From Bradyrhizobiaceae bacterium (GTDB taxonomy: Bacteria > Bacteroidota > Ignavibacteria > Kapaibacteriales > Kapaibacteriaceae), in assembly GCA_024103135.1 (NCBI GenBank), contig JAGFIZ010000137.1, positions 58,241 to 122,240 of the forward strand: a DNA stretch of 64,000 nucleotides. Direction: 5' to 3'. The first letter of the stretch is position 1; every line of letters begins with the position of its first letter. The notes under the pieces were generated by a model that worked only from the letters and a program-made list of their open reading frames with translations, ran no database searches and was not told where the DNA came from. This document shows positions 1-64,000 of the stretch, piece after piece. The position numbers were made by a program, and so were the translations under genes.

Positions 1-2
1 CC

Positions 3-368
3 GTAGAGCTAGTCAAACAACGCTTTGCCGACAATGCACAAGTGTGCGGGTACGAAGTCGACGATGCATGCCGTGGAGTGATACGCGAAGCTGGTCTCGC
101 TTCGGCATTCATTCACCGGACAGGGCATAACATCACCACCGAGATTCACGGTCCAGGTGTGAACATGGACAATTTCGAGACCTTTGATGATCGGCCGATT
201 TTGCCAGGCATGTCGTTCTCAATCGAGCCAGGAGTGTACTTCGCCGGCTCACTCGGACTTCGAACGGAGATTGATGTCATCATCGCTGCCGATGGTGAAG
301 TGCGTATTCCTAGCGAACCCATGCAGTCAAGCATTCTTCCACTGTTGGCAGACTCGTGGGAACAATAA
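3..368 (+). CDS. M24 family Xaa-Pro aminopeptidase, C-terminal fragment
   Basis: Partial: the reading frame is open to the window's left edge, so only about the last 121 residues are present. They match the C-terminal half of the M24 'pita-bread' fold. Visible are an HGPG block following a GHNITTEIHG-like stretch, the IEPG block carrying a metal-ligand Glu, and the late RTEID block carrying the last metal-ligand Glu. In the family these residues help bind two metal ions, and the enzyme removes an N-terminal residue that precedes proline, usually in the cytoplasm. The stop lies inside the start region of the next gene (13-base overlap), so the two are probably co-transcribed. A prolidase (dipeptidase) rather than an aminopeptidase cannot be excluded without the N-terminal half. 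Confidence 0.85.
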   Translation, partial: VELVKQRFADNAQVCGYEVDDACRGVIREAGLASAFIHRTGHNITTEIHGPGVNMDNFETFDDRPILPGMSFSIEPGVYFAGSLGLRTEIDVIIAADGEVRIPSEPMQSSILPLLADSWEQ

Positions 369-2137
369 ACCTTCATCGGCATATCGGCCTTTGTGCAGTC
401 ATCATAGCATTGTTGAGTGCATCGGTGAGCATCAACGCGCAGCAGCGCGATCAGGAGCGTATGGCCGTTACCTACGAACAAGGTGGCGATGCACGCAGTG
501 CAGCGAGGATCTATCTCGAGTTGTTGCAAGGACAGCCCGACAACCGTCGGTACTTCGAAGGCGTTGTTCGCACACTGAACGCGTTGACGCAGTATGAAAG
601 TTTGTTGCCAATAATTGATGACTATGCCAATCGACACCCATCACTAGAAGTCTTTCTGCTCGGAGGCGTCACCGCATCCAAGGCCGGCAAACCGAGTGAT
701 CCCTATTGGGAGTCAGCAGAAAAACTTGCACACGGTTCGGCCGAATCATACGCCGCCATTGCCAGGGCACAGGCCTCCGTGTTACAGTCAGCGAAGGCCG
801 TGGTATTGTTCGAAAGGGCCAGGCAACTAAGCGGTCAGCAGAGCATGTTTGCCTCCGATCTTGGCAGACTGTATTCATCACTCGGCAACTACGACCGGGC
901 AGTACAGGAGATTTTCAAGCAATACACCATGGATGGCAATGAGCAAGGTGCCAAGGGCTTGCTTGCGGCATTGATGGCAACACCAGAAGGCACAAAGTCT
1001 GTTGAGAGGGGGCTAGATTCTCTTGCTGATGATACGGACATCCTCCGGCTGCGATGGTGGTTTCTCACTCAGGTACATCGCTGGCCAGAAGCCTACACAG
1101 TAGTTCAGCAGTTAGATAACATCGAGAATCAGCGAGGTCGGTTAATCTTGAACTTCGCAGAGACCGCTCGTATGGAGCAGGAATACGCTGTTGCACTCAA
1201 GGCCTTCGAATCACTGCTCAACAGCACCGGAAGTACTTCTGTTGCTGCGTCGTATGGCTATACGGCTACGCTTGAAGAACAGATGGCGGCAACCGGACAC
1301 CTGTCAGTAGATGATGCTCGAACGATCTACACTCGTTATCGTGACATCGCGCGAACCCATGCACAGAATCCACTTGCAGCCGATGCCATGTTACGAATGG
1401 CTACGTTGCAGGTGGAATACCTTGCCGACACATCCGAAGCAGTCGGCATTCTTACTGCCCTCATCAGTAAGTGGGGTGGAACGCGAAGTGCGATCGAAGG
1501 TAGCTTGTTGCTTGCCGATCTCTACTATGCCAGAGGTATGGAAAAGCAAGCTCAGGAGTCGCTCGCATCTGTTGTCAAAACGTCCACTCCCCTCTCGGCC
1601 ATCGCAGAACTCAAGCTAACCGATTACAAACTGTACAACCAGCAGCTAGCAGAAGCCAAGTCGGAGTACTTGAGAATCAGTGCTGACCCTGCCTCGCCCG
1701 CTGCCAATGATGCGTTGGATCGTCTAGGATTGTTAATGTTGCTTTCCGAAGACAGTAGTGGGGTGGCTGATTTTGTTCGATGTATGAAACTTCAGGCGCA
1801 AGGTAACCGTCTGGGGGCGGCTCGAGCATATCAACATACGGCCGAGATTGCAACGGATCCCGACTTGCAAGACAGAGCACATCTGGAATCGGCGTTGATG
1901 TACTTCGAACTCCGCAATGCAGGAGAGGCCCTTGCCCAGCTTTCACCCGTGTTGCAGAAGATACCCGACAGTCCCATCGGTGACAGAGCATTGCTTCTTG
2001 TTGCCAACATGAAGGAATATGAAGGTGATAAGCAAGGCGCTATCACAGCACTATCAACACTTTTAGCACAATATCCACGAAGCATACTGACCCCTTCCTG
2101 TAGAGAACGAATTCGACGGTTAAGGGGCGACGTATAA
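356..2137 (+). CDS. Exported tetratricopeptide-repeat protein
   Basis: 593 residues from a GTG start that overlaps the preceding peptidase gene by 13 bases. The N-terminus has a basic segment and a hydrophobic stretch (about residues 10-28) ending near SINAQ, typical of a cleavable signal peptide, so the mature protein should be periplasmic or surface-associated. The rest is almost all alpha-helical with repeated A-x-x-Y/L-x-x-x-L patterns typical of TPR-like solenoids, including blocks ending in NYDRAVQEI-like and GDKQGAITAL-like helices. No catalytic motif is visible. Such proteins usually act as scaffolds in envelope complexes; the partner is unknown. It lies 21 bases before the oligoendopeptidase gene and probably shares its transcript. 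Confidence 0.75.
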   Translation: MGTINLHRHIGLCAVIIALLSASVSINAQQRDQERMAVTYEQGGDARSAARIYLELLQGQPDNRRYFEGVVRTLNALTQYESLLPIIDDYANRHPSLEVFLLGGVTASKAGKPSDPYWESAEKLAHGSAESYAAIARAQASVLQSAKAVVLFERARQLSGQQSMFASDLGRLYSSLGNYDRAVQEIFKQYTMDGNEQGAKGLLAALMATPEGTKSVERGLDSLADDTDILRLRWWFLTQVHRWPEAYTVVQQLDNIENQRGRLILNFAETARMEQEYAVALKAFESLLNSTGSTSVAASYGYTATLEEQMAATGHLSVDDARTIYTRYRDIARTHAQNPLAADAMLRMATLQVEYLADTSEAVGILTALISKWGGTRSAIEGSLLLADLYYARGMEKQAQESLASVVKTSTPLSAIAELKLTDYKLYNQQLAEAKSEYLRISADPASPAANDALDRLGLLMLLSEDSSGVADFVRCMKLQAQGNRLGAARAYQHTAEIATDPDLQDRAHLESALMYFELRNAGEALAQLSPVLQKIPDSPIGDRALLLVANMKEYEGDKQGAITALSTLLAQYPRSILTPSCRERIRRLRGDV

Positions 2138-2158
2138 CGTATTGACATTAGGAGTTAC

Positions 2159-3862
2159 ATGGCAGAGACCGTATTTGCAGAGTTAGCGTACCAACGACCT
2201 GACGTTGCACAAACACAACAGAGACTTACTCACATTACAGATAGTATCAAGTCCAGTTCCAGTGCACAGAACACGATTGACGTGATCAATGCCTGGAACG
2301 ACTTGCGATCCCACCTTGGAACCATGCAGGGATTGGCAGAGGTACGGTTTACGCAGGACGTTTCCAATCCTGCATACAAGGAAGAGAAGGAGTTCTTCGA
2401 CCAAACCGGACCGACTGTCGGCGAGTACATGATGACGGTCAGCAAGGCCATCGTCGAAAGCCCCTTCAGAGCAGAGCTGGAAAAGCACTTCGGCTCGCTG
2501 TTCTTTACCCGACTAGAGGCAGGATTGAAGACGTTTACGCCAGAGATCAAGGAACTTCTCGTCCAAGAGGCCGCATTGCAAAATGAGTACAATGAACTCA
2601 CTGCCAAGGCCAGAATTGAACATGACGGCATGGTTTACAACCTAAGCACGATTGCCAAGGTTGCCGAGAGTTTGGATAGAGACGTCCGTAAAGAAGTAGC
2701 CAAGAAAATGTATCGTTTCTTAGGCGATAACGCCGAGGCATTTGACCGTATTTACGACAGTCTCGTGCAGATCAGGCATCAGAAGGCTCTGGCCCTTGGT
2801 TTCGCCAGCTTCACGGAAATGCGATATGTGGAGATGGGGCGTGTTGACTATAACGCCGCTGACGTGAGTGCATTCCGTCAGCAAGTCATCGACACGGTCG
2901 TCCCCCTCGTCAGCCAGCTCAGAGCAGCTCAAGCCAAGCGCATTGGCGTAGACCAGTTGTACGTCTGGGACGAAAAACTCCATTTCCCGGATGGGAATCC
3001 TGTTGCCCAAGGCGAGCATGACTACATCGTTGAAGCCGCCTCAAAGATGTATGCCGAGCTCTCACCTGAAACCCACGAGTTCTTCAACGTCATGCTTGAC
3101 CGTCAGTTGATGGACCTTAAGTCGAGGGATAACAAGGTCACTGGCGGCTATTGTACCAGCTTCCCAGAGTACCAGGTACCCTTCATCTTTGCAAACTTCA
3201 ACCAAACCTCACATGATGTTGAAGTTCTTACACACGAGGCAGGACATGCCTTCCAGTCATGGCGCTCACGCACCTACACCGTGCCAGAGTATCAATGGCC
3301 TACAACCGAGGCTTGTGAGATACACAGCATGTCCATGGAATACCTGACCTGGCCATGGATGCATCTCTTCTTTGGCGACCAAACTGAGAAGTTCAAGTTT
3401 TTCCACCTCCAGAGTGCCATCATTTTCTTGCCCTATGGGTGTTTAGTTGACGAGTTCCAGCATTGGGTGTACGCGAATCCCACGGCGACCCCGACGGAGC
3501 GGCATGCCACCTGGCGTCGATTGGAATCCGTGTACATGCCCTGGCGCTTACATGGTGAAATCCCAGAGTTTGACGAAGGCAGGCATTGGCAATTCCAGCG
3601 ACACATTTACGAAAGCCCCTTCTACTATATCGATTACACCCTAGCCAGTGCCTGTGCCATGCAATTCTGGGCCTGGTCGCAATCAGATCCCCAAAAGGCC
3701 TTTTCACAATACCTCAAAGTCTGTGACATTGGCGGAAGTATGCCATTTCTCGGCATAGTTCTTGCTGGTGGGTTACGGTCTCCGTTTGCCTCTGGAGTGA
3801 TATCTGAGGTTGTTGGGGATTGTTTTTCTTGGTTAAAAAGGGAGTATCCGTCATATTTTTGA
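2159..3862 (+). CDS. M3 family oligoendopeptidase
   Basis: 567 residues, a normal length for the PepF-like M3 oligoendopeptidases, cytoplasmic zinc enzymes that cut short peptides. The zinc motif H-E-A-G-H is at residues 359-363, and a Glu-rich helix about 25 residues later (TEACEIHSMSMEY) would supply the third zinc ligand. There is no signal peptide. The start is supported by AGGAG five bases before the ATG. It probably shares a transcript with the aminopeptidase and TPR genes, so the upstream part of this operon looks dedicated to peptide turnover. The substrate range cannot be read from sequence. Confidence 0.9.
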   Translation: MAETVFAELAYQRPDVAQTQQRLTHITDSIKSSSSAQNTIDVINAWNDLRSHLGTMQGLAEVRFTQDVSNPAYKEEKEFFDQTGPTVGEYMMTVSKAIVESPFRAELEKHFGSLFFTRLEAGLKTFTPEIKELLVQEAALQNEYNELTAKARIEHDGMVYNLSTIAKVAESLDRDVRKEVAKKMYRFLGDNAEAFDRIYDSLVQIRHQKALALGFASFTEMRYVEMGRVDYNAADVSAFRQQVIDTVVPLVSQLRAAQAKRIGVDQLYVWDEKLHFPDGNPVAQGEHDYIVEAASKMYAELSPETHEFFNVMLDRQLMDLKSRDNKVTGGYCTSFPEYQVPFIFANFNQTSHDVEVLTHEAGHAFQSWRSRTYTVPEYQWPTTEACEIHSMSMEYLTWPWMHLFFGDQTEKFKFFHLQSAIIFLPYGCLVDEFQHWVYANPTATPTERHATWRRLESVYMPWRLHGEIPEFDEGRHWQFQRHIYESPFYYIDYTLASACAMQFWAWSQSDPQKAFSQYLKVCDIGGSMPFLGIVLAGGLRSPFASGVISEVVGDCFSWLKREYPSYF

Positions 3863-3874
3863 CGGTTCCTCTGA

Positions 3875-3893
3875 TTCCCCGTTCTGCGGGGAA
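3875..3893. terminator. Hairpin after the oligoendopeptidase gene, weak terminator
   Basis: A perfect 7-base stem (TTCCCCG and CGGGGAA) closes a TTCTG loop 12 bases past the stop codon. No T-run follows on either strand, so it is a weak or rho-assisted terminator, or an mRNA 3' stabilising hairpin. Confidence 0.4.
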
Positions 3894-3972
3894 CAAAGAA
3901 TAAGTGCGATAAGTTCATTACTTTCGCATGGTTAAAAACGTAAAGTAACAGTTGTTGAACCGCGTGTCAGAA

Positions 3973-6900
3973 ATGCACATGACCCGATTCATCCTTCGTA
4001 GCGCTCTATTGAGCGCCTTGTTTGTTGCAGGACTATGCTCCGCAACAGCGCAAACAAACCCAACGCCATATAGCTTGGCGGGTGGGAACTATTCATTCAC
4101 TTCGTGGGATGCCAATTCAGCGCCAGGCACCTACCCTACTTCCATGGTATTCCATGTGTTTACCCAGCGAATCGAACCATTTGCTGGTACGCTCACGGAC
4201 GCACCGAAGGGAGACTGGGGACTTGCCTATAACCTGACTGGTGACGCCCGCCTTAACGGAGAAGGAAATAATGGTGTTTCCTTCTTTCAGACAGGTACTG
4301 CTCAAAGCGGAAACTGCGGTTTCCAAGGTGAAGCAGTTCTTGCTCTGAGCACTCTTGGTCGTGTAAACATCAATGTTTCCTGGGTTGGCCAGGTAACATC
4401 GTCAGGCACACGCCCATACAATCTGCGCTTGCAGTACCGTACCAATACATCATCGCCATGGGTGAATGCCATTGGAGCAGACGGCAACTATGTGCAGCTT
4501 TCGAGTGCCACTGACGGCATGAGTGCCAAGACGCTCAACTGGATGATGCCACTGGCGTTGGAGAACCAACAACTGGTTCAACTGCGCTGGATTTACTTCC
4601 AGGAAGCAGCTGGCAGCGGTGGACGCCCACGCATTCGCCTAGATGACATTTCGGTTACATCTGACAACCCAGTTGGTACGCCAACAGGATTGAAGGTGTT
4701 CTATATGTCTCCACAGAACCCATCGGTGAACACCAACTTTACCATGATTGTTCGCCCGGTTGACGGTTCTGGTGCAGTTAAGAATGTTTCTACAACCACA
4801 ACCATCAATGTTGCACGTACTGCTGGTACGGGTACCTTAGGTGGTGTGGTCAATGTTGCGATTCCAGCTGGATCAAGTGCAGCTACCTTCTCTGCTGTCA
4901 ACTACAATGTAGTTGAGAATGGCGTGACGATTACAGCATCACGCACTGCAGGTGATGTACTTACATCATTCACGACAGCTCCGTTCAATGTTGGTCCAAA
5001 GGCAGCTTACGCCGTTCTCTCAGGTGCTTGGCACCAAGAGTGGACTGGTCAGACCATCAACCCAATCACGGTCACCGTATATCGCACTGACAACACGGTC
5101 GACGTGAACTATACCGGCACCATTACGGCTTCTGGTATTGGGTTGTCTGGAACAACGGCTGTAACAGCAATGCGTGGTGTTGCTGTTTTTGATAAGCTTA
5201 CACTTAACTTCTCCGGTGGTCAGAATCTGACGTTCGCTGTTCCAGGTCTGCCTAGCCAGTCTACCCCAACAATCACCGTAGTTGCAAGCCCAGGCCTTAC
5301 AACGAACATCGTACCACAGTATGTGAACGGTGCTTCGGTTAATGGTTGCAGTTTGAGCGCAAACGTTGTTCCTGCCTATGCTCGAGTGACCTTCACCGGT
5401 CTTCAGCCAAACACTACCTATCGCTACGTAGTCGGTGGCAACAACGTTGCTGGTGTTCCTACCTCAACAGGTGGTGGCTATAACTTGAATTTCGATGCTG
5501 CTACGAACTCGTACGATTATTCTGGTTCGAAGGGACTTGAAACATCGTACAGCACGTTCAATTCTGGTAGCTCTACGTCCAAGTCACTGTGGATCAACCT
5601 CCTTGTTACCAATGCAGCAAACTTTGCAACTGGTCAGCCACTGTACTGGCAGGTAGCCCTAGGCGACTATGCAGGTAACTTGATTGGTTACTACCAGTTG
5701 TCCCAGACATCGACATTGGTCGATTACGGATCGGCAGCAACACAGCTAACCCTTATCGGTGACAAGGGCAGCCAGTTGAAGCCAAAGAACTACGTTGTTC
5801 TGTATGATAACACGGCTGGCAGTGGACGTCCACTTGCTACCTCAATCGTTCAATCCTACGGCACTACCGTTACCAGCTTTGCACAATATCGTTACTCAGC
5901 TGATGTTGAGAATGTAACTGGCGCTTGGATGACCGTAATGCCGAACTGGGTAAGCAACGGCGTTCGCCGCATTGAAGAACGCGATTGGAATGGTAACCTG
6001 GTGTACTCAACAGTTAGCACCGATGGTCAGTGGGACGGAATCTCGACCTACCCAACCGATGCAGCACAGTACTCTGGCGTTGCGGGTGGAAGCTCGAAGC
6101 CAATCTATATCTCGACCCCAACCATCAAGGTTTTCAGCCCAGCGTCACTTGATACGCTCTGTGCCGCCAATCCAACAGACATTTACTTCCGTGCTGATGG
6201 AATGGATACCGTCAAGATTGAGTATTCAATCGACGGTGGCATGACCTACTCGCTGATTGATGGTAACGTCGTTGTTGGAACTGATGAAGGCGAAGGCTCC
6301 GGTGACGATTATGACGGCGGCAGTTCTGTCGGTAGCAAGGATGGCGAACATGTAGATGCCACCTACGTAACCTATTCTTGGGTTGTCCCATCCGTAGGTT
6401 TCAAGGGTGACTGCTACATCCGCATCACTGGTGTTGACCGTCCAAACGAAGTTGGATACTCGACGAAGTTCACGATCGTTGAACCACTCACCTTCCTTGG
6501 TGATGTTGAGTCAAAGAACCTTTGCCTTGGTGCAACAGACACGCTGATTGCACTTGTTGGTGGTACAGCCGAATCATTCCAGTGGTATAAGGATGGCGTT
6601 GCAATTCCAAATGCAATCAATCCAATCCTCTACCTCCGTGATGTTCAGTATCATGCTTCAGGCGTATACTATTGCGTTGTTGACGGCTACGGAAGCTGCG
6701 GCTGGGTAATGACCAACGAAGCCTCTGTTCGCGTAGCTCGCGAAACAAAGATTGTCAACCAGACCTTTGCCGTTGCAGGCATCATCGGCGAAACGGCTAC
6801 TCTTTGGGTTTCACCTGAAGTTCCAGATGATGTTATGGAGTACCAATGGTATCGTGGCACAACTCCTCTGGTCGAGAGTGCACACTTCTTCGGTACCAAG

Positions 6901-8109
6901 AGCAACCGTCTGGAAATCCGCAACTTCACGCTTGCCGACTATGGTAACGACTACTACTGCGTAGTAAGTGGCGTTTGCGGTACGGTTAACTCACGTGTTG
7001 TTCGCGTATTCCCTACCGGTGTTTATGCTGAGTTTGTTCAAAGCTCCTACAGCGGCTGTGCTGGTTCAGACATGACCCTCAACGCTGATGTTTACAGCAA
7101 CCCACCAGGTGAGAACCTTGACATTCGTTGGTACTTCAACGGTACCATGCTCACGGATGGAGCAGACTACTCTGGCACACAAACACCAACACTGACCATC
7201 CATAATGTTCAGCCAGGTGTTGCCGGAAGCTATATGGTTCGTGCAACGCTGGCTTCGGATGCTAGCTTCATGTCTGAAGCTTCAGCTACTGTCGTTATTG
7301 CTACACCAGCTACTATCGCTACTCAACCAGCATCGGTTGCAGTGTGCGAAGGTGACAGCACGATGCTGAGCGTAGTTGCGAATGCTTCCGGAGATGTATC
7401 GTATCAGTGGGTACTGAACGGTACCGACATTGCTGGCGCAACGAAGGACTCCTACTCTATCGGTGCTATGTCAGCTGCAACCGCTGGTACCTATCAAGTT
7501 CGCGTTACCACTGCTTGCGGTTCAATTACTTCTGATAGCGCAGTTGTTGACCTTAAGGCAGCTACGAGCATCACGACACAACCAGAAGCAAACATTACCG
7601 TTGCTGTTGACAGCACGCTGACAATCTCGGTTGTTGCTGACGGTGCTGGTACACTTCAGTATCAGTGGTACAAGGATGGTGCAGCCATTACTGGCGAGAT
7701 TGCCCCAACCTTTACCAAGGCAGCCTATGCCGATGCTGACGCTGGCAAGTACTGGTGTACCGTAACTGGTGAGTGTGGCGAGGTAACCTCCGACACCGCA
7801 ACAGTTACAACACGTCCAGTTACAGGTGTAGACGAGCAGTTTGTTGGTGGTGCTATGGTTAGCCGCTTGGCTCCAAACCCTGCTGCTACTGCAACCACAC
7901 TCAACATCTCGATGTCGGCACCAGCAATGGTCACCGTTACGGTTGTTGACGCTGCTGGTAACACCATCCTCACTGTAAACAATGCTCAGCTTCCAGCTGG
8001 TAACAATCGCCTGCCGATCGTTACGGCTCAGCTTCCATCAGGTGTGTACACGGTACAAACCATCATCGGTGGAGATCGCAGCGTTCAACAGTTGGTTGTT
8101 CTGAAGTAA
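3973..8109 (+). CDS. Giant secreted Ig-repeat protein with T9SS sorting domain
   Basis: About 1378 residues. The ATG at 3973 is preferred over an in-frame TTG at 3952 because it directly precedes a classic signal peptide ending near SATAQ. The middle holds beta-rich invasin/filamin-like repeats. From about residue 840 there are at least four Ig-like domains, each with a QWY or QWV tryptophan motif and a late YYC, YWC or YQV strand. Residues from about 768 to 795 form an acidic Gly/Asp/Glu/Ser linker. The last ~80 residues (from RLAPNPA, with a GNNRL turn and PSGVYTV) look like a type A T9SS C-terminal sorting domain, so the protein is probably exported by T9SS and attached to the surface. Proline is written mostly as CCA, unlike the next gene, which hints at high expression. 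Its ligand is unknown. Confidence 0.85.
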   Translation: MHMTRFILRSALLSALFVAGLCSATAQTNPTPYSLAGGNYSFTSWDANSAPGTYPTSMVFHVFTQRIEPFAGTLTDAPKGDWGLAYNLTGDARLNGEGNNGVSFFQTGTAQSGNCGFQGEAVLALSTLGRVNINVSWVGQVTSSGTRPYNLRLQYRTNTSSPWVNAIGADGNYVQLSSATDGMSAKTLNWMMPLALENQQLVQLRWIYFQEAAGSGGRPRIRLDDISVTSDNPVGTPTGLKVFYMSPQNPSVNTNFTMIVRPVDGSGAVKNVSTTTTINVARTAGTGTLGGVVNVAIPAGSSAATFSAVNYNVVENGVTITASRTAGDVLTSFTTAPFNVGPKAAYAVLSGAWHQEWTGQTINPITVTVYRTDNTVDVNYTGTITASGIGLSGTTAVTAMRGVAVFDKLTLNFSGGQNLTFAVPGLPSQSTPTITVVASPGLTTNIVPQYVNGASVNGCSLSANVVPAYARVTFTGLQPNTTYRYVVGGNNVAGVPTSTGGGYNLNFDAATNSYDYSGSKGLETSYSTFNSGSSTSKSLWINLLVTNAANFATGQPLYWQVALGDYAGNLIGYYQLSQTSTLVDYGSAATQLTLIGDKGSQLKPKNYVVLYDNTAGSGRPLATSIVQSYGTTVTSFAQYRYSADVENVTGAWMTVMPNWVSNGVRRIEERDWNGNLVYSTVSTDGQWDGISTYPTDAAQYSGVAGGSSKPIYISTPTIKVFSPASLDTLCAANPTDIYFRADGMDTVKIEYSIDGGMTYSLIDGNVVVGTDEGEGSGDDYDGGSSVGSKDGEHVDATYVTYSWVVPSVGFKGDCYIRITGVDRPNEVGYSTKFTIVEPLTFLGDVESKNLCLGATDTLIALVGGTAESFQWYKDGVAIPNAINPILYLRDVQYHASGVYYCVVDGYGSCGWVMTNEASVRVARETKIVNQTFAVAGIIGETATLWVSPEVPDDVMEYQWYRGTTPLVESAHFFGTKSNRLEIRNFTLADYGNDYYCVVSGVCGTVNSRVVRVFPTGVYAEFVQSSYSGCAGSDMTLNADVYSNPPGENLDIRWYFNGTMLTDGADYSGTQTPTLTIHNVQPGVAGSYMVRATLASDASFMSEASATVVIATPATIATQPASVAVCEGDSTMLSVVANASGDVSYQWVLNGTDIAGATKDSYSIGAMSAATAGTYQVRVTTACGSITSDSAVVDLKAATSITTQPEANITVAVDSTLTISVVADGAGTLQYQWYKDGAAITGEIAPTFTKAAYADADAGKYWCTVTGECGEVTSDTATVTTRPVTGVDEQFVGGAMVSRLAPNPAATATTLNISMSAPAMVTVTVVDAAGNTILTVNNAQLPAGNNRLPIVTAQLPSGVYTVQTIIGGDRSVQQLVVLK

Positions 8110-8126
8110 GTCAGACTAACATTCTC

Positions 8127-8160
8127 AAGGGGAGCATGCATGAGCATGCTCCCCTTTTTT
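8127..8160 (+). terminator. Strong rho-independent terminator after the giant surface protein gene
   Basis: A perfect 13-base stem (8127-8139 with 8144-8156), an ATGA loop and a run of T's beginning at 8155 follow the stop codon by 17 bases. It separates the two giant surface-protein genes. An in-frame ATG at 8140 falls in its loop and is therefore unlikely to be the next gene's start. Confidence 0.93.
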
Positions 8161-8172
8161 GTATATAGCAAC

Positions 8173-11100
8173 ATGCTGAGACCCTACGTTTTATCGCTCC
8201 TAGTTCTTTGTTCAACACTGGTGACCGTTAGCACTCAGACGTCGGCACAGTCTGTAGTTGTCAGTGAGTATTTTAACAACCCTGGACCGTCGGCGGCTAA
8301 AGAGTGGACGGAATTGCTTGTCGTTGACGATGATGTGAATCTCGTTGGCTGGACAGTGTTTGACCACTCTAACTTCAATCCTACTCAAGGTCCAGTATTC
8401 CAGGACATCCCTCTGTTTCGGCATCTACGTGCAGGGACAATCATTGTCATTGATCACAGAACTGATACGCCTCCACAGCAAATTGATACGGTAGCCGACG
8501 ATGGCTTTCTTCTTCTTCGTCAGCTAGACAATCGTTTCTTCTCTCTCGGCGGTAATGGACTTGATGTAAGTCAGCCAGGTGAACTGATCATCATTCAGGA
8601 TAAGAACGGTAAGGCCGTCCATGCTTTAGGTCATTTTAATTCACAAGCGATTCAGCCAGCCGCCTACACTGACCTCACATGTCCGAAAACTGCATTCAAT
8701 TCAAAGTCCGACCTTAGCAATAATCACAGTAATCGTGTTACAGGAAGGTCGCTCGCTGCATACGGTGCTGGACTAGGTACTGATTCTACGAGTTACGGCC
8801 CAACGGTTATCACTGCACCACCAGAAGATCCAGGAACAGGACCGAGTAAGGGGCTCCCTAACCTGATCGATAATCCAAAGCGCCTTGCAAAGCGAACCAA
8901 TACCAACCAGTTGTTCTGGCGTGAACGTAGAGAACCGCAATGGAAGTCGGGTCCAACGCTAAACGTTAATTCATCTGACCCAACGAAGAACGTTCTCTCT
9001 TGGTCAGCACTAACCGACCCATATCCATCCGACGGTGCAACGGGCTACATGGTTCTGAGAGACACCACAGGGTTTGTACCTGCTTCGTTCCCTGGTGTTC
9101 ATGACGGCACCACATATAAGGTTGGTGACAAGATAGGATCGGCAACCGTACTCGCTCTCCAGTCGACTGCTACTGGTACGTCTTTCGAAGACAAGAGCGC
9201 GCCGTGCGGCTCGACGTTTACCTATCGTGTTTACGGCTACCGTTATAGTGCCGATGACATGATGCCTGCTTCGCAGACAGCAGACACAACAGCGCGTGGT
9301 CGTCAGTACAACGAGCAGTTTGCTCAAAGCGCGACAATCAGTAAACCCAAGCCCCCTACACCTGTCATTACAGCATCGCGGTTGGTAATCTGTCCTGGCG
9401 ATACGACGACGCTATCAACCACTGCAACTGCCGGTATTGAAAAGTACACGTGGCTGCGCAACGGTACTCCGATTGCCATTGGATTTACCACGCGTGGTGT
9501 TGTCTCGCAACCTGGGAAGTATCGGCTTGTTGTGACGGCTCCCGGAGGCTGCACAGCATCCAGCAATGAGATCGAGATTCTTCCACTTCCAGCCCCCAGT
9601 GTTTCGGTGACGCCAACAGGCATCCACACCATGTGTAAGGGCGACACTTTGTGGTTCACTGTGTCAACACCGGCTCCACAGTACGAACTGCTACGCAATA
9701 ATGTGGTGGTCACTACGCAGACGTCACGTCGGTTTGCACTTACCGAAGACGGAGTCTATGCTGTAAAGCTGAAAACAGGTACACAGTGCGACGGGATATC
9801 CGAAACCATTGCCGTCACCATTCAAGACATACGGTACCACCTTGAGCCGACCGTGCTTGACTTTGGCTCACTTGGCGAATGCCAGACATCAAGAACCATG
9901 ACGGCGGAGTTGGTGAATGACGGGAATACGGGCATCACCATATCCAGTGTGACCTTGCCGCCGGGGTATGCTTTAACGTCACCACCACCTGGATTTTCCG
10001 TAGAACCAGGAAAGCGCCAAACTCTTCAATTGTTGTTTTCACCAGCCTTGTCCGGGACGACGGCTGGTACGGCTCAGTTCAATGCAGAGCCATGTAATGT
10101 CTCCAGCACACTTGCACTAACAGGTGTGCGTACCGACGCTGCCGCGACACTCGACAAGGTGAATGTTGATTTTGGTGAGTTCTCTGCTTGTCCGGGTGCA
10201 TCGATTAACAAGATCACAACATTTGAAATCACGAATAGCGGCACGGCTGCCATTGTTGTTTCGCCTCCTGCTGTTGCTGCACCATTCTTCTGCTCGTTTG
10301 CCAAGGACACGTTACAGCCAGGTGAGCACGTAACGATAACCATTCGATACATTCCGTTTGGACCAGACCTTAATCGTGCAGTGACGCAAACAATTATGTT
10401 CCCATTCGTGGGGTCGGATTGCACCGATACCATTCGTGCAACGCTGCGTGCTGCGTCCTATCAACCACGGGTTCAGTTGCTTGCCGATACCATCCATTTG
10501 GGTAGTGGCCAAGGCTGTGCGGATACCCTACTCGGCTCATTGTCGATAACGAATACAGGCAATGTTGCTGTGACAATCCCTAACGTTACGTCATCGAACG
10601 TCTCCTATTCAGGTCTACCACTTGACTTGCCCGTTGGCCAAACCCGCTCGATCCCGTTCGCATTTGTGATGGGAGGGGGCTATGGTATGCATGAAGAAAC
10701 TGATACCGTCCTGCTGATGCCATGCGGAACGAAGGTGCCTGTTACCATCACGGGCTTGCTCCAGGGTACCGTGCTCTCTGCAGACCCACCATCACTGAAT
10801 CTTGGCGATGTGCTCCTGTGTGAGGGCAATCCAGTACGCACGATGTCAACGACCATTAAGTCATCGATTGTACTTGACGGTAGTTCCGTAAGGTCGGTTT
10901 CGTTAAATGCTCCGTTTACATCTTCGCTGACTGTCGGGACGGCTCTCAACGACACCTTGCCCATAACCATAACCTACTCGCCAGTCGCTCCCGGAATATC
11001 TACCGACACGATGATTGTTGTCCTTGAGCCTTGCGGTGACTCTCTGCTCATTCCGCTAACGGCTTCGGCTGCCTCGGTGACCCGGAGCACGATTATCAGT

Positions 11101-12135
11101 AATCCAGACTTTGGAACATTGTCGACCGGCACATCAGCTGCACAGACATTAGTCATTGAGAACACAGGAACATACCCCATATCAGTTGACAAGCTTGCAG
11201 GCATCAATCCTCCGTGGTCTGTCGTCTCCGAGGTACCCACCCTACCAGCATCCATAGCCCCCTCCGATTCCGTGGTGGTTACGTTGCAGTACACCTATCT
11301 TGGTCCGGATCGAGCTGACACAACGCTCTGCACGAGCATTGTTACGGCTGGTCCATGCAGGGACTCAATCTCCCTTCGCTTGTTTGGATCGACCAGGCCT
11401 GATACCGTCGTTCCAATTCCGGATCTTCGGTTAGTCGTGCCCGACAACCAGGTTGCAACCATTGGCAAGGATGTTCTGATTCCGTTACATCTTAAGATTC
11501 CAGGCGCAGACTCCACGCAGTCGTCCTTGACGTTGAAAGGTAAGGGTGTTACAGACCTTGCTGTTCAAATACAGTATAACCCGACGATGTTGTGGATCAA
11601 ATCCGTTGACAACACAAGAGGTACGGGCACTTCGGCTTCTGTTTCTGAGGTCACCCCAGGCGTAGCGCAACTTCGAATTCAGTCAAGTACGGAGATTATC
11701 GAGAGTGATTCGATCGTGATGGTACGAGCCTCGACCTATTTAGGAAATGCCATCTCCACTCCCCTCCACCTTGATTCGGTAAAGAGCAGTAGTACTGTGC
11801 AAGTCACCACTGATGATGGTGACCTTCGATTTATCGGTGAGTGCGCAGTAAGTACACAGGTAGTCGAGTTTGGCATCGCTCCACGCATTGACGTCGAAGG
11901 AATCAACGAGCAACAACGTACTGTCGTCTTGGGCGTAACCACGCTCTCGGATGAACCATTGGTTATCACCATTACCAACATCGAAGGTCAAGCCATTGAT
12001 CGTGTTGTGGCCAATCTACGTCCAGGCAAGCACCAGGTTCATGTAGATGTTAGCCGCTGGCCCTCTGGCTGGTATGGAGCCACGATGCAGCATGGATTGT
12101 ATGTTGGAACTACGGCATTCGTGGTGACCCACTAG
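8173..12135 (+). CDS. Secreted mosaic protein: LTD-like, ASH/Hydin repeats, cohesin-like, T9SS-type C-terminus
   Basis: About 1320 residues. The ATG at 8173 is chosen because the earlier in-frame ATG at 8140 lies inside a terminator hairpin, and because 8173 opens directly onto a signal peptide (MLRPYVLSLLVLCSTLV). Next comes a lamin-tail-like domain (VVVSEYFNNPG, EWTELLVV, NLVGWTVFDHS), a fibronectin-like stretch and Ig-like segments. Five repeats of about 110 residues then follow, each beginning with an LDFGSLGEC-type motif, as in ASH/Hydin (choice-of-anchor D) domains. A cohesin-like region follows (DVLIPLHLKI, QIQYNPTMLWI). The C-terminus, with WPSGWYGA near the end, resembles a T9SS sorting domain. 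It is probably a surface adhesin or matrix protein; no enzymatic motif is visible. Confidence 0.82.
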   Translation: MLRPYVLSLLVLCSTLVTVSTQTSAQSVVVSEYFNNPGPSAAKEWTELLVVDDDVNLVGWTVFDHSNFNPTQGPVFQDIPLFRHLRAGTIIVIDHRTDTPPQQIDTVADDGFLLLRQLDNRFFSLGGNGLDVSQPGELIIIQDKNGKAVHALGHFNSQAIQPAAYTDLTCPKTAFNSKSDLSNNHSNRVTGRSLAAYGAGLGTDSTSYGPTVITAPPEDPGTGPSKGLPNLIDNPKRLAKRTNTNQLFWRERREPQWKSGPTLNVNSSDPTKNVLSWSALTDPYPSDGATGYMVLRDTTGFVPASFPGVHDGTTYKVGDKIGSATVLALQSTATGTSFEDKSAPCGSTFTYRVYGYRYSADDMMPASQTADTTARGRQYNEQFAQSATISKPKPPTPVITASRLVICPGDTTTLSTTATAGIEKYTWLRNGTPIAIGFTTRGVVSQPGKYRLVVTAPGGCTASSNEIEILPLPAPSVSVTPTGIHTMCKGDTLWFTVSTPAPQYELLRNNVVVTTQTSRRFALTEDGVYAVKLKTGTQCDGISETIAVTIQDIRYHLEPTVLDFGSLGECQTSRTMTAELVNDGNTGITISSVTLPPGYALTSPPPGFSVEPGKRQTLQLLFSPALSGTTAGTAQFNAEPCNVSSTLALTGVRTDAAATLDKVNVDFGEFSACPGASINKITTFEITNSGTAAIVVSPPAVAAPFFCSFAKDTLQPGEHVTITIRYIPFGPDLNRAVTQTIMFPFVGSDCTDTIRATLRAASYQPRVQLLADTIHLGSGQGCADTLLGSLSITNTGNVAVTIPNVTSSNVSYSGLPLDLPVGQTRSIPFAFVMGGGYGMHEETDTVLLMPCGTKVPVTITGLLQGTVLSADPPSLNLGDVLLCEGNPVRTMSTTIKSSIVLDGSSVRSVSLNAPFTSSLTVGTALNDTLPITITYSPVAPGISTDTMIVVLEPCGDSLLIPLTASAASVTRSTIISNPDFGTLSTGTSAAQTLVIENTGTYPISVDKLAGINPPWSVVSEVPTLPASIAPSDSVVVTLQYTYLGPDRADTTLCTSIVTAGPCRDSISLRLFGSTRPDTVVPIPDLRLVVPDNQVATIGKDVLIPLHLKIPGADSTQSSLTLKGKGVTDLAVQIQYNPTMLWIKSVDNTRGTGTSASVSEVTPGVAQLRIQSSTEIIESDSIVMVRASTYLGNAISTPLHLDSVKSSSTVQVTTDDGDLRFIGECAVSTQVVEFGIAPRIDVEGINEQQRTVVLGVTTLSDEPLVITITNIEGQAIDRVVANLRPGKHQVHVDVSRWPSGWYGATMQHGLYVGTTAFVVTH

Positions 12136-12162
12136 TTTTGTAGAAATGAAAGTGGGGCACAA

Positions 12163-13149
12163 TTGAAAGTTCTAGTTACCGGTGCAACCGGTTTTGTTGG
12201 TAGTCACGTAGTCGACGAGCTTCTTTCACGGTCGTATGACGTGTCATACATCTCTCGCGCTTCCAGCAATCACCGATGGCTGAAGGATAAGCCAGTGCAG
12301 TTGCGTGAGGGATCGCTCTATGATCCAGCGTCACTAGCCAAGGCCGTAGCCGATGTTGACGCTGTCATCCACGTAGCTGGACAGATTTCCGGCAGGAACG
12401 AAGCCGACTTTTATCGGGGGAATGTAACCACGACCCAGAACCTTATCGACGCTGTCAAGCAGCACAGACCCAACTTGCAACGCTTTGTGCATATCAGCAG
12501 CGGTGCGGTGAGTGGTCCTTCTGCAACATTGGACAGGCCTGTTACTGAGGCCGACCCGATGCGTCCTATTACCGCCTATGGCCGTACAAAGGCCAAGGCA
12601 GAAGAACTGGTCGAGGAAGCGCGCAACTATCTGCCGTGTACAACCGTTCGTCCGCCCGTGGTGTACGGTCCTCGTGACGAAGCCACCCTCACCTTCTTCC
12701 AACTTGTCAACAAAGGATTTGCTCCGCTCATAGGGTTCGAGGAAAAGTATGTGAGCATGATCCATGCGGCCGACCTGGCCCGAGGCATCGTCGAGGCCAT
12801 GCTCCACCCTGCATCTATAAACAACACGTACTTCGTCACATCGGAAGAACAGTACAACTGGCAACAGATTGCCAACGTAGCGGCAGCCGTTTCTGGCCGA
12901 CGCAAACTCACAACAATTCGTATTCCCCATCCACTGGTTCTTGCAATTGCTGGCATCTCTGGTGGCGTTAGCAAACTCACAGGCAAGCCCTCCGTGCTGA
13001 ACTATGAGAAGGGGCAAGACATCATTCAGAAGTATTGGACATCATCCGGTGAGAAGGCCAGGCGTGAGCTTGGCTTCAAGCCGATGATCAGTTTTCAGGA
13101 CGGCATCACGGATACCGTAACCTGGTATAAAGAGCAACAATGGCTGTAA
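12163..13149 (+). CDS. NAD-dependent epimerase/dehydratase family protein
   Basis: 328 residues of the extended short-chain dehydrogenase family. The Rossmann dinucleotide motif GATGFVGSH starts at residue 7, which supports the TTG start although no strong ribosome site is visible. The catalytic Y-x-x-x-K is in AYGRTKAKAEE, followed by the PPVVYGPRDEA block seen in nucleotide-sugar and steroid-type epimerases. It most resembles the general 'NAD-dependent epimerase' or dihydroflavonol-reductase-like group; the substrate cannot be assigned. Its stop overlaps the following acylase gene by 10 bases, suggesting coupled translation. Confidence 0.85.
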   Translation: MKVLVTGATGFVGSHVVDELLSRSYDVSYISRASSNHRWLKDKPVQLREGSLYDPASLAKAVADVDAVIHVAGQISGRNEADFYRGNVTTTQNLIDAVKQHRPNLQRFVHISSGAVSGPSATLDRPVTEADPMRPITAYGRTKAKAEELVEEARNYLPCTTVRPPVVYGPRDEATLTFFQLVNKGFAPLIGFEEKYVSMIHAADLARGIVEAMLHPASINNTYFVTSEEQYNWQQIANVAAAVSGRRKLTTIRIPHPLVLAIAGISGGVSKLTGKPSVLNYEKGQDIIQKYWTSSGEKARRELGFKPMISFQDGITDTVTWYKEQQWL

Positions 13150-15644
13150 AGTGGCGACAGCTGTTGCAAGGTGCAACGGGCATTGCGGTTACTACGGTAG
13201 TCCTGCTTGTTTGTATTGCCTACTTCGCCGTTGGTGTAGCCACACGCTCACACCCAACGGCGTATGACGAGACGTTAGCAGAGGTATCCGACTCTGTTCG
13301 AATCTTCCGCAATTCATTCGGGATTCCGCACATCGTTGGTGCATCAGACCCAGATCTGGTCTACGCACAAGGATATGCTCATGCACAGGACCGGTTATGG
13401 CAGATGGATGTTTGGAGAAGGACTGCACAGGGTCGGCTTGCAGAGATCTTCGGTGAATCATATGCATCAACCGATGCATTCATGCGCAGCATGGATTTGC
13501 GAAGAATCGTCCACCAGCAATATTCCTCACTCAGTCCAGACTCGAAGAAACTTCTTAAGGCCTACGCCAATGGCGTTAGTCGGTGCATTGCAAACAACAA
13601 GAACAAGATGCCCTTCGAGATCGATGCACTCGGATATTCGCCGGAGCCTTGGACAGCTGAAGATTGCTTGTTGGTTGCACGGTTGCTGGCACTGCAGCAG
13701 AGTCCATCAGTCTGGAATGATGTGGTGTATGCACAGATAGCACAACAGCGCGGACTCGATGCCATGCTGCTCTATGTTCCAAGAAGTACGTCCGGTCCAT
13801 ATTCTCTTGACACCAGCACAAGGGCGGGTAGCAGCTTCGTTCCAAGCAATCAGTTTGATTCGACTACCATCGGTGGCCAAGCATTGGGATCAATGCTCGA
13901 GACGCTGAAAGAAGTACACCAACGCATCGGATTCCCCACCACCACCCATGCAAGTAACTGTTGGGCTGTAGGCAGAGGAAGCGACGGAGCCATTCTCGCC
14001 AACGATCCGCACCATGCTGTTGGATTACCTTCACGTTGGTATCAAGTACACCTGACGTCACCCTCGATGAACGTGGTTGGGCTAAGCATACCAGGGTTGC
14101 CGTTTGTGTTGTCTGGAAGGAATGACTCGTTGTCTTGGGGGCTTACCAGTGCCATGGTAGACGATGTGGATTATGCCGTTGAGCGCGTCGACCCAAGCAA
14201 TCAGAACTACTACTTCGAGGCAGATGGCAGCAGAAAGAAGTTTCGCTATCGTCGAGATACGATCAAAATCCGATCAGGATCGGATTCGTTGATTGACCTG
14301 CGGTTTACCTCTCGAGGTTGCATTGTATCGGATGCACATCCATTGCGTACACAGACCACCTTGCTTCCCGTACATGGTCAGCCTGCATCCAAGTTGCTTC
14401 GTTCAACAAGCTTGATTATCCGATGGATTGGTCAATACAATTCGGACGAAGTTGCTGCACTGTACCGCATCAATCGTGCACATCGAGTCGAAGACGTCCA
14501 CCATGCAGCGAGTCTATGGGGTTCACCCGCACTAGTGGTGAACGTTGCTACAAAGTCTGGCGTTGTTTCTACGGTTGGAATGGGCTATGCACCCAACCGT
14601 TCCGGCATCGATCCACTACTACCGCATTCAGCTTCGAAGCCCATGCAGGGCTGGAACGGTGTGGTCAAGCTATCAGACATCCCCGCTATCGTCAAACGCA
14701 GTCCTGGCTCTGTTGCTAGTGCGAACAACAGGATTGCTGCCACGGGCATCGCAGCACAATCGTTTCTGTGGGAGCCCAACTCACGCATCGTGCGCATCCA
14801 GGACCAGCTCGACGTCTATCGCAATATGTCGGCTCGCGACGCGCAGGTGTTGCAGCAAGACGTTACATCACCTTACGCCTTGGAGTTCACAAAGACCATC
14901 GTCCCCATCATCAAGCGCGCACGGAAGCGATTCGGTCCTACGGAATTGGCTGCGCTTTCTCTACTTGAAAAATGGGATGGGTCAATGACGGAAGTCTCCC
15001 CTGCTGCTTCAATTCACGCGACGCTCCTGCAGCACATGGTGACCAATACGTATCAGGACGAGCTTGGCATGCCCCTTTTCAATCTTTGGTCATACCTCCA
15101 CAGTATCCCGACGCGTCGCATCCTCGAGATGCTAAGCGAACCAATGAATCCTTTGTTTGACGACCTACGTACGAAGGACAAAGAGAATCTTGCATGGATT
15201 GCCGTACGTAGCTTTCAAGAGGCAGTTCGAGATCTTCAGCAAACCTTTAACAACACCGATGCTCGTTCATGGAAATGGGGTTCACTCCACCAAGTGACCT
15301 TTGAACATCCGATGGGAAGCCACCAGTTATTGAAGCCTGTAGTGAATAGCGGACCCTATGAAGTTGGCGGAAGCTCTACGACCGTCTTCAACACTGAGTG
15401 GAATTATGCCAAGCCTTTTGCAGTACGCTCGACCGTTTCTGCGCGGGTCATCAGCGACATGTCGGACAGCGTGCAGTATTGTGTGTTGCCAGGTGGTATC
15501 TCGGGTCAGGCACTTGAAGGCCACTATGCCGATCAAATCCAACTCTGGGCAAAGGGCGGATACGTGAGGATTCCTGTTTCTGCAACACCCGATGTTACCT
15601 TTAGAATGTACCTCCTACTGGTACCAACTTCCGTACCTTTGTAG
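13140..15644 (+). CDS. Penicillin acylase family (peptidase S45) protein
   Basis: 834 residues, normal for the Ntn-hydrolase precursors that cut themselves into alpha and beta chains and hydrolyse amide bonds of acylated compounds such as penicillins or acyl-homoserine lactones. The N-terminus has one hydrophobic segment (about residues 13-32), a signal anchor or signal peptide, which places the enzyme in the periplasm. The alpha part has the family motif DSVRIFRNSFGIPHI and later YAQGYAHAQDRLWQMD. Ser272, in HASNCWAVG, is the expected autocleavage and nucleophile residue at the start of the beta chain. It overlaps the epimerase gene by 10 bases. The natural substrate is unknown. Confidence 0.9.
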   Translation: MAVKWRQLLQGATGIAVTTVVLLVCIAYFAVGVATRSHPTAYDETLAEVSDSVRIFRNSFGIPHIVGASDPDLVYAQGYAHAQDRLWQMDVWRRTAQGRLAEIFGESYASTDAFMRSMDLRRIVHQQYSSLSPDSKKLLKAYANGVSRCIANNKNKMPFEIDALGYSPEPWTAEDCLLVARLLALQQSPSVWNDVVYAQIAQQRGLDAMLLYVPRSTSGPYSLDTSTRAGSSFVPSNQFDSTTIGGQALGSMLETLKEVHQRIGFPTTTHASNCWAVGRGSDGAILANDPHHAVGLPSRWYQVHLTSPSMNVVGLSIPGLPFVLSGRNDSLSWGLTSAMVDDVDYAVERVDPSNQNYYFEADGSRKKFRYRRDTIKIRSGSDSLIDLRFTSRGCIVSDAHPLRTQTTLLPVHGQPASKLLRSTSLIIRWIGQYNSDEVAALYRINRAHRVEDVHHAASLWGSPALVVNVATKSGVVSTVGMGYAPNRSGIDPLLPHSASKPMQGWNGVVKLSDIPAIVKRSPGSVASANNRIAATGIAAQSFLWEPNSRIVRIQDQLDVYRNMSARDAQVLQQDVTSPYALEFTKTIVPIIKRARKRFGPTELAALSLLEKWDGSMTEVSPAASIHATLLQHMVTNTYQDELGMPLFNLWSYLHSIPTRRILEMLSEPMNPLFDDLRTKDKENLAWIAVRSFQEAVRDLQQTFNNTDARSWKWGSLHQVTFEHPMGSHQLLKPVVNSGPYEVGGSSTTVFNTEWNYAKPFAVRSTVSARVISDMSDSVQYCVLPGGISGQALEGHYADQIQLWAKGGYVRIPVSATPDVTFRMYLLLVPTSVPL

Positions 15645-15684
15645 GTTTCATTGACAACTGTTTAGCATTATTTCTGGTTTCTTT

Positions 15685-17154
15685 ATGACGCTCTCTTGTA
15701 GCACCACACCACTGCAGAACTTTAAGGCAGACGCAATTGTGCTGTTCATTCTGCAGGACGCAAAAGCTTTTGCTTCACAAGCCAAATCGCTGAAGTCAAT
15801 GTTTCCCAACCTTCAACCGGTCTTTGATTCGGGCGATTTTACTGGCAAGGCCTTGCAAGCCGTCACGGGCTACGTTGGTGCCACAACTCGACGTGTGATT
15901 TTAGTCGGCCTGGGAGAAAGTGCCAATATCAGTGCTGAAACACTGCGTCGTGCTGCTGCTACAGCCACGAAGCGTGCTGCATCACTAACGTGCAGTCATG
16001 TTGGTTACGTATTGCCGACCGTCAAAGGACTTGATGCCGGGGTTGTTGCAAAGGCCATTTCCGAAGGTGCCGTGCTGAGTCAGTATGGCTATGTCAAGTA
16101 TAAGACCACTGGCAACAAGGAGTTCGTTACCAAGTTTACCGTACTTGCCGATGAAGCTCAAGCCAAGCTTGCAAGAAAAGGAACAACGGAAGCCACGGCC
16201 ATTATCGAAGGCGTAAACGAAGCCCGTGATCTTGCCAACGCTCCTAACTGTGAGATCTACCCTACCGCCCTTGGCAAGCGGGCAGTAGAACTCGGAAAGA
16301 AGTACGGGTTTAAGACGACGGTACTTAACAAGAAGCAGATTGAAGCGCTGGGAATGGGCGGCTTGCTTGGTGTAAATCAGGGCAGTGTACGTCCACCTTC
16401 CTTTATCATCATGGAGTACAACGGTGGCAAGAAGGGCGAGCAGCCAATTGTACTTGTTGGCAAAGGCGTCACGTTCGACACTGGAGGCATTAGTCTCAAG
16501 CCAGCCGCCGGCATGTCCGATATGAAGTCAGACATGCATGGTGCAGCATCGGTGATTGGAACCATGATGAGCGTTGCCAAGCTCGGAATCAAGCGCAATG
16601 TGGTTGCCTTGGTACCATCGACGGAGAATATGCCAAGCGGTACGGCCGTTGTGCCAGGCGACATCCTGAAGTTCATGAACGGCCTCACTGCCGAGATCGA
16701 CAACACGGATGCCGAAGGCAGACTGATCCTGGCTGACGCATTGTGCTATGCAGCGAGGTACAAGCCAGAGGTTGTCATTGACCTTGCAACACTTACGGGT
16801 GCCATTGTTATCGCTCTTGGCAATACCACTACAGGTATGATGGGTACGGACACGAAAACCATGAAGAAGCTTAGCACTTCGGGTGCATCGACAAGTGAGT
16901 ACGTCTGTGAGTTACCTCTGTACGAAGAGTATGAAGAGCTGATTTCCAGTGACTATGCCGATGTAAAGAACAGTGGTGGCAGACCAGCAGGTTCGATTAC
17001 AGCCGCCTTGTTCCTTAAGAAGTTTGTCAGCTACCCATGGGTACACCTGGATATTGCCGGTACAGGCATCGCTCCAAAGGCAACTCATTACTCACCCAAA
17101 GGTGCAACTGGCGTAGGTGTACGCTTGCTGACCGAAGCTATTCAGAATTGGTAA
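15685..17154 (+). CDS. pepA: Leucyl aminopeptidase (M17)
   Basis: 489 residues, typical of cytosolic M17 enzymes, which form hexamers with two metal ions and remove N-terminal residues from peptides. The family signature NTDAEGRLILAD begins at residue 340. Metal-binding Lys and Asp lie in VGKGVTFDTGGISLKPAAGM, and a further block is SDMKSDMHGAA. The N-terminal ~170 residues form the non-catalytic macro-like domain. It has its own 40-base upstream gap and is followed by a gap with a hairpin, so it may be transcribed alone or with the acylase gene. With the flanking peptidases it fits a role in peptide recycling. Confidence 0.95.
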   Translation: MTLSCSTTPLQNFKADAIVLFILQDAKAFASQAKSLKSMFPNLQPVFDSGDFTGKALQAVTGYVGATTRRVILVGLGESANISAETLRRAAATATKRAASLTCSHVGYVLPTVKGLDAGVVAKAISEGAVLSQYGYVKYKTTGNKEFVTKFTVLADEAQAKLARKGTTEATAIIEGVNEARDLANAPNCEIYPTALGKRAVELGKKYGFKTTVLNKKQIEALGMGGLLGVNQGSVRPPSFIIMEYNGGKKGEQPIVLVGKGVTFDTGGISLKPAAGMSDMKSDMHGAASVIGTMMSVAKLGIKRNVVALVPSTENMPSGTAVVPGDILKFMNGLTAEIDNTDAEGRLILADALCYAARYKPEVVIDLATLTGAIVIALGNTTTGMMGTDTKTMKKLSTSGASTSEYVCELPLYEEYEELISSDYADVKNSGGRPAGSITAALFLKKFVSYPWVHLDIAGTGIAPKATHYSPKGATGVGVRLLTEAIQNW

Positions 17155-17162
17155 TTGGCAGG

Positions 17163-17197
17163 CCTATTGCAGTGAGGTTTGGTACACACGCAATAGG
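17163..17197. terminator. Inverted repeat after pepA, possible terminator
   Basis: CCTATTGC (17163-17170) and GCAATAGG (17190-17197) pair perfectly, and GTG/CAC inside adds three pairs with one bulged A. Only a short TTT follows. It lies in the 112-base gap between pepA and the thioredoxin-like gene, which otherwise shows nothing clear. Confidence 0.4.
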
Positions 17198-17266
17198 TTT
17201 ACGCCGAGGAACGTCTGTGGACGAGTGTAACAACCGATTTCAAGAATCAGACTACAGGACCACAAC

Positions 17267-17776
17267 ATGATGCGCTTTTTTGGAGTGCTCGCAGTTTTAA
17301 TGACGATCGTTGCATGTCAAACGAATGCTGGTAACCCAGTATACGTGATTGATGCCGTAACGCCACGTGGCCAAATCGTCCCTGACTTTACATGGAAACA
17401 AGGTAATACGACCAATACCTTTTCTCAAGTCACCAAGGGGAAGATTGTGGTGCTGAATCTCTGGGCAACGTGGTGCGGACCATGTCGGAAGGAGATTCCC
17501 GATCTCATTGAACTTGCGAATGAACGTAAGGATGTGATGGTGATTGGCGTAAGTGTAGACGATCCCAATAAACTCAGTGCAGTTGTGAACTTCGTCGAAA
17601 AGAATGGTATCCAATACCTAAGTCTCATGGATAGCGCAAAGAAGCTGTCTCAGGCCTTTGGTGGTATCACGGCAATCCCGACGACGTTTATCATCAAGGA
17701 CGGCGTCATCAAGCAGAAGATCGTTGGTGCACGCTCCAAACTGCAGTTCATCGAGGCAGTGAACCAGGCAATGTAA
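17267..17776 (+). CDS. TlpA/ResA-like thioredoxin-fold lipoprotein
   Basis: 169 residues. The N-terminus (MMRFFGVLAVLMTIVAC) ends in a lipobox with Cys17, so the protein is probably membrane-anchored and faces the periplasm. The thioredoxin fold carries W-C-G-P-C at residues 69-73 in NLWATWCGPCRKE, and a cis-proline region AIPTTFIIKDG. The family reduces or oxidises disulfides in exported proteins, often in cytochrome c maturation. A ribosome site (AGGA) precedes the ATG. Its terminator lies inside the 3' end of the facing nucleoside-phosphorylase gene. Confidence 0.9.
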   Translation: MMRFFGVLAVLMTIVACQTNAGNPVYVIDAVTPRGQIVPDFTWKQGNTTNTFSQVTKGKIVVLNLWATWCGPCRKEIPDLIELANERKDVMVIGVSVDDPNKLSAVVNFVEKNGIQYLSLMDSAKKLSQAFGGITAIPTTFIIKDGVIKQKIVGARSKLQFIEAVNQAM

Positions 17777-17793
17777 TTGCCTAGTACCTCCTA

Positions 17794-19107
17794 TCACTCC
17801 GTCCACCTTTGAATGATCATCGACGGCTTCACTTCTGGTGAAGCCGTTTCTTTTTGTACGACACTATTCAGAACACACTTGGTAAGGGGCTCGAGGCAAT
17901 CGCGATTCGAGGCTGATATCGTTGCCAAACGCTCACCGGTGTTGATCCAGTCGCCAACGTGTTTGTGATAGACGATTCCAGCAAAGGGATCAATGACATC
18001 GGTCTCCTTCTTCCGTCCAGCTCCTGCATCAAGGAGTCCTTCAGCCGTAACCATTGCATCAATCGACGTTATAGTCCCGGATGACCTAGCAGTAACGTCA
18101 ACCGACGGACAAGCAGCAAATGCTTGTTCGCCTGCCTGATAGTCGCCGCCCTGACGACTGATCATGTGATGAAACTCTGCGTGAGCGCTACCACTGTCCC
18201 AGCATTCCACAACACGCGCGGTAGCTGATTCAATGTCAGCGTTGACGTTCGCCAATACAAGCATCTGCGCAACGAGTTCGATCGTAACCTCCTGGAGATC
18301 TGTGGCGCAGATTGACCGATTTGACAATGATCGTTCGGCTTCGGCTACCTCGACCCAGTTACCACAGGCATAACCCAGCGGTGCATCCATCCTGGTGAAC
18401 ACAACACTTACAGGGAGCCCTGCAAGCGCGGCTACAGAACGAATCGATGCGGCTAATGTCTCTGCCTGCTCAATGGTCTTCATAAAAGCTGCAGAACCAA
18501 CCTTGACGTCCATCACGAGCCCGTTGAGTCCTTCTGCCAACTTCTTCGACAGAATCGATGCTGATATGAGCCCTGTGTTCTCAACGGTCCCAGTCACATC
18601 TCGCAATGCATAGAGGATCCTGTCGGCAGGCGCCAGAGTTGCTGACTGTGCCGCCATAAACAGGCCGTAAGTCTCACGTAGTTGAGAGAGTTGGTCCATA
18701 GACAGCTGAAGGTTCATACCAGGAATGCTCTCCAACTTGTCAACGGTTCCCCCGGTGTGCCCAAGCCCCCTTCCGGAAATCATCGGAACGACCAATCCGC
18801 ATGCCCGTGCTAGTGGTGCAAGGAGCAGACTTACCTTGTCGCCTACTCCGCCTGTACTGTGTTTGTCGATAGTGTTCCTGGAGCCTTGCATCGGCTCCAG
18901 GCGTTCTCCACTTTCGGCCATTGCCAAGGTCAACGCAGCAGTTTCATCATCCGTTAGTCCATGGATGCATGCAGCCATCAAGAATGCGGCGGCTTGCGGT
19001 TCGCTTACCGATCCGTCACAAAGTCCGCGGACAAATGTGGCGATCTCCGAAGTACTCCATCGTCCGCCATCACGCTTGAATCGTAGAAGCTCCTTCGTGC
19101 TCTTCAT
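17794..19107 (-). CDS. Pyrimidine-nucleoside (thymidine) phosphorylase
   Basis: 437 residues, normal for this family, which splits pyrimidine nucleosides with phosphate into base and (deoxy)ribose-1-phosphate in the cytoplasm. The phosphate-binding block KHSTGGVGDK is at residues 82-91, followed by MISGRGLGHTGGTVDKLESI. The C-terminal domain ends in EVKPSMIIQRWTE, which resembles the usual end of the family, so the gene really does run through the terminator embedded in its last 60 bases. The start codon is 12 bases from the divergent methyltransferase gene, so its promoter must overlap that gene. Thymidine versus broad pyrimidine specificity (deoA or pdp) is not decided. Confidence 0.92.
   Translation of the reverse strand: MKSTKELLRFKRDGGRWSTSEIATFVRGLCDGSVSEPQAAAFLMAACIHGLTDDETAALTLAMAESGERLEPMQGSRNTIDKHSTGGVGDKVSLLLAPLARACGLVVPMISGRGLGHTGGTVDKLESIPGMNLQLSMDQLSQLRETYGLFMAAQSATLAPADRILYALRDVTGTVENTGLISASILSKKLAEGLNGLVMDVKVGSAAFMKTIEQAETLAASIRSVAALAGLPVSVVFTRMDAPLGYACGNWVEVAEAERSLSNRSICATDLQEVTIELVAQMLVLANVNADIESATARVVECWDSGSAHAEFHHMISRQGGDYQAGEQAFAACPSVDVTARSSGTITSIDAMVTAEGLLDAGAGRKKETDVIDPFAGIVYHKHVGDWINTGERLATISASNRDCLEPLTKCVLNSVVQKETASPEVKPSMIIQRWTE
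17823..17855 (+). terminator. Rho-independent terminator embedded in the opposing gene's coding end
   Basis: ACGGCTTCAC (17823-17832) pairs perfectly with GTGAAGCCGT (17838-17847) around a TTCTG loop, followed by TTTCTTTTT. It lies 47 bases after the thioredoxin-like gene stop and inside the last codons of the convergent phosphorylase gene. Confidence 0.88.
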
Positions 19108-19119
19108 AGCTTTGTATCA

Positions 19120-19887
19120 ATGCTTGAACATGATCATCGGTTGTCGCACAATCTACGCAACGATTTGCGCCAGCTTCATCGTAGCGTGCACAGAGAAAGT
19201 CAACGGCGATACCTCGCTGAGGGTACACATGTCTGCGCTGACCTTGCTGCTTCGGAACAGCGCGCTGATGTCGTGGTGCTGCGCGATGATGCATCGGCCG
19301 AAGACAGAGCCATCGCTAATGCTCTATGTTCGAAGGGGGCTGAGTTGCTGTTCTGTTCCGAGAAATCGATGGCAATGATCAGCACGACTAACGCTCCCCA
19401 ATCGATTGTTGCAAGAGTAGCATTCCACGAAGAGAAACAACCGGGTGATCGGCTGTTGTTGCTTGATGCTGTATCCGACCCAGGGAATGTGGGGACAATT
19501 ATCCGCTGTGCCTCGTGGTTTGGCTTTTCGGATGTTGTCCTAGGCGAAGGTTGTGCAGACTTGTATAACTCAAAGACCATTCGGTCATCAGCCGGTGCTT
19601 CGTTCAGGGTGAACGTATTACGTCATTGCAATCTTCCAGTGTTGCTTGATACTCTCCATGGGGTGACCGTTGTCGGTACTGTCCCACGTGGTGGCCAGCC
19701 CCCTACCATCCTTGCATCAGTTGAATGTCTTGCCTTGGTTATTGGCAGCGAAGCACATGGTATTTCTGACGAGGTTCTCAAACGGTGCTCCTGCAACGTT
19801 TCGATCCCAGGTGTGGGTGACACTGAATCACTGAATGCAGCGATGGCAGCAACGATTCTTGCGTACGAGGCAAGAGTGCAACGATGA
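19120..19887 (+). CDS. TrmH/SpoU family RNA 2'-O-methyltransferase
   Basis: 255 residues with the knotted SPOUT fold that uses S-adenosylmethionine to methylate a ribose 2'-OH in tRNA or rRNA. The family motifs are visible: motif 1 DPGNVGTIIRCA, motif 2 LVIGSEAHGIS, and motif 3 IPGVGDTESLNAAMAATI. The N-terminal ~90 residues resemble the substrate-binding domain of RlmB/TsnR-type enzymes (the RRYLAEGTH element), so rRNA is the more likely target. The stop overlaps the next start as ATGA. The target site cannot be named from sequence. Confidence 0.92.
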   Translation: MLEHDHRLSHNLRNDLRQLHRSVHRESQRRYLAEGTHVCADLAASEQRADVVVLRDDASAEDRAIANALCSKGAELLFCSEKSMAMISTTNAPQSIVARVAFHEEKQPGDRLLLLDAVSDPGNVGTIIRCASWFGFSDVVLGEGCADLYNSKTIRSSAGASFRVNVLRHCNLPVLLDTLHGVTVVGTVPRGGQPPTILASVECLALVIGSEAHGISDEVLKRCSCNVSIPGVGDTESLNAAMAATILAYEARVQR

Positions 19888-20957
19888 CGCTGTTTACTCC
19901 AGGTCCGGTACAACTTTCGGCAGAGGTGCTGGATGCACTGTCACGTCCGCTACTCCACCACCGCTCTGCTGAGTTCACGCAACTGTCGGTGACCATGTGG
20001 CAACACCTTCAAACGGTGTTCTGCACAACCCAGCCAGTACTCGTGGTTGCAGGAAGTGGTACTACGGGCTTGGAGGCAGCCATGTGTAGCACGACGGCGG
20101 AGTCGGATACGATTGTAATCTGCAGTCACGGTCGGTTCGGCGAGCGCCTTGTGCAGATTGCACATTCACACGGCTATAGAGTCGTCCACCACCATGTTGC
20201 CTGGGGATCAACGATCGACGTACAGGAAGTTGTCGACGTGATAACGAACACACCTTCCGCAAAGGCGCTTTGGCTTGTGCACGCCGAGACGTCGACAGGT
20301 GTTGCCTTGCCTCTTAGAGACATTGCACTAGCCGTACGTAGCGTTGCACCTGACCTGCTGATATGTGTTGATGGCGTTACGAGTATCGGCGTACAGGAAG
20401 TGCAGACTGATGCGTGGGATCTAGACGTTGTCGTGGCTGGCTCGCAAAAAGGACTATCCGCTCCTCCTGGTCTTGCAGCAATTGCTGTAAGTCATCGTGC
20501 TCGAACGGCCATGTCTGGACTCACTGTACGATCACACACTCTGAATCTCGCACTAGTACATGCTGCGTATGAAGACCAGCGATGGTATTGGACACCACCG
20601 GTACATACGGTGGCTGCGCTAACGGTATCGTTACAACGCATCGTCGACCAGACGGTGCAGGCACGGTGGCAACACCACGAACAGCTATCTCAAGTGTTGA
20701 AGGCTGGACTACAGAAGCAAGGACTGACGTTGTACGGCGATGCTACGGCCACGGGTGTCATCGTTGTGAACCATCCACAACCAAAGGCACTACGCGACGT
20801 GTTAAGGCGAGAATGGGACATCGTTGTTGCTGGTGGTCAAGGTACACTACAACACTCTGCTTTTCGAATTGGCACCATGGGTGCCCTCGAGATGAAGGAC
20901 ATTGAGTTCTTCTTACAGTCATTGAATGCAAGTCAGAATCTCCTCCAAGGATCATGA
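19884..20957 (+). CDS. Class V aminotransferase (alanine-glyoxylate/serine-pyruvate type)
   Basis: 357 residues of a PLP-dependent fold-type I enzyme. It begins with the family's TPGPVQLSAEVLDAL motif and HHRSAEF. The PLP-binding lysine is Lys189 in AGSQKGLSAPPG, preceded by DLLICVDGVTSIG, where Asp contacts the cofactor. This group transfers the amino group of serine or alanine to glyoxylate or pyruvate; related proteins were long annotated as a 'soluble hydrogenase subunit'. ATGA overlaps join it to both neighbours (19884-19887 and 20954-20957). A link to the nucleotide-pool enzyme downstream is not obvious. Confidence 0.88.
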   Translation: MTLFTPGPVQLSAEVLDALSRPLLHHRSAEFTQLSVTMWQHLQTVFCTTQPVLVVAGSGTTGLEAAMCSTTAESDTIVICSHGRFGERLVQIAHSHGYRVVHHHVAWGSTIDVQEVVDVITNTPSAKALWLVHAETSTGVALPLRDIALAVRSVAPDLLICVDGVTSIGVQEVQTDAWDLDVVVAGSQKGLSAPPGLAAIAVSHRARTAMSGLTVRSHTLNLALVHAAYEDQRWYWTPPVHTVAALTVSLQRIVDQTVQARWQHHEQLSQVLKAGLQKQGLTLYGDATATGVIVVNHPQPKALRDVLRREWDIVVAGGQGTLQHSAFRIGTMGALEMKDIEFFLQSLNASQNLLQGS

Positions 20958-22189
20958 CAACAATCGTTCTCGCAACAGGCAACACACACAAGGTGCAGGA
21001 ACTGACCCTGCTGTTCAACATGAACGGATGGAATCAGATCACTTTGGTGCCGATCACCAGTTTGGTTCCGGATTTCGCACCAGTTGAAGATGGCGAGAAC
21101 TTCGAAACCAATGCCTACATCAAGGCACAAGCTGCCTACGCTGCAACGGGGCTACCTGCTCTAGCCGACGATAGTGGTCTGGAAATCGATGCCTTGGATG
21201 GTGCACCAGGTGTGTATAGTGCACGCTTTAGCGGCGATAATGCGACGGATGCGAGCAACCGTGCAGAAGTCCGGAGGCGTCTTGAAGAGAAAGGACTTTC
21301 CTCGTCAGTAGCTGCCTTCAGGTGTGTGCTCTGTCTGGTAACGGACAATCAAGTACTGTTTGGTGAGGGGGCATGTACCGGCACAATCAGTATTGCTGAG
21401 AAGGGCGATCATGGATTTGGATATGATTCGATGTTTACTCCAGATCAAGGGCATCTGACGTTTGCAGAATTGACATCAGAGCAGAAAGCACGGCACAGTC
21501 ATCGTGCCATGGCCGTTGCCGATCTAGTGAGGCGGAGTTCAAATTCAACTAACGTCGATACCATCTCTAACACTCGTTCAGAGGCGGACACTAGTGATCT
21601 GCTCGTTGAAGCCTGCGTACTCAGCACCCTTGCTCGTTGGTCAGACTTGCAACAGCTCTTGCAGGACAACATTCGATCAGAGAACAATTGCGCTGAGTTA
21701 TACGAAGTCCTCCTTCAGACCTACCTCTTTGCCGGTTATCCTGTTGCACTCGAAGCGCTCAGCGTGCTGCATACCGTAGCAACGGCGAAGTATCCTCACC
21801 TGCAACGTCGTGCTGAGACCTTTGATGAAGTAGTGTTTCGGGAAAGGGGGCTTGGCTTTTATCGTTCCGTTTACGGAAGCGTAGCCGACAAAATGCAAGC
21901 AGCCTTGACCAAGGTTACCCCCGACCTAGCTGACTGGATGATTGTTGAAGGATACGGCAAGACCTTGAGCAGACCAGGAGTCAGCCCCATAAAGCGTGAA
22001 TTGTGCGTGGTGGCTGTGCTTGCAACACAAGGACACATGCGTCAACTTACCTCACACATTCGTGGGGCTGCTTTACTTGGGGCGACAAGACCGCAGATTG
22101 AGCGAGCACTAGCACACGTATGGAAGCACGGTAGCAGACACCTTCAGCAAGAGATCGAGGCGCTGGTGTTATCCTACTCAGCTGTCTAG
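20954..22189 (+). CDS. RdgB/HAM1 dITP-XTP pyrophosphatase fused to CMD/AhpD-like domain
   Basis: 411 residues, about twice the length of RdgB. Residues 1-195 are a full RdgB: ATGNTHKVQEL near the start, then ADDSGLEIDALDGAPGVYSARF, the SGDNATD motif, GFGYDSMF and a final EQKARHSHRA. This enzyme removes inosine and xanthosine triphosphates to protect DNA and RNA. After a Ser/Thr-rich linker (about 195-215) comes a carboxymuconolactone-decarboxylase-like region to the end, with RPGVSPIKRELCVVAVLA and LTSHIRGAALLGATRPQIERAL. It lacks the CxxC of the AhpD peroxidase group, so its chemistry is unknown. No stop, and no suitably placed start codon, separates the two parts. The stop directly abuts the convergent lipoprotein gene. 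Confidence 0.88.
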   Translation: MTTIVLATGNTHKVQELTLLFNMNGWNQITLVPITSLVPDFAPVEDGENFETNAYIKAQAAYAATGLPALADDSGLEIDALDGAPGVYSARFSGDNATDASNRAEVRRRLEEKGLSSSVAAFRCVLCLVTDNQVLFGEGACTGTISIAEKGDHGFGYDSMFTPDQGHLTFAELTSEQKARHSHRAMAVADLVRRSSNSTNVDTISNTRSEADTSDLLVEACVLSTLARWSDLQQLLQDNIRSENNCAELYEVLLQTYLFAGYPVALEALSVLHTVATAKYPHLQRRAETFDEVVFRERGLGFYRSVYGSVADKMQAALTKVTPDLADWMIVEGYGKTLSRPGVSPIKRELCVVAVLATQGHMRQLTSHIRGAALLGATRPQIERALAHVWKHGSRHLQQEIEALVLSYSAV

Positions 22190-23062
22190 TTACGGCTTTT
22201 TGAAGAGGAAGATAGGTGCTTCAATTGCCGAAGCGCCAGCGAAGGTTCCTAGTCCACCGTGAACGTTACTTAGTCTGTAGTCGTACTCAGCGCGACGTCC
22301 AAGACCAACACTCCTAAACCAGTTCTGGAAAGCGTCATCACCAGCATACACAATGATTCTGTGGTTGCCGAACCATTTGAACGCTGCCCATACTACGGGC
22401 GTGTTAGCGGCCAAGCTAAAGCCATAGCGCGTGCGCTCACTTGCAACGAGTGTTCCATCCTGGAAGTCTTTCTTGCGAATACGACCATTGGTGTCCGCGG
22501 TGGCTGGTATCAGATAACTGCCATAGTTCGTGGTATCCAAACATTCAACAGCGATCACGTACTGGGTTATCCCGGGCTGTCCTTGCCACGAGATGCCCAA
22601 TGAGTCTACGGGCTTCAGCTCATTGTCCTCACCAGGGTACCATAGGCTATCCGTTGGCTTCCTTTCCCAAACAAACGGTGCCTTGGTTCTTGCTGTTGCC
22701 GTTGCATGTTTTCCTATTGCAGTCACACTCAGCTCGTAGGTGCTTTCGTACTTGACGCGAAACGAAGTATCGGCTGGTAAATAGTTGCCACCCGTAGAAT
22801 CATCGACAAAAACCATGGGGATGGGCGTTCCATTCTCCAGCAAGGTCACCTGTGCATCACGGATGGATGCTGTGGCCAGCTTGAACGTATCGGAAATTGG
22901 TTGGCTTTGATAAACCCGCAAATGGGTAATGGGTTGGCCGGCGATGACAAATCCTTCAATCACTAATTGTGGTACGTAGTCTTCAGGAATTGGGTCGGCG
23001 CAACCCTGAATTGCAACTAGAGCAACAACACCGAGAACAACGGAATACAGTAGACGTCTCAT
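22190..23062 (-). CDS. DUF4249-like outer-membrane lipoprotein
   Basis: 290 residues. The N-terminus MRRLLYSVVLGVVALVAIQGC ends in a lipobox, giving a lipid-anchored protein. The pattern VIEGFVIAGQPITHLRVYQSQPI followed by a beta-rich region (RDAQVTLLENG) resembles the DUF4249 family, which in Bacteroidota usually sits beside a TonB-dependent receptor. Its start overlaps the receptor gene's stop by 4 bases (ATGA), which fits a receptor-lipoprotein pair in the outer membrane. The ligand is unknown. The family assignment rests on pattern and context only. Confidence 0.75.
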   Translation of the reverse strand: MRRLLYSVVLGVVALVAIQGCADPIPEDYVPQLVIEGFVIAGQPITHLRVYQSQPISDTFKLATASIRDAQVTLLENGTPIPMVFVDDSTGGNYLPADTSFRVKYESTYELSVTAIGKHATATARTKAPFVWERKPTDSLWYPGEDNELKPVDSLGISWQGQPGITQYVIAVECLDTTNYGSYLIPATADTNGRIRKKDFQDGTLVASERTRYGFSLAANTPVVWAAFKWFGNHRIIVYAGDDAFQNWFRSVGLGRRAEYDYRLSNVHGGLGTFAGASAIEAPIFLFKKP

Positions 23063-25308
23063 TTAAAGCGCACCTCAACGGAGATGGTTGGAAGGATAGG
23101 AAGCAGGCGAACATCGGTAACGGTGGTGACCGGTTTCGATGTGTCGTAGTAGCGGAACCAGATGTCGCGTCGGCTATACACGTTGTAGATGTCCAGGAAA
23201 AACCTGAACGGCAAATCCCACAACGTTGTGGAATAGTTGACGTTGAGATTTAACTGATGTGAACCCGGTAGACGTAATCCCCAGCGTTGTGACGGGTACA
23301 CCATTACCAAGCCCCCTTCCCAATCAGGCATGCTGCCAGCCATCTGTGAAGTAGCCCCGGTGTAGGATTGTCCGCTCTGATAGGTAAAGGTTGCTCCGAT
23401 CTCCCACTCATCAGACAGTGAGTAGAGTGCATTGACCTTGAAGTCATGACGTCTGTCGTACTTGGGTCTGAAGCGCGCACCTTGGTTCACACTGTCAAAC
23501 TGTGCGTAAACGAAGCCAAGTCCATAGCCGAGCCAGCCGGTGAGCCGACCCATCTTCCGTTGAATGAACAACTCGGCGCCGTATGATTCTCCATTGCCGA
23601 TGTAGAACACATCTGATACCGTGCTGGCTTGAGCCTGTCGGAAGCGAAGTTCGTTGAGATTAAACATGCGTTTATAGTAGACGTCCACATTTAGTGTAAG
23701 GCCTTCGAGCGGCTGCGTCTCAACGGCAACGATGTAGTGGTCGGCTCGTGCAGCAGGTACGGTAGTGTCTGTTGGTAGCCAGGTATCGAAGAATGAAAAG
23801 TCAGGGAACGAGGCAAGTCGTAGATACTGGTGGAACTGTCCCCAGGCTGCCTTCACGGCAAGCCCATCAGTAAGTTGCATACGAGCGGCAAGGCGTGGGT
23901 CGAAGGTGGTAAGTCCACTTACATTCCAGTAGTTGCCACGAATACCGCTCTGCAGACTCAGTCTGTCGGTAACCAGCCAGTTTGCCTGTGCAAAGACTCC
24001 ATGGACGTTGTCGTTCCCTTCGATGCGTATGCCACCTTTACCACCCGATGCATCGTTTTGCGAGCCAGTCTGTTGGTCGTAAATAAAGTTATAGATCGTG
24101 CCTTCGTACCCAGCTTTGAGTGTTAGGTCGCCAGTGGCATACCACTCGACAAAGGTCTTAAGCGTATAGTCAATGATGCTATTCTCGATACTGAACTTGA
24201 AGCCACTCTGGTTGCCAGAGAACCCATTCTTGTATCTCGATCCAGAAACCGTTGTTTGCATGAACAGGTTGGCGTCAAAGATGTGCGTCCAGTTCAACGA
24301 GCTAGCCTGGTTGCCAATGCCAACTTCAAACCGAATACCAGGTTGCTCGAGCGTAAGCAAGTCATTGGTAAGGAATCCAGAGATCGACAGCTTGTCGTTA
24401 TCTCCAAAGTTCTGTGTGAGTTTGGCATTCACATCGTAGAAGTTGAAGTTCGGATATGGATTCTCTGGGTCTTCAGGGAGCAGTCCCAGTAGCAGGTCGA
24501 GGTAGGTTCGTCGGCCACCAATGAACCAAGAGCCATTGCCAAGCGGACCCTGCACAGAGGCCTTGGAGCTAATGAGGCCAAGTCCTACAAGACCTTCCAC
24601 GTGGTCGCGATTGCCATCTTTCTGTGTAACGTTCAGGACCGCCGACATACGACCACCGAATTCGGCCGGGAAACCACCCTTGAGCAGCTCGACGTCCTTT
24701 ACCGCTTCGGTGTTGAAAGCAGAGATAAAGCCAAACAGGTGTGTCGGATTGTACACCGTCATCCCATCTAACAGTACCAGGTTCTGATCGGGCGAACCAC
24801 CGCGGATGTACAAGCCGCTCGAGATTTGTGACGACGTCAGCACACCTGGTAGCATCTGCAAGGCACGAAACAGGTCTGCTTCTCCCCCAACCCGGATCTG
24901 CGCAAGCTGCTTCACTGGAATGTCAACGCGGGATATCGAGATCTGACGTTTCTCGTTCTCCCTATCGGCTTGTACTGTGACCTGTTCCTTTAGAACCGTG
25001 CTTTCGTGCATCGCAATACGAAGCGTTAGCCCCGATGGTGGTACGACCACCTCAATCGACTTACGCTCATAGCCAAGAGCACTAATCTCTATGGTGTGAG
25101 TGCCAGGGCTGACGTTGTTGATGACAAAGTAGCCTGCCTTGTTGGTGTAGGCGCCAAGCTTTGTCTTTGCAACCCGAACGGTTGCACCTACTAGCGTTTC
25201 CTTCGAAACCGAATCTTCGACAAATCCCGAGATTGTTCTGTCTGTTGGACTGGCAAATACTGGAAGTGAAAGGAGGACGAGTAAAACCGTAAGTATGGAA
25301 ATACGCAT
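23059..25308 (-). CDS. TonB-dependent receptor with carboxypeptidase-regulatory-like domain
   Basis: About 749 residues. The ATG at 25308 is chosen because it opens directly onto a signal peptide (MRISILTVLLVLLSLPVFA); an earlier in-frame start at 25353 would add 15 residues before it. Residues up to about 105 form a carboxypeptidase-regulatory-like beta domain (TISGFVEDS, TVRVAKTKLGAYTNKAG, GTHTIEISALGY). The plug domain follows (GGEADLFRALQMLPGV, GLYIRGGSPDQNLVLLDGM), then a ~500-residue beta-barrel ending in SVEVRFK with the usual terminal aromatic. It should import a large ligand across the outer membrane using TonB energy. The DUF4249-like lipoprotein is its partner in the operon. It resembles the receptor at 58444 in its N-terminal domain. 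Confidence 0.93.
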   Translation of the reverse strand: MRISILTVLLVLLSLPVFASPTDRTISGFVEDSVSKETLVGATVRVAKTKLGAYTNKAGYFVINNVSPGTHTIEISALGYERKSIEVVVPPSGLTLRIAMHESTVLKEQVTVQADRENEKRQISISRVDIPVKQLAQIRVGGEADLFRALQMLPGVLTSSQISSGLYIRGGSPDQNLVLLDGMTVYNPTHLFGFISAFNTEAVKDVELLKGGFPAEFGGRMSAVLNVTQKDGNRDHVEGLVGLGLISSKASVQGPLGNGSWFIGGRRTYLDLLLGLLPEDPENPYPNFNFYDVNAKLTQNFGDNDKLSISGFLTNDLLTLEQPGIRFEVGIGNQASSLNWTHIFDANLFMQTTVSGSRYKNGFSGNQSGFKFSIENSIIDYTLKTFVEWYATGDLTLKAGYEGTIYNFIYDQQTGSQNDASGGKGGIRIEGNDNVHGVFAQANWLVTDRLSLQSGIRGNYWNVSGLTTFDPRLAARMQLTDGLAVKAAWGQFHQYLRLASFPDFSFFDTWLPTDTTVPAARADHYIVAVETQPLEGLTLNVDVYYKRMFNLNELRFRQAQASTVSDVFYIGNGESYGAELFIQRKMGRLTGWLGYGLGFVYAQFDSVNQGARFRPKYDRRHDFKVNALYSLSDEWEIGATFTYQSGQSYTGATSQMAGSMPDWEGGLVMVYPSQRWGLRLPGSHQLNLNVNYSTTLWDLPFRFFLDIYNVYSRRDIWFRYYDTSKPVTTVTDVRLLPILPTISVEVRFK

Positions 25309-25371
25309 AAATAGAATCGGTGTAGAAAGCACCCATGACGAAACACGACCCATGAAGTTTCAAGAAAGCCA

Positions 25372-25379
25372 TAACTTTG
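25372..25379 (+). promoter_or_regulatory. Possible -7 promoter element before the ferredoxin gene
   Basis: TAACTTTG matches the Bacteroidota -7 consensus TAnnTTTG, 19 bases before the ferredoxin ATG. No TTG lies at the expected -33 distance, so support is weak. Confidence 0.35.
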
Positions 25380-25398
25380 TACGTTAACACTTAACGCT

Positions 25399-25743
25399 AT
25401 GGCTATCTACATTACCTCCGATTGTATCAACTGCGGTGCTTGTGAACCTGAATGCCCAAACACCGCAATTTATGAAGCTGGTGCTCCGTGGACTCTAGCT
25501 GGTGAAGAGCACAGCGACTCCACCTCTCCTGGTGGATTCAAGGGTGACTTCTTCTCTGCCGAGTTCTATTACATCGTTCCCGACAAATGCACGGAATGCA
25601 AGGGCTTCCATGACGAGCCACAGTGTGCGGCCGTCTGCCCAGTAGATTGTTGCCTACCCGACCCCAACAACGTCGAGACCGAAGAGCAGTTGCTCAAGAA
25701 GAAGGACTATCTGGACAGCATCGACGTAATCCGTCTACGCTGA
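25399..25743 (+). CDS. 4Fe-4S dicluster ferredoxin
   Basis: 114 residues. It has the first cluster motif [12 protein letters not shown] near residue 9 and a second set beginning at [22 protein letters not shown], with an insertion between the second and third Cys of that set, as in the YfhL/Allochromatium-type ferredoxins. These soluble proteins carry electrons at very low potential. A ~30-residue insertion separates the clusters. It sits between the divergent TonB receptor and an amidohydrolase gene that follows 17 bases later. The partner oxidoreductase is not visible in the window. Confidence 0.93.
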
Positions 25744-25760
25744 AAAACCCCTACTGTTGA

Positions 25761-27227
25761 ATGACGCATACCGGCTGTGAGATTCACATTGAACGAGGGA
25801 GAATCCGTGCGATCCTCCCCCACTCGAACAGTGTTGTTGTTCGCACGGAAACCAGAACGTATGAATTCCCGAATGCCTGGGTGTCGGCTGGGTTTGTCGA
25901 TGCTCATGTTCACCTACTCGGACTAGGCAAACGACTTTCGTTGATCTCTCTTCACGAAGCATCCAGCGAGATTGACTGCATTCGCATCCTCCAGGACGCT
26001 GCACTTCCGCAGAACGGCTGGCTTCAGGCAATGGGTTGGAATCAGGAGCGCTGGGCTCTTGCGGAGATGCCATCATTGGCCACGTTGTCGATGGCCTTTC
26101 CAGAGACACCAGTAATCTGTTCACGAATCGACGGTCACGCCCTCTGGGTCAATGCCGAAGCATTGAGTCGCGCAGGCATGAAGCACCCAACAGGCATACT
26201 GGTTGACCAGGAGATGGATCAGATGGTTCGTGCCGTGCCGAAGCCCACCAAACAAGAACTTACTCAGCAGTTGATTGCTGCTTCGAATGCCTTTGCACGC
26301 GCAGGTGTAACGGAAGTGCATGATATGGACGTGCACCCCGACATTGTTGCGCTCACCCGTGAGCTGGCCGAATCGGCTCGGTTGGCTGTACGTGTACAAT
26401 CCTTTGTTTCTGCACAGGACGACGAGTGGCAACACCAAGGACTACTTCCAGCAGGCGGCGAGCTACAGCGGACTGCCGGTGTGAAAATGTATGCCGATGG
26501 TGCCTTGGGTTCGCGTGGTGCGGCATTCTTTGATCAGTACGCAGACGATCAGACCAACGGGTCGCTATTCCTCACGGAAGATGAATTAGTTCGCAAATGC
26601 CTTGATGCCGTCAACGCTGGCTGGTGGTGCATTGCCGTTCATGCCATTGGTGATGCTGCAGTCCATAGAGTACTCAATGCCTTTGAACGTGTTCGTCAGG
26701 ATCCAGCTGGCTCTGAAGTCATTTTACGTCTTGAGCATGCCCAGCATGTTCGCGAAGCCGACCTTCCAAGATTTGCTGATCTACAGGTTGTTGCAAGTGT
26801 ACAACCATCGCAGGCACATTCTGATGCAGGGATGGTGGTACACCGTATTGGGACCAAGCGCATGACCGATGCCTATCGTTGGCAGTCGTTCATCAACGCC
26901 GGTGCAAGAATCTGCACCGGTACCGACGCTCCGATTGAACATGAGTCAGCTCTGCATACGATCTACGCTGCAACACACCGCCCTGGCGATGAGCAAGGTG
27001 GTTGGAAACACGACGAAGTCCTCCATTGCGACCAAGCCCTACTCGCCGCCACGCAGTGGGCGCATGAGGCAGCAGGGATGGACTACCGACGAGGTTCATT
27101 GCAGGTAGGAATGGATGCTGACCTTGTCGTCTTAGATCGCGATCCGTGTGAACACTCCAGCTCAACACCACAAGCAAAGGTGCTTGCTACTTTTACAGCT
27201 GGCGTCTGCCACACTTCAAACTCGTAA
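25761..27227 (+). CDS. Amidohydrolase family 3 (YtcJ-like) metal-dependent hydrolase
   Basis: 488 residues. It carries the amidohydrolase metal motif in GFVDAHVHLLGLG, a conserved MKMYADGALGSRGAAFF-like block (KMYADGALGSRG), a His block (IAVHAIGDAAVHRVL) and a late GTDAPIEHESALHTIYAA with the catalytic Asp. The C-terminal segment GSLQVGMDADLVVLDRDP is also typical. These TIM-barrel enzymes hydrolyse amide or ester bonds; N-substituted formamide deformylation is known for some, but the substrate here is unknown. There is no signal peptide. It is followed 17 bases later by the ATP-grasp-like gene. Confidence 0.9.
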   Translation: MTHTGCEIHIERGRIRAILPHSNSVVVRTETRTYEFPNAWVSAGFVDAHVHLLGLGKRLSLISLHEASSEIDCIRILQDAALPQNGWLQAMGWNQERWALAEMPSLATLSMAFPETPVICSRIDGHALWVNAEALSRAGMKHPTGILVDQEMDQMVRAVPKPTKQELTQQLIAASNAFARAGVTEVHDMDVHPDIVALTRELAESARLAVRVQSFVSAQDDEWQHQGLLPAGGELQRTAGVKMYADGALGSRGAAFFDQYADDQTNGSLFLTEDELVRKCLDAVNAGWWCIAVHAIGDAAVHRVLNAFERVRQDPAGSEVILRLEHAQHVREADLPRFADLQVVASVQPSQAHSDAGMVVHRIGTKRMTDAYRWQSFINAGARICTGTDAPIEHESALHTIYAATHRPGDEQGGWKHDEVLHCDQALLAATQWAHEAAGMDYRRGSLQVGMDADLVVLDRDPCEHSSSTPQAKVLATFTAGVCHTSNS

Positions 27228-27244
27228 CATCCGAGAGGCGTATC

Positions 27245-28375
27245 ATGCTGCCTGAACTTCAACGCGAAGTCAATTCACGAATCACACCAGAGGCGTATCA
27301 GCAACTGAGGCAGAACCTCGATTCGTGGCTCGACATGACGATTCAGTATCGTGTTGCAGAGATGCCCATCATGGTGTCGGCAGAGTTTGCTGCTGCCATG
27401 CAGAAGGCTGCAGTGGAGATCATCACGGAGTGTGTGAAGTCTGAGGCTGAGCGTCCCCTCTTCTCCGTGGTAGATTTTGCCGTTTGCCAGGATGAAGCAG
27501 GTGTGTACATCCCCCGCCTCATCGAGCTCCAGGGGTTCCCGTCGCTGTTCGGCTATCAAGTGCTGCTGTGTGATATGTACAAGCAGACCTATGGAATCAA
27601 CGAAGGGACGCCGTTTCTAAGCGGCCTTGATCATGCCTCGTACATGCAGTTGTTGCGTCAGAGCATCTTTGCTGACGCCGACCCAGCAGCTTGCGTACTA
27701 CTTGAGATCGATCCATTCGAGCAGAAGACCTTGCCTGACTTCCTAGCACTACGAAAGTACCTAGGCCTGAACATCGTAAACATCCGCGATGTTCGCAAGG
27801 TGGGTAACCAATTACACGCACCGGTGAATGGTACGATGACGCGTCTTGAGCGAATCTTTAATCGGGCCATCGTCGATGAACTCACCGATATGGGTGTTGT
27901 CCTGGACTTTGATTGGAACGACGATCTGGATGTACAGTGGGCTGGTAAACCCGAATGGTACTTTAAGATCAGTAAGGACTCGATGCCAGGCCTTTCTCAT
28001 CCAACTGTACCGAAGTCCTCTCTACTGTCCGATATTACCGAGCCCCCTACCAACCTCGAATCATACGTGCTCAAGCCCCTATACGCCTTCGCGGGAAAGG
28101 GCGTTGTGGTGGGTCCGACACAGGCAGACTTGGATGCGATTGCCCAGGCCGACAAGTCGGCATGGATGCTGCAGGAGCGTGTAACGTACGCTGATTGTGT
28201 GCCGACACCTCAGGGAGCAAATCGAGTCGAGATACGTATCATGATGGTGTGGCTGGAAGGGGCTAAGGCACCTGTTCCGGTGATCTCGTTGGCACGAACC
28301 GGACGTGGCTTGTTGATGGGAGCACGATACAATACGATTGAGTGGACTGGCAGTAGCGGTTGTTTGTTCTGCTAA
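27245..28375 (+). CDS. Uncharacterised protein with possible ATP-grasp-like fold and C-terminal CxxC
   Basis: 376 residues; I do not recognise a named family with certainty. Residues about 275-300 (SYVLKPLYAFAGKGVVVGPT) resemble the ATP-binding Lys and glycine loop of ATP-grasp ligases. Later NRVEIRIMMVW and ISLARTGRGLLMGARYNT could supply the metal-binding Glu and Asn. The protein ends in GCLFC, a C-terminal CxxC that could bind metal or form a disulfide. The N-terminal half has IPRLIELQGFPSLFGYQ, a striking conserved-looking block. No signal peptide or membrane segment is visible. It probably shares a transcript with the amidohydrolase. A peptide-ligase-like activity is only a guess. Confidence 0.6.
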   Translation: MLPELQREVNSRITPEAYQQLRQNLDSWLDMTIQYRVAEMPIMVSAEFAAAMQKAAVEIITECVKSEAERPLFSVVDFAVCQDEAGVYIPRLIELQGFPSLFGYQVLLCDMYKQTYGINEGTPFLSGLDHASYMQLLRQSIFADADPAACVLLEIDPFEQKTLPDFLALRKYLGLNIVNIRDVRKVGNQLHAPVNGTMTRLERIFNRAIVDELTDMGVVLDFDWNDDLDVQWAGKPEWYFKISKDSMPGLSHPTVPKSSLLSDITEPPTNLESYVLKPLYAFAGKGVVVGPTQADLDAIAQADKSAWMLQERVTYADCVPTPQGANRVEIRIMMVWLEGAKAPVPVISLARTGRGLLMGARYNTIEWTGSSGCLFC

Positions 28376-28407
28376 TACCAATCCACTCAGTTATGGTGCT
28401 GTCATTG

Positions 28408-30288
28408 TTACTCGCTTAGGAGCAGGTCGATCTTCTTTGAGGTCTCCTCGATAAACTGTTCGTCGGGTGCGAGTCCTACTTCCTTGAATTGAATACGTCC
28501 GTCCTTACCCAGAATGAACTTTGTCGGGATGCCTGTGACGCCATACTTCTGAACCACGGCATCAGTCTTGTCCAGGTACATTGGGAATGTAAGCGTTGGG
28601 TTTTGTTTCAAGAAATCTTGCACGGTGACAACCCTGTCTTCACTACGTTCCCAGACATTCACGACAGCAATAACAACGTTTGGATTGTCCTTATACTTCT
28701 CATAGAGTTTCTGTAACGACGGGAAACTCTTTCTACATGGACCGCACCACGTTGCCCAATAGTCGATCAAGACAACCTTGCCCTTCCAGTCCGAGATGTT
28801 AACGGGCTGACCACCAAGGGTGGTAAACGTACCATCGATCATTGGCTGATTAAGTTTTTCACTGATCAAGCGCGAATTCAACGCTGCGGCACCCATCGCC
28901 TTCTGCTTTGCAACAAGGTCGTTGATTGTACTGACGTCCTTGCCCTTTTGTGCGAGCGCAACCTTGTAGTTTTCGATGATTGCAGCAGTATGAGCGCCAT
29001 TCTGAATGGCCTGTTCGCTATACGAGATCACTTCATCAGGATTCGACTTTGGATCAAAGGTGCTGATGAGCATTTCGTACACGCCCTTATCCGTGAGCTT
29101 GCCACCATAGCGGACACTCTCTTTAAACGCCGCAATAGCAGCTTGTTGCTTATTCTCGCTCCTGAGGATTGCACCCTTGACAAAGTAGATCTGGCTCAAT
29201 GATAGATCCTGTTGTGCATTCCATTCCGATAACCCTACGTACGGCAAACGCGCCTTGGGATTCTTTGCTGCTGTAATGCCGTTTTCGATCAGGCGCATGG
29301 TCTCGGATCGCAAGGAATCCTGAGCTCCCATGTAGTTCGTTGCTTGATAGTAAACGACGGCTGGCAAGTTCGGAACCTCATCCAGGAAGCGAATGAGCGC
29401 TCTAAACGAACCCTGCTTTGTCGTTGCCTGGAGTACGGATTCAATCAAACCTGCGCGAGCGGATGATTGCGGATAGTCAGTCAAGTGGCTAATGACCATG
29501 TTCACAAAGTCATCAAGCGTGCCAGCAGTACGTAACCGTTCAAGATTGGCCTGCTCGGTGATCAAACTGTTCTGGAACTTCATCGTGGCTTCGCGCATTA
29601 CGCGTTGTGCCTCGATCGAGTCGCCGATGACTCTGAACGCTGCGGCTACGGCCATGGCCTCTTCACCATTTGTAGGGACAGTGTTGGGACTGACTAGCTG
29701 ACGGAGTTTGGCAATGCCTTCCGTCTGAGAGTAAGCACCGGTGCTGGACTCCAACATCACAAGGTTGACCCTTGGTGTAAGAAGTTTAGGGCTAACCTTG
29801 GTTTCCTGGATGAGCAATGCTGTTGCTTCTTCCAGGTCTTGCTTGCGACGGCACTCTGGTGGCATCATCCCAAGACAGGTCTGTGATGCACGTAGATTGG
29901 CTCCGCTTAACGCCCTACCATTTGCATCATACACGAGTGTTGACCAATACTCTTCGTTGTTGTTGTCATAGGCAAAACCAGTACCAACCTTGAACATGAT
30001 GAAGACGGCGTCTGCAGGGATGGTAAACTGACCTGTATACCGCTTCCCGTCAGACTTTAGCGGAACCTCCATGGCCGTGGGGAACTGGCTCTCCGCTCCG
30101 AACCACAGAGCAACTGCATGGACAGAGGCATCCTTTGTTGCCCAAGCCATGTCCGCAGCTTGTGGACGATACTCAACGGTCAACTGTGAGCCGGCCGTTG
30201 GTTGCATTGGAAGAAGATTTACCGTACCTGCATTGACGGATTGGACAACAAGCGCAGCAAGCAGGACTAGCAGGATGTGTTTTGCCAT
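28408..30288 (-). CDS. Exported TlpA-family thioredoxin with large N-terminal region
   Basis: 626 residues. The signal peptide (MAKHILLVLLAALVVQSVNA) sends it to the periplasm or surface. Residues about 20-125 form a beta-rich domain, and about 130-470 form a helical TPR-like region. The last ~140 residues are a thioredoxin-fold TlpA/AhpC-like domain with W-C-G-P-C in DYWATWCGPCRKSFPSLQ and a cis-proline block GVTGIPTKFILGKDG. It probably reduces disulfides in exported proteins. This is a second TlpA-like protein in the window, in addition to the small lipoprotein at 17267. The stop lies 32 bases from the convergent ATP-grasp-like gene. Confidence 0.88.
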   Translation of the reverse strand: MAKHILLVLLAALVVQSVNAGTVNLLPMQPTAGSQLTVEYRPQAADMAWATKDASVHAVALWFGAESQFPTAMEVPLKSDGKRYTGQFTIPADAVFIMFKVGTGFAYDNNNEEYWSTLVYDANGRALSGANLRASQTCLGMMPPECRRKQDLEEATALLIQETKVSPKLLTPRVNLVMLESSTGAYSQTEGIAKLRQLVSPNTVPTNGEEAMAVAAAFRVIGDSIEAQRVMREATMKFQNSLITEQANLERLRTAGTLDDFVNMVISHLTDYPQSSARAGLIESVLQATTKQGSFRALIRFLDEVPNLPAVVYYQATNYMGAQDSLRSETMRLIENGITAAKNPKARLPYVGLSEWNAQQDLSLSQIYFVKGAILRSENKQQAAIAAFKESVRYGGKLTDKGVYEMLISTFDPKSNPDEVISYSEQAIQNGAHTAAIIENYKVALAQKGKDVSTINDLVAKQKAMGAAALNSRLISEKLNQPMIDGTFTTLGGQPVNISDWKGKVVLIDYWATWCGPCRKSFPSLQKLYEKYKDNPNVVIAVVNVWERSEDRVVTVQDFLKQNPTLTFPMYLDKTDAVVQKYGVTGIPTKFILGKDGRIQFKEVGLAPDEQFIEETSKKIDLLLSE

Positions 30289-30353
30289 AAGTGATACCAG
30301 ATGAGCGATGAGAGTTCGAAGGAAAATGCTAAGACAATCTTCTAATGGCGATG

Positions 30354-31085
30354 TTACCGAACGAGATGGTAACCACCGTCCACAATAAGAACTTGACCAG
30401 TAATGTAGGGAGATGCAGTTGAAAAGAACCAGACAGCGTCAAAGATGTCCGCTGGACTGCCAAACCTTCCCATTGGAATACGTGACATTGCCGCAACCTC
30501 GGCATCGGTGTGACTCGGTTCGTCGGGCATGACAATTGCTCCAGGAGCAACGCTGTTCACCGTTATGCGTGGAGCCAAGGCACGTGCCAGACCTTTCACC
30601 AGGTTCACATGGGCAGCCTTGCTCATGTTGTAGGCAATCCTGTCCTTCCAGATCTCGAAGGCACCGAGCGAACTAATCGTTACCATTCTCCGAGGCACGT
30701 CTACGGGTTCAACAGATCGAAGCCACTGAGCACCAGTAATCAGGGGCTCGGTGTTCACGGCCATCGTGTCTCGAAGATCGTTCAACGTTAGCTCGTCAAC
30801 GGGTTGTTGCGATGGGAAAATGCCGGCATTGTTAACAAGTACATCAGGTGGAGCAATGGCGTCACTTAACGTGTCCAATGCACGACGGTATTGATTAGCG
30901 TGACGAACATCTGCTTGTTCAGCATGGGCAGCAACTCCCATGGTCCGTAGAGTGGCAACAGTAGTTTCAGCTGATTCTGCTGATGTGTTGTAGATGATAC
31001 CGACGGACCACCCGCGTTCGGCAAAGCCATGGGCAAGCCCCCTACCAATCCTTCTAGCACCACCGGTAATGAACACTACTGCCAT
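30354..31085 (-). CDS. SDR family oxidoreductase
   Basis: 243 residues of the classical short-chain dehydrogenase/reductase family. The NAD(P) motif is TGGARRIGRG at the N-terminus, the structural NNAG is in VLVNNAGIFPS, and the catalytic Tyr/Lys are in AYNMSKAAHVN. The C-terminus has YITGQVLIVDGGYH. The GGARRIGRG variant is common in pteridine or dihydrofolate reductase-like members, but the substrate is not proven. The start overlaps the stop of the YgfZ gene by 10 bases, and a folate-type reductase would fit that neighbour. Confidence 0.88.
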   Translation of the reverse strand: MAVVFITGGARRIGRGLAHGFAERGWSVGIIYNTSAESAETTVATLRTMGVAAHAEQADVRHANQYRRALDTLSDAIAPPDVLVNNAGIFPSQQPVDELTLNDLRDTMAVNTEPLITGAQWLRSVEPVDVPRRMVTISSLGAFEIWKDRIAYNMSKAAHVNLVKGLARALAPRITVNSVAPGAIVMPDEPSHTDAEVAAMSRIPMGRFGSPADIFDAVWFFSTASPYITGQVLIVDGGYHLVR

Positions 31086-32086
31086 GGATCCACCATTGGT
31101 AACAAATGGAGTGTACCCTGGTGCTCGATGCCATGAGCATTGCGAATCGTAATGGGGATGTTATTGTTAGCACTGGATTGGCGGACGTATGCCAGCGCCA
31201 GCATGTGGTTCCCGTCACGTGCCGTCGTTACACTTGTAATGTGCCCTACAAGGTTGTTGTCCTCGACCAACTCGTCCCCAACTTCCATGCTTAAGCCCCT
31301 TACCCCCATAAGTCTCTGCTTTACCTTGTTGTAGGAGTCAAGCCGGGCGATGACCTCTTGTCCGATATAGCATCCCTTGGTAAACGACGTCAGATGTAGA
31401 AGGCCAGCTTCAAGAGGGTTGTATGCTTCGGTAAGCTCGTTGCCGATTTTACCAAGACCATCAAGAATTCGGAGATACTCGTACTCGTCATCCGTTAGGT
31501 GAGGGAATGACAGTGGGTTGGCCATGCAAACATCGCGAACGGCATCAACGGACTGTGGACTTCCAAGGACTGCATAGCCGCAATTCCCGATACTAGGAAT
31601 TCGAACGATCGTGAGTGGTTGTTCCGCAGTGGTTGTGAGCCAATCGCCGATTCCTAGGTGGTGGACGTCGACGTCAAACAATTCTGTAATGGCATTGGAT
31701 GCATGCTCACCTACAACATCAAGGCGCGACCAGTCAGTGGATACGTCGGTCAGCTTGACGTCATCCATGATGACGTACTTTCGTAGCCAACGAACTATTC
31801 TGTCAGATGTACTTGAGTCGGTTAGCAACAATGCTTCGTCTTCACGCTGCATCACTGTAACCACATCAATGATCCGTGCTTTTTCGGTTACCACTACCGT
31901 TTGCTTGCCTCCACCCGGTTTCACGTGTGTGAGGTCGTTTGTGGTCATCCGATGCAGGAAATCCATCCGATCTGCACCGCGCATTGCTATCATGCCGCAA
32001 CCAATGGTCGTATACCAGGCTGCTGCTTGCTGGGCTGAATCAAGGACGGATTGTCGCAAGACCTGGCTTGCGTTTGATGTAGACAT
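31076..32086 (-). CDS. ygfZ: YgfZ/GcvT-like folate-binding protein
   Basis: 336 residues from the ATG at 32086; an in-frame TTG two codons earlier is less likely. The family signature KGCYIGQEVIARLDSYNKVKQRL is visible as KGCYIGQEVIARL followed by NKVKQRL; the Cys in it is important in E. coli YgfZ. The N-terminal half has the GcvT-like MRGADRMDFLHRMTTNDL block. YgfZ binds tetrahydrofolate and helps maintain iron-sulfur enzymes such as MiaB. It lies 20 bases from the divergent subtilase gene and is coupled to the SDR gene. Confidence 0.9.
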   Translation of the reverse strand: MSTSNASQVLRQSVLDSAQQAAAWYTTIGCGMIAMRGADRMDFLHRMTTNDLTHVKPGGGKQTVVVTEKARIIDVVTVMQREDEALLLTDSSTSDRIVRWLRKYVIMDDVKLTDVSTDWSRLDVVGEHASNAITELFDVDVHHLGIGDWLTTTAEQPLTIVRIPSIGNCGYAVLGSPQSVDAVRDVCMANPLSFPHLTDDEYEYLRILDGLGKIGNELTEAYNPLEAGLLHLTSFTKGCYIGQEVIARLDSYNKVKQRLMGVRGLSMEVGDELVEDNNLVGHITSVTTARDGNHMLALAYVRQSSANNNIPITIRNAHGIEHQGTLHLLPMVDPWQ

Positions 32087-32106
32087 AAACAAAGATCGCT
32101 CTAACT

Positions 32107-34131
32107 ATGGGTTTCTTCCGAAGAACGTGCTTTGACGAACAATTGACGGTTGTATTCTGCCTTCGTGTGCTGACGGTGATTGGCTGTTTGCTTGGGGCAT
32201 GCACGGAGTTGTGTGGACAATCCGACGAACCTCTTTACCGAGTTCGATTTGTAGATAAGGGAAGCACGTCGTTTGCCCCAGGGTCTGCCTTGTACGAGAC
32301 TACGCTTGCAAGCTTCCATCCAGAGGCAATTCAACGACGTGTACTTATCGGGATGGATCCAGTACTTGATAGCCTGGACAAGCCGATCAACCAACAGTAT
32401 CTGGATGTACTTGAACTTTTGGGTATCAAACCAGCTCTCTTGCTTACCTGGTCGAATGCCGTCATTGCCCAGATGACGGATGTTCAACGGACGGTGCTGC
32501 AGAACCTTCCGTTTGTTGCGTCGGTTAACGCAGTGAGTAAGCTCAAGTACGAACCGTTGATGGATGCCATGGATTGTAGTCCGCAACGACCTGGCAATTC
32601 ACAACTGGCTCACGACATTATCAACATCACGCCATTACATGACGCAGGAGTGTTGGGTAGCAACATTCGTTTTGGACTGATTGATTGTGGCTTTCATTGG
32701 GAGGACATGTCCTCTCTACAACACATCCGTGTTGATGCCACCTATGATTTTGTCCACAACGATTCTATTGTACGTAACCAACCTGGCGAGCCAACAAGTC
32801 AGGAGGGACATGGAAGCATAGTCCTGAGTGTTGCTGCCGGCTGGCTACAGGATTCGTTGATTGGCATGGCTCCACTTGCTACGTATCTCCTTGCGAAGAC
32901 AGAGAACCTCGAGTATGAGCGACGTATCGAAGAGGAAGCATACTGTGCCGCCGTTGAATGGTTGGAGAGGAAGGGGGCTTGGGTTCTGTCGTCCTCAGTC
33001 GGGTATTGGCAGTTTGATAGTACGGAAGAACCGGCAGATTGGTCTGTAATGACGGGATCGACAACCTGGGCATCGCAGTATGTGAACAGGGCGACGAAAC
33101 TGGGAATGCTGGCAGCGGTAGCTGCGGGGAATAGTGGCCCCGAGGAGCATACGATCATCATCCCTGCCGAGGCAGACAGTGCCATAACGGTTGGTGCATG
33201 TACACCGTTACGTGAAGCGTGGCACAGTTCGTCCGTTGGCCCTACGGCATCGGGCAAGGTCAAACCGAATGTTGGTTGTTTAGGAGTCCAGGTTCAATCA
33301 CAAGCACCAAATGGAGAACTGAAGCAGATAGCAGGCACTTCCCTAGCTACCCCGCAGATAGGTGGTTCGCTAGCCGTTCTACGCGAGTTGTTTCCAGATG
33401 CACCGACGTACGAGATTCGAAGGACGCTGTACGCTTCGTGTACCATGCCGTCACAAACGGGTCAGGCATTGGGCCATGGCATTCCCAACATCACCACCAG
33501 TGCACGACTACTTGGGAGTGTACTCAAGCCAGGGATTGGTCCGATTGCTACCATTGGTGACGGCAGTCAGGCGCAGGTTCTTACCACCGTGTACTCAGCG
33601 AGCGAGTTGCGTGTTGTCCTTGTTGTCATGCAGGAGGATGGAACGGATACGATAGTTGGTGAAGCATTGGATTCGTTGTGGTATCGGTTTACCATTCCTG
33701 CAGACCTATTCACAGGGGATTCCATCAGTTGCTACGTGTTGGCAAGTAACGTTCACGGAGACCGACGTGCACCGGCACAGCCTACAGTGCTAACTGTACG
33801 ACGTACCACAACGATTATCCCCTGTGGTATGCGATTGCCTGCAGGAGTTGTTGGTGTTGCCGCAACGACATTCCCTAGTGTGGACAGGAAAGGGTGGATT
33901 GCTCCCAACCCGTCACTGGCGTCAGGCATCATCACCATACAGGGTTTAAGCACGCATGGCACTATCCACCTTATCCACACGTCAACGGGCCAGTTCGTAG
34001 CAACCCTAAGCCCCCTCCCAACGCCCGATGGCTGGAGGGTGATGTTGCCGAGTCTTGCATCTGGACATTATCTCGTGGTTCAGACAAGCAGGGATGGTGT
34101 GCTTACGATTCCATTACTCATTCAGGAATAG
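32107..34131 (+). CDS. Secreted S8 subtilisin-like protease with T9SS-type C-terminus
   Basis: 674 residues. A signal-peptide-like hydrophobic stretch (about 13-36) begins after a short N-terminus; an in-frame TTG at codon 13 could be an alternative start. Residues about 40-130 look like an inhibitor-like propeptide. The catalytic triad is Asp193 (LIDCGFHW), His235 (GHGSIVLSVAAG) and Ser412 (GTSLATPQIGG), with oxyanion Asn342 in AAGNSGPEE. The Asp motif reads DCG rather than the usual DSG or DTG. The C-terminus begins at WIAPNPSLASG, with a late LASGHYLVVQ, like T9SS sorting domains. It is probably a surface or secreted protease. Confidence 0.92.
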   Translation: MGFFRRTCFDEQLTVVFCLRVLTVIGCLLGACTELCGQSDEPLYRVRFVDKGSTSFAPGSALYETTLASFHPEAIQRRVLIGMDPVLDSLDKPINQQYLDVLELLGIKPALLLTWSNAVIAQMTDVQRTVLQNLPFVASVNAVSKLKYEPLMDAMDCSPQRPGNSQLAHDIINITPLHDAGVLGSNIRFGLIDCGFHWEDMSSLQHIRVDATYDFVHNDSIVRNQPGEPTSQEGHGSIVLSVAAGWLQDSLIGMAPLATYLLAKTENLEYERRIEEEAYCAAVEWLERKGAWVLSSSVGYWQFDSTEEPADWSVMTGSTTWASQYVNRATKLGMLAAVAAGNSGPEEHTIIIPAEADSAITVGACTPLREAWHSSSVGPTASGKVKPNVGCLGVQVQSQAPNGELKQIAGTSLATPQIGGSLAVLRELFPDAPTYEIRRTLYASCTMPSQTGQALGHGIPNITTSARLLGSVLKPGIGPIATIGDGSQAQVLTTVYSASELRVVLVVMQEDGTDTIVGEALDSLWYRFTIPADLFTGDSISCYVLASNVHGDRRAPAQPTVLTVRRTTTIIPCGMRLPAGVVGVAATTFPSVDRKGWIAPNPSLASGIITIQGLSTHGTIHLIHTSTGQFVATLSPLPTPDGWRVMLPSLASGHYLVVQTSRDGVLTIPLLIQE

Positions 34132-34142
34132 GAAGGATCACA

Positions 34143-34775
34143 GTGAAAGCAGTGCTTGTTACTGGTGCAAATGGAGCGCTTGGTTCTGTTGTATGCAGGC
34201 ATCTCTTGACCGAGGGATGGGACGTGATTGCCGTTGACAGACACAATGCCGATGTCCTTGATGCCAAGGCAATGAAGTCCTTTGTAGGCACATTGGACAT
34301 GGATGTAGTCGGACTAGTCCACACCGTGGGCGGGATCACGGCGGGCACGCCTGTACAGGAGATGGATGCATCCGATATGCAACAGCAACTACAGCTCAAC
34401 ATGATGTCGGCCTTCAACGTAGTCCACGCTGTCTTGCCAGGAATGATTCGTGCTGGTGGTGGAAGCATCGTTACCATCGGTGCAAAGGATGTTCTCCATC
34501 CGATGCCTAATCGTACCGCTTATGCCGCATCGAAAGCAGCACTTGTAGCCTTTACCAGGAGTCTGGCAGAGGAAGGTAAGGCGACAAATGTCCGGGCGAA
34601 CGTCATCATTCCTAGCATCATTGCAACGGCAGCCAACATGGAATGGGGCTCTGCAGAAGACGTTGCAACCTGGGTAACACCCGAACAAGTGGCTAACACC
34701 ATTGCCATGCTCCTGGATCCTGCCAGTGCCGTCTCTGGCGCACTAATCCCGATGTATGGTAAGGTTGGGTTCTAG
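34143..34775 (+). CDS. SDR family oxidoreductase
   Basis: 210 residues. The GTG at 34143 is chosen because it sits six bases after a strong GGAAGG site and directly opens the Rossmann motif VTGANGALGS; the frame remains open upstream into the protease gene but has no such signal. Other family features are VVHAVLPGMIRAGGGSIVTIGAK and the catalytic AYAASKAALVAFTRSLAEE. It lacks a clear NNAG but has the spaced equivalent VHTVGGITAG. The substrate is unknown. It lies 11 bases after the subtilase and 3 before the ABC exporter. Confidence 0.87.
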   Translation: MKAVLVTGANGALGSVVCRHLLTEGWDVIAVDRHNADVLDAKAMKSFVGTLDMDVVGLVHTVGGITAGTPVQEMDASDMQQQLQLNMMSAFNVVHAVLPGMIRAGGGSIVTIGAKDVLHPMPNRTAYAASKAALVAFTRSLAEEGKATNVRANVIIPSIIATAANMEWGSAEDVATWVTPEQVANTIAMLLDPASAVSGALIPMYGKVGF

Positions 34776-34778
34776 TCC

Positions 34779-36542
34779 ATGCGGTTTCTTTTTCAGTACT
34801 ACCGACCCTACCTATGGAAGGTTGGAATTGCCTTGATGTTTCTCATACCAGGTAGTGCCATTAGCTTGGCATTTCCGCGGTTGACGGGTGACCTGGTCGA
34901 CACAATCATCAATGACAGTACGGGTACGGCGCTGATGCAGCTCGGCGGCGTCTTCCTTGGTCTGCTACTCGTGCAAGCGATCATCGGATACTGCACGAGC
35001 ATAACACTAGCTAGTGTTACCGAGCGCGTCATTGCCAAGCTGCGCACAGATCTGTTTGGTCACATTGTGCACCTTCCGCTTAGCTATCTGTCGCAGCGAC
35101 GAATTGGCGAACTGTCGTCTCGGTTGTCTAGCGACCTTACGCAAGTTCAAGAAACCTTTACACTCTCGCTCATACAGCTGGTGCGGCAAGGCATATTTCT
35201 CGTTGGATCATTGGTGGTCATTGTCGCCACTTCTCTGCCGCTGACAATTCCCATCGTCATTGTGACGCCAATCGTCGTAGCAGTAGCTGTTGTGATGGGA
35301 CGGCGAATACGAAAGGTCAGCACGGCCACGCAAGACGCACTGGCCGTATCGGCGACAATCATCGAAGAATCGCTACAAGGTATTGCTGCCGTGAAGTCGT
35401 TTGTCATGGAGCAGCACGAAGTACATCGGTATTCCACAGCGATGCAGACAAACGTGCGCCTTGCCATCAAGGGGGCCAGGTTGCGCGCCCTCTTCGTGAC
35501 CTTCATCATCTTCGTTGTGTTTGGTGGTATTGCTGGCGTTATTCTCTATGGTGCAAACCTTGTAGCTGCCCATACCATAACTATTGGTGAACTGCTCTCC
35601 TTCCTCATGTATGCGATGTTCGTTGGTGGTGCGCTAGGTACGTTTGCCGAGCTCTTTGGTCAGCTCCAGAAAACATCAGGCGCGAGTGTGCGCCTGAAGG
35701 AGTTGTTGGATGAACCCGTTGAACATGATGCGACCCTCGAGCTAGACGGACCAACCATGGTCCAGACTGGTTTTGGTGAATCACCAATTGGGTCGTCATC
35801 ACCTGATGCGATAGTTGAATTTCGAAACGTCAGTTTCTCGTATGCCGACAGACTGGAAGCACCAGTTCTTGATGCCATTTCGTTCGCAGTTCAGCATGGT
35901 GAACGCATTGCCTTTGTTGGTGCAAGTGGTGCGGGCAAGAGCACTACGGCAGCTCTAGTGCAGAGACTCTACGAGCCAACAGCTGGTGCGATTCTTTACA
36001 ATGGCATCCATTCCACGGAATTGACTCTTGCCGAAGTCCGTCGTCTTGTGGGTGTTGTTCCCCAGGATGTTGTCCTATTCGGAGGCACGATTGCAGAGAA
36101 CGTGCGATATGGCAGACCCGATGCTTCCGACGCCGAGGTTTTGCTTGCCTTGGAACAAGCAAACGCAAAGGACTTTGTCGTCCAATTCCCCGACGGACTC
36201 AAAACCGTTGTCGGCGAACGCGGGATGAAGCTAAGCGGCGGGCAGCGTCAGCGTATTGCGATTGCACGAGCACTGTTAAAGAATCCACAATTGCTTATCC
36301 TCGACGAGGCCACGAGTTCATTGGATGCCGAGAGCGAACGCCTCATTCAGGAGGCACTGGATCTCCTCATGATGGATCGTACGACGATCATCATCGCTCA
36401 TAGACTAAGCACGGTGAGAAAGTGCGATAGGATACTTGTCTTCGATGGCGGAAAGATCGCCGAGCAGGGCACACATTCCGAGCTTATGAAGGTGGAAGGC
36501 GGACGGTACAAGCACTGGTGCGATCTGCAGTTCATTGCCTAG
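34779..36542 (+). CDS. MsbA-like ABC exporter (fused TMD-NBD)
   Basis: 587 residues, a normal length for a half-transporter that forms a homodimer in the inner membrane. The first ~310 residues contain about six hydrophobic segments, with a RIGELSSRLSSDL coupling region. The nucleotide-binding domain has Walker A GASGAGKST near residue 384, signature LSGGQRQRIAIARAL, and Walker B LLILDEATSSLDAES followed by the H-loop IIAHRLSTV. It could export lipid A, another lipid or a drug; neighbours do not settle this. It follows the SDR gene by 3 bases, so it is probably co-transcribed. Confidence 0.93.
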   Translation: MRFLFQYYRPYLWKVGIALMFLIPGSAISLAFPRLTGDLVDTIINDSTGTALMQLGGVFLGLLLVQAIIGYCTSITLASVTERVIAKLRTDLFGHIVHLPLSYLSQRRIGELSSRLSSDLTQVQETFTLSLIQLVRQGIFLVGSLVVIVATSLPLTIPIVIVTPIVVAVAVVMGRRIRKVSTATQDALAVSATIIEESLQGIAAVKSFVMEQHEVHRYSTAMQTNVRLAIKGARLRALFVTFIIFVVFGGIAGVILYGANLVAAHTITIGELLSFLMYAMFVGGALGTFAELFGQLQKTSGASVRLKELLDEPVEHDATLELDGPTMVQTGFGESPIGSSSPDAIVEFRNVSFSYADRLEAPVLDAISFAVQHGERIAFVGASGAGKSTTAALVQRLYEPTAGAILYNGIHSTELTLAEVRRLVGVVPQDVVLFGGTIAENVRYGRPDASDAEVLLALEQANAKDFVVQFPDGLKTVVGERGMKLSGGQRQRIAIARALLKNPQLLILDEATSSLDAESERLIQEALDLLMMDRTTIIIAHRLSTVRKCDRILVFDGGKIAEQGTHSELMKVEGGRYKHWCDLQFIA

Positions 36543-36622
36543 CATCCCTGTATGCTACGTAGTCATGTCAGGGGCAGTTGGGGGTGTTGGTGAAAACTTT
36601 TGCGAGGAAGTTCTTCCAACTA

Positions 36623-36653
36623 TTTGCCAAGAACAGAAAGGGCAGTATATTTG
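36623..36653 (+). promoter_or_regulatory. Bacteroidota-type promoter of the tRNA pair
   Basis: TTTG (36623-36626), then 19 bases, then TATATTTG (36646-36653), which fits the Bacteroidota -33 TTTG / -7 TAnnTTTG pattern. Transcription should start about 10 bases before tRNA-Ala. Confidence 0.8.
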
Positions 36654-36671
36654 CGACTCTTCGAAAATGAT

Positions 36672-36744
<73 letters not shown>

Positions 36745-36763
36745 CGCTGACATTGAAAATTTT

Positions 36764-36838
36764 GGGATTGTAGCTCAGTTTGGTTAGAGCGCCGCCCTGT
36801 CACGGCGGAGGTCGCGGGTTCGAGTCCCGTCGGTCCCG
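36764..36838 (+). tRNA. tRNA-Asp (GTC)
   Basis: 75 bases forming a cloverleaf: acceptor stem GGGATTG with CGGTCCC, D-stem GCTC/GAGC with loop AGTTTGGTTA, anticodon stem CCGCC/GGCGG around CTGTCAC (anticodon GTC), and T-stem GCGGG/CCCGT around TTCGAGT. The discriminator is G, as expected for tRNA-Asp. No CCA end is encoded. It lies 19 bases after tRNA-Ala and is probably co-transcribed with it. Confidence 0.97.
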
Positions 36839-36851
36839 CATCCCAAACAAG

Positions 36852-36881
36852 AACCCGACTTCTGTCGGGTTTTTTGTTTTT
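36852..36881 (+). terminator. Rho-independent terminator of the tRNA pair
   Basis: AACCCGAC pairs perfectly with GTCGGGTT around a TTCT loop, followed by a T-rich run (TTTTTTGTTTTT). It lies 13 bases after tRNA-Asp. Confidence 0.93.
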
Positions 36882-36887
36882 GGGGGT

Positions 36888-36980
36888 AGTCCGACTTCTG
36901 TGGTTTCTGCTTTTACAGGTAATCCGGCTTCCGTCGGGCTTTAGTATTTGTGGAGCGAGACGACTTCTGTTAGGTTCAGG
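36888..36980 (+). repeat. Three decaying tandem copies of the tRNA terminator
   Basis: Copies begin at 36888, 36921 and 36957, i.e. 36, 33 and 36 bases apart counting from the intact terminator at 36852. Each keeps a CCGACTTCTGTCGGG-like core with changes: the first lost the right arm, the second keeps CCGGCTTCCGTCGGG, which can still fold, and the third has only CGACTTCTGT. The rest of this 181-base gap before 37020 holds a 6-base GTGCAA/TTGCAC hairpin at 36987-37007, which could weakly end the minus-strand gene. Confidence 0.75.
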
Positions 36981-37019
36981 TCAACAGTGCAATGAGTTGC
37001 TTTGCACATGCACTTTCAC

Positions 37020-37619
37020 TCAATAGCGCAGCAGCTCATATCGGAAGAGCAGGCCAGCATTGAAGATTTTGTCGTCGTAGAGATCCAAGTAAGCTATACG
37101 AATCTCTGCACCAACCTTCAGGCGGTCTGTTAGGCCAATGGCATAACTCAACGCACCTTGGGTTGCCATGGAGGTTGATGTACTCGTCGCAACGCCGACG
37201 GCACCTGATACACGGGCTGACAACAGCGCAACGCCGAGTCCCCCGCTGAGTTCAAGTCCATCAAACGGTTCCATTGCAAACATCAACATAATGGGAACGG
37301 CGCTGCGTTGAGACTCACCTACTGATACTGACGTCACCGAGTACATGGCCAAGTAGCCAACTTCGAGCGCACCCGTAAGTAGGTGTCCAGGCAACCAGCG
37401 AATCTGGCAATAGCCGTATCCCTTGTCTCGGTGCTCTTCCAGGAATCGTTGTTCTTGATACTCACTGAAATCACGTGAATATCCTCCTGCTGCTTGAATG
37501 CAGACAGTGTAACGTGACGATGGACTCACGGTATCTGGCATCGCTTGGGATCGTGCCTGAGCTGTGCTGAACACCAGGGTGCAGCAGAGCAACGCTGTTA
37601 ACGCATGTATACGTGCCAT
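37020..37619 (-). CDS. Putative outer-membrane beta-barrel protein
   Basis: 199 residues. The signal peptide MARIHALTALLCCTLVFSTAQA fixes the start even though this overlaps the upstream gene by 22 bases. The mature part has alternating hydrophobic beta-strands separated by Gly-rich turns (GLELSGGLGVALL, LKVGAEIRIAYL) and ends in LLFRYELLRY with a terminal aromatic residue, a pattern seen in outer-membrane barrels recognised by BamA. No specific family is recognised. It is the last gene of a minus-strand group that also has a GDPD lipoprotein and another membrane-type protein. Confidence 0.6.
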   Translation of the reverse strand: MARIHALTALLCCTLVFSTAQARSQAMPDTVSPSSRYTVCIQAAGGYSRDFSEYQEQRFLEEHRDKGYGYCQIRWLPGHLLTGALEVGYLAMYSVTSVSVGESQRSAVPIMLMFAMEPFDGLELSGGLGVALLSARVSGAVGVATSTSTSMATQGALSYAIGLTDRLKVGAEIRIAYLDLYDDKIFNAGLLFRYELLRY

Positions 37620-38881
37620 GTAACCAGCGTCGGATAGTTAGTGAGGAAGCCATCGAACTCGCCGTTGGCAAGGTATTCCTGAATGAATGCGTCGTCGTCC
37701 AACGTCCACGTTACCGCAGCGATTCCACTGGCCTTTGCTTGTTGAACTTCGGCGAGTTGAGTACCAAGAGTCCACCGCGGAGCCCATACACGTGCTGATG
37801 CCTGTTGAGCCTGTTCGAGTGAGAGTTCAACGATGCTAGGAATCGATCGATGTTCCGGGATGGCAATGAACTCGTCGTATACCGCTTGTGTAGGAATTCC
37901 AATCATCAAGGTCAATGGTTTTCGGTTTGGTATGGCGCGAGCATCGGCCATGGCCTTCAGTTGAAGAGGGATGACCCTTGACAATAAGCCTGCATTCTCG
38001 GTTTTAATGTCGAGGTATACGAATTCGAGGTTCGTCTCATTCACAATGGCATCCAATGCTTCGGCTAACGTTGGGATGCGTTCACCATTGATGAGTGTTA
38101 CTAAAAACTGTAGTGCCTTGATTGGATAGTCCTCAGGCGGACCTACCAAGGCACCACGGCGAACTAGACGCGGATTCAACTGCTCGTCGTGGTAAAGAAA
38201 TGGAACGTTGTCGACTGACAATCGCACATCGATTTCCACGGCATTTGCTCCGAACCGTTCTGCAATGCGAATGAGCTCCACGGTATTCTCGCTATGAGGG
38301 ATAAGGTCAGCCGTACGTCCCCCGGCACGGTGAGCAATAATGGCAAATGGCTGCCGGGCTTGCTGACTAAATGCACGCACCCAATGCATCTGAATGGCGT
38401 CCGTGTTGTTCAGTTGACCCTGGCCATAGCTACCACTCAAACGAATTGTATCTGATTGTCTACCTCCGTGTATGATGTATTCCGCTCCATCATTAGAATC
38501 GATCGATAGATGAATGAGACCTGTGTTGCTATTTGTTTGTTCACGCCAATAGCCGTCGAAAAGAACAACGCTATCGAGATGACCACTCTCAAGTTGCACG
38601 TACATGACGTTTGGTCTGGCATAGATCGTGAGTCTGTCCCCGCTGATCTTGATGACAACCGAATCTCCAAGACGCCCCCTACCATTGTCGACAGCCCACA
38701 CCCCTTCCAGTCGCTCTAACTGTTCAGGTAGCAGACTCTTTGTATGGGCAAGCGAGCCGCCCTTGCGAAACTCAGGTATCAGCAGGCCTGTTGGACTTTC
38801 TACGCATGACCAGAGGCATAGTACTGGTAAGCATAGAAGGAATAGGCGAACAGCGGTACGTGCTGTAGGAGACGTGATCAT
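37598..38881 (-). CDS. Glycerophosphodiester phosphodiesterase family lipoprotein
   Basis: About 427 residues. The ATG at 38881 gives an ATGA overlap with the upstream gene and opens onto a lipoprotein signal (MITSPTARTAVRLFLLCL to LWSC); an earlier in-frame start at 38920 would place 13 residues ahead of it. Residues about 45-170 form a beta-rich domain of unknown role (EGVWAVDNGRGRLG). The GDPD TIM-barrel follows, with IIAHRAGG, HSENTVELI, the acidic pair in AVEIDVRLS and FLYHDEQLNPRL, which in the family bind calcium or another divalent metal. It would release alcohols from glycerophosphodiesters such as phospholipid breakdown products, at the envelope. Confidence 0.88.
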   Translation of the reverse strand: MITSPTARTAVRLFLLCLPVLCLWSCVESPTGLLIPEFRKGGSLAHTKSLLPEQLERLEGVWAVDNGRGRLGDSVVIKISGDRLTIYARPNVMYVQLESGHLDSVVLFDGYWREQTNSNTGLIHLSIDSNDGAEYIIHGGRQSDTIRLSGSYGQGQLNNTDAIQMHWVRAFSQQARQPFAIIAHRAGGRTADLIPHSENTVELIRIAERFGANAVEIDVRLSVDNVPFLYHDEQLNPRLVRRGALVGPPEDYPIKALQFLVTLINGERIPTLAEALDAIVNETNLEFVYLDIKTENAGLLSRVIPLQLKAMADARAIPNRKPLTLMIGIPTQAVYDEFIAIPEHRSIPSIVELSLEQAQQASARVWAPRWTLGTQLAEVQQAKASGIAAVTWTLDDDAFIQEYLANGEFDGFLTNYPTLVTWHVYMR

Positions 38882-39600
38882 AGACGCACTCCCATCATGA
38901 GCTCTGGAATGAAATACCACCGATCAATGGTCGGAAACAACAACCAGTTTTGGTAGGCAAACTTGAGCACGCTACCACGCATGCCTAGTTCAAAATTCGA
39001 GTTGTCCCAGAACGGTTGTTCAAGGAACAACCCAACGGTCATTCCATTAGGAAAGTTCTTGGATGTGCGGACGATGATGGTGCCTGCCCTATCGACCTTG
39101 CTAAGACAGTAGTTGAGTTCGACCTTTAACGACACCGCCAGCGTCGAGCTGCGCCATCCTATCGTCATGTTGGGGTAGACAAACGAGCTCACATTGCCAT
39201 TGTCAAAAGCACCGCTGCCCAAGCCCCCTACAAACACACCAACATCATAACCAAAGTGAAAGGTTAGTGGATCAAGAATGGCGAGTCGCCACTTCGGCCC
39301 GACCTGTAAATGCCAGTTAATGAACTGCGTCGTCAATCGACCGTTGATGCTAAAGTCAAGTGGCAAGCCAACCCATCCATCCAATGTCCAGGATGGCCAT
39401 CGGTACGTATCGGACTCCTCGACCACTGATTCCGGCATCTTCGTCAATGCCATCTCTACGGCAAACTTTGTGTCACCCGACTCCAGCGCAGCCGGATACA
39501 TCATGGGGCCAGTTACGGCAGTCTGTTGCGCGCTAAGATTGAACGGGAAGGTGCAACAATAAGCGACGACGAACATGATGCATAGCCGTGTGCAATACAC
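38878..39600 (-). CDS. Exported beta-rich protein, probably outer membrane
   Basis: The frame is open from 39708, but the GTG at 39600 gives a signal peptide right away (YCTRLCIMFVVAYCC to NLSA-QQ) and avoids a 44-base overlap with the upstream gene; ATG alternatives are 39708, 39702 and 39576. The mature ~215 residues have aromatic-rich beta-strands and turns (LDGWVGLPLDFSING, FHFGYDVGVFVGGLG), ending in WYFIPELMMGVRL, as in outer-membrane barrels. No family is recognised. The stop overlaps the GDPD start as ATGA, so the two products may act together. Confidence 0.6.
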   Translation of the reverse strand: MYCTRLCIMFVVAYCCTFPFNLSAQQTAVTGPMMYPAALESGDTKFAVEMALTKMPESVVEESDTYRWPSWTLDGWVGLPLDFSINGRLTTQFINWHLQVGPKWRLAILDPLTFHFGYDVGVFVGGLGSGAFDNGNVSSFVYPNMTIGWRSSTLAVSLKVELNYCLSKVDRAGTIIVRTSKNFPNGMTVGLFLEQPFWDNSNFELGMRGSVLKFAYQNWLLFPTIDRWYFIPELMMGVRL

Positions 39601-39664
39601 GGTTGCATACGACAACGTCCGCGGCAGGCTGGACGCCAGCTCAGCAATGAATGCAGTGACGTGA

Positions 39665-40021
39665 TTACTCGCTACTGCTTCCCGAAAATTTGTCGTCAGC
39701 ATCGGCAAACATGAAGTTGAACGACGTCATGGAACCATAGATCCTGGTGATATACCCCTGAAGGCGCACCTTTTCTCCATCAGTCAAGTTCTTGTTTGCA
39801 TTAATCTGCTGTTCTAGAACACGCAGGTTATCGCGCATCATCACAACCTTATGCATGAACTTGTCCATTGGGATTTCATGCTGTGCTAATGAAGCATCGT
39901 TAGGTTTAAACACAACGGTGCCACGTTCCCACTTTGGAGCCAACTCTGCAGAGTGTCGTGCCTCGATCTCATTCGAGATAAGCGTTGCCAGCAGTCGAAT
40001 CTGATAGTTATCGAGCTCCAT
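39665..40021 (-). CDS. Hypothetical protein, mostly alpha-helical
   Basis: 118 residues from the ATG at 40021 (MELDNYQIRLLATLISNEIE); an in-frame start at 40063 would overlap BioY much more. It is a short, soluble, charged, helical protein with no signal peptide: ELDNYQIRLLATLISNEIEA, then WERGTVVFKPNDAS, then a coiled-coil-like MMRDNLRVLEQQINANKNL and a C-terminal SFNFMFADADDKF tail. The family is not recognised. It overlaps bioY by 14 bases, so it is probably translated with it. Confidence 0.6.
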   Translation of the reverse strand: MELDNYQIRLLATLISNEIEARHSAELAPKWERGTVVFKPNDASLAQHEIPMDKFMHKVVMMRDNLRVLEQQINANKNLTDGEKVRLQGYITRIYGSMTSFNFMFADADDKFSGSSSE

Positions 40022-40577
40022 TCCGAATCCTTGCTGAGGTTGCATAGATCGTACCGGCGACAACGCTCTTGATCACGTCGCCGATGAGGAAAGGGGCTAT
40101 GGCAAGCGCCAGTATTTGCGACATACCGACAAACGAGCTCATCACCAGAGCGCCACACAAAAGGATTGGAACGTGCGCAACGATGCCGATCAACGTACCT
40201 GTAACAACATGACGTGACGGAGTCCGCTCCGCTAGCCAGCCAGCCAACCAGGCACCAGGGATAAAGCCAACAAGGTATCCAGAGGTCGGTCCCCATAGGG
40301 CTGGTAACGTTGCGAACCCAGCAAAGACTGGCAGTCCTGCTGCCCCGGCTGTGAGGTAGCCAGTTGCAGCTAACACTCCTTGGCGTTTACCAAAGAGCAT
40401 ACCCCACAGGATGACGGCAAAGGTCTGTCCCGTGATCGGTACCGGCGTGAATGCAAGATCAATTTTTAGCTGTGAGACCAGCGTGATGAAGGCAATGCCG
40501 ACTAGTGGGAGAAATGCAGAGATCTTCCGACTCTGTATTGCAATGCTGCCTTGACTGTGTACAAAGGTGTTGTTCAT
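40008..40577 (-). CDS. bioY: BioY biotin transporter substrate-binding component
   Basis: 189 residues with about six hydrophobic segments, normal for BioY, the S-component of energy-coupling-factor transporters that imports biotin. Family landmarks are TPVPITGQTFAVILWGMLFGKRQG and AGAAGLPVFAGF, followed by GPTSGYLVGFIPGAWLAG. No ECF ATPase or T-component (BioM/BioN) is nearby; it must use a shared module elsewhere or work alone. Seventeen bases separate it from the ABC permease gene upstream. No biotin-operator palindrome was seen in that gap. Confidence 0.92.
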   Translation of the reverse strand: MNNTFVHSQGSIAIQSRKISAFLPLVGIAFITLVSQLKIDLAFTPVPITGQTFAVILWGMLFGKRQGVLAATGYLTAGAAGLPVFAGFATLPALWGPTSGYLVGFIPGAWLAGWLAERTPSRHVVTGTLIGIVAHVPILLCGALVMSSFVGMSQILALAIAPFLIGDVIKSVVAGTIYATSARIRNGAR

Positions 40578-40594
40578 AGGTGAGCAAAGATACT

Positions 40595-41413
40595 CTACTC
40601 CTTGAGTGCACCAGCGGTGAGTCCTTCAATGATTCTCCGTTGAAACAGTACGAACAAGAGAAGGATCGGTAGTGCACTGATTCCTGCACCGGCCATGAGA
40701 TGTCCCCAGTCGATGCTCTGTTTACCCAGATAGAATGCCAATCCCACGGGTAGCGTACGATGTGCTTCGTCGTTGGTGAACAGGAAGGGGAACAGAAAAC
40801 TATTCCAATTGCTTAAGAACGTGTAGATGGCTAGAACGGTGAGAACTGGTCGGCACACTGGAAAGACAATCCTCCAGAGTACCGTCCACTCGCCTGCGCC
40901 ATCAATGCGTGCTGCGTCCTCCATCTCCCGTGGGACGGAGAGCATGTACTGTCGTACCAGAAACAAACCAAATGGCGTGACTAGCCAAGGAACAATCAAG
41001 GCAGCAAAGGAATTGATCCATCCAAGCTCTGCAACGAGTCGGTACAGTGGAATCATGATCACTTGCTGTGGAATCATCAGAACGCCAACGACCGTGATGA
41101 GAGCTATAGATGTGAAGCGTCGTGTACCACGGGCAAGAGCGTAGCCACCCCACAGACAAAAGACTACGTTGCCGGCTGTTACAACAACGGCAACGATGGT
41201 TGAATTGACAAAGTAGCGTAGGAAGTTATCGCTCTGCCATGCATCACCGTAGTTCTGGAACGTCGTCGGTGCTTGCAGTAACTGGGTGAAGGTGCTGAAC
41301 TGCTCGGGGTTGTCCTTCAAGCTTACCAGAATCATCCAGAACATTGGGAAGATCATCCCTAAGGCGATAACGACAAGTCCAATGCGGATGAGAACGGATG
41401 TAAGCTTCGTCAT
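40595..41413 (-). CDS. Carbohydrate-type ABC transporter permease (MalG-like), without local partners
   Basis: 272 residues with about six transmembrane segments. The cytoplasmic EAA loop, which docks the ATPase, is seen as EMEDAARIDGAGEWTVLWRIVFP with its conserved Gly. This family of inner-membrane proteins is one half of sugar or oligosaccharide importers with a MalF-like partner, an ATPase and a binding protein, none of which are in the window. The start overlaps the nadD stop by 4 bases. The substrate is unknown. Confidence 0.9.
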   Translation of the reverse strand: MTKLTSVLIRIGLVVIALGMIFPMFWMILVSLKDNPEQFSTFTQLLQAPTTFQNYGDAWQSDNFLRYFVNSTIVAVVVTAGNVVFCLWGGYALARGTRRFTSIALITVVGVLMIPQQVIMIPLYRLVAELGWINSFAALIVPWLVTPFGLFLVRQYMLSVPREMEDAARIDGAGEWTVLWRIVFPVCRPVLTVLAIYTFLSNWNSFLFPFLFTNDEAHRTLPVGLAFYLGKQSIDWGHLMAGAGISALPILLLFVLFQRRIIEGLTAGALKE

Positions 41414-42045
41414 CGTTGGTTGGCGGGTCCAGGAACAGTCGTTTCTCGGTAGAGGCCTTTTTCGGCAATGTGATCGCGGACACTCTTGACCGTGAGGTAG
41501 TTGATGCTCTTGTTCTCCATGACTCGGTTACGAATGTCCGTGCTGCTAATCTCCAACAACGGTGCACTAATCCATACAGGTTGCCGACCATCGACTGTGA
41601 GCAGGTCGGTCATACGGAGTTCCATTTCTGGCGTTAGTAAGAACGGTCTACGAACGATGCACAATTGCGCCAACCGACAGATGTCCTGCCAATCCTTCCA
41701 TCGTACAAATTCAACGGCTTGATCAGAGCCAATCAATAGGGATAGGTTGGCTTCAGGGAACTGTTCAACAAAGTAGCGAACCGTATCGATCGTGTACGAC
41801 ACACCACCACGACGCAGCTCTACATCGCTCACGCTAAACTTCTCATGCTGTTGAGTAGCAGACTGCACCATCGTAAGTCTGTCTTCTGCTGGTGCAAGCA
41901 TGACATGATCGGTCTTGAACGGGCTCCTTGAAGCTGGAACAAAGAAACAGCGATCCAGCGACTGTTGATCTACAAACCTGTCGGCTATGATCAGGTGTGC
42001 GATGTGAATGGGATTGAACGATCCACCGATGATTCCAATGTTCAT
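41410..42045 (-). CDS. nadD: Nicotinate-nucleotide adenylyltransferase
   Basis: 211 residues. The nucleotidyltransferase motif IGGSFNPIHIAHL (the GxFxPxHxxH class) is at the N-terminus and the C-terminal phosphate-binding motif is ISSTDIRNRV. NadD transfers AMP from ATP to nicotinate mononucleotide, making deamido-NAD in the cytoplasm. The SRSPFKTDHVMLAPAEDRLTMV block is family-typical. The enzyme is essential in most bacteria. It lies downstream of nuoF by 26 bases and its stop overlaps the ABC permease start. Confidence 0.95.
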   Translation of the reverse strand: MNIGIIGGSFNPIHIAHLIIADRFVDQQSLDRCFFVPASRSPFKTDHVMLAPAEDRLTMVQSATQQHEKFSVSDVELRRGGVSYTIDTVRYFVEQFPEANLSLLIGSDQAVEFVRWKDWQDICRLAQLCIVRRPFLLTPEMELRMTDLLTVDGRQPVWISAPLLEISSTDIRNRVMENKSINYLTVKSVRDHIAEKGLYRETTVPGPANQR

Positions 42046-42071
42046 GCGTCTGATCGTATTCTCAGATCAAG

Positions 42072-43400
42072 CTACTTGTTCACCACCAAGGAATCGATGG
42101 TTTTCCGGCGAGCATGCACAGCGTTCAAGCTGATGAATGACCGGTTTGGCTTGCATCGTGCTTCGAACTCCGGACGGAACTTCTCGATAAAGCCCTTTAC
42201 TGGCCAAGCAGCAGCATCACCAAAAGCACAGATGGTGTTGCCCTCGATGTTTGATGCTACGCTGTACAGCACGTCGATATCAGCCGATGTTGCATCATGG
42301 TGTTCAAAGCGGTGGAGCATCTTCTCCATCCAGCCCGTTCCTTCCCGACATGGTGTACACTGACCGCAGCTTTCATGATGGTAGAAGCGTGCTATTCGCA
42401 GGGTGATGGCAACAATGTCCGTGTCTTCGTCCATAACCATGATTCCGGCTGTACCGATGTGCGTGCCAAGGACCTTTAGACTCTCTTCGTCCATACGCAC
42501 ACCGTCGATTTCATCGCCACGGAGTGGAGGCATTGAACAGCCCCCTGGGATGATAGCCTTGATTTTCTTATTTCCGGGGATACCACCGCCAACATTGTAG
42601 ATGATGTCCGTCAGCAACATTCCCGTTTCCAGCTCATACACACCAGGCTTGTTGATATGTCCGCTTAGACCATACAACAACGTCCCGGCATGACCCTTTG
42701 CACCAATCTGCGAGTAAGCATCGGCGCCCAACATCATAATCGGTGGGATGGTGGCAAGAGTTTCGACATTGTTGATTGTCGTTGGCATTCCCCATAGGCC
42801 CTTGTTGGCAGGGAATGGTGGCTTGAACCGTGGATAGCCACGATCACCTTCCAGGGAATTCATGAGCGAGGTTTCTTCACCACAGATGTAGGCACCAGCC
42901 CCCTTGTGGACAACGATGTCGGCAGCAAAGTCATGATTGAAGGTCGACCGCATCTTCTCGCCTATGTAGCCCTTCTCGTAGGCCTGGGCAACGGCCTTCT
43001 GCATGAGATCCACCCACTTGTGATATTCACCACGAATGTAGATGTAGGCCTTCTGCACGCCCATGGCATAACAGCCGATGAGGATTCCCTCGATAAGCTG
43101 GTGCGGGTTGTCTTCGAAGATCTGTCGGTCTTTGAACGAGCCAGGCTCCGACTCGTCGCCGTTCACGGCCAGATACTTGGGCTTGTCCGTGCCCTTAGGC
43201 ATGAACGACCACTTGAGACCAGTCGGGAAACAGGCGCCTCCCCTTCCACGCAGACCAGATCGCTTGACTTCGTTGATCACATCGTCCTGCGACATCGCAA
43301 TGGCTTTCTTGTAGGCAGAGAATCCGCCGTTTGCCAAATACACATCAAGGTTTGCAAGATCCTTGATCTTCGGTAATACGAGGTGTGGAGAGGTATACAT
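42072..43400 (-). CDS. nuoF: NADH-quinone oxidoreductase subunit F
   Basis: About 442 residues, from the ATG at 43400 rather than the in-frame start at 43415. The subunit binds NADH, FMN and one 4Fe-4S cluster in complex I. Landmarks are the FMN/NADH loop GLRGRGGACFPTGLKW, AGAYICGEETSLMNSLEG, and the cluster ligands in ESCGQCTPCREG with a fourth Cys later, in EGNTICAFGDAAAWP. Usual partners nuoE and nuoG are not adjacent: the next gene downstream is nadD, and upstream is a response regulator. So this is either a scattered complex I gene or a NuoF-like subunit of another NADH-linked enzyme. Confidence 0.92.
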   Translation of the reverse strand: MYTSPHLVLPKIKDLANLDVYLANGGFSAYKKAIAMSQDDVINEVKRSGLRGRGGACFPTGLKWSFMPKGTDKPKYLAVNGDESEPGSFKDRQIFEDNPHQLIEGILIGCYAMGVQKAYIYIRGEYHKWVDLMQKAVAQAYEKGYIGEKMRSTFNHDFAADIVVHKGAGAYICGEETSLMNSLEGDRGYPRFKPPFPANKGLWGMPTTINNVETLATIPPIMMLGADAYSQIGAKGHAGTLLYGLSGHINKPGVYELETGMLLTDIIYNVGGGIPGNKKIKAIIPGGCSMPPLRGDEIDGVRMDEESLKVLGTHIGTAGIMVMDEDTDIVAITLRIARFYHHESCGQCTPCREGTGWMEKMLHRFEHHDATSADIDVLYSVASNIEGNTICAFGDAAAWPVKGFIEKFRPEFEARCKPNRSFISLNAVHARRKTIDSLVVNK

Positions 43401-43449
43401 GAAGCGAAAATACAAAGGTTGCAGTGGAGGATAATGCAGTTCGTGGACG

Positions 43450-43836
43450 CTAGTTGAGTTTTATCTCGGCTAGTGCTTTAGCAAATGTTTGGAGAGCAAT
43501 TGGTTTGGTGAGAACCTGTTTGACAAGTGGACATGCTCTGGCACGTGTAACATCGGCAGGGTCAATGCTCGACGTGATGATGAAAATCGGTGCACTCCAT
43601 GGTTTTGAACCCTGGGTTTGCAACTGGTCAAGCACCTTCCAGCCGTCAACTCCCGGCATGTTCAAATCCAGTAGAACAATGGCTGGAATGGCACCGTTCC
43701 GAGCGCATGCTTCAAGAAACTCCGATGCATTGGTGAACTCGCGCACGGGTGACGATACACCCAATTCACGCAGGTAGCGCTTGAACACATAGTGAAAGAC
43801 CTTGTCGTCGTCAACTATCCAAATCTCACGCATCAA
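43450..43836 (-). CDS. Single-domain response regulator
   Basis: 128 residues, a lone receiver domain with no output domain. Acidic residues in IWIVDDDKVF, the phospho-acceptor Asp57 in LLDLNMPGVDGW, Thr88/Ser89 (IITSS) and Lys111 (VLTKPI) are all present, so it should be phosphorylated. Its start overlaps the 3' end of the sensor gene by 11 bases, so it is very probably the sensor's partner. Such proteins act by protein-protein contact, as CheY does. Confidence 0.93.
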   Translation of the reverse strand: MMREIWIVDDDKVFHYVFKRYLRELGVSSPVREFTNASEFLEACARNGAIPAIVLLDLNMPGVDGWKVLDQLQTQGSKPWSAPIFIITSSIDPADVTRARACPLVKQVLTKPIALQTFAKALAEIKLN

Positions 43837-45379
43837 TGGCTTGTGCTTTCTGGACGAGTTGGTGGAGTATGGCGTCGACGTCCGTAGAAATATCAGCGAG
43901 TTGTTGCAGCACTTCCTTGGTTTCCTGATCGCTGATTTTGTCTACGTCGATCAAGTGGAGTAACGTCATGATGGACGACAAGGGGCCACGTAGCTGGTGA
44001 GAGCTTATCTGGGCGATGTCAGAAAGGATTGCGTTGGTATGCCTGAGTCGCTCAAGTGATGTTCGCAGGTCATGAATGTCTTGCATCACCACACCAACGC
44101 CAACAATCTGTGTTTCGATAACGAGTGGAGCCAGGCGCATCAATTTGTACCGACCTTGACCGGATCTGGCATGCAACTGTACTTCGAATGTGCAGGCCTG
44201 TCCTTTGAGTGCTATGCGGACCGCTTCGTCCCACGTTTCGAGAATGGACGACAACAAGGGCAGCGTTTGTGGGTACTCACCGAGCATCGGAGGATACGGT
44301 CTGTCCTGAAAGACTGCCTCGGCAAACTTGTGGTTGAACAGCGTCAATCGTTGCTCTCTATCAACGGTAAAGATGATGGAGTCAGTGTTGCTGATTAATG
44401 CCATTAGGCGTTCGTGTTCGATTCGTAGTCGTTGCTCTGATGACTTCTCTGCCGTAATGTCTCGCACAAACACCGTAAAGCCGTCACTGTTTGGATACAC
44501 AACGATTCGGAACCACTCGTTTTCCGAAGTATGCTTGGCTTCCAACGTGCCACTTAGGCCAGTCTCACGTGTGGCCTTTACGGTGTTGACGAGGGCATAG
44601 GTATCAAGCCACTGGCACGCTTCGGTCAAGCTTGTTCCAACGACGTCCTCTATCGTAAGACCAGACTTGCTAGTGAACATCTGGTTGGCACTTGTGATGA
44701 CCAAGGAGTTGTCGAGAAACACATATCCGTCCTGGATGGAATCCGCAACCAACTGTAGCTGCTGCAGCGCCTTGAGAATTGTGGGGTCGGCAAAGCGATA
44801 ATCGCTCCAACTCTCTATGAGGGTCGTGATATCGTTCCCGGTAATCAGGTGTGCAGGCTGGCCGTTGTAGGTAATCTTGCTCGTACGGACACTAGCCCAG
44901 ATGACCTTACCGGTTGCACTCTGGTACTTCCTGATAGCATTGTTGGTCACTACATCTGCAGCAACGTTAATGTAGCGCGACTGAGACTCGCCATCCTGAT
45001 CTTTCGGCGAAAGATCTGCAACGCGCAGGTTGTTGAATTGTTCTGCGGTGTATTCGAATAGCGCCAGTGCTGCAGGGTTTACGTCAAGTATCGTCTCCGA
45101 ACTTTCGCACACCACCCACATTGGGTCTGGGTGTGATTCGAAGAGCGACATGGTTTGTGTCCTTGACTCGGCAAGCTTCTGCTCGCCACGACTCAGAAAA
45201 TAGCCAAAGAGCAGCCCGCTGAGAACCATGAAGATCAGTCCTTTGACTATACCGGCTTGTAGTACCACCAGGACAGGCATGGAATGGGTAAGCTCTGCGA
45301 GCAAGTAGTCGGAGGCAACGATGTACCCCACCCCGACCATCGTATAGATCAAAGCGATGTGTACGCCTCGTTTAGCCAT
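43826..45379 (-). CDS. Membrane PAS sensor with HisKA-like domain but no ATPase domain
   Basis: 517 residues. Two hydrophobic segments (about 7-30 and 36-60) place it in the inner membrane with a short periplasmic loop. Two or three PAS domains follow (TMSLFESHPDPMWVV; DSIQDGYVFLDNSLVI; NTDSIIFTVDREQRLTLF). The C-terminus is a HisKA-like dimerisation helix with His461 in ISSHQLRGPLSSIM and only 56 further residues, so the HATPase catalytic domain that a histidine kinase needs is missing. The next gene on the strand is the response regulator, overlapping by 11 bases, so nothing was lost to a nearby frameshift. It may be phosphorylated by another kinase or signal without phosphorylation. AGGAGA precedes the start region. 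Confidence 0.88.
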   Translation of the reverse strand: MAKRGVHIALIYTMVGVGYIVASDYLLAELTHSMPVLVVLQAGIVKGLIFMVLSGLLFGYFLSRGEQKLAESRTQTMSLFESHPDPMWVVCESSETILDVNPAALALFEYTAEQFNNLRVADLSPKDQDGESQSRYINVAADVVTNNAIRKYQSATGKVIWASVRTSKITYNGQPAHLITGNDITTLIESWSDYRFADPTILKALQQLQLVADSIQDGYVFLDNSLVITSANQMFTSKSGLTIEDVVGTSLTEACQWLDTYALVNTVKATRETGLSGTLEAKHTSENEWFRIVVYPNSDGFTVFVRDITAEKSSEQRLRIEHERLMALISNTDSIIFTVDREQRLTLFNHKFAEAVFQDRPYPPMLGEYPQTLPLLSSILETWDEAVRIALKGQACTFEVQLHARSGQGRYKLMRLAPLVIETQIVGVGVVMQDIHDLRTSLERLRHTNAILSDIAQISSHQLRGPLSSIMTLLHLIDVDKISDQETKEVLQQLADISTDVDAILHQLVQKAQAIDA

Positions 45380-45504
45380 CCTACATCACATCTCCTAACA
45401 ACGTGCGTGAAAAGTAAACCCGTTTGGAAAAAATATGGCAAAAACAACCGAAATGTACTACGTAGTGCACGGTAAACACATGAAAACTCGGTGCTTACGG
45501 ATGT

Positions 45505-46716
45505 CTAGCGCTTTACGACGACTGCCAACCCCTGTCCGACACCAATACAAAGGGCAGCAGCACCTAGCGTAAGATTGCGGCGTTTCATTTCGCGGACAAG
45601 ATGACCTAGGATACGCCCACCACTCATGCCCAAGGGATGTCCAATCGAGATTGCACCTCCGTGGACATTGACGATGTCCGTTGATAACCCAAGCTCCCGA
45701 ACACAAGCAACGGATTGTGCGGCAAAGGCCTCGTTGATTTCAACCAGTTCCAGGTCAGCAACCGCAACGCTTGCAGCTTCGCAGGCTTTTCGAATGGCTC
45801 CAACTGGTCCGATACCCATCACTCTGGGGTCGACGCCAACGGCTCCGGTTCCGATAATCTGGGCAAACACATGATTGGCCAAAGACGGTTGTTCTGCCAT
45901 CGCCGACTCACTTACAATGAGCATGGCGCAAGCCCCATCGTTGAGCGATGAACTGTTGCCTGCTGTTACCGAGCCATTCTTTCGGAAGACGGGTCTGAGC
46001 TTGGCGAGCTGTTCCAACGTCGTATCACGTCGGGGTCCTTCATCTGTACTCACAACAGTCGAAGCACCCTTCCTGTTCGGAATCTCGATGCCAATAATCT
46101 CATCGGCGAACACGCCTTCGTCTTGGGCTGCCACAGCACGTTGATGACTCATGAGTGCAAAGGCATCCTGGTCATCACGGCTGATGTTCCACTGCTCGGC
46201 GACATTCTCTGCCGTTTCGCCCATGGCTTCCAAAGGAAACATGGCCTCCATCCTAGGGTTGGGATATCGCCAACCCAAGGCGGTGTCGTAGGCCGTAAGG
46301 TTGCCAAACAGGGCAGAGCCGCTGGCATTCTTTGGGATGCTATATGGGGCACGTGACATGCTTTCAACACCACCGGCAACGATCACGTTGGCCTCGCCAC
46401 ACCGAACTGCGCGACTTGCCTGAATGACTGCTTCGAGTGATGATGCACAGAGTCTGTTGACCGTAACGCCAGGTACGGAATACGGCAAGCCGGCCAGCAA
46501 CGCTGCCATGCGCGCAACGTTCCGGTTGTCCTCTCCTGCTTGATTTGCACAGCCAAGGATTACGTCGTCAATCTTCTCCGCATCTACTCCAGTTCTCGCT
46601 ATGAGTGCAGCAATCGTCGTTGCTGCAAGGTCATCTGGTCGCACTGCCGACAATGCGCCACCATACTTCCCGACTGGTGTGCGGATCGGTTCGACGATGT
46701 AGGCGTTTGAATTCAT
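45505..46716 (-). CDS. Acetyl-CoA C-acyltransferase (thiolase)
   Basis: 403 residues, normal for a thiolase. The nucleophile Cys90 is in VNRLCASSLEAV, the catalytic His in GHPLG near residue 357 (NVHGGAISIGHPLGMSGGRI), and the second Cys in ALCIGVGQGLAV near the C-terminus. The CIGVGQG form is common in beta-ketoadipyl-CoA and degradative thiolases. It can cleave 3-oxoacyl-CoA in beta-oxidation, or condense two acyl-CoA. No beta-oxidation partners are adjacent. The gene stands alone between the sensor and ValS genes. Confidence 0.94.
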   Translation of the reverse strand: MNSNAYIVEPIRTPVGKYGGALSAVRPDDLAATTIAALIARTGVDAEKIDDVILGCANQAGEDNRNVARMAALLAGLPYSVPGVTVNRLCASSLEAVIQASRAVRCGEANVIVAGGVESMSRAPYSIPKNASGSALFGNLTAYDTALGWRYPNPRMEAMFPLEAMGETAENVAEQWNISRDDQDAFALMSHQRAVAAQDEGVFADEIIGIEIPNRKGASTVVSTDEGPRRDTTLEQLAKLRPVFRKNGSVTAGNSSSLNDGACAMLIVSESAMAEQPSLANHVFAQIIGTGAVGVDPRVMGIGPVGAIRKACEAASVAVADLELVEINEAFAAQSVACVRELGLSTDIVNVHGGAISIGHPLGMSGGRILGHLVREMKRRNLTLGAAALCIGVGQGLAVVVKR

Positions 46717-46779
46717 GGATGTCTATGTCTCGTTGTTTAATAGCGACTGATGGTAAGGGGCTTTGTAGTCGTTGCGTTG

Positions 46780-49503
46780 TTAGAGTGTGGACAGGTTCTT
46801 CTCAATCTTCAATCGAGCATCGGTCCAGTCGGCCAACTTCTTTCTTTCTGCTTCGACGACATCAGGATTGGCACCTCTGATGAATCCTTCGTTGGATAGC
46901 TTCTTCTCAACACCTTCGATGGCACCGGTGAGGCGTTGAAATTCTTTTTGTAGTCGTTCCTTCTCACGTGCCAGGTCGATGGTTCCTTCAACGATCAAGA
47001 AGCATTCAACACTGCGGACAACGTCAGCAACACTACCTGGTGGCTTTGGTAGATTACTACCAATCACCAGTTCACTACAACGACCAAGCGATGCTAGTAC
47101 GGAGCGGTGCTCTTCGAGGAAAGGAATCAACTCGGCACTAGCCGATAGATGCACAGGCAGTTTTGTTGATGGTGGTATGCCCATCTCATTCCGCTGCCGA
47201 CGCATGCCCTCTACAATGGCCTGCAGGGTGGTAAACAACTGCTCAACCGCAGGATTCATCAGCGATTCGTCAACGGTCGGTGCACCACTCTCCAGAATGA
47301 ATGCATGGTGTGCACTTTCCGCTGAATCATGGACGCCGTGCTTGGAAGCAAAAAGATTCTGCCACAGTTCTTCGGTCAGGAAGGGCATTACCGGATGCAG
47401 GAGCTTGAGCATGCCTTCCATGATTCCAAACGCATTGTCAAGGAGTGCTCGCCGCTCTTCATCCGACGAAGCATTGGCAAATCGAATCTTGACGATCTCA
47501 ACATACCAATCGCAATAGTCGCGCCAGATGAACTCGTAGAGAAGCTTTGAATACTCCGTAATCCGATAGTTGGCCAGAGCTTCACTAGCAGCGTGGACGG
47601 TTGCATGGTAGCGTGACTGAATCCACTGATCGGCAGTGGTTGGATTCAGCGATGCCCTAGCCCCCTCCCCTACCTCTTCGAATTTGAGTTGAAGGAACCT
47701 GCAGGCATTCCAGACCTTGTTGCCAAAGTTTCTACCGATCTCCATTGAGGGAATGTCTTGCGTTGCTTCGTCGACTTCCAGTCGAACGTCCATACCAAGA
47801 GGCGCTAGGTAGATCATGGTGAAGCGTACGGCATCAGTTCCGTACTTGTTCAAGACATCGATCGGATCGGGACTGTTGCCTAAACTCTTACTGAGCTTGC
47901 GTCCTTTTCCATCTCTGATGATGGACGTGAAGTACACATCGTTGAATGGAATACGGCCATCAAATTTCAACGAGGCCATGATCATGCGAGCAACCCAGAA
48001 GAAGATGATGTCCGGACCAGTTACAAGAAGGTTGCTTGGCAGGTAGAACGACAGGTCGCGGGTTGACTGGTTGGGCAACGTCGCACTATGCTCGTCAAAG
48101 ACCCAACCAGTCGTGGTCATTGGCCACAACCAACTGGAGAACCAGGTGTCGAGTACGTCGGGATCCTGCTCCAATGGAGTGCCGGGAGCCAGGCCGAGTT
48201 TAATGCAGGCATCGTCTGCCGAACGTGCTGCTGTGAACCTTCCGTCCGGCGCGTAGTACACAGGGATGCGGTGACCCCACCAGAGCTGACGTGAGATGCA
48301 CCAGTCGCGGATACCCGTCATCCAATGTTCATAGGTCTTCGTCCAATGCTCTGGATAGAATCGGACCTTTCCTTCCTGAACAACCTTGAGTGCTGGTTCG
48401 GCTAGCGGTTGCATTCTGACGAACCACTGATCACTCAAAAACGGTTCGATCTGCTCACCACCACGCTCACTGTAGCCCACGTTATGGGTGTAGGATTCCG
48501 TCTTCTCGAGCAACTCTTTCGCTTCGAGATCCTTGACTACGGCTCTTCTTGCCTTGAAACGCTCCATGCCCGCATAGGCACCCGCAAGACTGTTGAGTGT
48601 TGCATCGGCGTCAATACATGAAGGCATTGACAGACCGTGACGAATACCAATTTCGTAGTCGTTAGGATCGTGTGCCGGTGTGACCTTCAGGCAACCAGTG
48701 CCAAACTCCCTGTCGACGTAGTCATCAGCAATAATCGGTATGCGTTGTCCGCCGAGTGGTACAACGACTTCTCGGCCGATCAGGTGCTTGTAGCGATCGT
48801 CGTCCGGGTGGACGGCAACGGCAACGTCGGCAAAGATGGTTTCAGGTCGAACCGTGGCAATAAGCATCGTACCAGAGCCATCGGCAAGGTGATAGCGAAG
48901 CGTATAGATCTGCTCCTTCACCTCCTTGAACACGACCTCTTCGTCGCTCAATGCACTCTGTGCTTCGGGCGACCAATTGATGATACGCTTGCCACGGTAG
49001 ATCAAGCCTTCGTCAAACAAGGCAATGAACACATCGCGGACGGCGGCGCTAGCCGACTCGTCCATCGTAAACAAGGTCGTGCTCCAGTCACAGCTATTTC
49101 CAAGCATGTGGAGCTGTCGTAGGATGATATCACCGTACTTTTCTTTCCACTCCCACACCCTGTCAACAAATGCCTCGCGGCCAATGTCATGACGGGAGAG
49201 CCCTTCCGACTTGAGTTGTCGTTCTACCACTGTCTGCGTGGCAATACCAGCATGATCAAGTCCAGGGAGCCAGCGTGCCTCAGCCCCCTTCAATCGGTTC
49301 CACCGGATGTACAGATCCTGAAGCGTGTGGTTCAGAACGTGTCCGAAATGAAGGATGCCCGTCACATTGGGAGGGGGCATGAAAATGCTGTAAGGGGCTT
49401 TTGCAGAAGGATTGGAGGCGAAGAGGTTGGCCTGTTGCCATGCGGCATACCAGCGCTCGCGTGCCTCGGTAGGGTTGTATGTTGAAGGTAGAGCCATAAG
49501 CAT
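46780..49503 (-). CDS. valS: Valyl-tRNA synthetase
   Basis: 907 residues, a normal length for the class I enzyme that attaches valine to tRNA-Val. The HIGH motif appears as H-F-G-H at residues 52-55 after PPPNVTGIL, and the KMSKS motif as KLSKS in GRKLSKSLGNSPDP. The editing domain lies between (TVRPETIFADVAVAVHP; DHDPNDYEIG-like region as PAHDPNDYEIG). The C-terminal ~65 residues form the coiled coil typical of ValS. Two ATG codons, at 49503 and 49497, are equally possible starts. Confidence 0.97.
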   Translation of the reverse strand: MLMALPSTYNPTEARERWYAAWQQANLFASNPSAKAPYSIFMPPPNVTGILHFGHVLNHTLQDLYIRWNRLKGAEARWLPGLDHAGIATQTVVERQLKSEGLSRHDIGREAFVDRVWEWKEKYGDIILRQLHMLGNSCDWSTTLFTMDESASAAVRDVFIALFDEGLIYRGKRIINWSPEAQSALSDEEVVFKEVKEQIYTLRYHLADGSGTMLIATVRPETIFADVAVAVHPDDDRYKHLIGREVVVPLGGQRIPIIADDYVDREFGTGCLKVTPAHDPNDYEIGIRHGLSMPSCIDADATLNSLAGAYAGMERFKARRAVVKDLEAKELLEKTESYTHNVGYSERGGEQIEPFLSDQWFVRMQPLAEPALKVVQEGKVRFYPEHWTKTYEHWMTGIRDWCISRQLWWGHRIPVYYAPDGRFTAARSADDACIKLGLAPGTPLEQDPDVLDTWFSSWLWPMTTTGWVFDEHSATLPNQSTRDLSFYLPSNLLVTGPDIIFFWVARMIMASLKFDGRIPFNDVYFTSIIRDGKGRKLSKSLGNSPDPIDVLNKYGTDAVRFTMIYLAPLGMDVRLEVDEATQDIPSMEIGRNFGNKVWNACRFLQLKFEEVGEGARASLNPTTADQWIQSRYHATVHAASEALANYRITEYSKLLYEFIWRDYCDWYVEIVKIRFANASSDEERRALLDNAFGIMEGMLKLLHPVMPFLTEELWQNLFASKHGVHDSAESAHHAFILESGAPTVDESLMNPAVEQLFTTLQAIVEGMRRQRNEMGIPPSTKLPVHLSASAELIPFLEEHRSVLASLGRCSELVIGSNLPKPPGSVADVVRSVECFLIVEGTIDLAREKERLQKEFQRLTGAIEGVEKKLSNEGFIRGANPDVVEAERKKLADWTDARLKIEKNLSTL

Positions 49504-49571
49504 CGAAAATACAACGATGTAGATGCACAGTGAACTCTGTCAAATTGTCTTCATCGGTCACCGAACTCTCG

Positions 49572-49579
49572 TATATTTG
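49572..49579 (+). promoter_or_regulatory. Probable -7 element of the coiled-coil/LysM operon
   Basis: TATATTTG fits TAnnTTTG, and the surrounding GTATATTTGC is identical to the element before tRNA-Ala. A TTG occurs upstream at 49545 but 24 rather than 19 bases away. The 177-base gap between valS and the lipoprotein gene otherwise holds an ordinary leader of about 95 bases. Confidence 0.5.
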
Positions 49580-49680
49580 CAGGTCACATAATAGAGGGAA
49601 CCTTGAATGCCGTTAGCACGTCTTAGCGGCGTTCAAGAGTTAGTCAAGTATCAAAGATTTCTAAAAACATTGGGAGGAAT

Positions 49681-50028
49681 ATGAGCAAGAAGCCCATGCG
49701 TGCACACTGGCTGCTAACCGCAGCAGTTGGCGCCGCCATGGTTCTCACCTCGTGCACCTGTATGATCAAGGAAGAGCAGCAAGCCATGATCAACCAGCTA
49801 CGCACGGATGAGAAGCAACTGACGGCAGACATTGCCAAGGCAGAGACCAATAAGAGCAAGCTCCTAAGCGAGCTCAATGGTCGGCAAGCAGAAGTCCGCA
49901 AGTGCAACGAAAAGCGTGCATTTGCCCAGGAAAAGATGGCCAAGTGGCCTTCTGTATGGGGCGACTGGAACCCTAGTGAGCCTGCCGTTATGCCAACTCC
50001 ACCACCATCATCCACCAAAAAGAAATAA
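49681..50028 (+). CDS. Small coiled-coil lipoprotein
   Basis: 115 residues. A basic N-terminus and hydrophobic stretch end in VLTSC (Cys25), a lipobox, so it is probably lipid-anchored. Residues about 30-80 form a coiled coil (EEQQAMINQLRTDEKQLTADI), ending in VRKCNEKR, and the C-terminus is Pro/Lys-rich (PTPPPSSTKKK). GGGAGGA, a very strong ribosome site, precedes the ATG by four bases. The next gene follows after 11 bases and has a similar coil with a KCN motif, so the two products may pair. Function is unknown. Confidence 0.8.
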   Translation: MSKKPMRAHWLLTAAVGAAMVLTSCTCMIKEEQQAMINQLRTDEKQLTADIAKAETNKSKLLSELNGRQAEVRKCNEKRAFAQEKMAKWPSVWGDWNPSEPAVMPTPPPSSTKKK

Positions 50029-50039
50029 GGAGAACAGCA

Positions 50040-50873
50040 ATGAAGAATCTCTTGTTGATTGCTCTGTTTGGTGGACTTACACTATCCGCAACAGCGCAAG
50101 ATCAAATTCCCCCACCACCAGAGTCCAAGCCAGACAAGGAGCTTACCTGTGAGGAAGCCGATGCTCGGATCCTGAAGTACAAGAATCAGAATGGTGTACT
50201 TCAGACGAACCTGGATGGACTTAAGGCAGACATCCTGAAGGCAGAAGGTGACTTGACCACTGCTGTTTCGGACCTGAAGAAGTGCAACGACGATATCTAC
50301 AGTCTTATCGGTGCTAACGAAGCAAGCGTGAATGCATTCCGCGAAGCACTCGGCCGCATTGAAGGTCGTGTCCGCGAGATGCAGCGCCTGTCCAACGATC
50401 AGTTGGCCGATCGTAGAGCCGAAGTCGTACAACTCGACAACGACCTACGTCAACTAGCAACCCAGCCAATTGCCGTACTCCCAGAGTTCTTTGACAAGAT
50501 TTCTGGCCTGGCAAGGGACATCAAGGGTCTGTACCGCGAGCACAGCCGTCCACCAGGATATACCGTTGGCACATGGGCCGACAACCGCGATTGTTTGTGG
50601 AACATCTCTGGTCGCACGGAGATCTACGGCGACCCACACCAGTGGCCAAAGATCTGGCAAGCCAATACCGACAAGATCAAGAACCCAGACGTTATCCAAC
50701 CAGGATGGGTATTGAATATCCCCGCTCCAGGACCAAAGACCGATGAGGAGATGAAGGCCGAGCGTAGGTATTGGAGAAAGAAGAAGGCAGCGATGATGGA
50801 AGCACAGGCAGCCGCAGGTGAAACACCAGCTGCTCCAACGACAACAGCTGCTCCTTCGGAAACCGGCAAGTAA
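50040..50873 (+). CDS. Exported coiled-coil protein with C-terminal LysM-like domain
   Basis: 277 residues. The signal peptide (MKNLLLIALFGGLTLSATAQ) sends it to the periplasm. Residues about 37-140 are a long coiled coil (QTNLDGLKADILKAEGDL, ending in DLKKCNDD). A LysM-like domain follows at about 180-235 (TVGTWADNRDCLWNISG, WPKIWQANTDKIKNPDVI, QPGWVLNIP), which would bind peptidoglycan. The tail is Ala/Pro/Thr-rich. AAGGAG precedes the start. Together with the lipoprotein it could tether the outer membrane or a surface complex to peptidoglycan, but that is inferred. Confidence 0.8.
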   Translation: MKNLLLIALFGGLTLSATAQDQIPPPPESKPDKELTCEEADARILKYKNQNGVLQTNLDGLKADILKAEGDLTTAVSDLKKCNDDIYSLIGANEASVNAFREALGRIEGRVREMQRLSNDQLADRRAEVVQLDNDLRQLATQPIAVLPEFFDKISGLARDIKGLYREHSRPPGYTVGTWADNRDCLWNISGRTEIYGDPHQWPKIWQANTDKIKNPDVIQPGWVLNIPAPGPKTDEEMKAERRYWRKKKAAMMEAQAAAGETPAAPTTTAAPSETGK

Positions 50874-50887
50874 GGCCAACAACGCCG

Positions 50888-50909
50888 TTGACTAGTTGGT
50901 ACTAGTCAA
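50888..50909. promoter_or_regulatory. Perfect 9-base inverted repeat after the LysM gene
   Basis: TTGACTAGT (50888-50896) and ACTAGTCAA (50901-50909) pair perfectly around TGGT. No T-run follows, so it may be an mRNA stability hairpin or a binding site; its role is not determined. Confidence 0.45.
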
Positions 50910-50940
50910 TTGCTTGTGGCATACATAGAAACTAAAGACG

Positions 50941-50979
50941 ACGGGCGTAGGTCATTGCGATCTACGCCCGTTTGATTTT
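50941..50979 (+). terminator. Rho-independent terminator of the coiled-coil/LysM operon
   Basis: A 13-pair stem (50941-50953 with 50959-50971, one G-T pair) with an ATTGC loop, followed by TTTGATTTT. It isolates the LysM operon from phoH. The rest of the gap to 51090 shows no clear promoter. Confidence 0.9.
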
Positions 50980-51089
50980 CATACCTAGGGCATCGGCAGA
51001 AACTCGTACTTTCGTTCAAGTGTTCTCAGTAACGTCCACACGATGGTAAGACGCCATCTTTGACGATTGCCTTCAAACATCCGTACTGC

Positions 51090-52127
51090 ATGCAAACAGT
51101 AGAAAAGAAACTTAAGATTAGCGACGTCGACCCCGTAGAGCTATTCGGCGCTCAGGAATCTCACCTTCAGCTTATTGAAAATGCCTTTGATACTACGGTC
51201 ACCGTTCGCGGCGACACCGTCGTTCTCCGAGGCGCGCCAACTGAACTCAAGAAAATCGAACAGATTCTGCAGGAGCTTACCCGCACGTTGCAGCGCACGG
51301 GAAAGCTTACGGTTACCGACGTGTCGATGATTATTGACCTGATCAACGGCAACCGCGGCAATGCTAGTGCGTCAATGACTGGCGATGACTTGGATAGCGT
51401 CATCTATTGGGGAAAGCGTGAGGTTATCCGTGCACGGACACCCAAGCAGATGGAGTATTACAAGAAGGTGCAGAAGAACGACCTGGTGTTCTGCATTGGT
51501 CCGGCAGGCACTGGGAAGACCTTTCTTGCCGTTGCCATGGCCTTGAGTGCACTACGCGCAAACGAAGTCACCCGTATCATCCTCTCACGTCCGGCCGTTG
51601 AAGCTGGCGAGAGCCTAGGCTTCCTGCCAGGTGACATCAGCGAAAAGGTTGATCCCTACCTGCGTCCCCTACTCGATGCACTTTCCGATATGGTAAGTCC
51701 GGACAAACTCAAGAGCATGATCGAACGAAGGATCGTGGAGATTGTGCCGCTTGCATATATGCGTGGACGAACGCTCAACAACAGTTTCATCATTCTGGAT
51801 GAAGCTCAGAATGCAACGCGGACACAGATGAAGATGTTCCTCACACGACTGGGTCAGCAAAGCAAGGCCATTGTTACCGGTGACGTTACGCAGGTTGACC
51901 TTGGACACCGTTCTGAATCTGGTCTGATGGACGTAGCTCGATTGTTTGGTGGCATAAGTGGCATTGAGTTCGTTGAGTTCGGCAAGGTCGATGTTGTGCG
52001 TCATCGCTTGGTAGCAGAGATCGTCAGTGCCTACGAACGCTTCGACGAGCAAGCACAACACAAGCACCAAGGCAAGCATTCAGATGGCAACGGTTCTAGT
52101 GCTGCAGACAACCATGTAGGCCAATAG
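51090..52127 (+). CDS. phoH: PhoH family P-loop protein
   Basis: About 345 residues, with the ATG at 51090 preferred over an in-frame TTG at 51060. The N-terminal KH-like region (DPVELFGAQESHLQLIE, VRGDTVVLRG) is typical of the PhoH/YbeZ group. The P-loop domain has Walker A GPAGTGKTFLAVA near residue 137 and Walker B FIILDEAQNAT. These ATPases are linked to RNA metabolism and often sit beside ybeY, but ybeY is absent here. The next gene, a diadenylate cyclase, begins 4 bases after the stop. The C-terminal tail is His/Gly/Ser-rich and poorly conserved-looking. Confidence 0.93.
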   Translation: MQTVEKKLKISDVDPVELFGAQESHLQLIENAFDTTVTVRGDTVVLRGAPTELKKIEQILQELTRTLQRTGKLTVTDVSMIIDLINGNRGNASASMTGDDLDSVIYWGKREVIRARTPKQMEYYKKVQKNDLVFCIGPAGTGKTFLAVAMALSALRANEVTRIILSRPAVEAGESLGFLPGDISEKVDPYLRPLLDALSDMVSPDKLKSMIERRIVEIVPLAYMRGRTLNNSFIILDEAQNATRTQMKMFLTRLGQQSKAIVTGDVTQVDLGHRSESGLMDVARLFGGISGIEFVEFGKVDVVRHRLVAEIVSAYERFDEQAQHKHQGKHSDGNGSSAADNHVGQ

Positions 52128-52131
52128 CATC

Positions 52132-52905
52132 ATGATCGAGCTGTTCGGTTTCCTGACCATTACGGTGATGGACATCGTAGATGTTCTGATCATCACGGTC
52201 TTGTTCTTTGTTGTCTATCGTACGCTTAGAGAAACAGTCGCTCTACAGATCATTGTCGTACTCATCATCCTCGCAGCGCTTGGCGTAGCCACCGAGGCAG
52301 CAAACCTCAAAACAGTCAACTGGGTCCTCCGGAGAATTGCCGACGTAGGCCTCATTGCCTTCGTAGTACTCTTCCAGCCAGAGCTTCGCAGACTGTTGTT
52401 GCTCATTACGCAGACACGTCTGTTTAGACTGTTCCTTCGGTCCAGCAATACAGAAACGATCGACGACGTGATTGCTGCTGCAAGAGAGATGAGCGCGAAG
52501 CATATCGGGGCACTGATCGTCTTTGCAAGGGCAGATCACATTCAGGTTACGGTTGAAACTGGCGTTGATCTGCAAGCCACGGTCAGCACCGAACTACTCG
52601 TATCAATCTTCAATCCGCGGAGTCCACTTCACGATGGCGCCGTTGTCATTGACAACCGAACCATTGCAGCGGCCAGATGTGTGTTGCCTCTGAGCAACGA
52701 ACAGCGCGTTGGTACACGGGCGTTAGGTACCCGACACCGTGCCGGACTTGGAATAACGGAACAGGCTGACGCAGTCTGCTTGATTGTTAGCGAAGAGACG
52801 GGTGGCATCAGTATTGCCTATCAAGGGGAGCTTACCATGGATATTCCACCTGACCAATTGCAAAGTAGACTACTCGAAAGTATCGGTGCTATTACCAGCG
52901 CCTAA
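52132..52905 (+). CDS. cdaA: CdaA-type diadenylate cyclase
   Basis: 257 residues. Three hydrophobic segments in the first ~85 residues anchor it in the inner membrane. The cytoplasmic DAC domain has both catalytic signatures, the DGA motif (SPLHDGAV, Asp168) and the RHR motif (GTRHRAG, Arg201-Arg203). It condenses two ATP into cyclic di-AMP, a second messenger for potassium and osmotic control. It lies between phoH and pcm in one operon; the usual partner cdaR (ybbR) is not adjacent. No c-di-AMP riboswitch is visible in the window. Confidence 0.95.
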   Translation: MIELFGFLTITVMDIVDVLIITVLFFVVYRTLRETVALQIIVVLIILAALGVATEAANLKTVNWVLRRIADVGLIAFVVLFQPELRRLLLLITQTRLFRLFLRSSNTETIDDVIAAAREMSAKHIGALIVFARADHIQVTVETGVDLQATVSTELLVSIFNPRSPLHDGAVVIDNRTIAAARCVLPLSNEQRVGTRALGTRHRAGLGITEQADAVCLIVSEETGGISIAYQGELTMDIPPDQLQSRLLESIGAITSA

Positions 52906-52914
52906 TAAGGAACC

Positions 52915-53583
52915 ATGATCAAGCATCGCACACATACTCCATTTGATGCAAAGCGTCAAGCACTCATTTCACAACTCAAACAACGAGGAATAATCGATCA
53001 GGAAGTACTCCGAGCAATGTCGGAGATTCCTCGTGAGAAGTTCGTTCAACCGAGCCTGCAATCACAGGCATACGAGGATAGTGCACTGCCAATTGACGAG
53101 CGTCAGACCATCTCTCAGCCGTTCACCGTTGCTTTCATGACGCAGGCCTTGCACATCCAACCCGGTATGAAGGTGCTTGAAATTGGTACCGGCAGTGGCT
53201 ATCAAGCAGCCGTGTTGGCAGAGATGGGAGCCGACGTCGTGAGTATTGAACGTCACCCAAAACTCTCGATGCAAGCACGTGAAAAGCTCAACGCCATGGG
53301 GTATCAGGTTACGTGTAGGGTTGGCGACGGAACCATTGGATACCAAGGAGGAGCACCTTACGATGCCATCATTGTTACTGCCGGCGCACCTGATGTGCCG
53401 GAGCCACTAGCACGACAATTGAAGATTGGCGGACGCCTAGCAGTGCCTGTTGGCAGTGCCAAGCGTCAGAATCTGTTTATCGTTACCCGCCATGCCGAAG
53501 AGCAGTGGCAAGCAACGGATCTTGGATCGTTTGCATTTGTTCCTCTTATCGGCGTCGAGGGCTGGGAAGAAGATGTCCGCTGA
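52915..53583 (+). CDS. pcm: Protein-L-isoaspartate O-methyltransferase
   Basis: 222 residues. The SAM-binding motif is VLEIGTGSGYQAAVLAE (residues 87-103), preceded by the family block ALPIDERQTISQPFTVAFM, and the C-terminal region has LKIGGRLAVPVG. The enzyme methylates damaged isoaspartyl residues to start their repair in the cytoplasm. AAGGA precedes the ATG. The stop overlaps the miaA start by 11 bases. Confidence 0.95.
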   Translation: MIKHRTHTPFDAKRQALISQLKQRGIIDQEVLRAMSEIPREKFVQPSLQSQAYEDSALPIDERQTISQPFTVAFMTQALHIQPGMKVLEIGTGSGYQAAVLAEMGADVVSIERHPKLSMQAREKLNAMGYQVTCRVGDGTIGYQGGAPYDAIIVTAGAPDVPEPLARQLKIGGRLAVPVGSAKRQNLFIVTRHAEEQWQATDLGSFAFVPLIGVEGWEEDVR

Positions 53584-56155
53584 CCGTCTGCGTGTTATTG
53601 TCATTGCCGGACCTACAGCCGTCGGTAAAACAGCCCTTTCACTTGAACTAGCGAACCACCTCCCGCTCGAGATCGTCTGTGCCGACTCACGTCAGGTGTA
53701 CACGATGATGGACATAGGCACTGCAAAGCCAACCAAGGCAGAGATGGCAAGGTGTCGGCATCACCTGTTTGATGTGTACCACCCCAGTGTTACGTACAAT
53801 GCCGGTAAGTATGCCGAAGATGTCCGCAGAACACTTTCCAACAAGTTGGGTACCTTCGTACTCGTTGGTGGTTCTGGCTTGTACATCAATGCTGCATTGG
53901 ATGGGTTTTCGGTAGACGTAGCGGAGACGGACGAGAACATACGTTTGCGGATACGGGAGTTCTACCGGACGCATGGTCGCGAGGCACTCTATCAGTGGCT
54001 TGTGGATGTAGATCCTGTGGCGGCTGAACGGTATGCCGACAAGAACCCAAGACGGATTCAGAGGGCCCTTGAGTACTATGTGCAGCATGGCGTACCATTC
54101 TCGTCAACCTGGGCCAAGGCTCAAACTCCGCTTGAAGCGGAGGTACATCGATTTGTTGTAGACATGGACAGAGAAGAGTTAAACGTGAGAATAGAAGAAC
54201 GATGTGCGGCAATGTGGAATGAAGGTCTGTTGGAGGAAACACAGGCAATCCTTGCCGATGGCGTTGCGCCTGAGGCACAGAGTTTGCGTACGGTGGGATA
54301 CACGCAGGCTCTCGGCGCTCTTGGATATGGAACCCCACTGTCGATGTCCGAAGCACAGGAGCAACACGTAGTTGCGACAAAGCAGTACGTGAAGAGGCAG
54401 CGCACATGGTTCAGGAAGGATCCTCGCTTCCAACAGGTTACTCCGTCGAATGCACTCGACGCAATCATGCGGTCGCTTGCAGTACTCTTGATGTTCCTGG
54501 TGGGCGTTGCCGCTGGATCTGCAAAACAAGGCGTCGACACTGCAGCACTGAAGAGTCCACGCTCACCGATTATCTCACAGTATGACTCGGTTCAGGCAGT
54601 GGCCCGACTTGCTGGAAGAATTGACGAACTTCTGCGAAGTAAGGCCTATCGTAGTGCTAGCGTGAGTTGCAGGGTGTGGAATATGTCACGTAACAAGCTT
54701 GTGTATGATTTGGCTGGCGACCTCTGCCTTACGCCAGCTAGCACAACCAAGTTGTTCAGCACTGCAGCAGCATTTCACGCCTTAGGCGAAAAGGGCGCAC
54801 TCACGACCGAGGTACGTGCAACGGGAAGAATTCTCAACGACGGTTCGCTGGAGGGCGACCTCTACCTCGTTGGGATGGGCGATGCAATGCTTTCGGTGAA
54901 TGATCTTGAGCGCATGGCCGACGAGTTGTACAGAATGGGCATCAGAAGAGTGCGTGGTTCCATTTATGGCGATGGATCATTCTTTGATAACATCGGAAAT
55001 CGAGCTGTGTACAGCGGCGATAACGAAGAAGTCCAACCATTGCCAGCCGTACGAGCTCTGAGCGTGAATGAAAGTAGTTTCTCAGTGATCGTGTCCGCAA
55101 CCCGTGCTGGTCGAGTATCGGCTCAGACGATACCAGCCTGCGAGTCCGTTGTCATCAATCTCGTTTCGTCAGCCCCCTCACCGAAACGAAGAAGGAGAGG
55201 TCGTTCACGTTGCACCGTAAGCTCGACGTACTCTGCAAAGGATAATGTCCAGTACATAACCGTTGCAGGATCGCCAGGCGCAAATCGTACACGGTCGTTC
55301 TCCGTCCCTATGGCAGAGCCATCGTTAATGTGTGCCGGCATTTTTGCCAGCCGACTTCGGGCGGGTGGAATCAGTGTTGACGGTAAGGTAGGCACTCGAC
55401 GTTATGCTGCCGAGAGCAGGGTTCTTGTCAAGACAAGCAGGTCGTTAACTGAGTTTTGTAGCGTTGTAAACAAACGCAGCCACAACTACTTTGCTGAGCA
55501 GATATTCAAAGTCGTTGGTGGACAGTACGGTGGTCGTACGAATACCGCTGCTACGGCTAAAGAGGAGATTCTGGCGACATTGGACTCATTAAAGGTGCCA
55601 CGACGGGGAGCGGTGTTCAATGACGGAAGCGGATTGAGCCGACGTAACCGAGTGTGCGCTGCTACACAGGTCGACCTGTTACGAGCTATTAACAATCGGT
55701 CGTATGGCGATGAATTCCGTTCTACACTGGCAATTGCAGCTGTTGATGGAACAATCCGTGGTCGGATGCACAACTCCCCTGCTGCAGGTAATGTTCACGC
55801 AAAGACCGGAACACTACGGAACGTGAGTGCTCTCTCGGGGTACGTGACAACGCTGGATGGCGAGCAGTGGTGCTTCTCGGTCATCAGCAATGGTCCTAGT
55901 CCGCGTACCTACAAATCGATTGAGAATCAGGTTGCCATTGCCTTGGCTGGCTTTTCCTATAGCGGTAAGCAGTGGACTCCTACCGCAAGTACAGCTGTAA
56001 AATCTGCTACGGATACGAGCAATGATGATGAGTTTGAAAACATCAGCGACGATACCGACAAGGATATTCTTGACACGCTACTCTTGTTGAAACATCCCAA
56101 GGATGTACCGAGTAGTGATCAACGCAAGCAGAAGCCCAAAAAGGTCGGCGAGTAA
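53573..56155 (+). CDS. MiaA tRNA dimethylallyltransferase fused in frame to PBP4-type D-Ala-D-Ala carboxypeptidase
   Basis: About 860 residues in one frame from the ATG at 53573. Residues 1-300 are a full MiaA: Walker A GPTAVGKT (13-20), ADSRQVYTMMDIGTAKP, GGSGLYINA and a final KRQRTWFRKD. MiaA puts an isopentenyl group on A37 of tRNAs. With no stop codon, the chain runs into a hydrophobic segment (about 300-316, RSLAVLLMFLVGVAAGSA), then a DacB/PBP4 serine peptidase with SxxK Ser390-Lys393 (ASTTKLF), SxN Ser636-Asn638 (RSHNYF) and KTG 744-746 (AKTGTL). PBP4 trims or cuts peptidoglycan in the periplasm. An in-frame ATG at 54467 (residue 299) could start PBP4 separately. Topology (MiaA in, PBP4 out) fits a real fusion. 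The last 78 bases overlap a convergent VanZ-like gene. Confidence 0.9.
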   Translation: MSADRLRVIVIAGPTAVGKTALSLELANHLPLEIVCADSRQVYTMMDIGTAKPTKAEMARCRHHLFDVYHPSVTYNAGKYAEDVRRTLSNKLGTFVLVGGSGLYINAALDGFSVDVAETDENIRLRIREFYRTHGREALYQWLVDVDPVAAERYADKNPRRIQRALEYYVQHGVPFSSTWAKAQTPLEAEVHRFVVDMDREELNVRIEERCAAMWNEGLLEETQAILADGVAPEAQSLRTVGYTQALGALGYGTPLSMSEAQEQHVVATKQYVKRQRTWFRKDPRFQQVTPSNALDAIMRSLAVLLMFLVGVAAGSAKQGVDTAALKSPRSPIISQYDSVQAVARLAGRIDELLRSKAYRSASVSCRVWNMSRNKLVYDLAGDLCLTPASTTKLFSTAAAFHALGEKGALTTEVRATGRILNDGSLEGDLYLVGMGDAMLSVNDLERMADELYRMGIRRVRGSIYGDGSFFDNIGNRAVYSGDNEEVQPLPAVRALSVNESSFSVIVSATRAGRVSAQTIPACESVVINLVSSAPSPKRRRRGRSRCTVSSTYSAKDNVQYITVAGSPGANRTRSFSVPMAEPSLMCAGIFASRLRAGGISVDGKVGTRRYAAESRVLVKTSRSLTEFCSVVNKRSHNYFAEQIFKVVGGQYGGRTNTAATAKEEILATLDSLKVPRRGAVFNDGSGLSRRNRVCAATQVDLLRAINNRSYGDEFRSTLAIAAVDGTIRGRMHNSPAAGNVHAKTGTLRNVSALSGYVTTLDGEQWCFSVISNGPSPRTYKSIENQVAIALAGFSYSGKQWTPTASTAVKSATDTSNDDEFENISDDTDKDILDTLLLLKHPKDVPSSDQRKQKPKKVGE

Positions 56156-56485
56156 GTCCAGGCCGCTTGCTTCCCTGCCTGGCGTAAGCATCTGAACAAC
56201 CTCGATTGAAAGGCCATATACCGCGCCAACAGTTACGGTAGACAACCGCAACGATATACTTGTTGTCCACGGTCTACTTCCTGCTGCTGCACATTGATAC
56301 AGAATGCCAAAGGCCAAAAAGGCGATGGCATGGAGCAGTTTGTCCGACCAGAATCGTGCAAAGTCTGGTAGCTCTGCTGGTGGAATTGAGCTCCCCCAAC
56401 TAACCAGAGCCATAAACGAGAGTACTGGCAGTGCTGAAGCAATGCGTTGCGAACGTTCAACTGTCCAGCGTTGATCCGAGCTCAC
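56078..56485 (-). CDS. VanZ-like membrane protein
   Basis: About 135 residues from a GTG at 56485; the frame is open to 56560 but the longer version overlaps nnr by 104 bases. There are about four hydrophobic segments. Family landmarks are DKLLHAIAFLAFGILYQ and VYGLSIEVVQMLTPGREASGLDLLADLFG. VanZ-like proteins are small inner-membrane proteins of mostly unknown function; one gives low-level teicoplanin resistance. Its 3' end overlaps the convergent MiaA-PBP4 gene by 78 bases and its start overlaps nnr by about 29 bases. Confidence 0.75.
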   Translation of the reverse strand: MSSDQRWTVERSQRIASALPVLSFMALVSWGSSIPPAELPDFARFWSDKLLHAIAFLAFGILYQCAAAGSRPWTTSISLRLSTVTVGAVYGLSIEVVQMLTPGREASGLDLLADLFGLLLALITTRYILGMFQQE

Positions 56486-57899
56486 GGATAATGTCTCCAG
56501 CTGTGATACTTTCCTTTGCCTTGCTCCTGGCAAGTCGGTCTGCAGCCAAACCATGCACAAATGCGCCTAATGCCGCTGCGTCGAGGAGTGGTAGTCGTTG
56601 TGCCACGAAGGCGGCAATGATACCACTCAATACGTCGCCACTTCCTGCCTTGGCTAAGGCTGGATTACCTGAGGTACTGTAATACGTCCGCATTCCATTT
56701 GTTGTCGTGGGTGGTATGCACTTGAGATGAACAATGCAACTCAACATCTGCGCTGCTGTTACTGCCGATGAAGGGACATCAGCAGGCATGACATCTAGTC
56801 CACGGAGTTCAAGCAATCTGGCGAACTCGCCAGGGTGTGGCGTGACGATAACATTGTGCAGCGATCGTGAAAGTGATTCAAGAGCACGCAAGCCATCGGC
56901 ATCGACCACGGCGGGCGTGGAGGGAAACGCTTCGAGTAGCTCACGGAGTATGGCAATACGTGAAGATTCAGTGCCGAACCCTGGTCCTAATAGAACCACT
57001 GATGCTCGCCTGGCCAGCGTGTGCAATTGGTCGAATCCAGCCGTCATCACTTCGCGTGGTAGCAGTGGATGAACGGCGTCGGTCACCAACGTTACCAGGC
57101 CAGCTCCAGCCCTTAATGCAGCTTCGGAGGCCAGGCAGGCAGCACCACGCATGGATGAACTTCCAGCAACCACAACCACATGTCCATAGGTGTACTTGTG
57201 AGAGTTCAAGGCTCGTTCAGGAAGCATCCAGCGGATATCGTCCCTCTCGAGCACATACTCCGATGCCCAAGTCATGGCCATCCCGTCTGGTGCACCAATC
57301 GAGGCAATGCCGACGTGACCGCAAAGGCGTCGACCATTGGCACCCAGCATGCCTGGTTTCCATGCTTCCATCGTGATGGTCTCGGTGGCACGTATGGCGT
57401 GTGGGTGACATGCTCCGGACGCTGCATCGAGTCCGGTTGGTACGTCAACAGCCACAACTAATGCATCATGTGCATTGATGATCTCAGCCCAACTGGCAAC
57501 AGGCTCACGCAACTCTGCCGAACCACCAACACCAACCAAGGCATCCACGATCACGTCAGCATCAATGGACGGGAGGTGCTCCGGTGATGTAATCGGAAGT
57601 CCCATCTGCACGACGGCATCGTAGTTGGCTGCTGTCTCGGGACTCATGGCATCGCGTTGTGGTATGCCGACAATGACTACGTCCTTGCTATCCGAAAGCA
57701 TTCTGGCAATGGCGTATCCATCACCTCCATTGTTACCATTGCCACAGGCAACAACAACCCTGGTAGCGTGATCAAGTAGCCTGCTCTGCTTGATCACATT
57801 CGCGGCAGCAGTTTCCATGAGCGTCGATGCAGGTATCCCCTGCCGAATACACTCAGCGTCAAGCTTGCGGATATCATCTACGGTGAGAACTGGTTGCAC
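56457..57899 (-). CDS. nnr: Bifunctional NAD(P)HX epimerase/dehydratase
   Basis: 480 residues with both halves of the NADH-repair enzyme. The N-terminal epimerase (YjeF_N) has VVVACGNGNNGGDGYAIAR. The C-terminal dehydratase (carbohydrate-kinase-like fold) has VVVAGSSSMRGAACLASEAALRAGAGLVT, VVDADGLRALES and NPALAKAGSGDVLSGIIAA. It restores hydrated NADH and NADPH in the cytoplasm using ATP or ADP. The gene is divergent from the lipoprotein gene at 57965, and 65 bases hold both promoters. Confidence 0.95.
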   Translation of the reverse strand: MQPVLTVDDIRKLDAECIRQGIPASTLMETAAANVIKQSRLLDHATRVVVACGNGNNGGDGYAIARMLSDSKDVVIVGIPQRDAMSPETAANYDAVVQMGLPITSPEHLPSIDADVIVDALVGVGGSAELREPVASWAEIINAHDALVVAVDVPTGLDAASGACHPHAIRATETITMEAWKPGMLGANGRRLCGHVGIASIGAPDGMAMTWASEYVLERDDIRWMLPERALNSHKYTYGHVVVVAGSSSMRGAACLASEAALRAGAGLVTLVTDAVHPLLPREVMTAGFDQLHTLARRASVVLLGPGFGTESSRIAILRELLEAFPSTPAVVDADGLRALESLSRSLHNVIVTPHPGEFARLLELRGLDVMPADVPSSAVTAAQMLSCIVHLKCIPPTTTNGMRTYYSTSGNPALAKAGSGDVLSGIIAAFVAQRLPLLDAAALGAFVHGLAADRLARSKAKESITAGDIIRELGSTLDS

Positions 57900-57964
57900 G
57901 ATGTAAAACTACAACCACGACTACTCCATTATGCAGAGGATGTGTTCTGTTGTACTTTGCAGCG

Positions 57965-58447
57965 ATGGTGCGATTGTTCTTCTTGATACTCTGTGTGTTT
58001 ACCGTCTCGTGTGGCGGTCTAGACCCGGAAAGCCTTCCTCAAACTGCAACGGTTTCGGGGACGGTAGTCATTGTGGGCGGACGTACCGCTTGGCCTGACA
58101 GCGTACTAGAAATGCGTGTGGTACTATTCGATCAAAAGCCTTCGGCACCAGACTCGGTCATCGCTGCCATTGTAGGTAACAAGGCAGCCTATACCGACAC
58201 TCTTCCTCGATTCGTTGATAGTTGCACCTATTCCATCGCAATTTCCAAGCCCCCTCACACCTTCACCTATGCCGTGGTTGCAGGGCGTACCGGACCGAAC
58301 CTCCTGAAGGACTGGACCATGCTTGCACTGCATACAGAAGAGAGTACTCCATCGGTTCCAGCAACCGTGGTTGTAATGGAAGGGGCTCAGGTAGTCGTGG
58401 ACTTCAACGTTGATTTCGCTCATTTGCCCGAGCAGCCATTCCAATGA
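57965..58447 (+). CDS. Small lipoprotein upstream of a TonB receptor
   Basis: 160 residues from the ATG at 57965; an in-frame TTG at 57950 would add five residues. MVRLFFLILCVFTVSC ends in a lipobox. The mature part is beta-rich with a TATVSGTVVIVGG start, reminiscent of a small carboxypeptidase-regulatory-like domain. The stop overlaps the TonB receptor's start as ATGA (58444-58447), so it is probably a partner in substrate capture at the outer membrane. No family is recognised. Confidence 0.78.
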   Translation: MVRLFFLILCVFTVSCGGLDPESLPQTATVSGTVVIVGGRTAWPDSVLEMRVVLFDQKPSAPDSVIAAIVGNKAAYTDTLPRFVDSCTYSIAISKPPHTFTYAVVAGRTGPNLLKDWTMLALHTEESTPSVPATVVVMEGAQVVVDFNVDFAHLPEQPFQ

Positions 58448-60675
58448 CCATGCTGCACCATTCGGTTATCATGAAGCTCAGCATCCGTACGATGGTGGTT
58501 GTTGCGCTGTTCTGTTGTGTTGCTGCGACCGTGAAGCTTGTGGCTTCTGACGTGCGTGGTCTGATCACCGATAGGAAATCGGGTGATCCAGTAAGTGGCG
58601 TGACAGTGAGACTGGCCACTACGAGACTCGGTGCTGTTTCTGATAGCGCTGGTCGGTTTGTCATCAAGAACGTCCCTAAAGGAACGCATACCATTGAGTT
58701 CAACCGCATCGGGTATCGTCCAACGAAAATTGTTGCCACCATCAGACTAGATCAGGAAGATGTTGTGTGCACCCTGTTGCCAACGGACCTGCAGGTGCAG
58801 GACGTCATTGTCTCGGCTAACAGGCGCGTGCAGGCCGTACAGGACGTTCCGATCAGCGTGAGTACCGTTAGTGCAGTCGACCTCGATCAAAGAAACATTA
58901 CCCGGCTGGATGATGCTCTTCGATATGTCAGCGGCGTTACCGTTGTCAAGGATCAAGTGAACATCCGAGGCAGTAGTGGCTTTGCCCTTGGTGTTGGCAA
59001 TAGAGCAATGGTGCTGATTGATGGGTTTCCGTTGATGTCTGGTGATAATGGCGATATCAAGTTTGACGTATTACCCGTAACCGACATTGAACACATCGAG
59101 GTGATCAAGGGGGCAGGCAGTGCACTCTACGGAACTGGTGCCTTGGGTGGTGTTGTCTCTCTGTTTACAAAGAAGGTTACCGACCAAGCCGACATGTCGG
59201 CTCGTGTTTACCTTGGTGGCTATACGCTTCCTCGGTATGCTTCGTGGAGATACTCCGAATCCATACCGATTCAGGGCGGTGCCGATGTTCGTTATGCCAA
59301 ACGCTTTGGTGATGTTACCATCAGTGCCAGCGCTGGAATCCGAACGGATCAGAGTTATCGTGACTTCGATGCATCTACCCGTGGCGTACTCTTTGCAAAG
59401 GGAACCTGGCACATGAGCGATGTCTCTCAGCTTACCCTGTTCGGACTGTATGCCCTACACGTTGGTGAGAATTTTTTGTATTGGCAAGACTTGCAGCATG
59501 CCACGCGTCCACCAACAAGCCAGGATCCCGATCAGATGCTTCAAAGCGAGAAAGCTGCATCTGCCCTTGAATGGCAGTGGATTGCGGACAACCACACGTC
59601 CGTCATCGTGCGTACGGGACTGTTCAGAACCCACTTCGAAAACACGCTCAACAACGTTACGCTCGACAGCAATACAAGCACTGCCTATGCTTGGAATACT
59701 GACGTAATGGTCACCTCCTCACTCTCCAATGCTTTTACACTTACAGCCGGGATGAATGGCAGAGTGAATTCCGTATCGGCAGATATCTATGGAAGTCAGC
59801 TTCAGACAATCGGCTCCTTGTTTGCGCAAGGTGAGTATGCATTTCCAAGCGGACCAATTGTCACTGCCGGACTTAGAGTAGATCACGAAAAAACAGCATC
59901 GCTTTCTCCTCACCTTGAGTACAGTCCCAAGCTCGGGATGTCTTGGGCATTATCACCAACAACAACCGTCCGTGCCAGTGTTGGACGAGGGTTTCGTGCC
60001 CCTGCCATTGCCGAGCGGTATGCAAAGATTCGTTATGGTCCATTTCAGGTTAGGCCCAACCCTGATCTGCTGGCAGAAAGTTCATGGTCGTACGAGGCCG
60101 GCATTCATTGGACGCCAGCCGATGTTGCGATACCGATCGACCTCGACCTAGCGGTATTCAACAATGAACTGTTTAATCTGATTGAGCCCCGTTTCGACGT
60201 CAACGATCCCAACGTACCCATTGTCTTCCTTAACATCACACGGGCACGCATCATTGGAACGGAGCTCACGGTTAAGTCTGCCCTATCCAAAGCCCTCATG
60301 TTCGAGAGTGGACTAACGCTCATGCTGCCTCGTGACCTTGTACTCAACCAGACGCTGAAGTATCGCAACAATGTGTTGTGGTATTCACGATGCATCGTCA
60401 AACCGGTCGACCCGCTTTCCTTGCAGGTTGAGTATCGCTTTCAGAACAGAGTCGAGAATATCGACAACAGTCTTGAAGCCTTCATTCCTGATGCCGACCA
60501 GCGTGTACCCTCGCACGTTGTTGATGTGCGTGCTTTCTGGACGTTTTCGACTCAGTCAGGTGCTGCTCTACAGCTTGGCATTATTGCCAAGAATGTGTTG
60601 GACTACTATTACACCGAGGCCGTTGCAAACCTTAGTCCTACACGCAGCATTGCACTACAGATAGAATATCGGTAA
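58444..60675 (+). CDS. TonB-dependent receptor
   Basis: 743 residues from an ATG that overlaps the lipoprotein stop; an alternative ATG at 58471 opens the signal peptide directly (MKLSIRTMVVVALFCC). A regulatory-like domain comes first (VRGLITDRKSGDPVSGVTV, GTHTIEFNRIGY), then a plug (VNIRGSSGFALGVGNRAMVLIDG, KGAGSALYGTGALGGVVSLF) and a ~500-residue barrel ending in IALQIEYR. The GSALYGTGALGGVV plug is typical of siderophore or vitamin B12 receptors. Its N-terminal domain resembles that of the receptor at 23059. The stop abuts the convergent lptB gene. Confidence 0.94.
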   Translation: MTMLHHSVIMKLSIRTMVVVALFCCVAATVKLVASDVRGLITDRKSGDPVSGVTVRLATTRLGAVSDSAGRFVIKNVPKGTHTIEFNRIGYRPTKIVATIRLDQEDVVCTLLPTDLQVQDVIVSANRRVQAVQDVPISVSTVSAVDLDQRNITRLDDALRYVSGVTVVKDQVNIRGSSGFALGVGNRAMVLIDGFPLMSGDNGDIKFDVLPVTDIEHIEVIKGAGSALYGTGALGGVVSLFTKKVTDQADMSARVYLGGYTLPRYASWRYSESIPIQGGADVRYAKRFGDVTISASAGIRTDQSYRDFDASTRGVLFAKGTWHMSDVSQLTLFGLYALHVGENFLYWQDLQHATRPPTSQDPDQMLQSEKAASALEWQWIADNHTSVIVRTGLFRTHFENTLNNVTLDSNTSTAYAWNTDVMVTSSLSNAFTLTAGMNGRVNSVSADIYGSQLQTIGSLFAQGEYAFPSGPIVTAGLRVDHEKTASLSPHLEYSPKLGMSWALSPTTTVRASVGRGFRAPAIAERYAKIRYGPFQVRPNPDLLAESSWSYEAGIHWTPADVAIPIDLDLAVFNNELFNLIEPRFDVNDPNVPIVFLNITRARIIGTELTVKSALSKALMFESGLTLMLPRDLVLNQTLKYRNNVLWYSRCIVKPVDPLSLQVEYRFQNRVENIDNSLEAFIPDADQRVPSHVVDVRAFWTFSTQSGAALQLGIIAKNVLDYYYTEAVANLSPTRSIALQIEYR

Positions 60676-60680
60676 GGGGC

Positions 60681-61421
60681 TTAGTAGCGTTCGAGTGTAA
60701 AGTGTTCGCCAAGGTAGTGCTTGCGAACATCCGGATTTGAGGCCACCTCTTCAGCCGTACCACTGGTGAACATCGTACCATCGATCAAGATGTATGCTCG
60801 ATCGGTTATCGACAAGGTTTCGTGCACATTGTGGTCGGTAATCAACACGCCTAGCCCTCTATCCTTCAGCTTCTTCACGATGGTCATGATATCCTCGACT
60901 GCCAACGGATCTATCCCGGCAAATGGTTCATCCAAAAGGATAAACTGAGGATCGGTGGCAAGTGCCCGCGCAATTTCACAGCGTCGTCGCTCGCCCCCTG
61001 ACAGCATATACCCTTTGCTGTTGCGAATGTGCGTAAGACCAAATTCTTCGAGGAGCATGTCGCGCTTCTCGCGTCGCGCCGTACCCGACATTGACCGCAG
61101 CTGGAGGACGGCCATCAGGTTTTGAGCGACGGACAGTTGACGAAAAATGCTCGGCTCTTGTGGCAAATACGCAATCCCTTTTCGTGCACGCTTGTACATG
61201 GCCAACTTGGTGATCGCCGAGTCACCGAGCGTCACGACGCCACTATCGGGCCTAACCATTCCCACAATCATGTAGAAGGTCGTGGTCTTGCCTGCACCAT
61301 TAGGACCGAGCAGACCTACCACCTCGCCGGCTTCTACTTGTATGCTGCTTTGCTTCACAACAACACGTTTACCGTAGGTCTTGCGAAGACTATCAGCTCT
61401 GAGGATTGGTCTTGACGTCAA
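60681..61421 (-). CDS. lptB: LPS export ABC transporter ATP-binding protein
   Basis: 246 residues, the usual length for LptB, the cytoplasmic ATPase of the LptB2FG complex that extracts lipopolysaccharide from the inner membrane. Walker A is GPNGAGKTTTFYM near residue 40, the signature is LSGGERRRCEIARALA and Walker B is FILLDEPFAGIDPLAVEDI, followed by ITDHNV. The EPFAGIDP form is LptB-like. The start overlaps the HtrA stop by 4 bases. The window has no other lpt gene. Confidence 0.94.
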   Translation of the reverse strand: MTSRPILRADSLRKTYGKRVVVKQSSIQVEAGEVVGLLGPNGAGKTTTFYMIVGMVRPDSGVVTLGDSAITKLAMYKRARKGIAYLPQEPSIFRQLSVAQNLMAVLQLRSMSGTARREKRDMLLEEFGLTHIRNSKGYMLSGGERRRCEIARALATDPQFILLDEPFAGIDPLAVEDIMTIVKKLKDRGLGVLITDHNVHETLSITDRAYILIDGTMFTSGTAEEVASNPDVRKHYLGEHFTLERY

Positions 61422-62596
61422 TTTCTAACACCTTGTTTAGGGGGCTTGCGGAGCGTGAGTTTGAGGTCCTTTGTGGCCGATCCACGTTCGACGGTGACGG
61501 TGAGAACCTGCCCAACCTCACCATCGAGTATTGCAACATTAAGGTCGTCCATCCTTAGTACCTTCTCACCATCTATTGCAACAATAACATCTCCGGGTTC
61601 GAAACCTGCGTTGTCGGCCGGACTGTCGCCAGAAACGCGGGTAACGAGAATTCCATCGTCACGCGTAATGCCATAGTACTGAGCTGATTCTTCGTCGAGT
61701 GGTACGATTTTGATTCCTGTCCAGAATCCACGATCAATCTCGCCGCGTTGCTTGAGTTTGTCAACAATGGATCGAACACGATTCACGGGTATGGCAAAAC
61801 CAATGCCGATACTGCCTGCGCCACGGTTGTTCTGTGAGGTAGAATAGATCACGGTATTCATGCCAATCACCTCGCCGTCGGCGTTGACGAGCGGACCACC
61901 CGAATTGCCAGAAGAAATTGCCGCGTCAGTTTGAAGCATGTCGCGGTATACCCGCGACTCGCCTGTTTCGTCGGGCTGTGTGAAACTGACCCCTACATTG
62001 CTGATTACACCCACGGTCACCGTTGGCTTGGCATTGATGTCGAACAATCCGAAAGGATTCCCGAATGCGATAGCCCATTCACCAACACGAACGTGCTCGC
62101 TGTTGGCCAGCTTCAGGAATGGAAGCCCCTTGGCCTCGATCTTTAACAGGGCGACATCAGTTACCATGTCATGCCCGATGACCTTGGCATTGTGCTTTGA
62201 ACCATCCGTCATCGTAACCACGACCTTCGATGCATTGCCAGCTACGTGGTCATTGGTCAGGATGTAGCCATCTTCAGAAATGATGAAACCTGACCCCACC
62301 CCTTTTACTTCGTATTGCTGACGGTAACTGCGCCGTCCAAAGTAACGTTCAAAGAACGGATCGTCGAAGAATGAATAAGGGTTGCGGTATACCTGCTCTC
62401 GGATTTCCGTGACGTTAATGCCAACGATCGCCGGTGAACACTTGTCAACAGCCGTAGTTATCGCATTGGAACGTGACGTGCTTATACCATCGTCCCTACG
62501 CTCGGAAACGGTGTACACTGGCTTGTACTCCTTAGTACAAGCCACGAGCGGTGTAAACAACGAGAGAAGTACTGCTAGACGGAAGAATCGGGACAT
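61418..62596 (-). CDS. HtrA/DegP-like trypsin-fold protease, lipoprotein
   Basis: About 392 residues from the ATG at 62596, which directly opens a lipoprotein signal with Cys20 (SLFTPLVAC); an earlier in-frame start at 62641 adds 15 residues. The catalytic triad is His117 (LTNDHVAGN), Asp147 (VTDVALLKIEA) and Ser232 (SSGNSGGPLV). One PDZ domain follows (about 285-385, SPADNAGFEPGDVIVAIDGEKV). DegP-type proteases degrade or refold damaged envelope proteins. A lipid anchor is less usual than a soluble or single-helix form. Its coupling to lptB fits envelope maintenance. Confidence 0.93.
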   Translation of the reverse strand: MSRFFRLAVLLSLFTPLVACTKEYKPVYTVSERRDDGISTSRSNAITTAVDKCSPAIVGINVTEIREQVYRNPYSFFDDPFFERYFGRRSYRQQYEVKGVGSGFIISEDGYILTNDHVAGNASKVVVTMTDGSKHNAKVIGHDMVTDVALLKIEAKGLPFLKLANSEHVRVGEWAIAFGNPFGLFDINAKPTVTVGVISNVGVSFTQPDETGESRVYRDMLQTDAAISSGNSGGPLVNADGEVIGMNTVIYSTSQNNRGAGSIGIGFAIPVNRVRSIVDKLKQRGEIDRGFWTGIKIVPLDEESAQYYGITRDDGILVTRVSGDSPADNAGFEPGDVIVAIDGEKVLRMDDLNVAILDGEVGQVLTVTVERGSATKDLKLTLRKPPKQGVRN

Positions 62597-62724
62597 TTCG
62601 CATGTACGTGAGTGATACAACGTAGTGGCCGACAAGTCCATGCACGGTCGGCGCAGGCAACTGACGAGTAAGGAGGCAAACTAGTACCCGGTTGCGTCAC
62701 ACAAAAGGCAGCGACCGTGTTTAT

Positions 62725-62758
62725 GTGAACAGGTTAGACAATACTAGGTCATGTTCAC
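62725..62758. promoter_or_regulatory. Inverted repeat between divergent htrA and priA
   Basis: GTGAACA (62725-62731) and TGTTCAC (62752-62758) form a perfect 7-base inverted repeat with centres 27 bases apart. It lies in the 226-base gap between the two divergent starts, which otherwise shows no clear TAnnTTTG promoter. It could be an operator for either gene. Confidence 0.35.
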
Positions 62759-62822
62759 TACGCTTCGACATACTCATCCACTAAACGCACAAAGATGCTT
62801 GAACTGACAATCTGTAGTTTGC

Positions 62823-64000
62823 ATGATGCTCGTTTCTGTTGCAGTCGGACTACCACGACTACCTGTCCTTACCTATTCCACCAGTCAGCCCGTCCAACCT
62901 GGCTGCAGGGTACTCGTGCCGATAGGCAAGCGGGTAGTTACGGGTATGGTGACCTCCAATACCGGCACGCAGCAAGATGGGGTGCGCGACATTCTCGAGG
63001 TGCTTGATGATACACCCTCGATGGCACCTAACATCCTTGAGCTTACCAGGCGCCTCGCTGAGTACTACATGTGTTCGTGGGGTGAAGCCATCATGGCTGC
63101 ATTGCCAAGTGGGCTCACCCCAGCGAGCACCGTGCGTGTTGAACTCAATCGCTGGATTTCTGATGACGAGCTATCAGCCATTCACCGACGTTCTCCGCGA
63201 CGGGCCGCACTGCTGACCTTGCTTCGCGAGCATTCGACCGATCTGTCCGTGGCCTATCTCCAACAACAGCTTCAACACCGTTCCGTGACAGATCAACTTG
63301 ACGCTCTTCAGCGTTCAGGTCTGATTACGATAAGAACATCGGTCGAACAGCAAGTAGATGCCTCGACCGTCAAGGCCTATGATCTGGCTGACTACCTGAA
63401 GGAGTCGGATGACGCCCTGAAGACCGTGCTGAACGATCTGGACAAGCGTGCACCAAAACAGAGCATGGCCTTGGCACATCTGTACCTGGCGTATAAACGC
63501 GGTGAGGGACCAATACCTGCATCGCGACTACTTTCCGAAGCTCAAGTTTCGGCTGCCGTCGCCGATACGCTTGTGGGTAAGGGGCTTGTTACTACGCACC
63601 GTTTGATCAAGAAACAGTCGTTCGATCACACTAGCCTAGCCTGGCGCAACGAAGCAGAACTAACGTTAACGACCGAACAGCAGCGGGCCGTTGATGCAGT
63701 CGACCTTACAAAGTATGGCGCCTACTTACTTGAAGGCGTCACGGGCAGCGGGAAGACGCTGGTCTATATGCGATTGTTCGAAAGGGTCAGACAAGCAGGA
63801 AAAACGTGTCTGTTGCTTGTACCGGAGATTGCATTAACACCACAACTCATTGATCGCTTCGAAAATGTGTTTCCAGGTCAGATCGCTCAACTTCATTCGC
63901 GTCAGGGTATGCGCGAGCGAGTTACAACCTGGCAGAACATCGCCAATGGTACCTTGCCTATCGTCATCGGAGCCCGCAGCAGCGTATTCGCACCATTACC
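62823..64000 (+). CDS. priA: Primosomal protein N' (PriA helicase), N-terminal part
   Basis: The first ~392 residues; the frame runs past the window end. A TGA at 62805-62807 closes the frame upstream, so the ATG at 62823 (or 62826) is the start. The N-terminal DNA-binding domain opens with MLVSVAVGLPRLPVLTYSTS and PGCRVLVPIGKR. Then come RRLAEYYMCSWGEAIMAALP and a winged-helix region. The helicase part begins with LTTEQQRAVDAV, Walker A GVTGSGKTLVYM near residue 310, VPEIALTPQLIDRF, and IVIGARSSVFAPL at the edge. PriA restarts stalled replication forks. Confidence 0.94.
   Translation, partial: MMLVSVAVGLPRLPVLTYSTSQPVQPGCRVLVPIGKRVVTGMVTSNTGTQQDGVRDILEVLDDTPSMAPNILELTRRLAEYYMCSWGEAIMAALPSGLTPASTVRVELNRWISDDELSAIHRRSPRRAALLTLLREHSTDLSVAYLQQQLQHRSVTDQLDALQRSGLITIRTSVEQQVDASTVKAYDLADYLKESDDALKTVLNDLDKRAPKQSMALAHLYLAYKRGEGPIPASRLLSEAQVSAAVADTLVGKGLVTTHRLIKKQSFDHTSLAWRNEAELTLTTEQQRAVDAVDLTKYGAYLLEGVTGSGKTLVYMRLFERVRQAGKTCLLLVPEIALTPQLIDRFENVFPGQIAQLHSRQGMRERVTTWQNIANGTLPIVIGARSSVFAPL

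Follow-up and report, generated by a model that had tools for sequence, protein, structure and literature searches.

Why should one short word recur in gene after gene along a stretch of bacterial DNA? In the window (the whole 64-kb stretch analysed here) there are exactly 21 copies of AGCCCCCT/AGGGGGCT, lying between positions 1007 and 61446, 15 on the forward strand and 6 on the reverse. An earlier note on this DNA had counted at least 21 and judged the number well above chance, and so it is: 100 dinucleotide shuffles of the window give a mean of 0.86 copies and a maximum of 4, and a second-order Markov model expects 0.48. The note had also proposed a comparison with 7-mer composition. Taken to the letter, that comparison leaves no excess, as the 7-mers of the window predict 20.7 copies, but these 7-mers mostly sit within the octamer itself (AGCCCCC in 21 of 23 cases, GCCCCCT in 21 of 27). 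Under a third-order model of 352 kb of the same genome the excess is large, and AGCCCCCT is the top 8-mer, with 127 copies seen and 4.0 expected. Nor is the enrichment limited to the window: the 2.71-Mb genome holds 450 + 434 = 884 copies, against 9 + 12 = 21 for the reversed word. Such a copy number, far above composition, is required of a DNA uptake sequence. One detail of the earlier description does not hold, since slightly under half, not most, of the five-base C or G runs in the window belong to the motif (21 of 44).

The flanks are biased, as had been noticed, and the fuller signal reads A-AGCCCC[CT]T-N-C-C, with further bias upstream. The downstream N-C-C tail is common to genomes of 45.7 to 60% GC, and also to a two-core dialect found in genome G009. 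The C and T forms of the core (AGCCCCCT and AGCCCCTT) space themselves from and avoid one another, and thus act as one signal, to which the 13 copies of AGCCCCTT in the window probably belong (Table 1). Between orthologues, the whole word is retained in 36 of 306 cells as against 34 of 1188 control cells, the cells not being independent.

Table 1. Copies of the two forms in the window, with position and strand.
Feature	Position	Strand	Remark
AGCCCCCT site	1007..1014	-	exact match
AGCCCCTT, probable form of same signal	2459..2466	+	equivalence to AGCCCCCT from mutual spacing
AGCCCCTT form	3614..3621	+	
AGCCCCTT form	8848..8855	-	
AGCCCCCT site	9350..9357	+	
AGCCCCCT site	10674..10681	-	
AGCCCCCT site	11256..11263	+	
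AGCCCCTT form	17884..17891	-	
AGCCCCCT site	18764..18771	+	
AGCCCCCT site	19334..19341	-	
AGCCCCCT site	19697..19704	+	
AGCCCCCT site	21845..21852	-	
AGCCCCCT site	23310..23317	+	
AGCCCCCT site	28041..28048	+	
AGCCCCTT form	28257..28264	-	
AGCCCCCT site	31036..31043	+	
AGCCCCTT form	31294..31301	+	
AGCCCCCT site	32972..32979	-	
AGCCCCCT site	34009..34016	+	
AGCCCCCT site	39222..39229	+	
AGCCCCTT form	40091..40098	-	
AGCCCCCT site	42539..42546	+	
AGCCCCCT site	42897..42904	+	
AGCCCCTT form	46755..46762	-	
AGCCCCCT site	47659..47666	+	
AGCCCCCT site	49282..49289	+	
AGCCCCTT form	49392..49399	-	
AGCCCCCT site	55171..55178	+	
AGCCCCCT site	58248..58255	+	
AGCCCCTT form	58380..58387	-	
AGCCCCTT form	60674..60681	-	
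AGCCCCCT site	61439..61446	-	
AGCCCCTT form	62124..62131	+	
AGCCCCTT form	63579..63586	-	

The genes that contain copies are unrelated in function; the copies run sense or antisense, take every codon phase on both strands and encode differing residues. The earlier contention that protein sequence cannot explain the motif is borne out by this spread over codon phases, by the genome-wide enrichment and by the surplus of intergenic sites, 154 of 779 where 107 are expected. The genic sites number 625, of which 367 are antisense and 258 sense. Close inverted pairs occur but are few, with seven of the (+,-) type less than 60 bases apart in about 1.5 Mb, and terminator hairpins were rejected on this count.

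The most unusual property of the motif is its spacing: copies pointing in the same direction keep apart over about 2 kb, whereas those in opposite directions do not. Adjacent copies share their orientation in 236 of 723 cases, and the CV of the gaps on each strand is 0.57-0.81, against 0.89-0.98 by chance. When the two forms are pooled in genomes G000 and G005, 163 of 511 neighbours are alike (0.32), and the mean same-neighbour fraction of control octamers is 0.58 (150 of 252 octamers, pieces of the motif and of a repeat array included). It is only both forms together that stand out from other octamers, because either form singly gives 0.38-0.40 and the next lowest other word 0.40. These neighbour tests assume independent pairs, and the spacing counts exclude four short contigs (L025, L144, L146 and L147). 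In G006 the effect is less marked (43 of 111 alike, p 0.022), and it is not significant in the small sample from genus g3 (17 of 44, p 0.17) or at the strict two-core sites of G009 (34 of 84, p 0.10); relaxed two-core sites less than 3 kb apart in G009 have the same orientation in 6 cases and the opposite one in 36. The distance kept from a copy of like orientation is about 2 kb in single-core genomes and about 3-4 kb in the two-core genome. Ordinary 5-kb segments of four genomes confirm that sites are evenly spread, with a variance/mean ratio of 0.31-0.75.

Strand-specific spacing and the antisense majority of genic sites would both suit an RNA-level element, active in transcription termination or RNA processing and needed once per transcript per strand. 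But avoidance is alike within a single gene and between genes of opposite direction (it also appears between codirectional genes and around intergenic sites), and many sense sites lie inside coding regions. We consider such an element scarcely probable.

The signal is confined to part of one family among the genomes searched. Its single-core form is abundant in 18 of 23 genomes of the family, in three genera (g1-g3), as the comparison of related genomes proposed in the earlier note now shows. Across these 18 genomes there are 140 to 1293 copies of AGCCCCCT and 333 to 2275 of AGCCCCYT (2275 in the 2.6 Mb of G002), and within g3 alone the density of AGCCCCYT differs about fivefold, from 333 in 2.3 Mb (G021) to 1803 in 2.4 Mb (G012). 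It is at background level in the 189 genomes of other families in the phylum sample. The two nearest named loci, L001 and L002, come from genomes that lack it (85 copies against 67 of the reversed control, and 92 against 66); a third genome, L003, has 34 against 94. A fourth genus (g5, G009) uses the dialect GCCCCYT-N1-6-GCCCCYT, with 460 copies against none in the control. Lineages thus vary a common core, single in g1-g3 and double in g5, as lineages bearing uptake sequences do.

A putative third dialect, CTTGCCGCC in G008, is enriched there, and was rejected because it keeps mostly to one sense codon phase (22 of 40 copies, Leu-Ala-Ala) and its neighbours do not alternate (13 the same in 24 pairs); in the 40 kb of G013 examined it is not enriched. 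This codon-driven word, mostly in one phase, contrasts with the motif. That the motif serves modification or restriction, or that it simply follows from biases in mutation or codon use, is very improbable: occurrence in all codon phases on both strands, retention of the whole word and orientation-dependent spacing are not expected of a compositional by-product.

Which DNA-level signal is it, then? The earlier note listed several classes without choosing, and the idea of a DNA-level signal stands. A HIP1-like repeat does not fit, because HIP1 is a palindromic octamer and AGCCCCCT is not its own reverse complement. Comparison with the replichores, also proposed there, reveals only weak polarity, 211:167 (56 to 44%, nominal p 0.027) in 40 stretches covering 800 kb of one genome, the single-contig G005. 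In the same genome, a low-GC metal-efflux stretch has one site in its first 18.9 kb. The weak polarity of G005 agrees with the lack of strong chromosomal orientation bias expected of uptake sequences. It falls short of the strong leading-strand enrichment of Chi sites, and of the strong polarity towards the terminus of KOPS. KOPS-like and Chi-like signals both fit badly, because replichore polarity is weak here and, when 400 kb of E. coli is measured in this way, its Chi proves strongly polar (80 to 21) and unspaced (CV 1.06, null 1.02).

Strong replichore polarity is the hallmark of KOPS, and its weakness here argues against the sites as markers of direction, spaced so as to divide the chromosome into units on each strand, which a motor or loop extruder on the chromosome (SMC, FtsK or a nucleoid protein) would follow. 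The even spacing and the importance of direction are consistent with such a marker, but the fivefold range of density within g3 and the restriction to part of one family are not, and we find it quite improbable. A Chi-like signal, at which an AddAB-type helicase-nuclease moving in from a DNA end would recognise the word in one strand, cease to degrade and turn to recombination, is less improbable, although we judge it rather unlikely. Orientation would naturally matter to one-strand reading. Like E. coli Chi (GCTGGTGG), the motif is a non-palindromic octamer with one G-rich strand whose direction matters (PMC8022716, in part), and it has hundreds of copies in ordinary genes, orientation-specific spacing and the slight leading-strand excess of G005. 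A PF12705 (AddB-type) protein is encoded in 28 of 28 genomes examined, but these include motif-free ones. Leading-strand polarity is a criterion for Chi in one survey (PMC8022716, in part), and E. coli Chi, to which our comparison is limited, differs in being replication-polar and not spaced. The intergenic excess also speaks against Chi, and a dialect whose two cores stand 1-6 bases apart would be hard to reconcile with reading in a tunnel.

A DNA uptake sequence fits best among the listed classes, with two departures: no pilus motor was found, and spacing depends on orientation. There is, in our judgement, roughly an even chance that AGCCCC[CT]T is a genome-wide self-recognition (uptake) sequence, predicted to be read one way by an import machine without type IV pili. 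The points that count for it are the enrichment of 884 over 21, the 18 of 23 family genomes, the shared N-C-C tail and the orientation-dependent spacing, together with the weak polarity, intergenic excess, whole-word retention, the presence of ComEC, DprA and DUF5689, the single site in the metal-efflux stretch, and the resemblance of the candidate locus to Riemerella transformation genes (PMC8459023, in part).

In Neisseria the receptor for the DNA uptake sequence is the type IV minor pilin ComP. The receptor for the Pasteurellaceae USS is likewise predicted to be a type IV minor pilin (PMC12616744, in part). Here, the motor family PF00437 exceeds the cut-off in none of 26 genomes (four weak sub-threshold matches), as opposed to 13 of 14 controls, so that this search, made for the motor only, did not recover the type IV pilus machinery of uptake-sequence systems. 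ComEC is present in 21, DprA in 22 and DUF5689 in 20 of the 23 family genomes, and most of these genomes have a DUF5689/beta-barrel locus. Its candidate operon encodes a barrel (CarboxypepD_reg/OMP_b-brl_4), a DUF4397 protein and a protein that joins DUF5689 to a DNase I-like domain. Motif-rich and motif-poor genomes cannot be told apart by the presence of ComEC, DprA, DUF5689 or PF12705, and no candidate gene can be tied to the motif as its reader, because the candidates occur in motif-poor genera too. Trees of the locus, which have several weak branches and were read for topology only, give no pointer to a reader: the motif-poor genera cluster, and outgroup G030 joins them in those trees that contain it. 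The role of the DUF5689-nuclease protein may be no more than to digest DNA from outside the cell as food.

If the motif is an uptake sequence, a receptor on the cell surface would bind fragments at the site, and the cell would then draw in the DNA lying to one side of that site. A second site nearby in the same direction would then add little, and one in the opposite direction would serve the other side. The sites would accumulate and persist by molecular drive, through bias in import and recombination. The putative machine would consist of the barrel/DUF4397/DUF5689-DNase I-like operon, followed by ComEC and DprA, and the DNase I-like domain could create an entry end beside the site. Against this count the candidate genes of motif-poor genera, the lack of a motor above the cut-off where known receptors are type IV pilins, the nominally significant polarity of G005, and spacing that is weaker or non-significant in G006, g3 and the strict sites of G009. 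Uptake in Haemophilus, moreover, is reported to be independent of site orientation, whereas spacing here depends on it (PMC1939737, in part).

Known systems offer several parallels. The Neisseriaceae DUS is also a short word with hundreds to thousands of copies and with dialects of a common core in one family (PMC3630211, in part), but its sequence is different, and the motif described here has orientation-dependent spacing, one two-core dialect with a variable spacer and no pilus motor found. With the Pasteurellaceae USS the motif shares a comparable density (as in G002), no marked orientation bias and a non-coding excess (PMC1939737 and PMC2346458, in part); uptake by way of the USS, however, is reported to be independent of orientation, and the receptor predicted there is a type IV minor pilin. 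Known uptake sequences in general have no chromosomal orientation bias and are in excess in non-coding DNA, according to the available part of PMC1939737. The same source cites a claim by Karlin et al. that the USS is evenly spaced, and itself finds the spacing too uneven for a role in compaction. Riemerella anatipestifer has transformation machinery unlike known ones, and its transformation-essential genes RA0C_RS04915, RS04920 and RS09020 (PMC8459023, in part) recall the candidate locus: a DUF5689 protein lies close to an outer-membrane protein with CarboxypepD_reg, and a DUF1343/NamZ protein is encoded in that stretch too, which spans at most 20 kb. The partner domain of DUF5689 is DNase I-like here and DUF5017 in Riemerella, and the DUF4397 gene between barrel and DUF5689 sets our locus apart. 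Riemerella columbina favours its own DNA, and the available part of its study reports no convincing tag and not this motif, the portion of its table at hand holding only A-rich candidate k-mers (PMC7965970). A literature search, with most subscription journals outside its coverage, returned no report of the motif as a signal, nor of an established uptake sequence in Bacteroidota.

Uptake sequences have so far been established in Neisseriaceae and Pasteurellaceae. Here we would tentatively, and with some doubt, go further: the motif may form a self-recognition code in which the two strands of the chromosome each bear a separate, evenly spaced set of one-way tags, in single- and two-core dialects, served by a pilus-independent reader, probably of the DUF5689/beta-barrel kind. 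No uptake sequence before it would have worked without pili, or have been read directionally. The orientation-specific spacing gives a quantitative hint of a directional reader, and the statistic can be applied to every uptake sequence and Chi site. With a clear tag, its dialects and a candidate operon all present in one family, the matching of receptor to tag is directly testable there.

The earlier note described the octamer AGCCCCCT/AGGGGGCT as highly repeated in the window, and this is borne out: 21 copies are present (15 on the + strand and 6 on the − strand), where dinucleotide shuffles of the window give 0.86. The excess extends beyond the window to the whole source genome (G000): 884 copies (450 + 434) are present there, and the reversed word, our control, has 21. 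The window's own 7-mers predict 20.7 copies, a figure not counted against the motif because the motif itself makes most such 7-mers. Under a third-order model of 352 kb of G000, AGCCCCCT is the top over-represented 8-mer (127 copies, 4.0 expected), and AGCCCCTT is likewise enriched (52, 7.1 expected). These C and T forms, jointly AGCCCCYT, are probably one signal, since their mutual avoidance in the same orientation is as strong as the avoidance within each form: within 1.5 kb, C-T pairs number 76 same and 175 opposite, and each form alone gives 40:87 and 36:75.

Among 60 genomes (G000 and 59 relatives), AGCCCCCT occurs 140 to 1293 times in all 18 genomes of three genera of the family (g1, g2, and g3) and 15 to 130 times in the five remaining family genomes, and never reaches twice its own control in the 37 genomes from other families. 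AGCCCCYT is found 2275 times in G002 (control 91) and 1871 times in G006 (control 82), both relatives of G000. Across 198 genomes sampled from the phylum, AGCCCCCTNCC has 44 to 431 copies in each of the seven motif-rich members of the family that the sample includes; none of the 189 genomes outside the family has more than 18.

In the four genomes examined (G000, G002, G005, and G006; 45.7 to 60% GC), the octamer is followed by C at +2 and mostly by C at +3, except that the C form of G006 has A at +3. A stands at −1 in 36 to 59% of sites, a preference not shared by the T form of G000. The common word is therefore about A-AGCCCC[CT]T-N-C-C, with a further upstream part in the genus of G000. The upstream C at −4 and −3 seen at the outset is clear in G000 and G005 and different in G002 and G006. 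Sites fall in every codon phase on both strands, and intergenic DNA holds 1.44 times as many as expected (154 of 779 against 107, from crude gene calls). A two-core dialect is found in G009 (genus g5), which has few AGCCCCCT and many GCCCCTT (71 in 199 kb, 13.5 expected). Its tandem pairs GCCCCYT-N1-6-GCCCCYT number 460 (241 + 219); the reversed control gives 0, and 24 other genomes give 0 to 3 apiece. Of 88 pairs in 637 kb, 50 have a spacer of 2, and after their second core these 50 carry N-C-C (64 and 72%), a tail shared with g1 and g2.

Pooled over the same four genomes, 236 of 723 neighbouring AGCCCCYT sites are alike in orientation: 54 of 173 in G000 (p 8.6e-7), 109 of 338 in G005 (p 6e-11), 43 of 111 in G006 (p 0.022), and 30 of 101 in G002 (p 5.5e-5). 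The window alone gives 9 of 33, and the small amount of g3 sequence gives 17 of 44, which is not significant. Same-orientation pairs stand at 0.27, 0.38, 0.54, 0.66, and 0.81 of expectation at up to 250, 500, 1000, 1500, and 2000 bases, and at 0.93 to 1.04 past 2000; opposite-orientation pairs stay at 0.98 to 1.21 throughout. The per-orientation gap CV is 0.57-0.81, versus 0.89-0.98 by chance. The deficit is present in all gene contexts, with same:opposite pairs of 53:139 within the same gene, 37:65 in codirectional genes, 15:30 in opposite genes, and 47:103 where intergenic sequence is involved. In G009, relaxed two-core sites have 40 of 114 neighbours in the same orientation (p 0.0019), with 6 same and 36 opposite pairs less than 3 kb apart; strict sites give 34 of 84, a trend only (p 0.10). 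Each orientation thus has its own spacing, which points to a reader acting one way. DNA threaded from the site, or read as a single strand, would yield such spacing.

The main rival is a Chi-like signal; the motif differs in polarity and spacing from E. coli Chi, the sole Chi tested. Over 400 kb, E. coli Chi is polar (80 forward, 21 reverse) and not spaced: its gap CV is 1.06 versus 1.02 by chance, and same-strand pairs under 250 bases are in excess rather than deficit (10 vs 4.3). The motif, in contrast, is spaced by orientation and weakly polar. Across 40 stretches of 20 kb from the single-contig genome G005, its G-rich strand is leading 211 times and lagging 167 times (p 0.027), a weak bias of a size that, by our rough estimate, GC skew itself might give.

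Eight genes were aligned across as many as nine motif-rich species. Of 306 cells in which one species has a site, the other also has a full site in 36; of 1188 cells for control 8-mers displaced by 24 or 48 bases, 34 are identical, the cells not being independent. Per-base identity is no higher at sites (0.554 vs 0.586). Site density is often lower in segments whose composition is atypical. Per 5 kb, low-GC segments hold 1.57 vs 2.62 in G000 (n=7), 1.22 vs 2.46 in G005 (n=9), and 2.50 vs 4.00 in G002 (n=2), with ordinary density in the one such segment of G006. High-GC segments hold 0.33 vs 3.11 in G006 (n=3), slightly fewer in G005 (2.00 vs 2.46, n=11), and more in G000 (3.00, n=6) and G002 (5.50, n=2). 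The metal-efflux stretch of G005 (L034) has one site in its first 18.9 kb; PADLOC gave no match for four of its proteins.

Loci and repeats observed alongside the motif
Feature	Position	Strand	Observation
Open frame	window 53450-56155	+	Single frame matching MiaA (IPPT) and S13 D-Ala-D-Ala carboxypeptidase; either gene fusion or assembly artefact
L014	G000:C5, ~55.8-59.1 kb		Hairpin repeat around CAGTGCCGGGGTGTTCACACCCCGGCACTG (at least 9 copies, with L020); possibly REP-like family or in-gene repeat
L020	G000:C22, ~16.8-17.0 kb		Same hairpin repeat
L034	G005:C1:560001-580000		37-38% GC; CusA/B/C-type efflux genes and P-type ATPase; nearly motif-free
L044	G005:C1:1960001-1980000		Large CRISPR-like array, 159 repeat copies containing GATCTGCTCTAGTAGCCAATT in one 20-kb stretch; 12.3-kb gap without motif
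L050-L059	G008		AGTGACAAGT enriched, 11 vs 0.19 expected
L142, L149, L150, L151, L152			Predicted secreted DUF5689 + DNase I-like protein, beta-barrel, and DUF4397 protein adjoining; type found in motif-rich and motif-poor family members

Non-palindromic and dense, with dialects within one family, weak polarity, and an intergenic excess, the motif likely works like a DNA uptake sequence. DUS and USS systems, however, rely on a pilus motor, and our search for a T2SSE ATPase (PilB/PilT type) gave none above cut-off in any of 26 genomes (23 from the family), whereas 13 of 14 control genomes had one. The motif is therefore not assigned to DUS or USS, and its uptake role is putative. ComEC is present in 21 and DprA in 22 of the 23 family genomes.

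DUF5689 proteins, mostly about 600 aa, occur in 20 of these 23. Of 16 DUF5689 loci compared (14 of the family and two outside), 14 also have a CarboxypepD_reg beta-barrel of about 1100 aa (two are cut by a contig end) and a DUF4397-type protein; those of G003 and G025 match neither. Where a NamZ/DUF1343 protein was found, in 11 loci, its distance is about 5 to 8 kb. Transformation of Riemerella anatipestifer is reported (PMC8459023) to require a DUF1343 protein and two neighbours, an outer-membrane protein with CarboxypepD_reg and a DUF5689 protein, all three being essential. The family's DUF5689 protein additionally has a DNase I-like domain (PF03372), and the best PDB match of its model (pLDDT 80.9) is human DNase I (E 6.3e-12). 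In trees of the locus, motif-poor genera cluster together, several branches being weakly supported. Since motif-poor genomes have the locus too, we only infer its link to the motif, as a candidate reader. The DUF5689/barrel/DUF4397 locus may serve to acquire or scavenge DNA, and deserves study in its own right.
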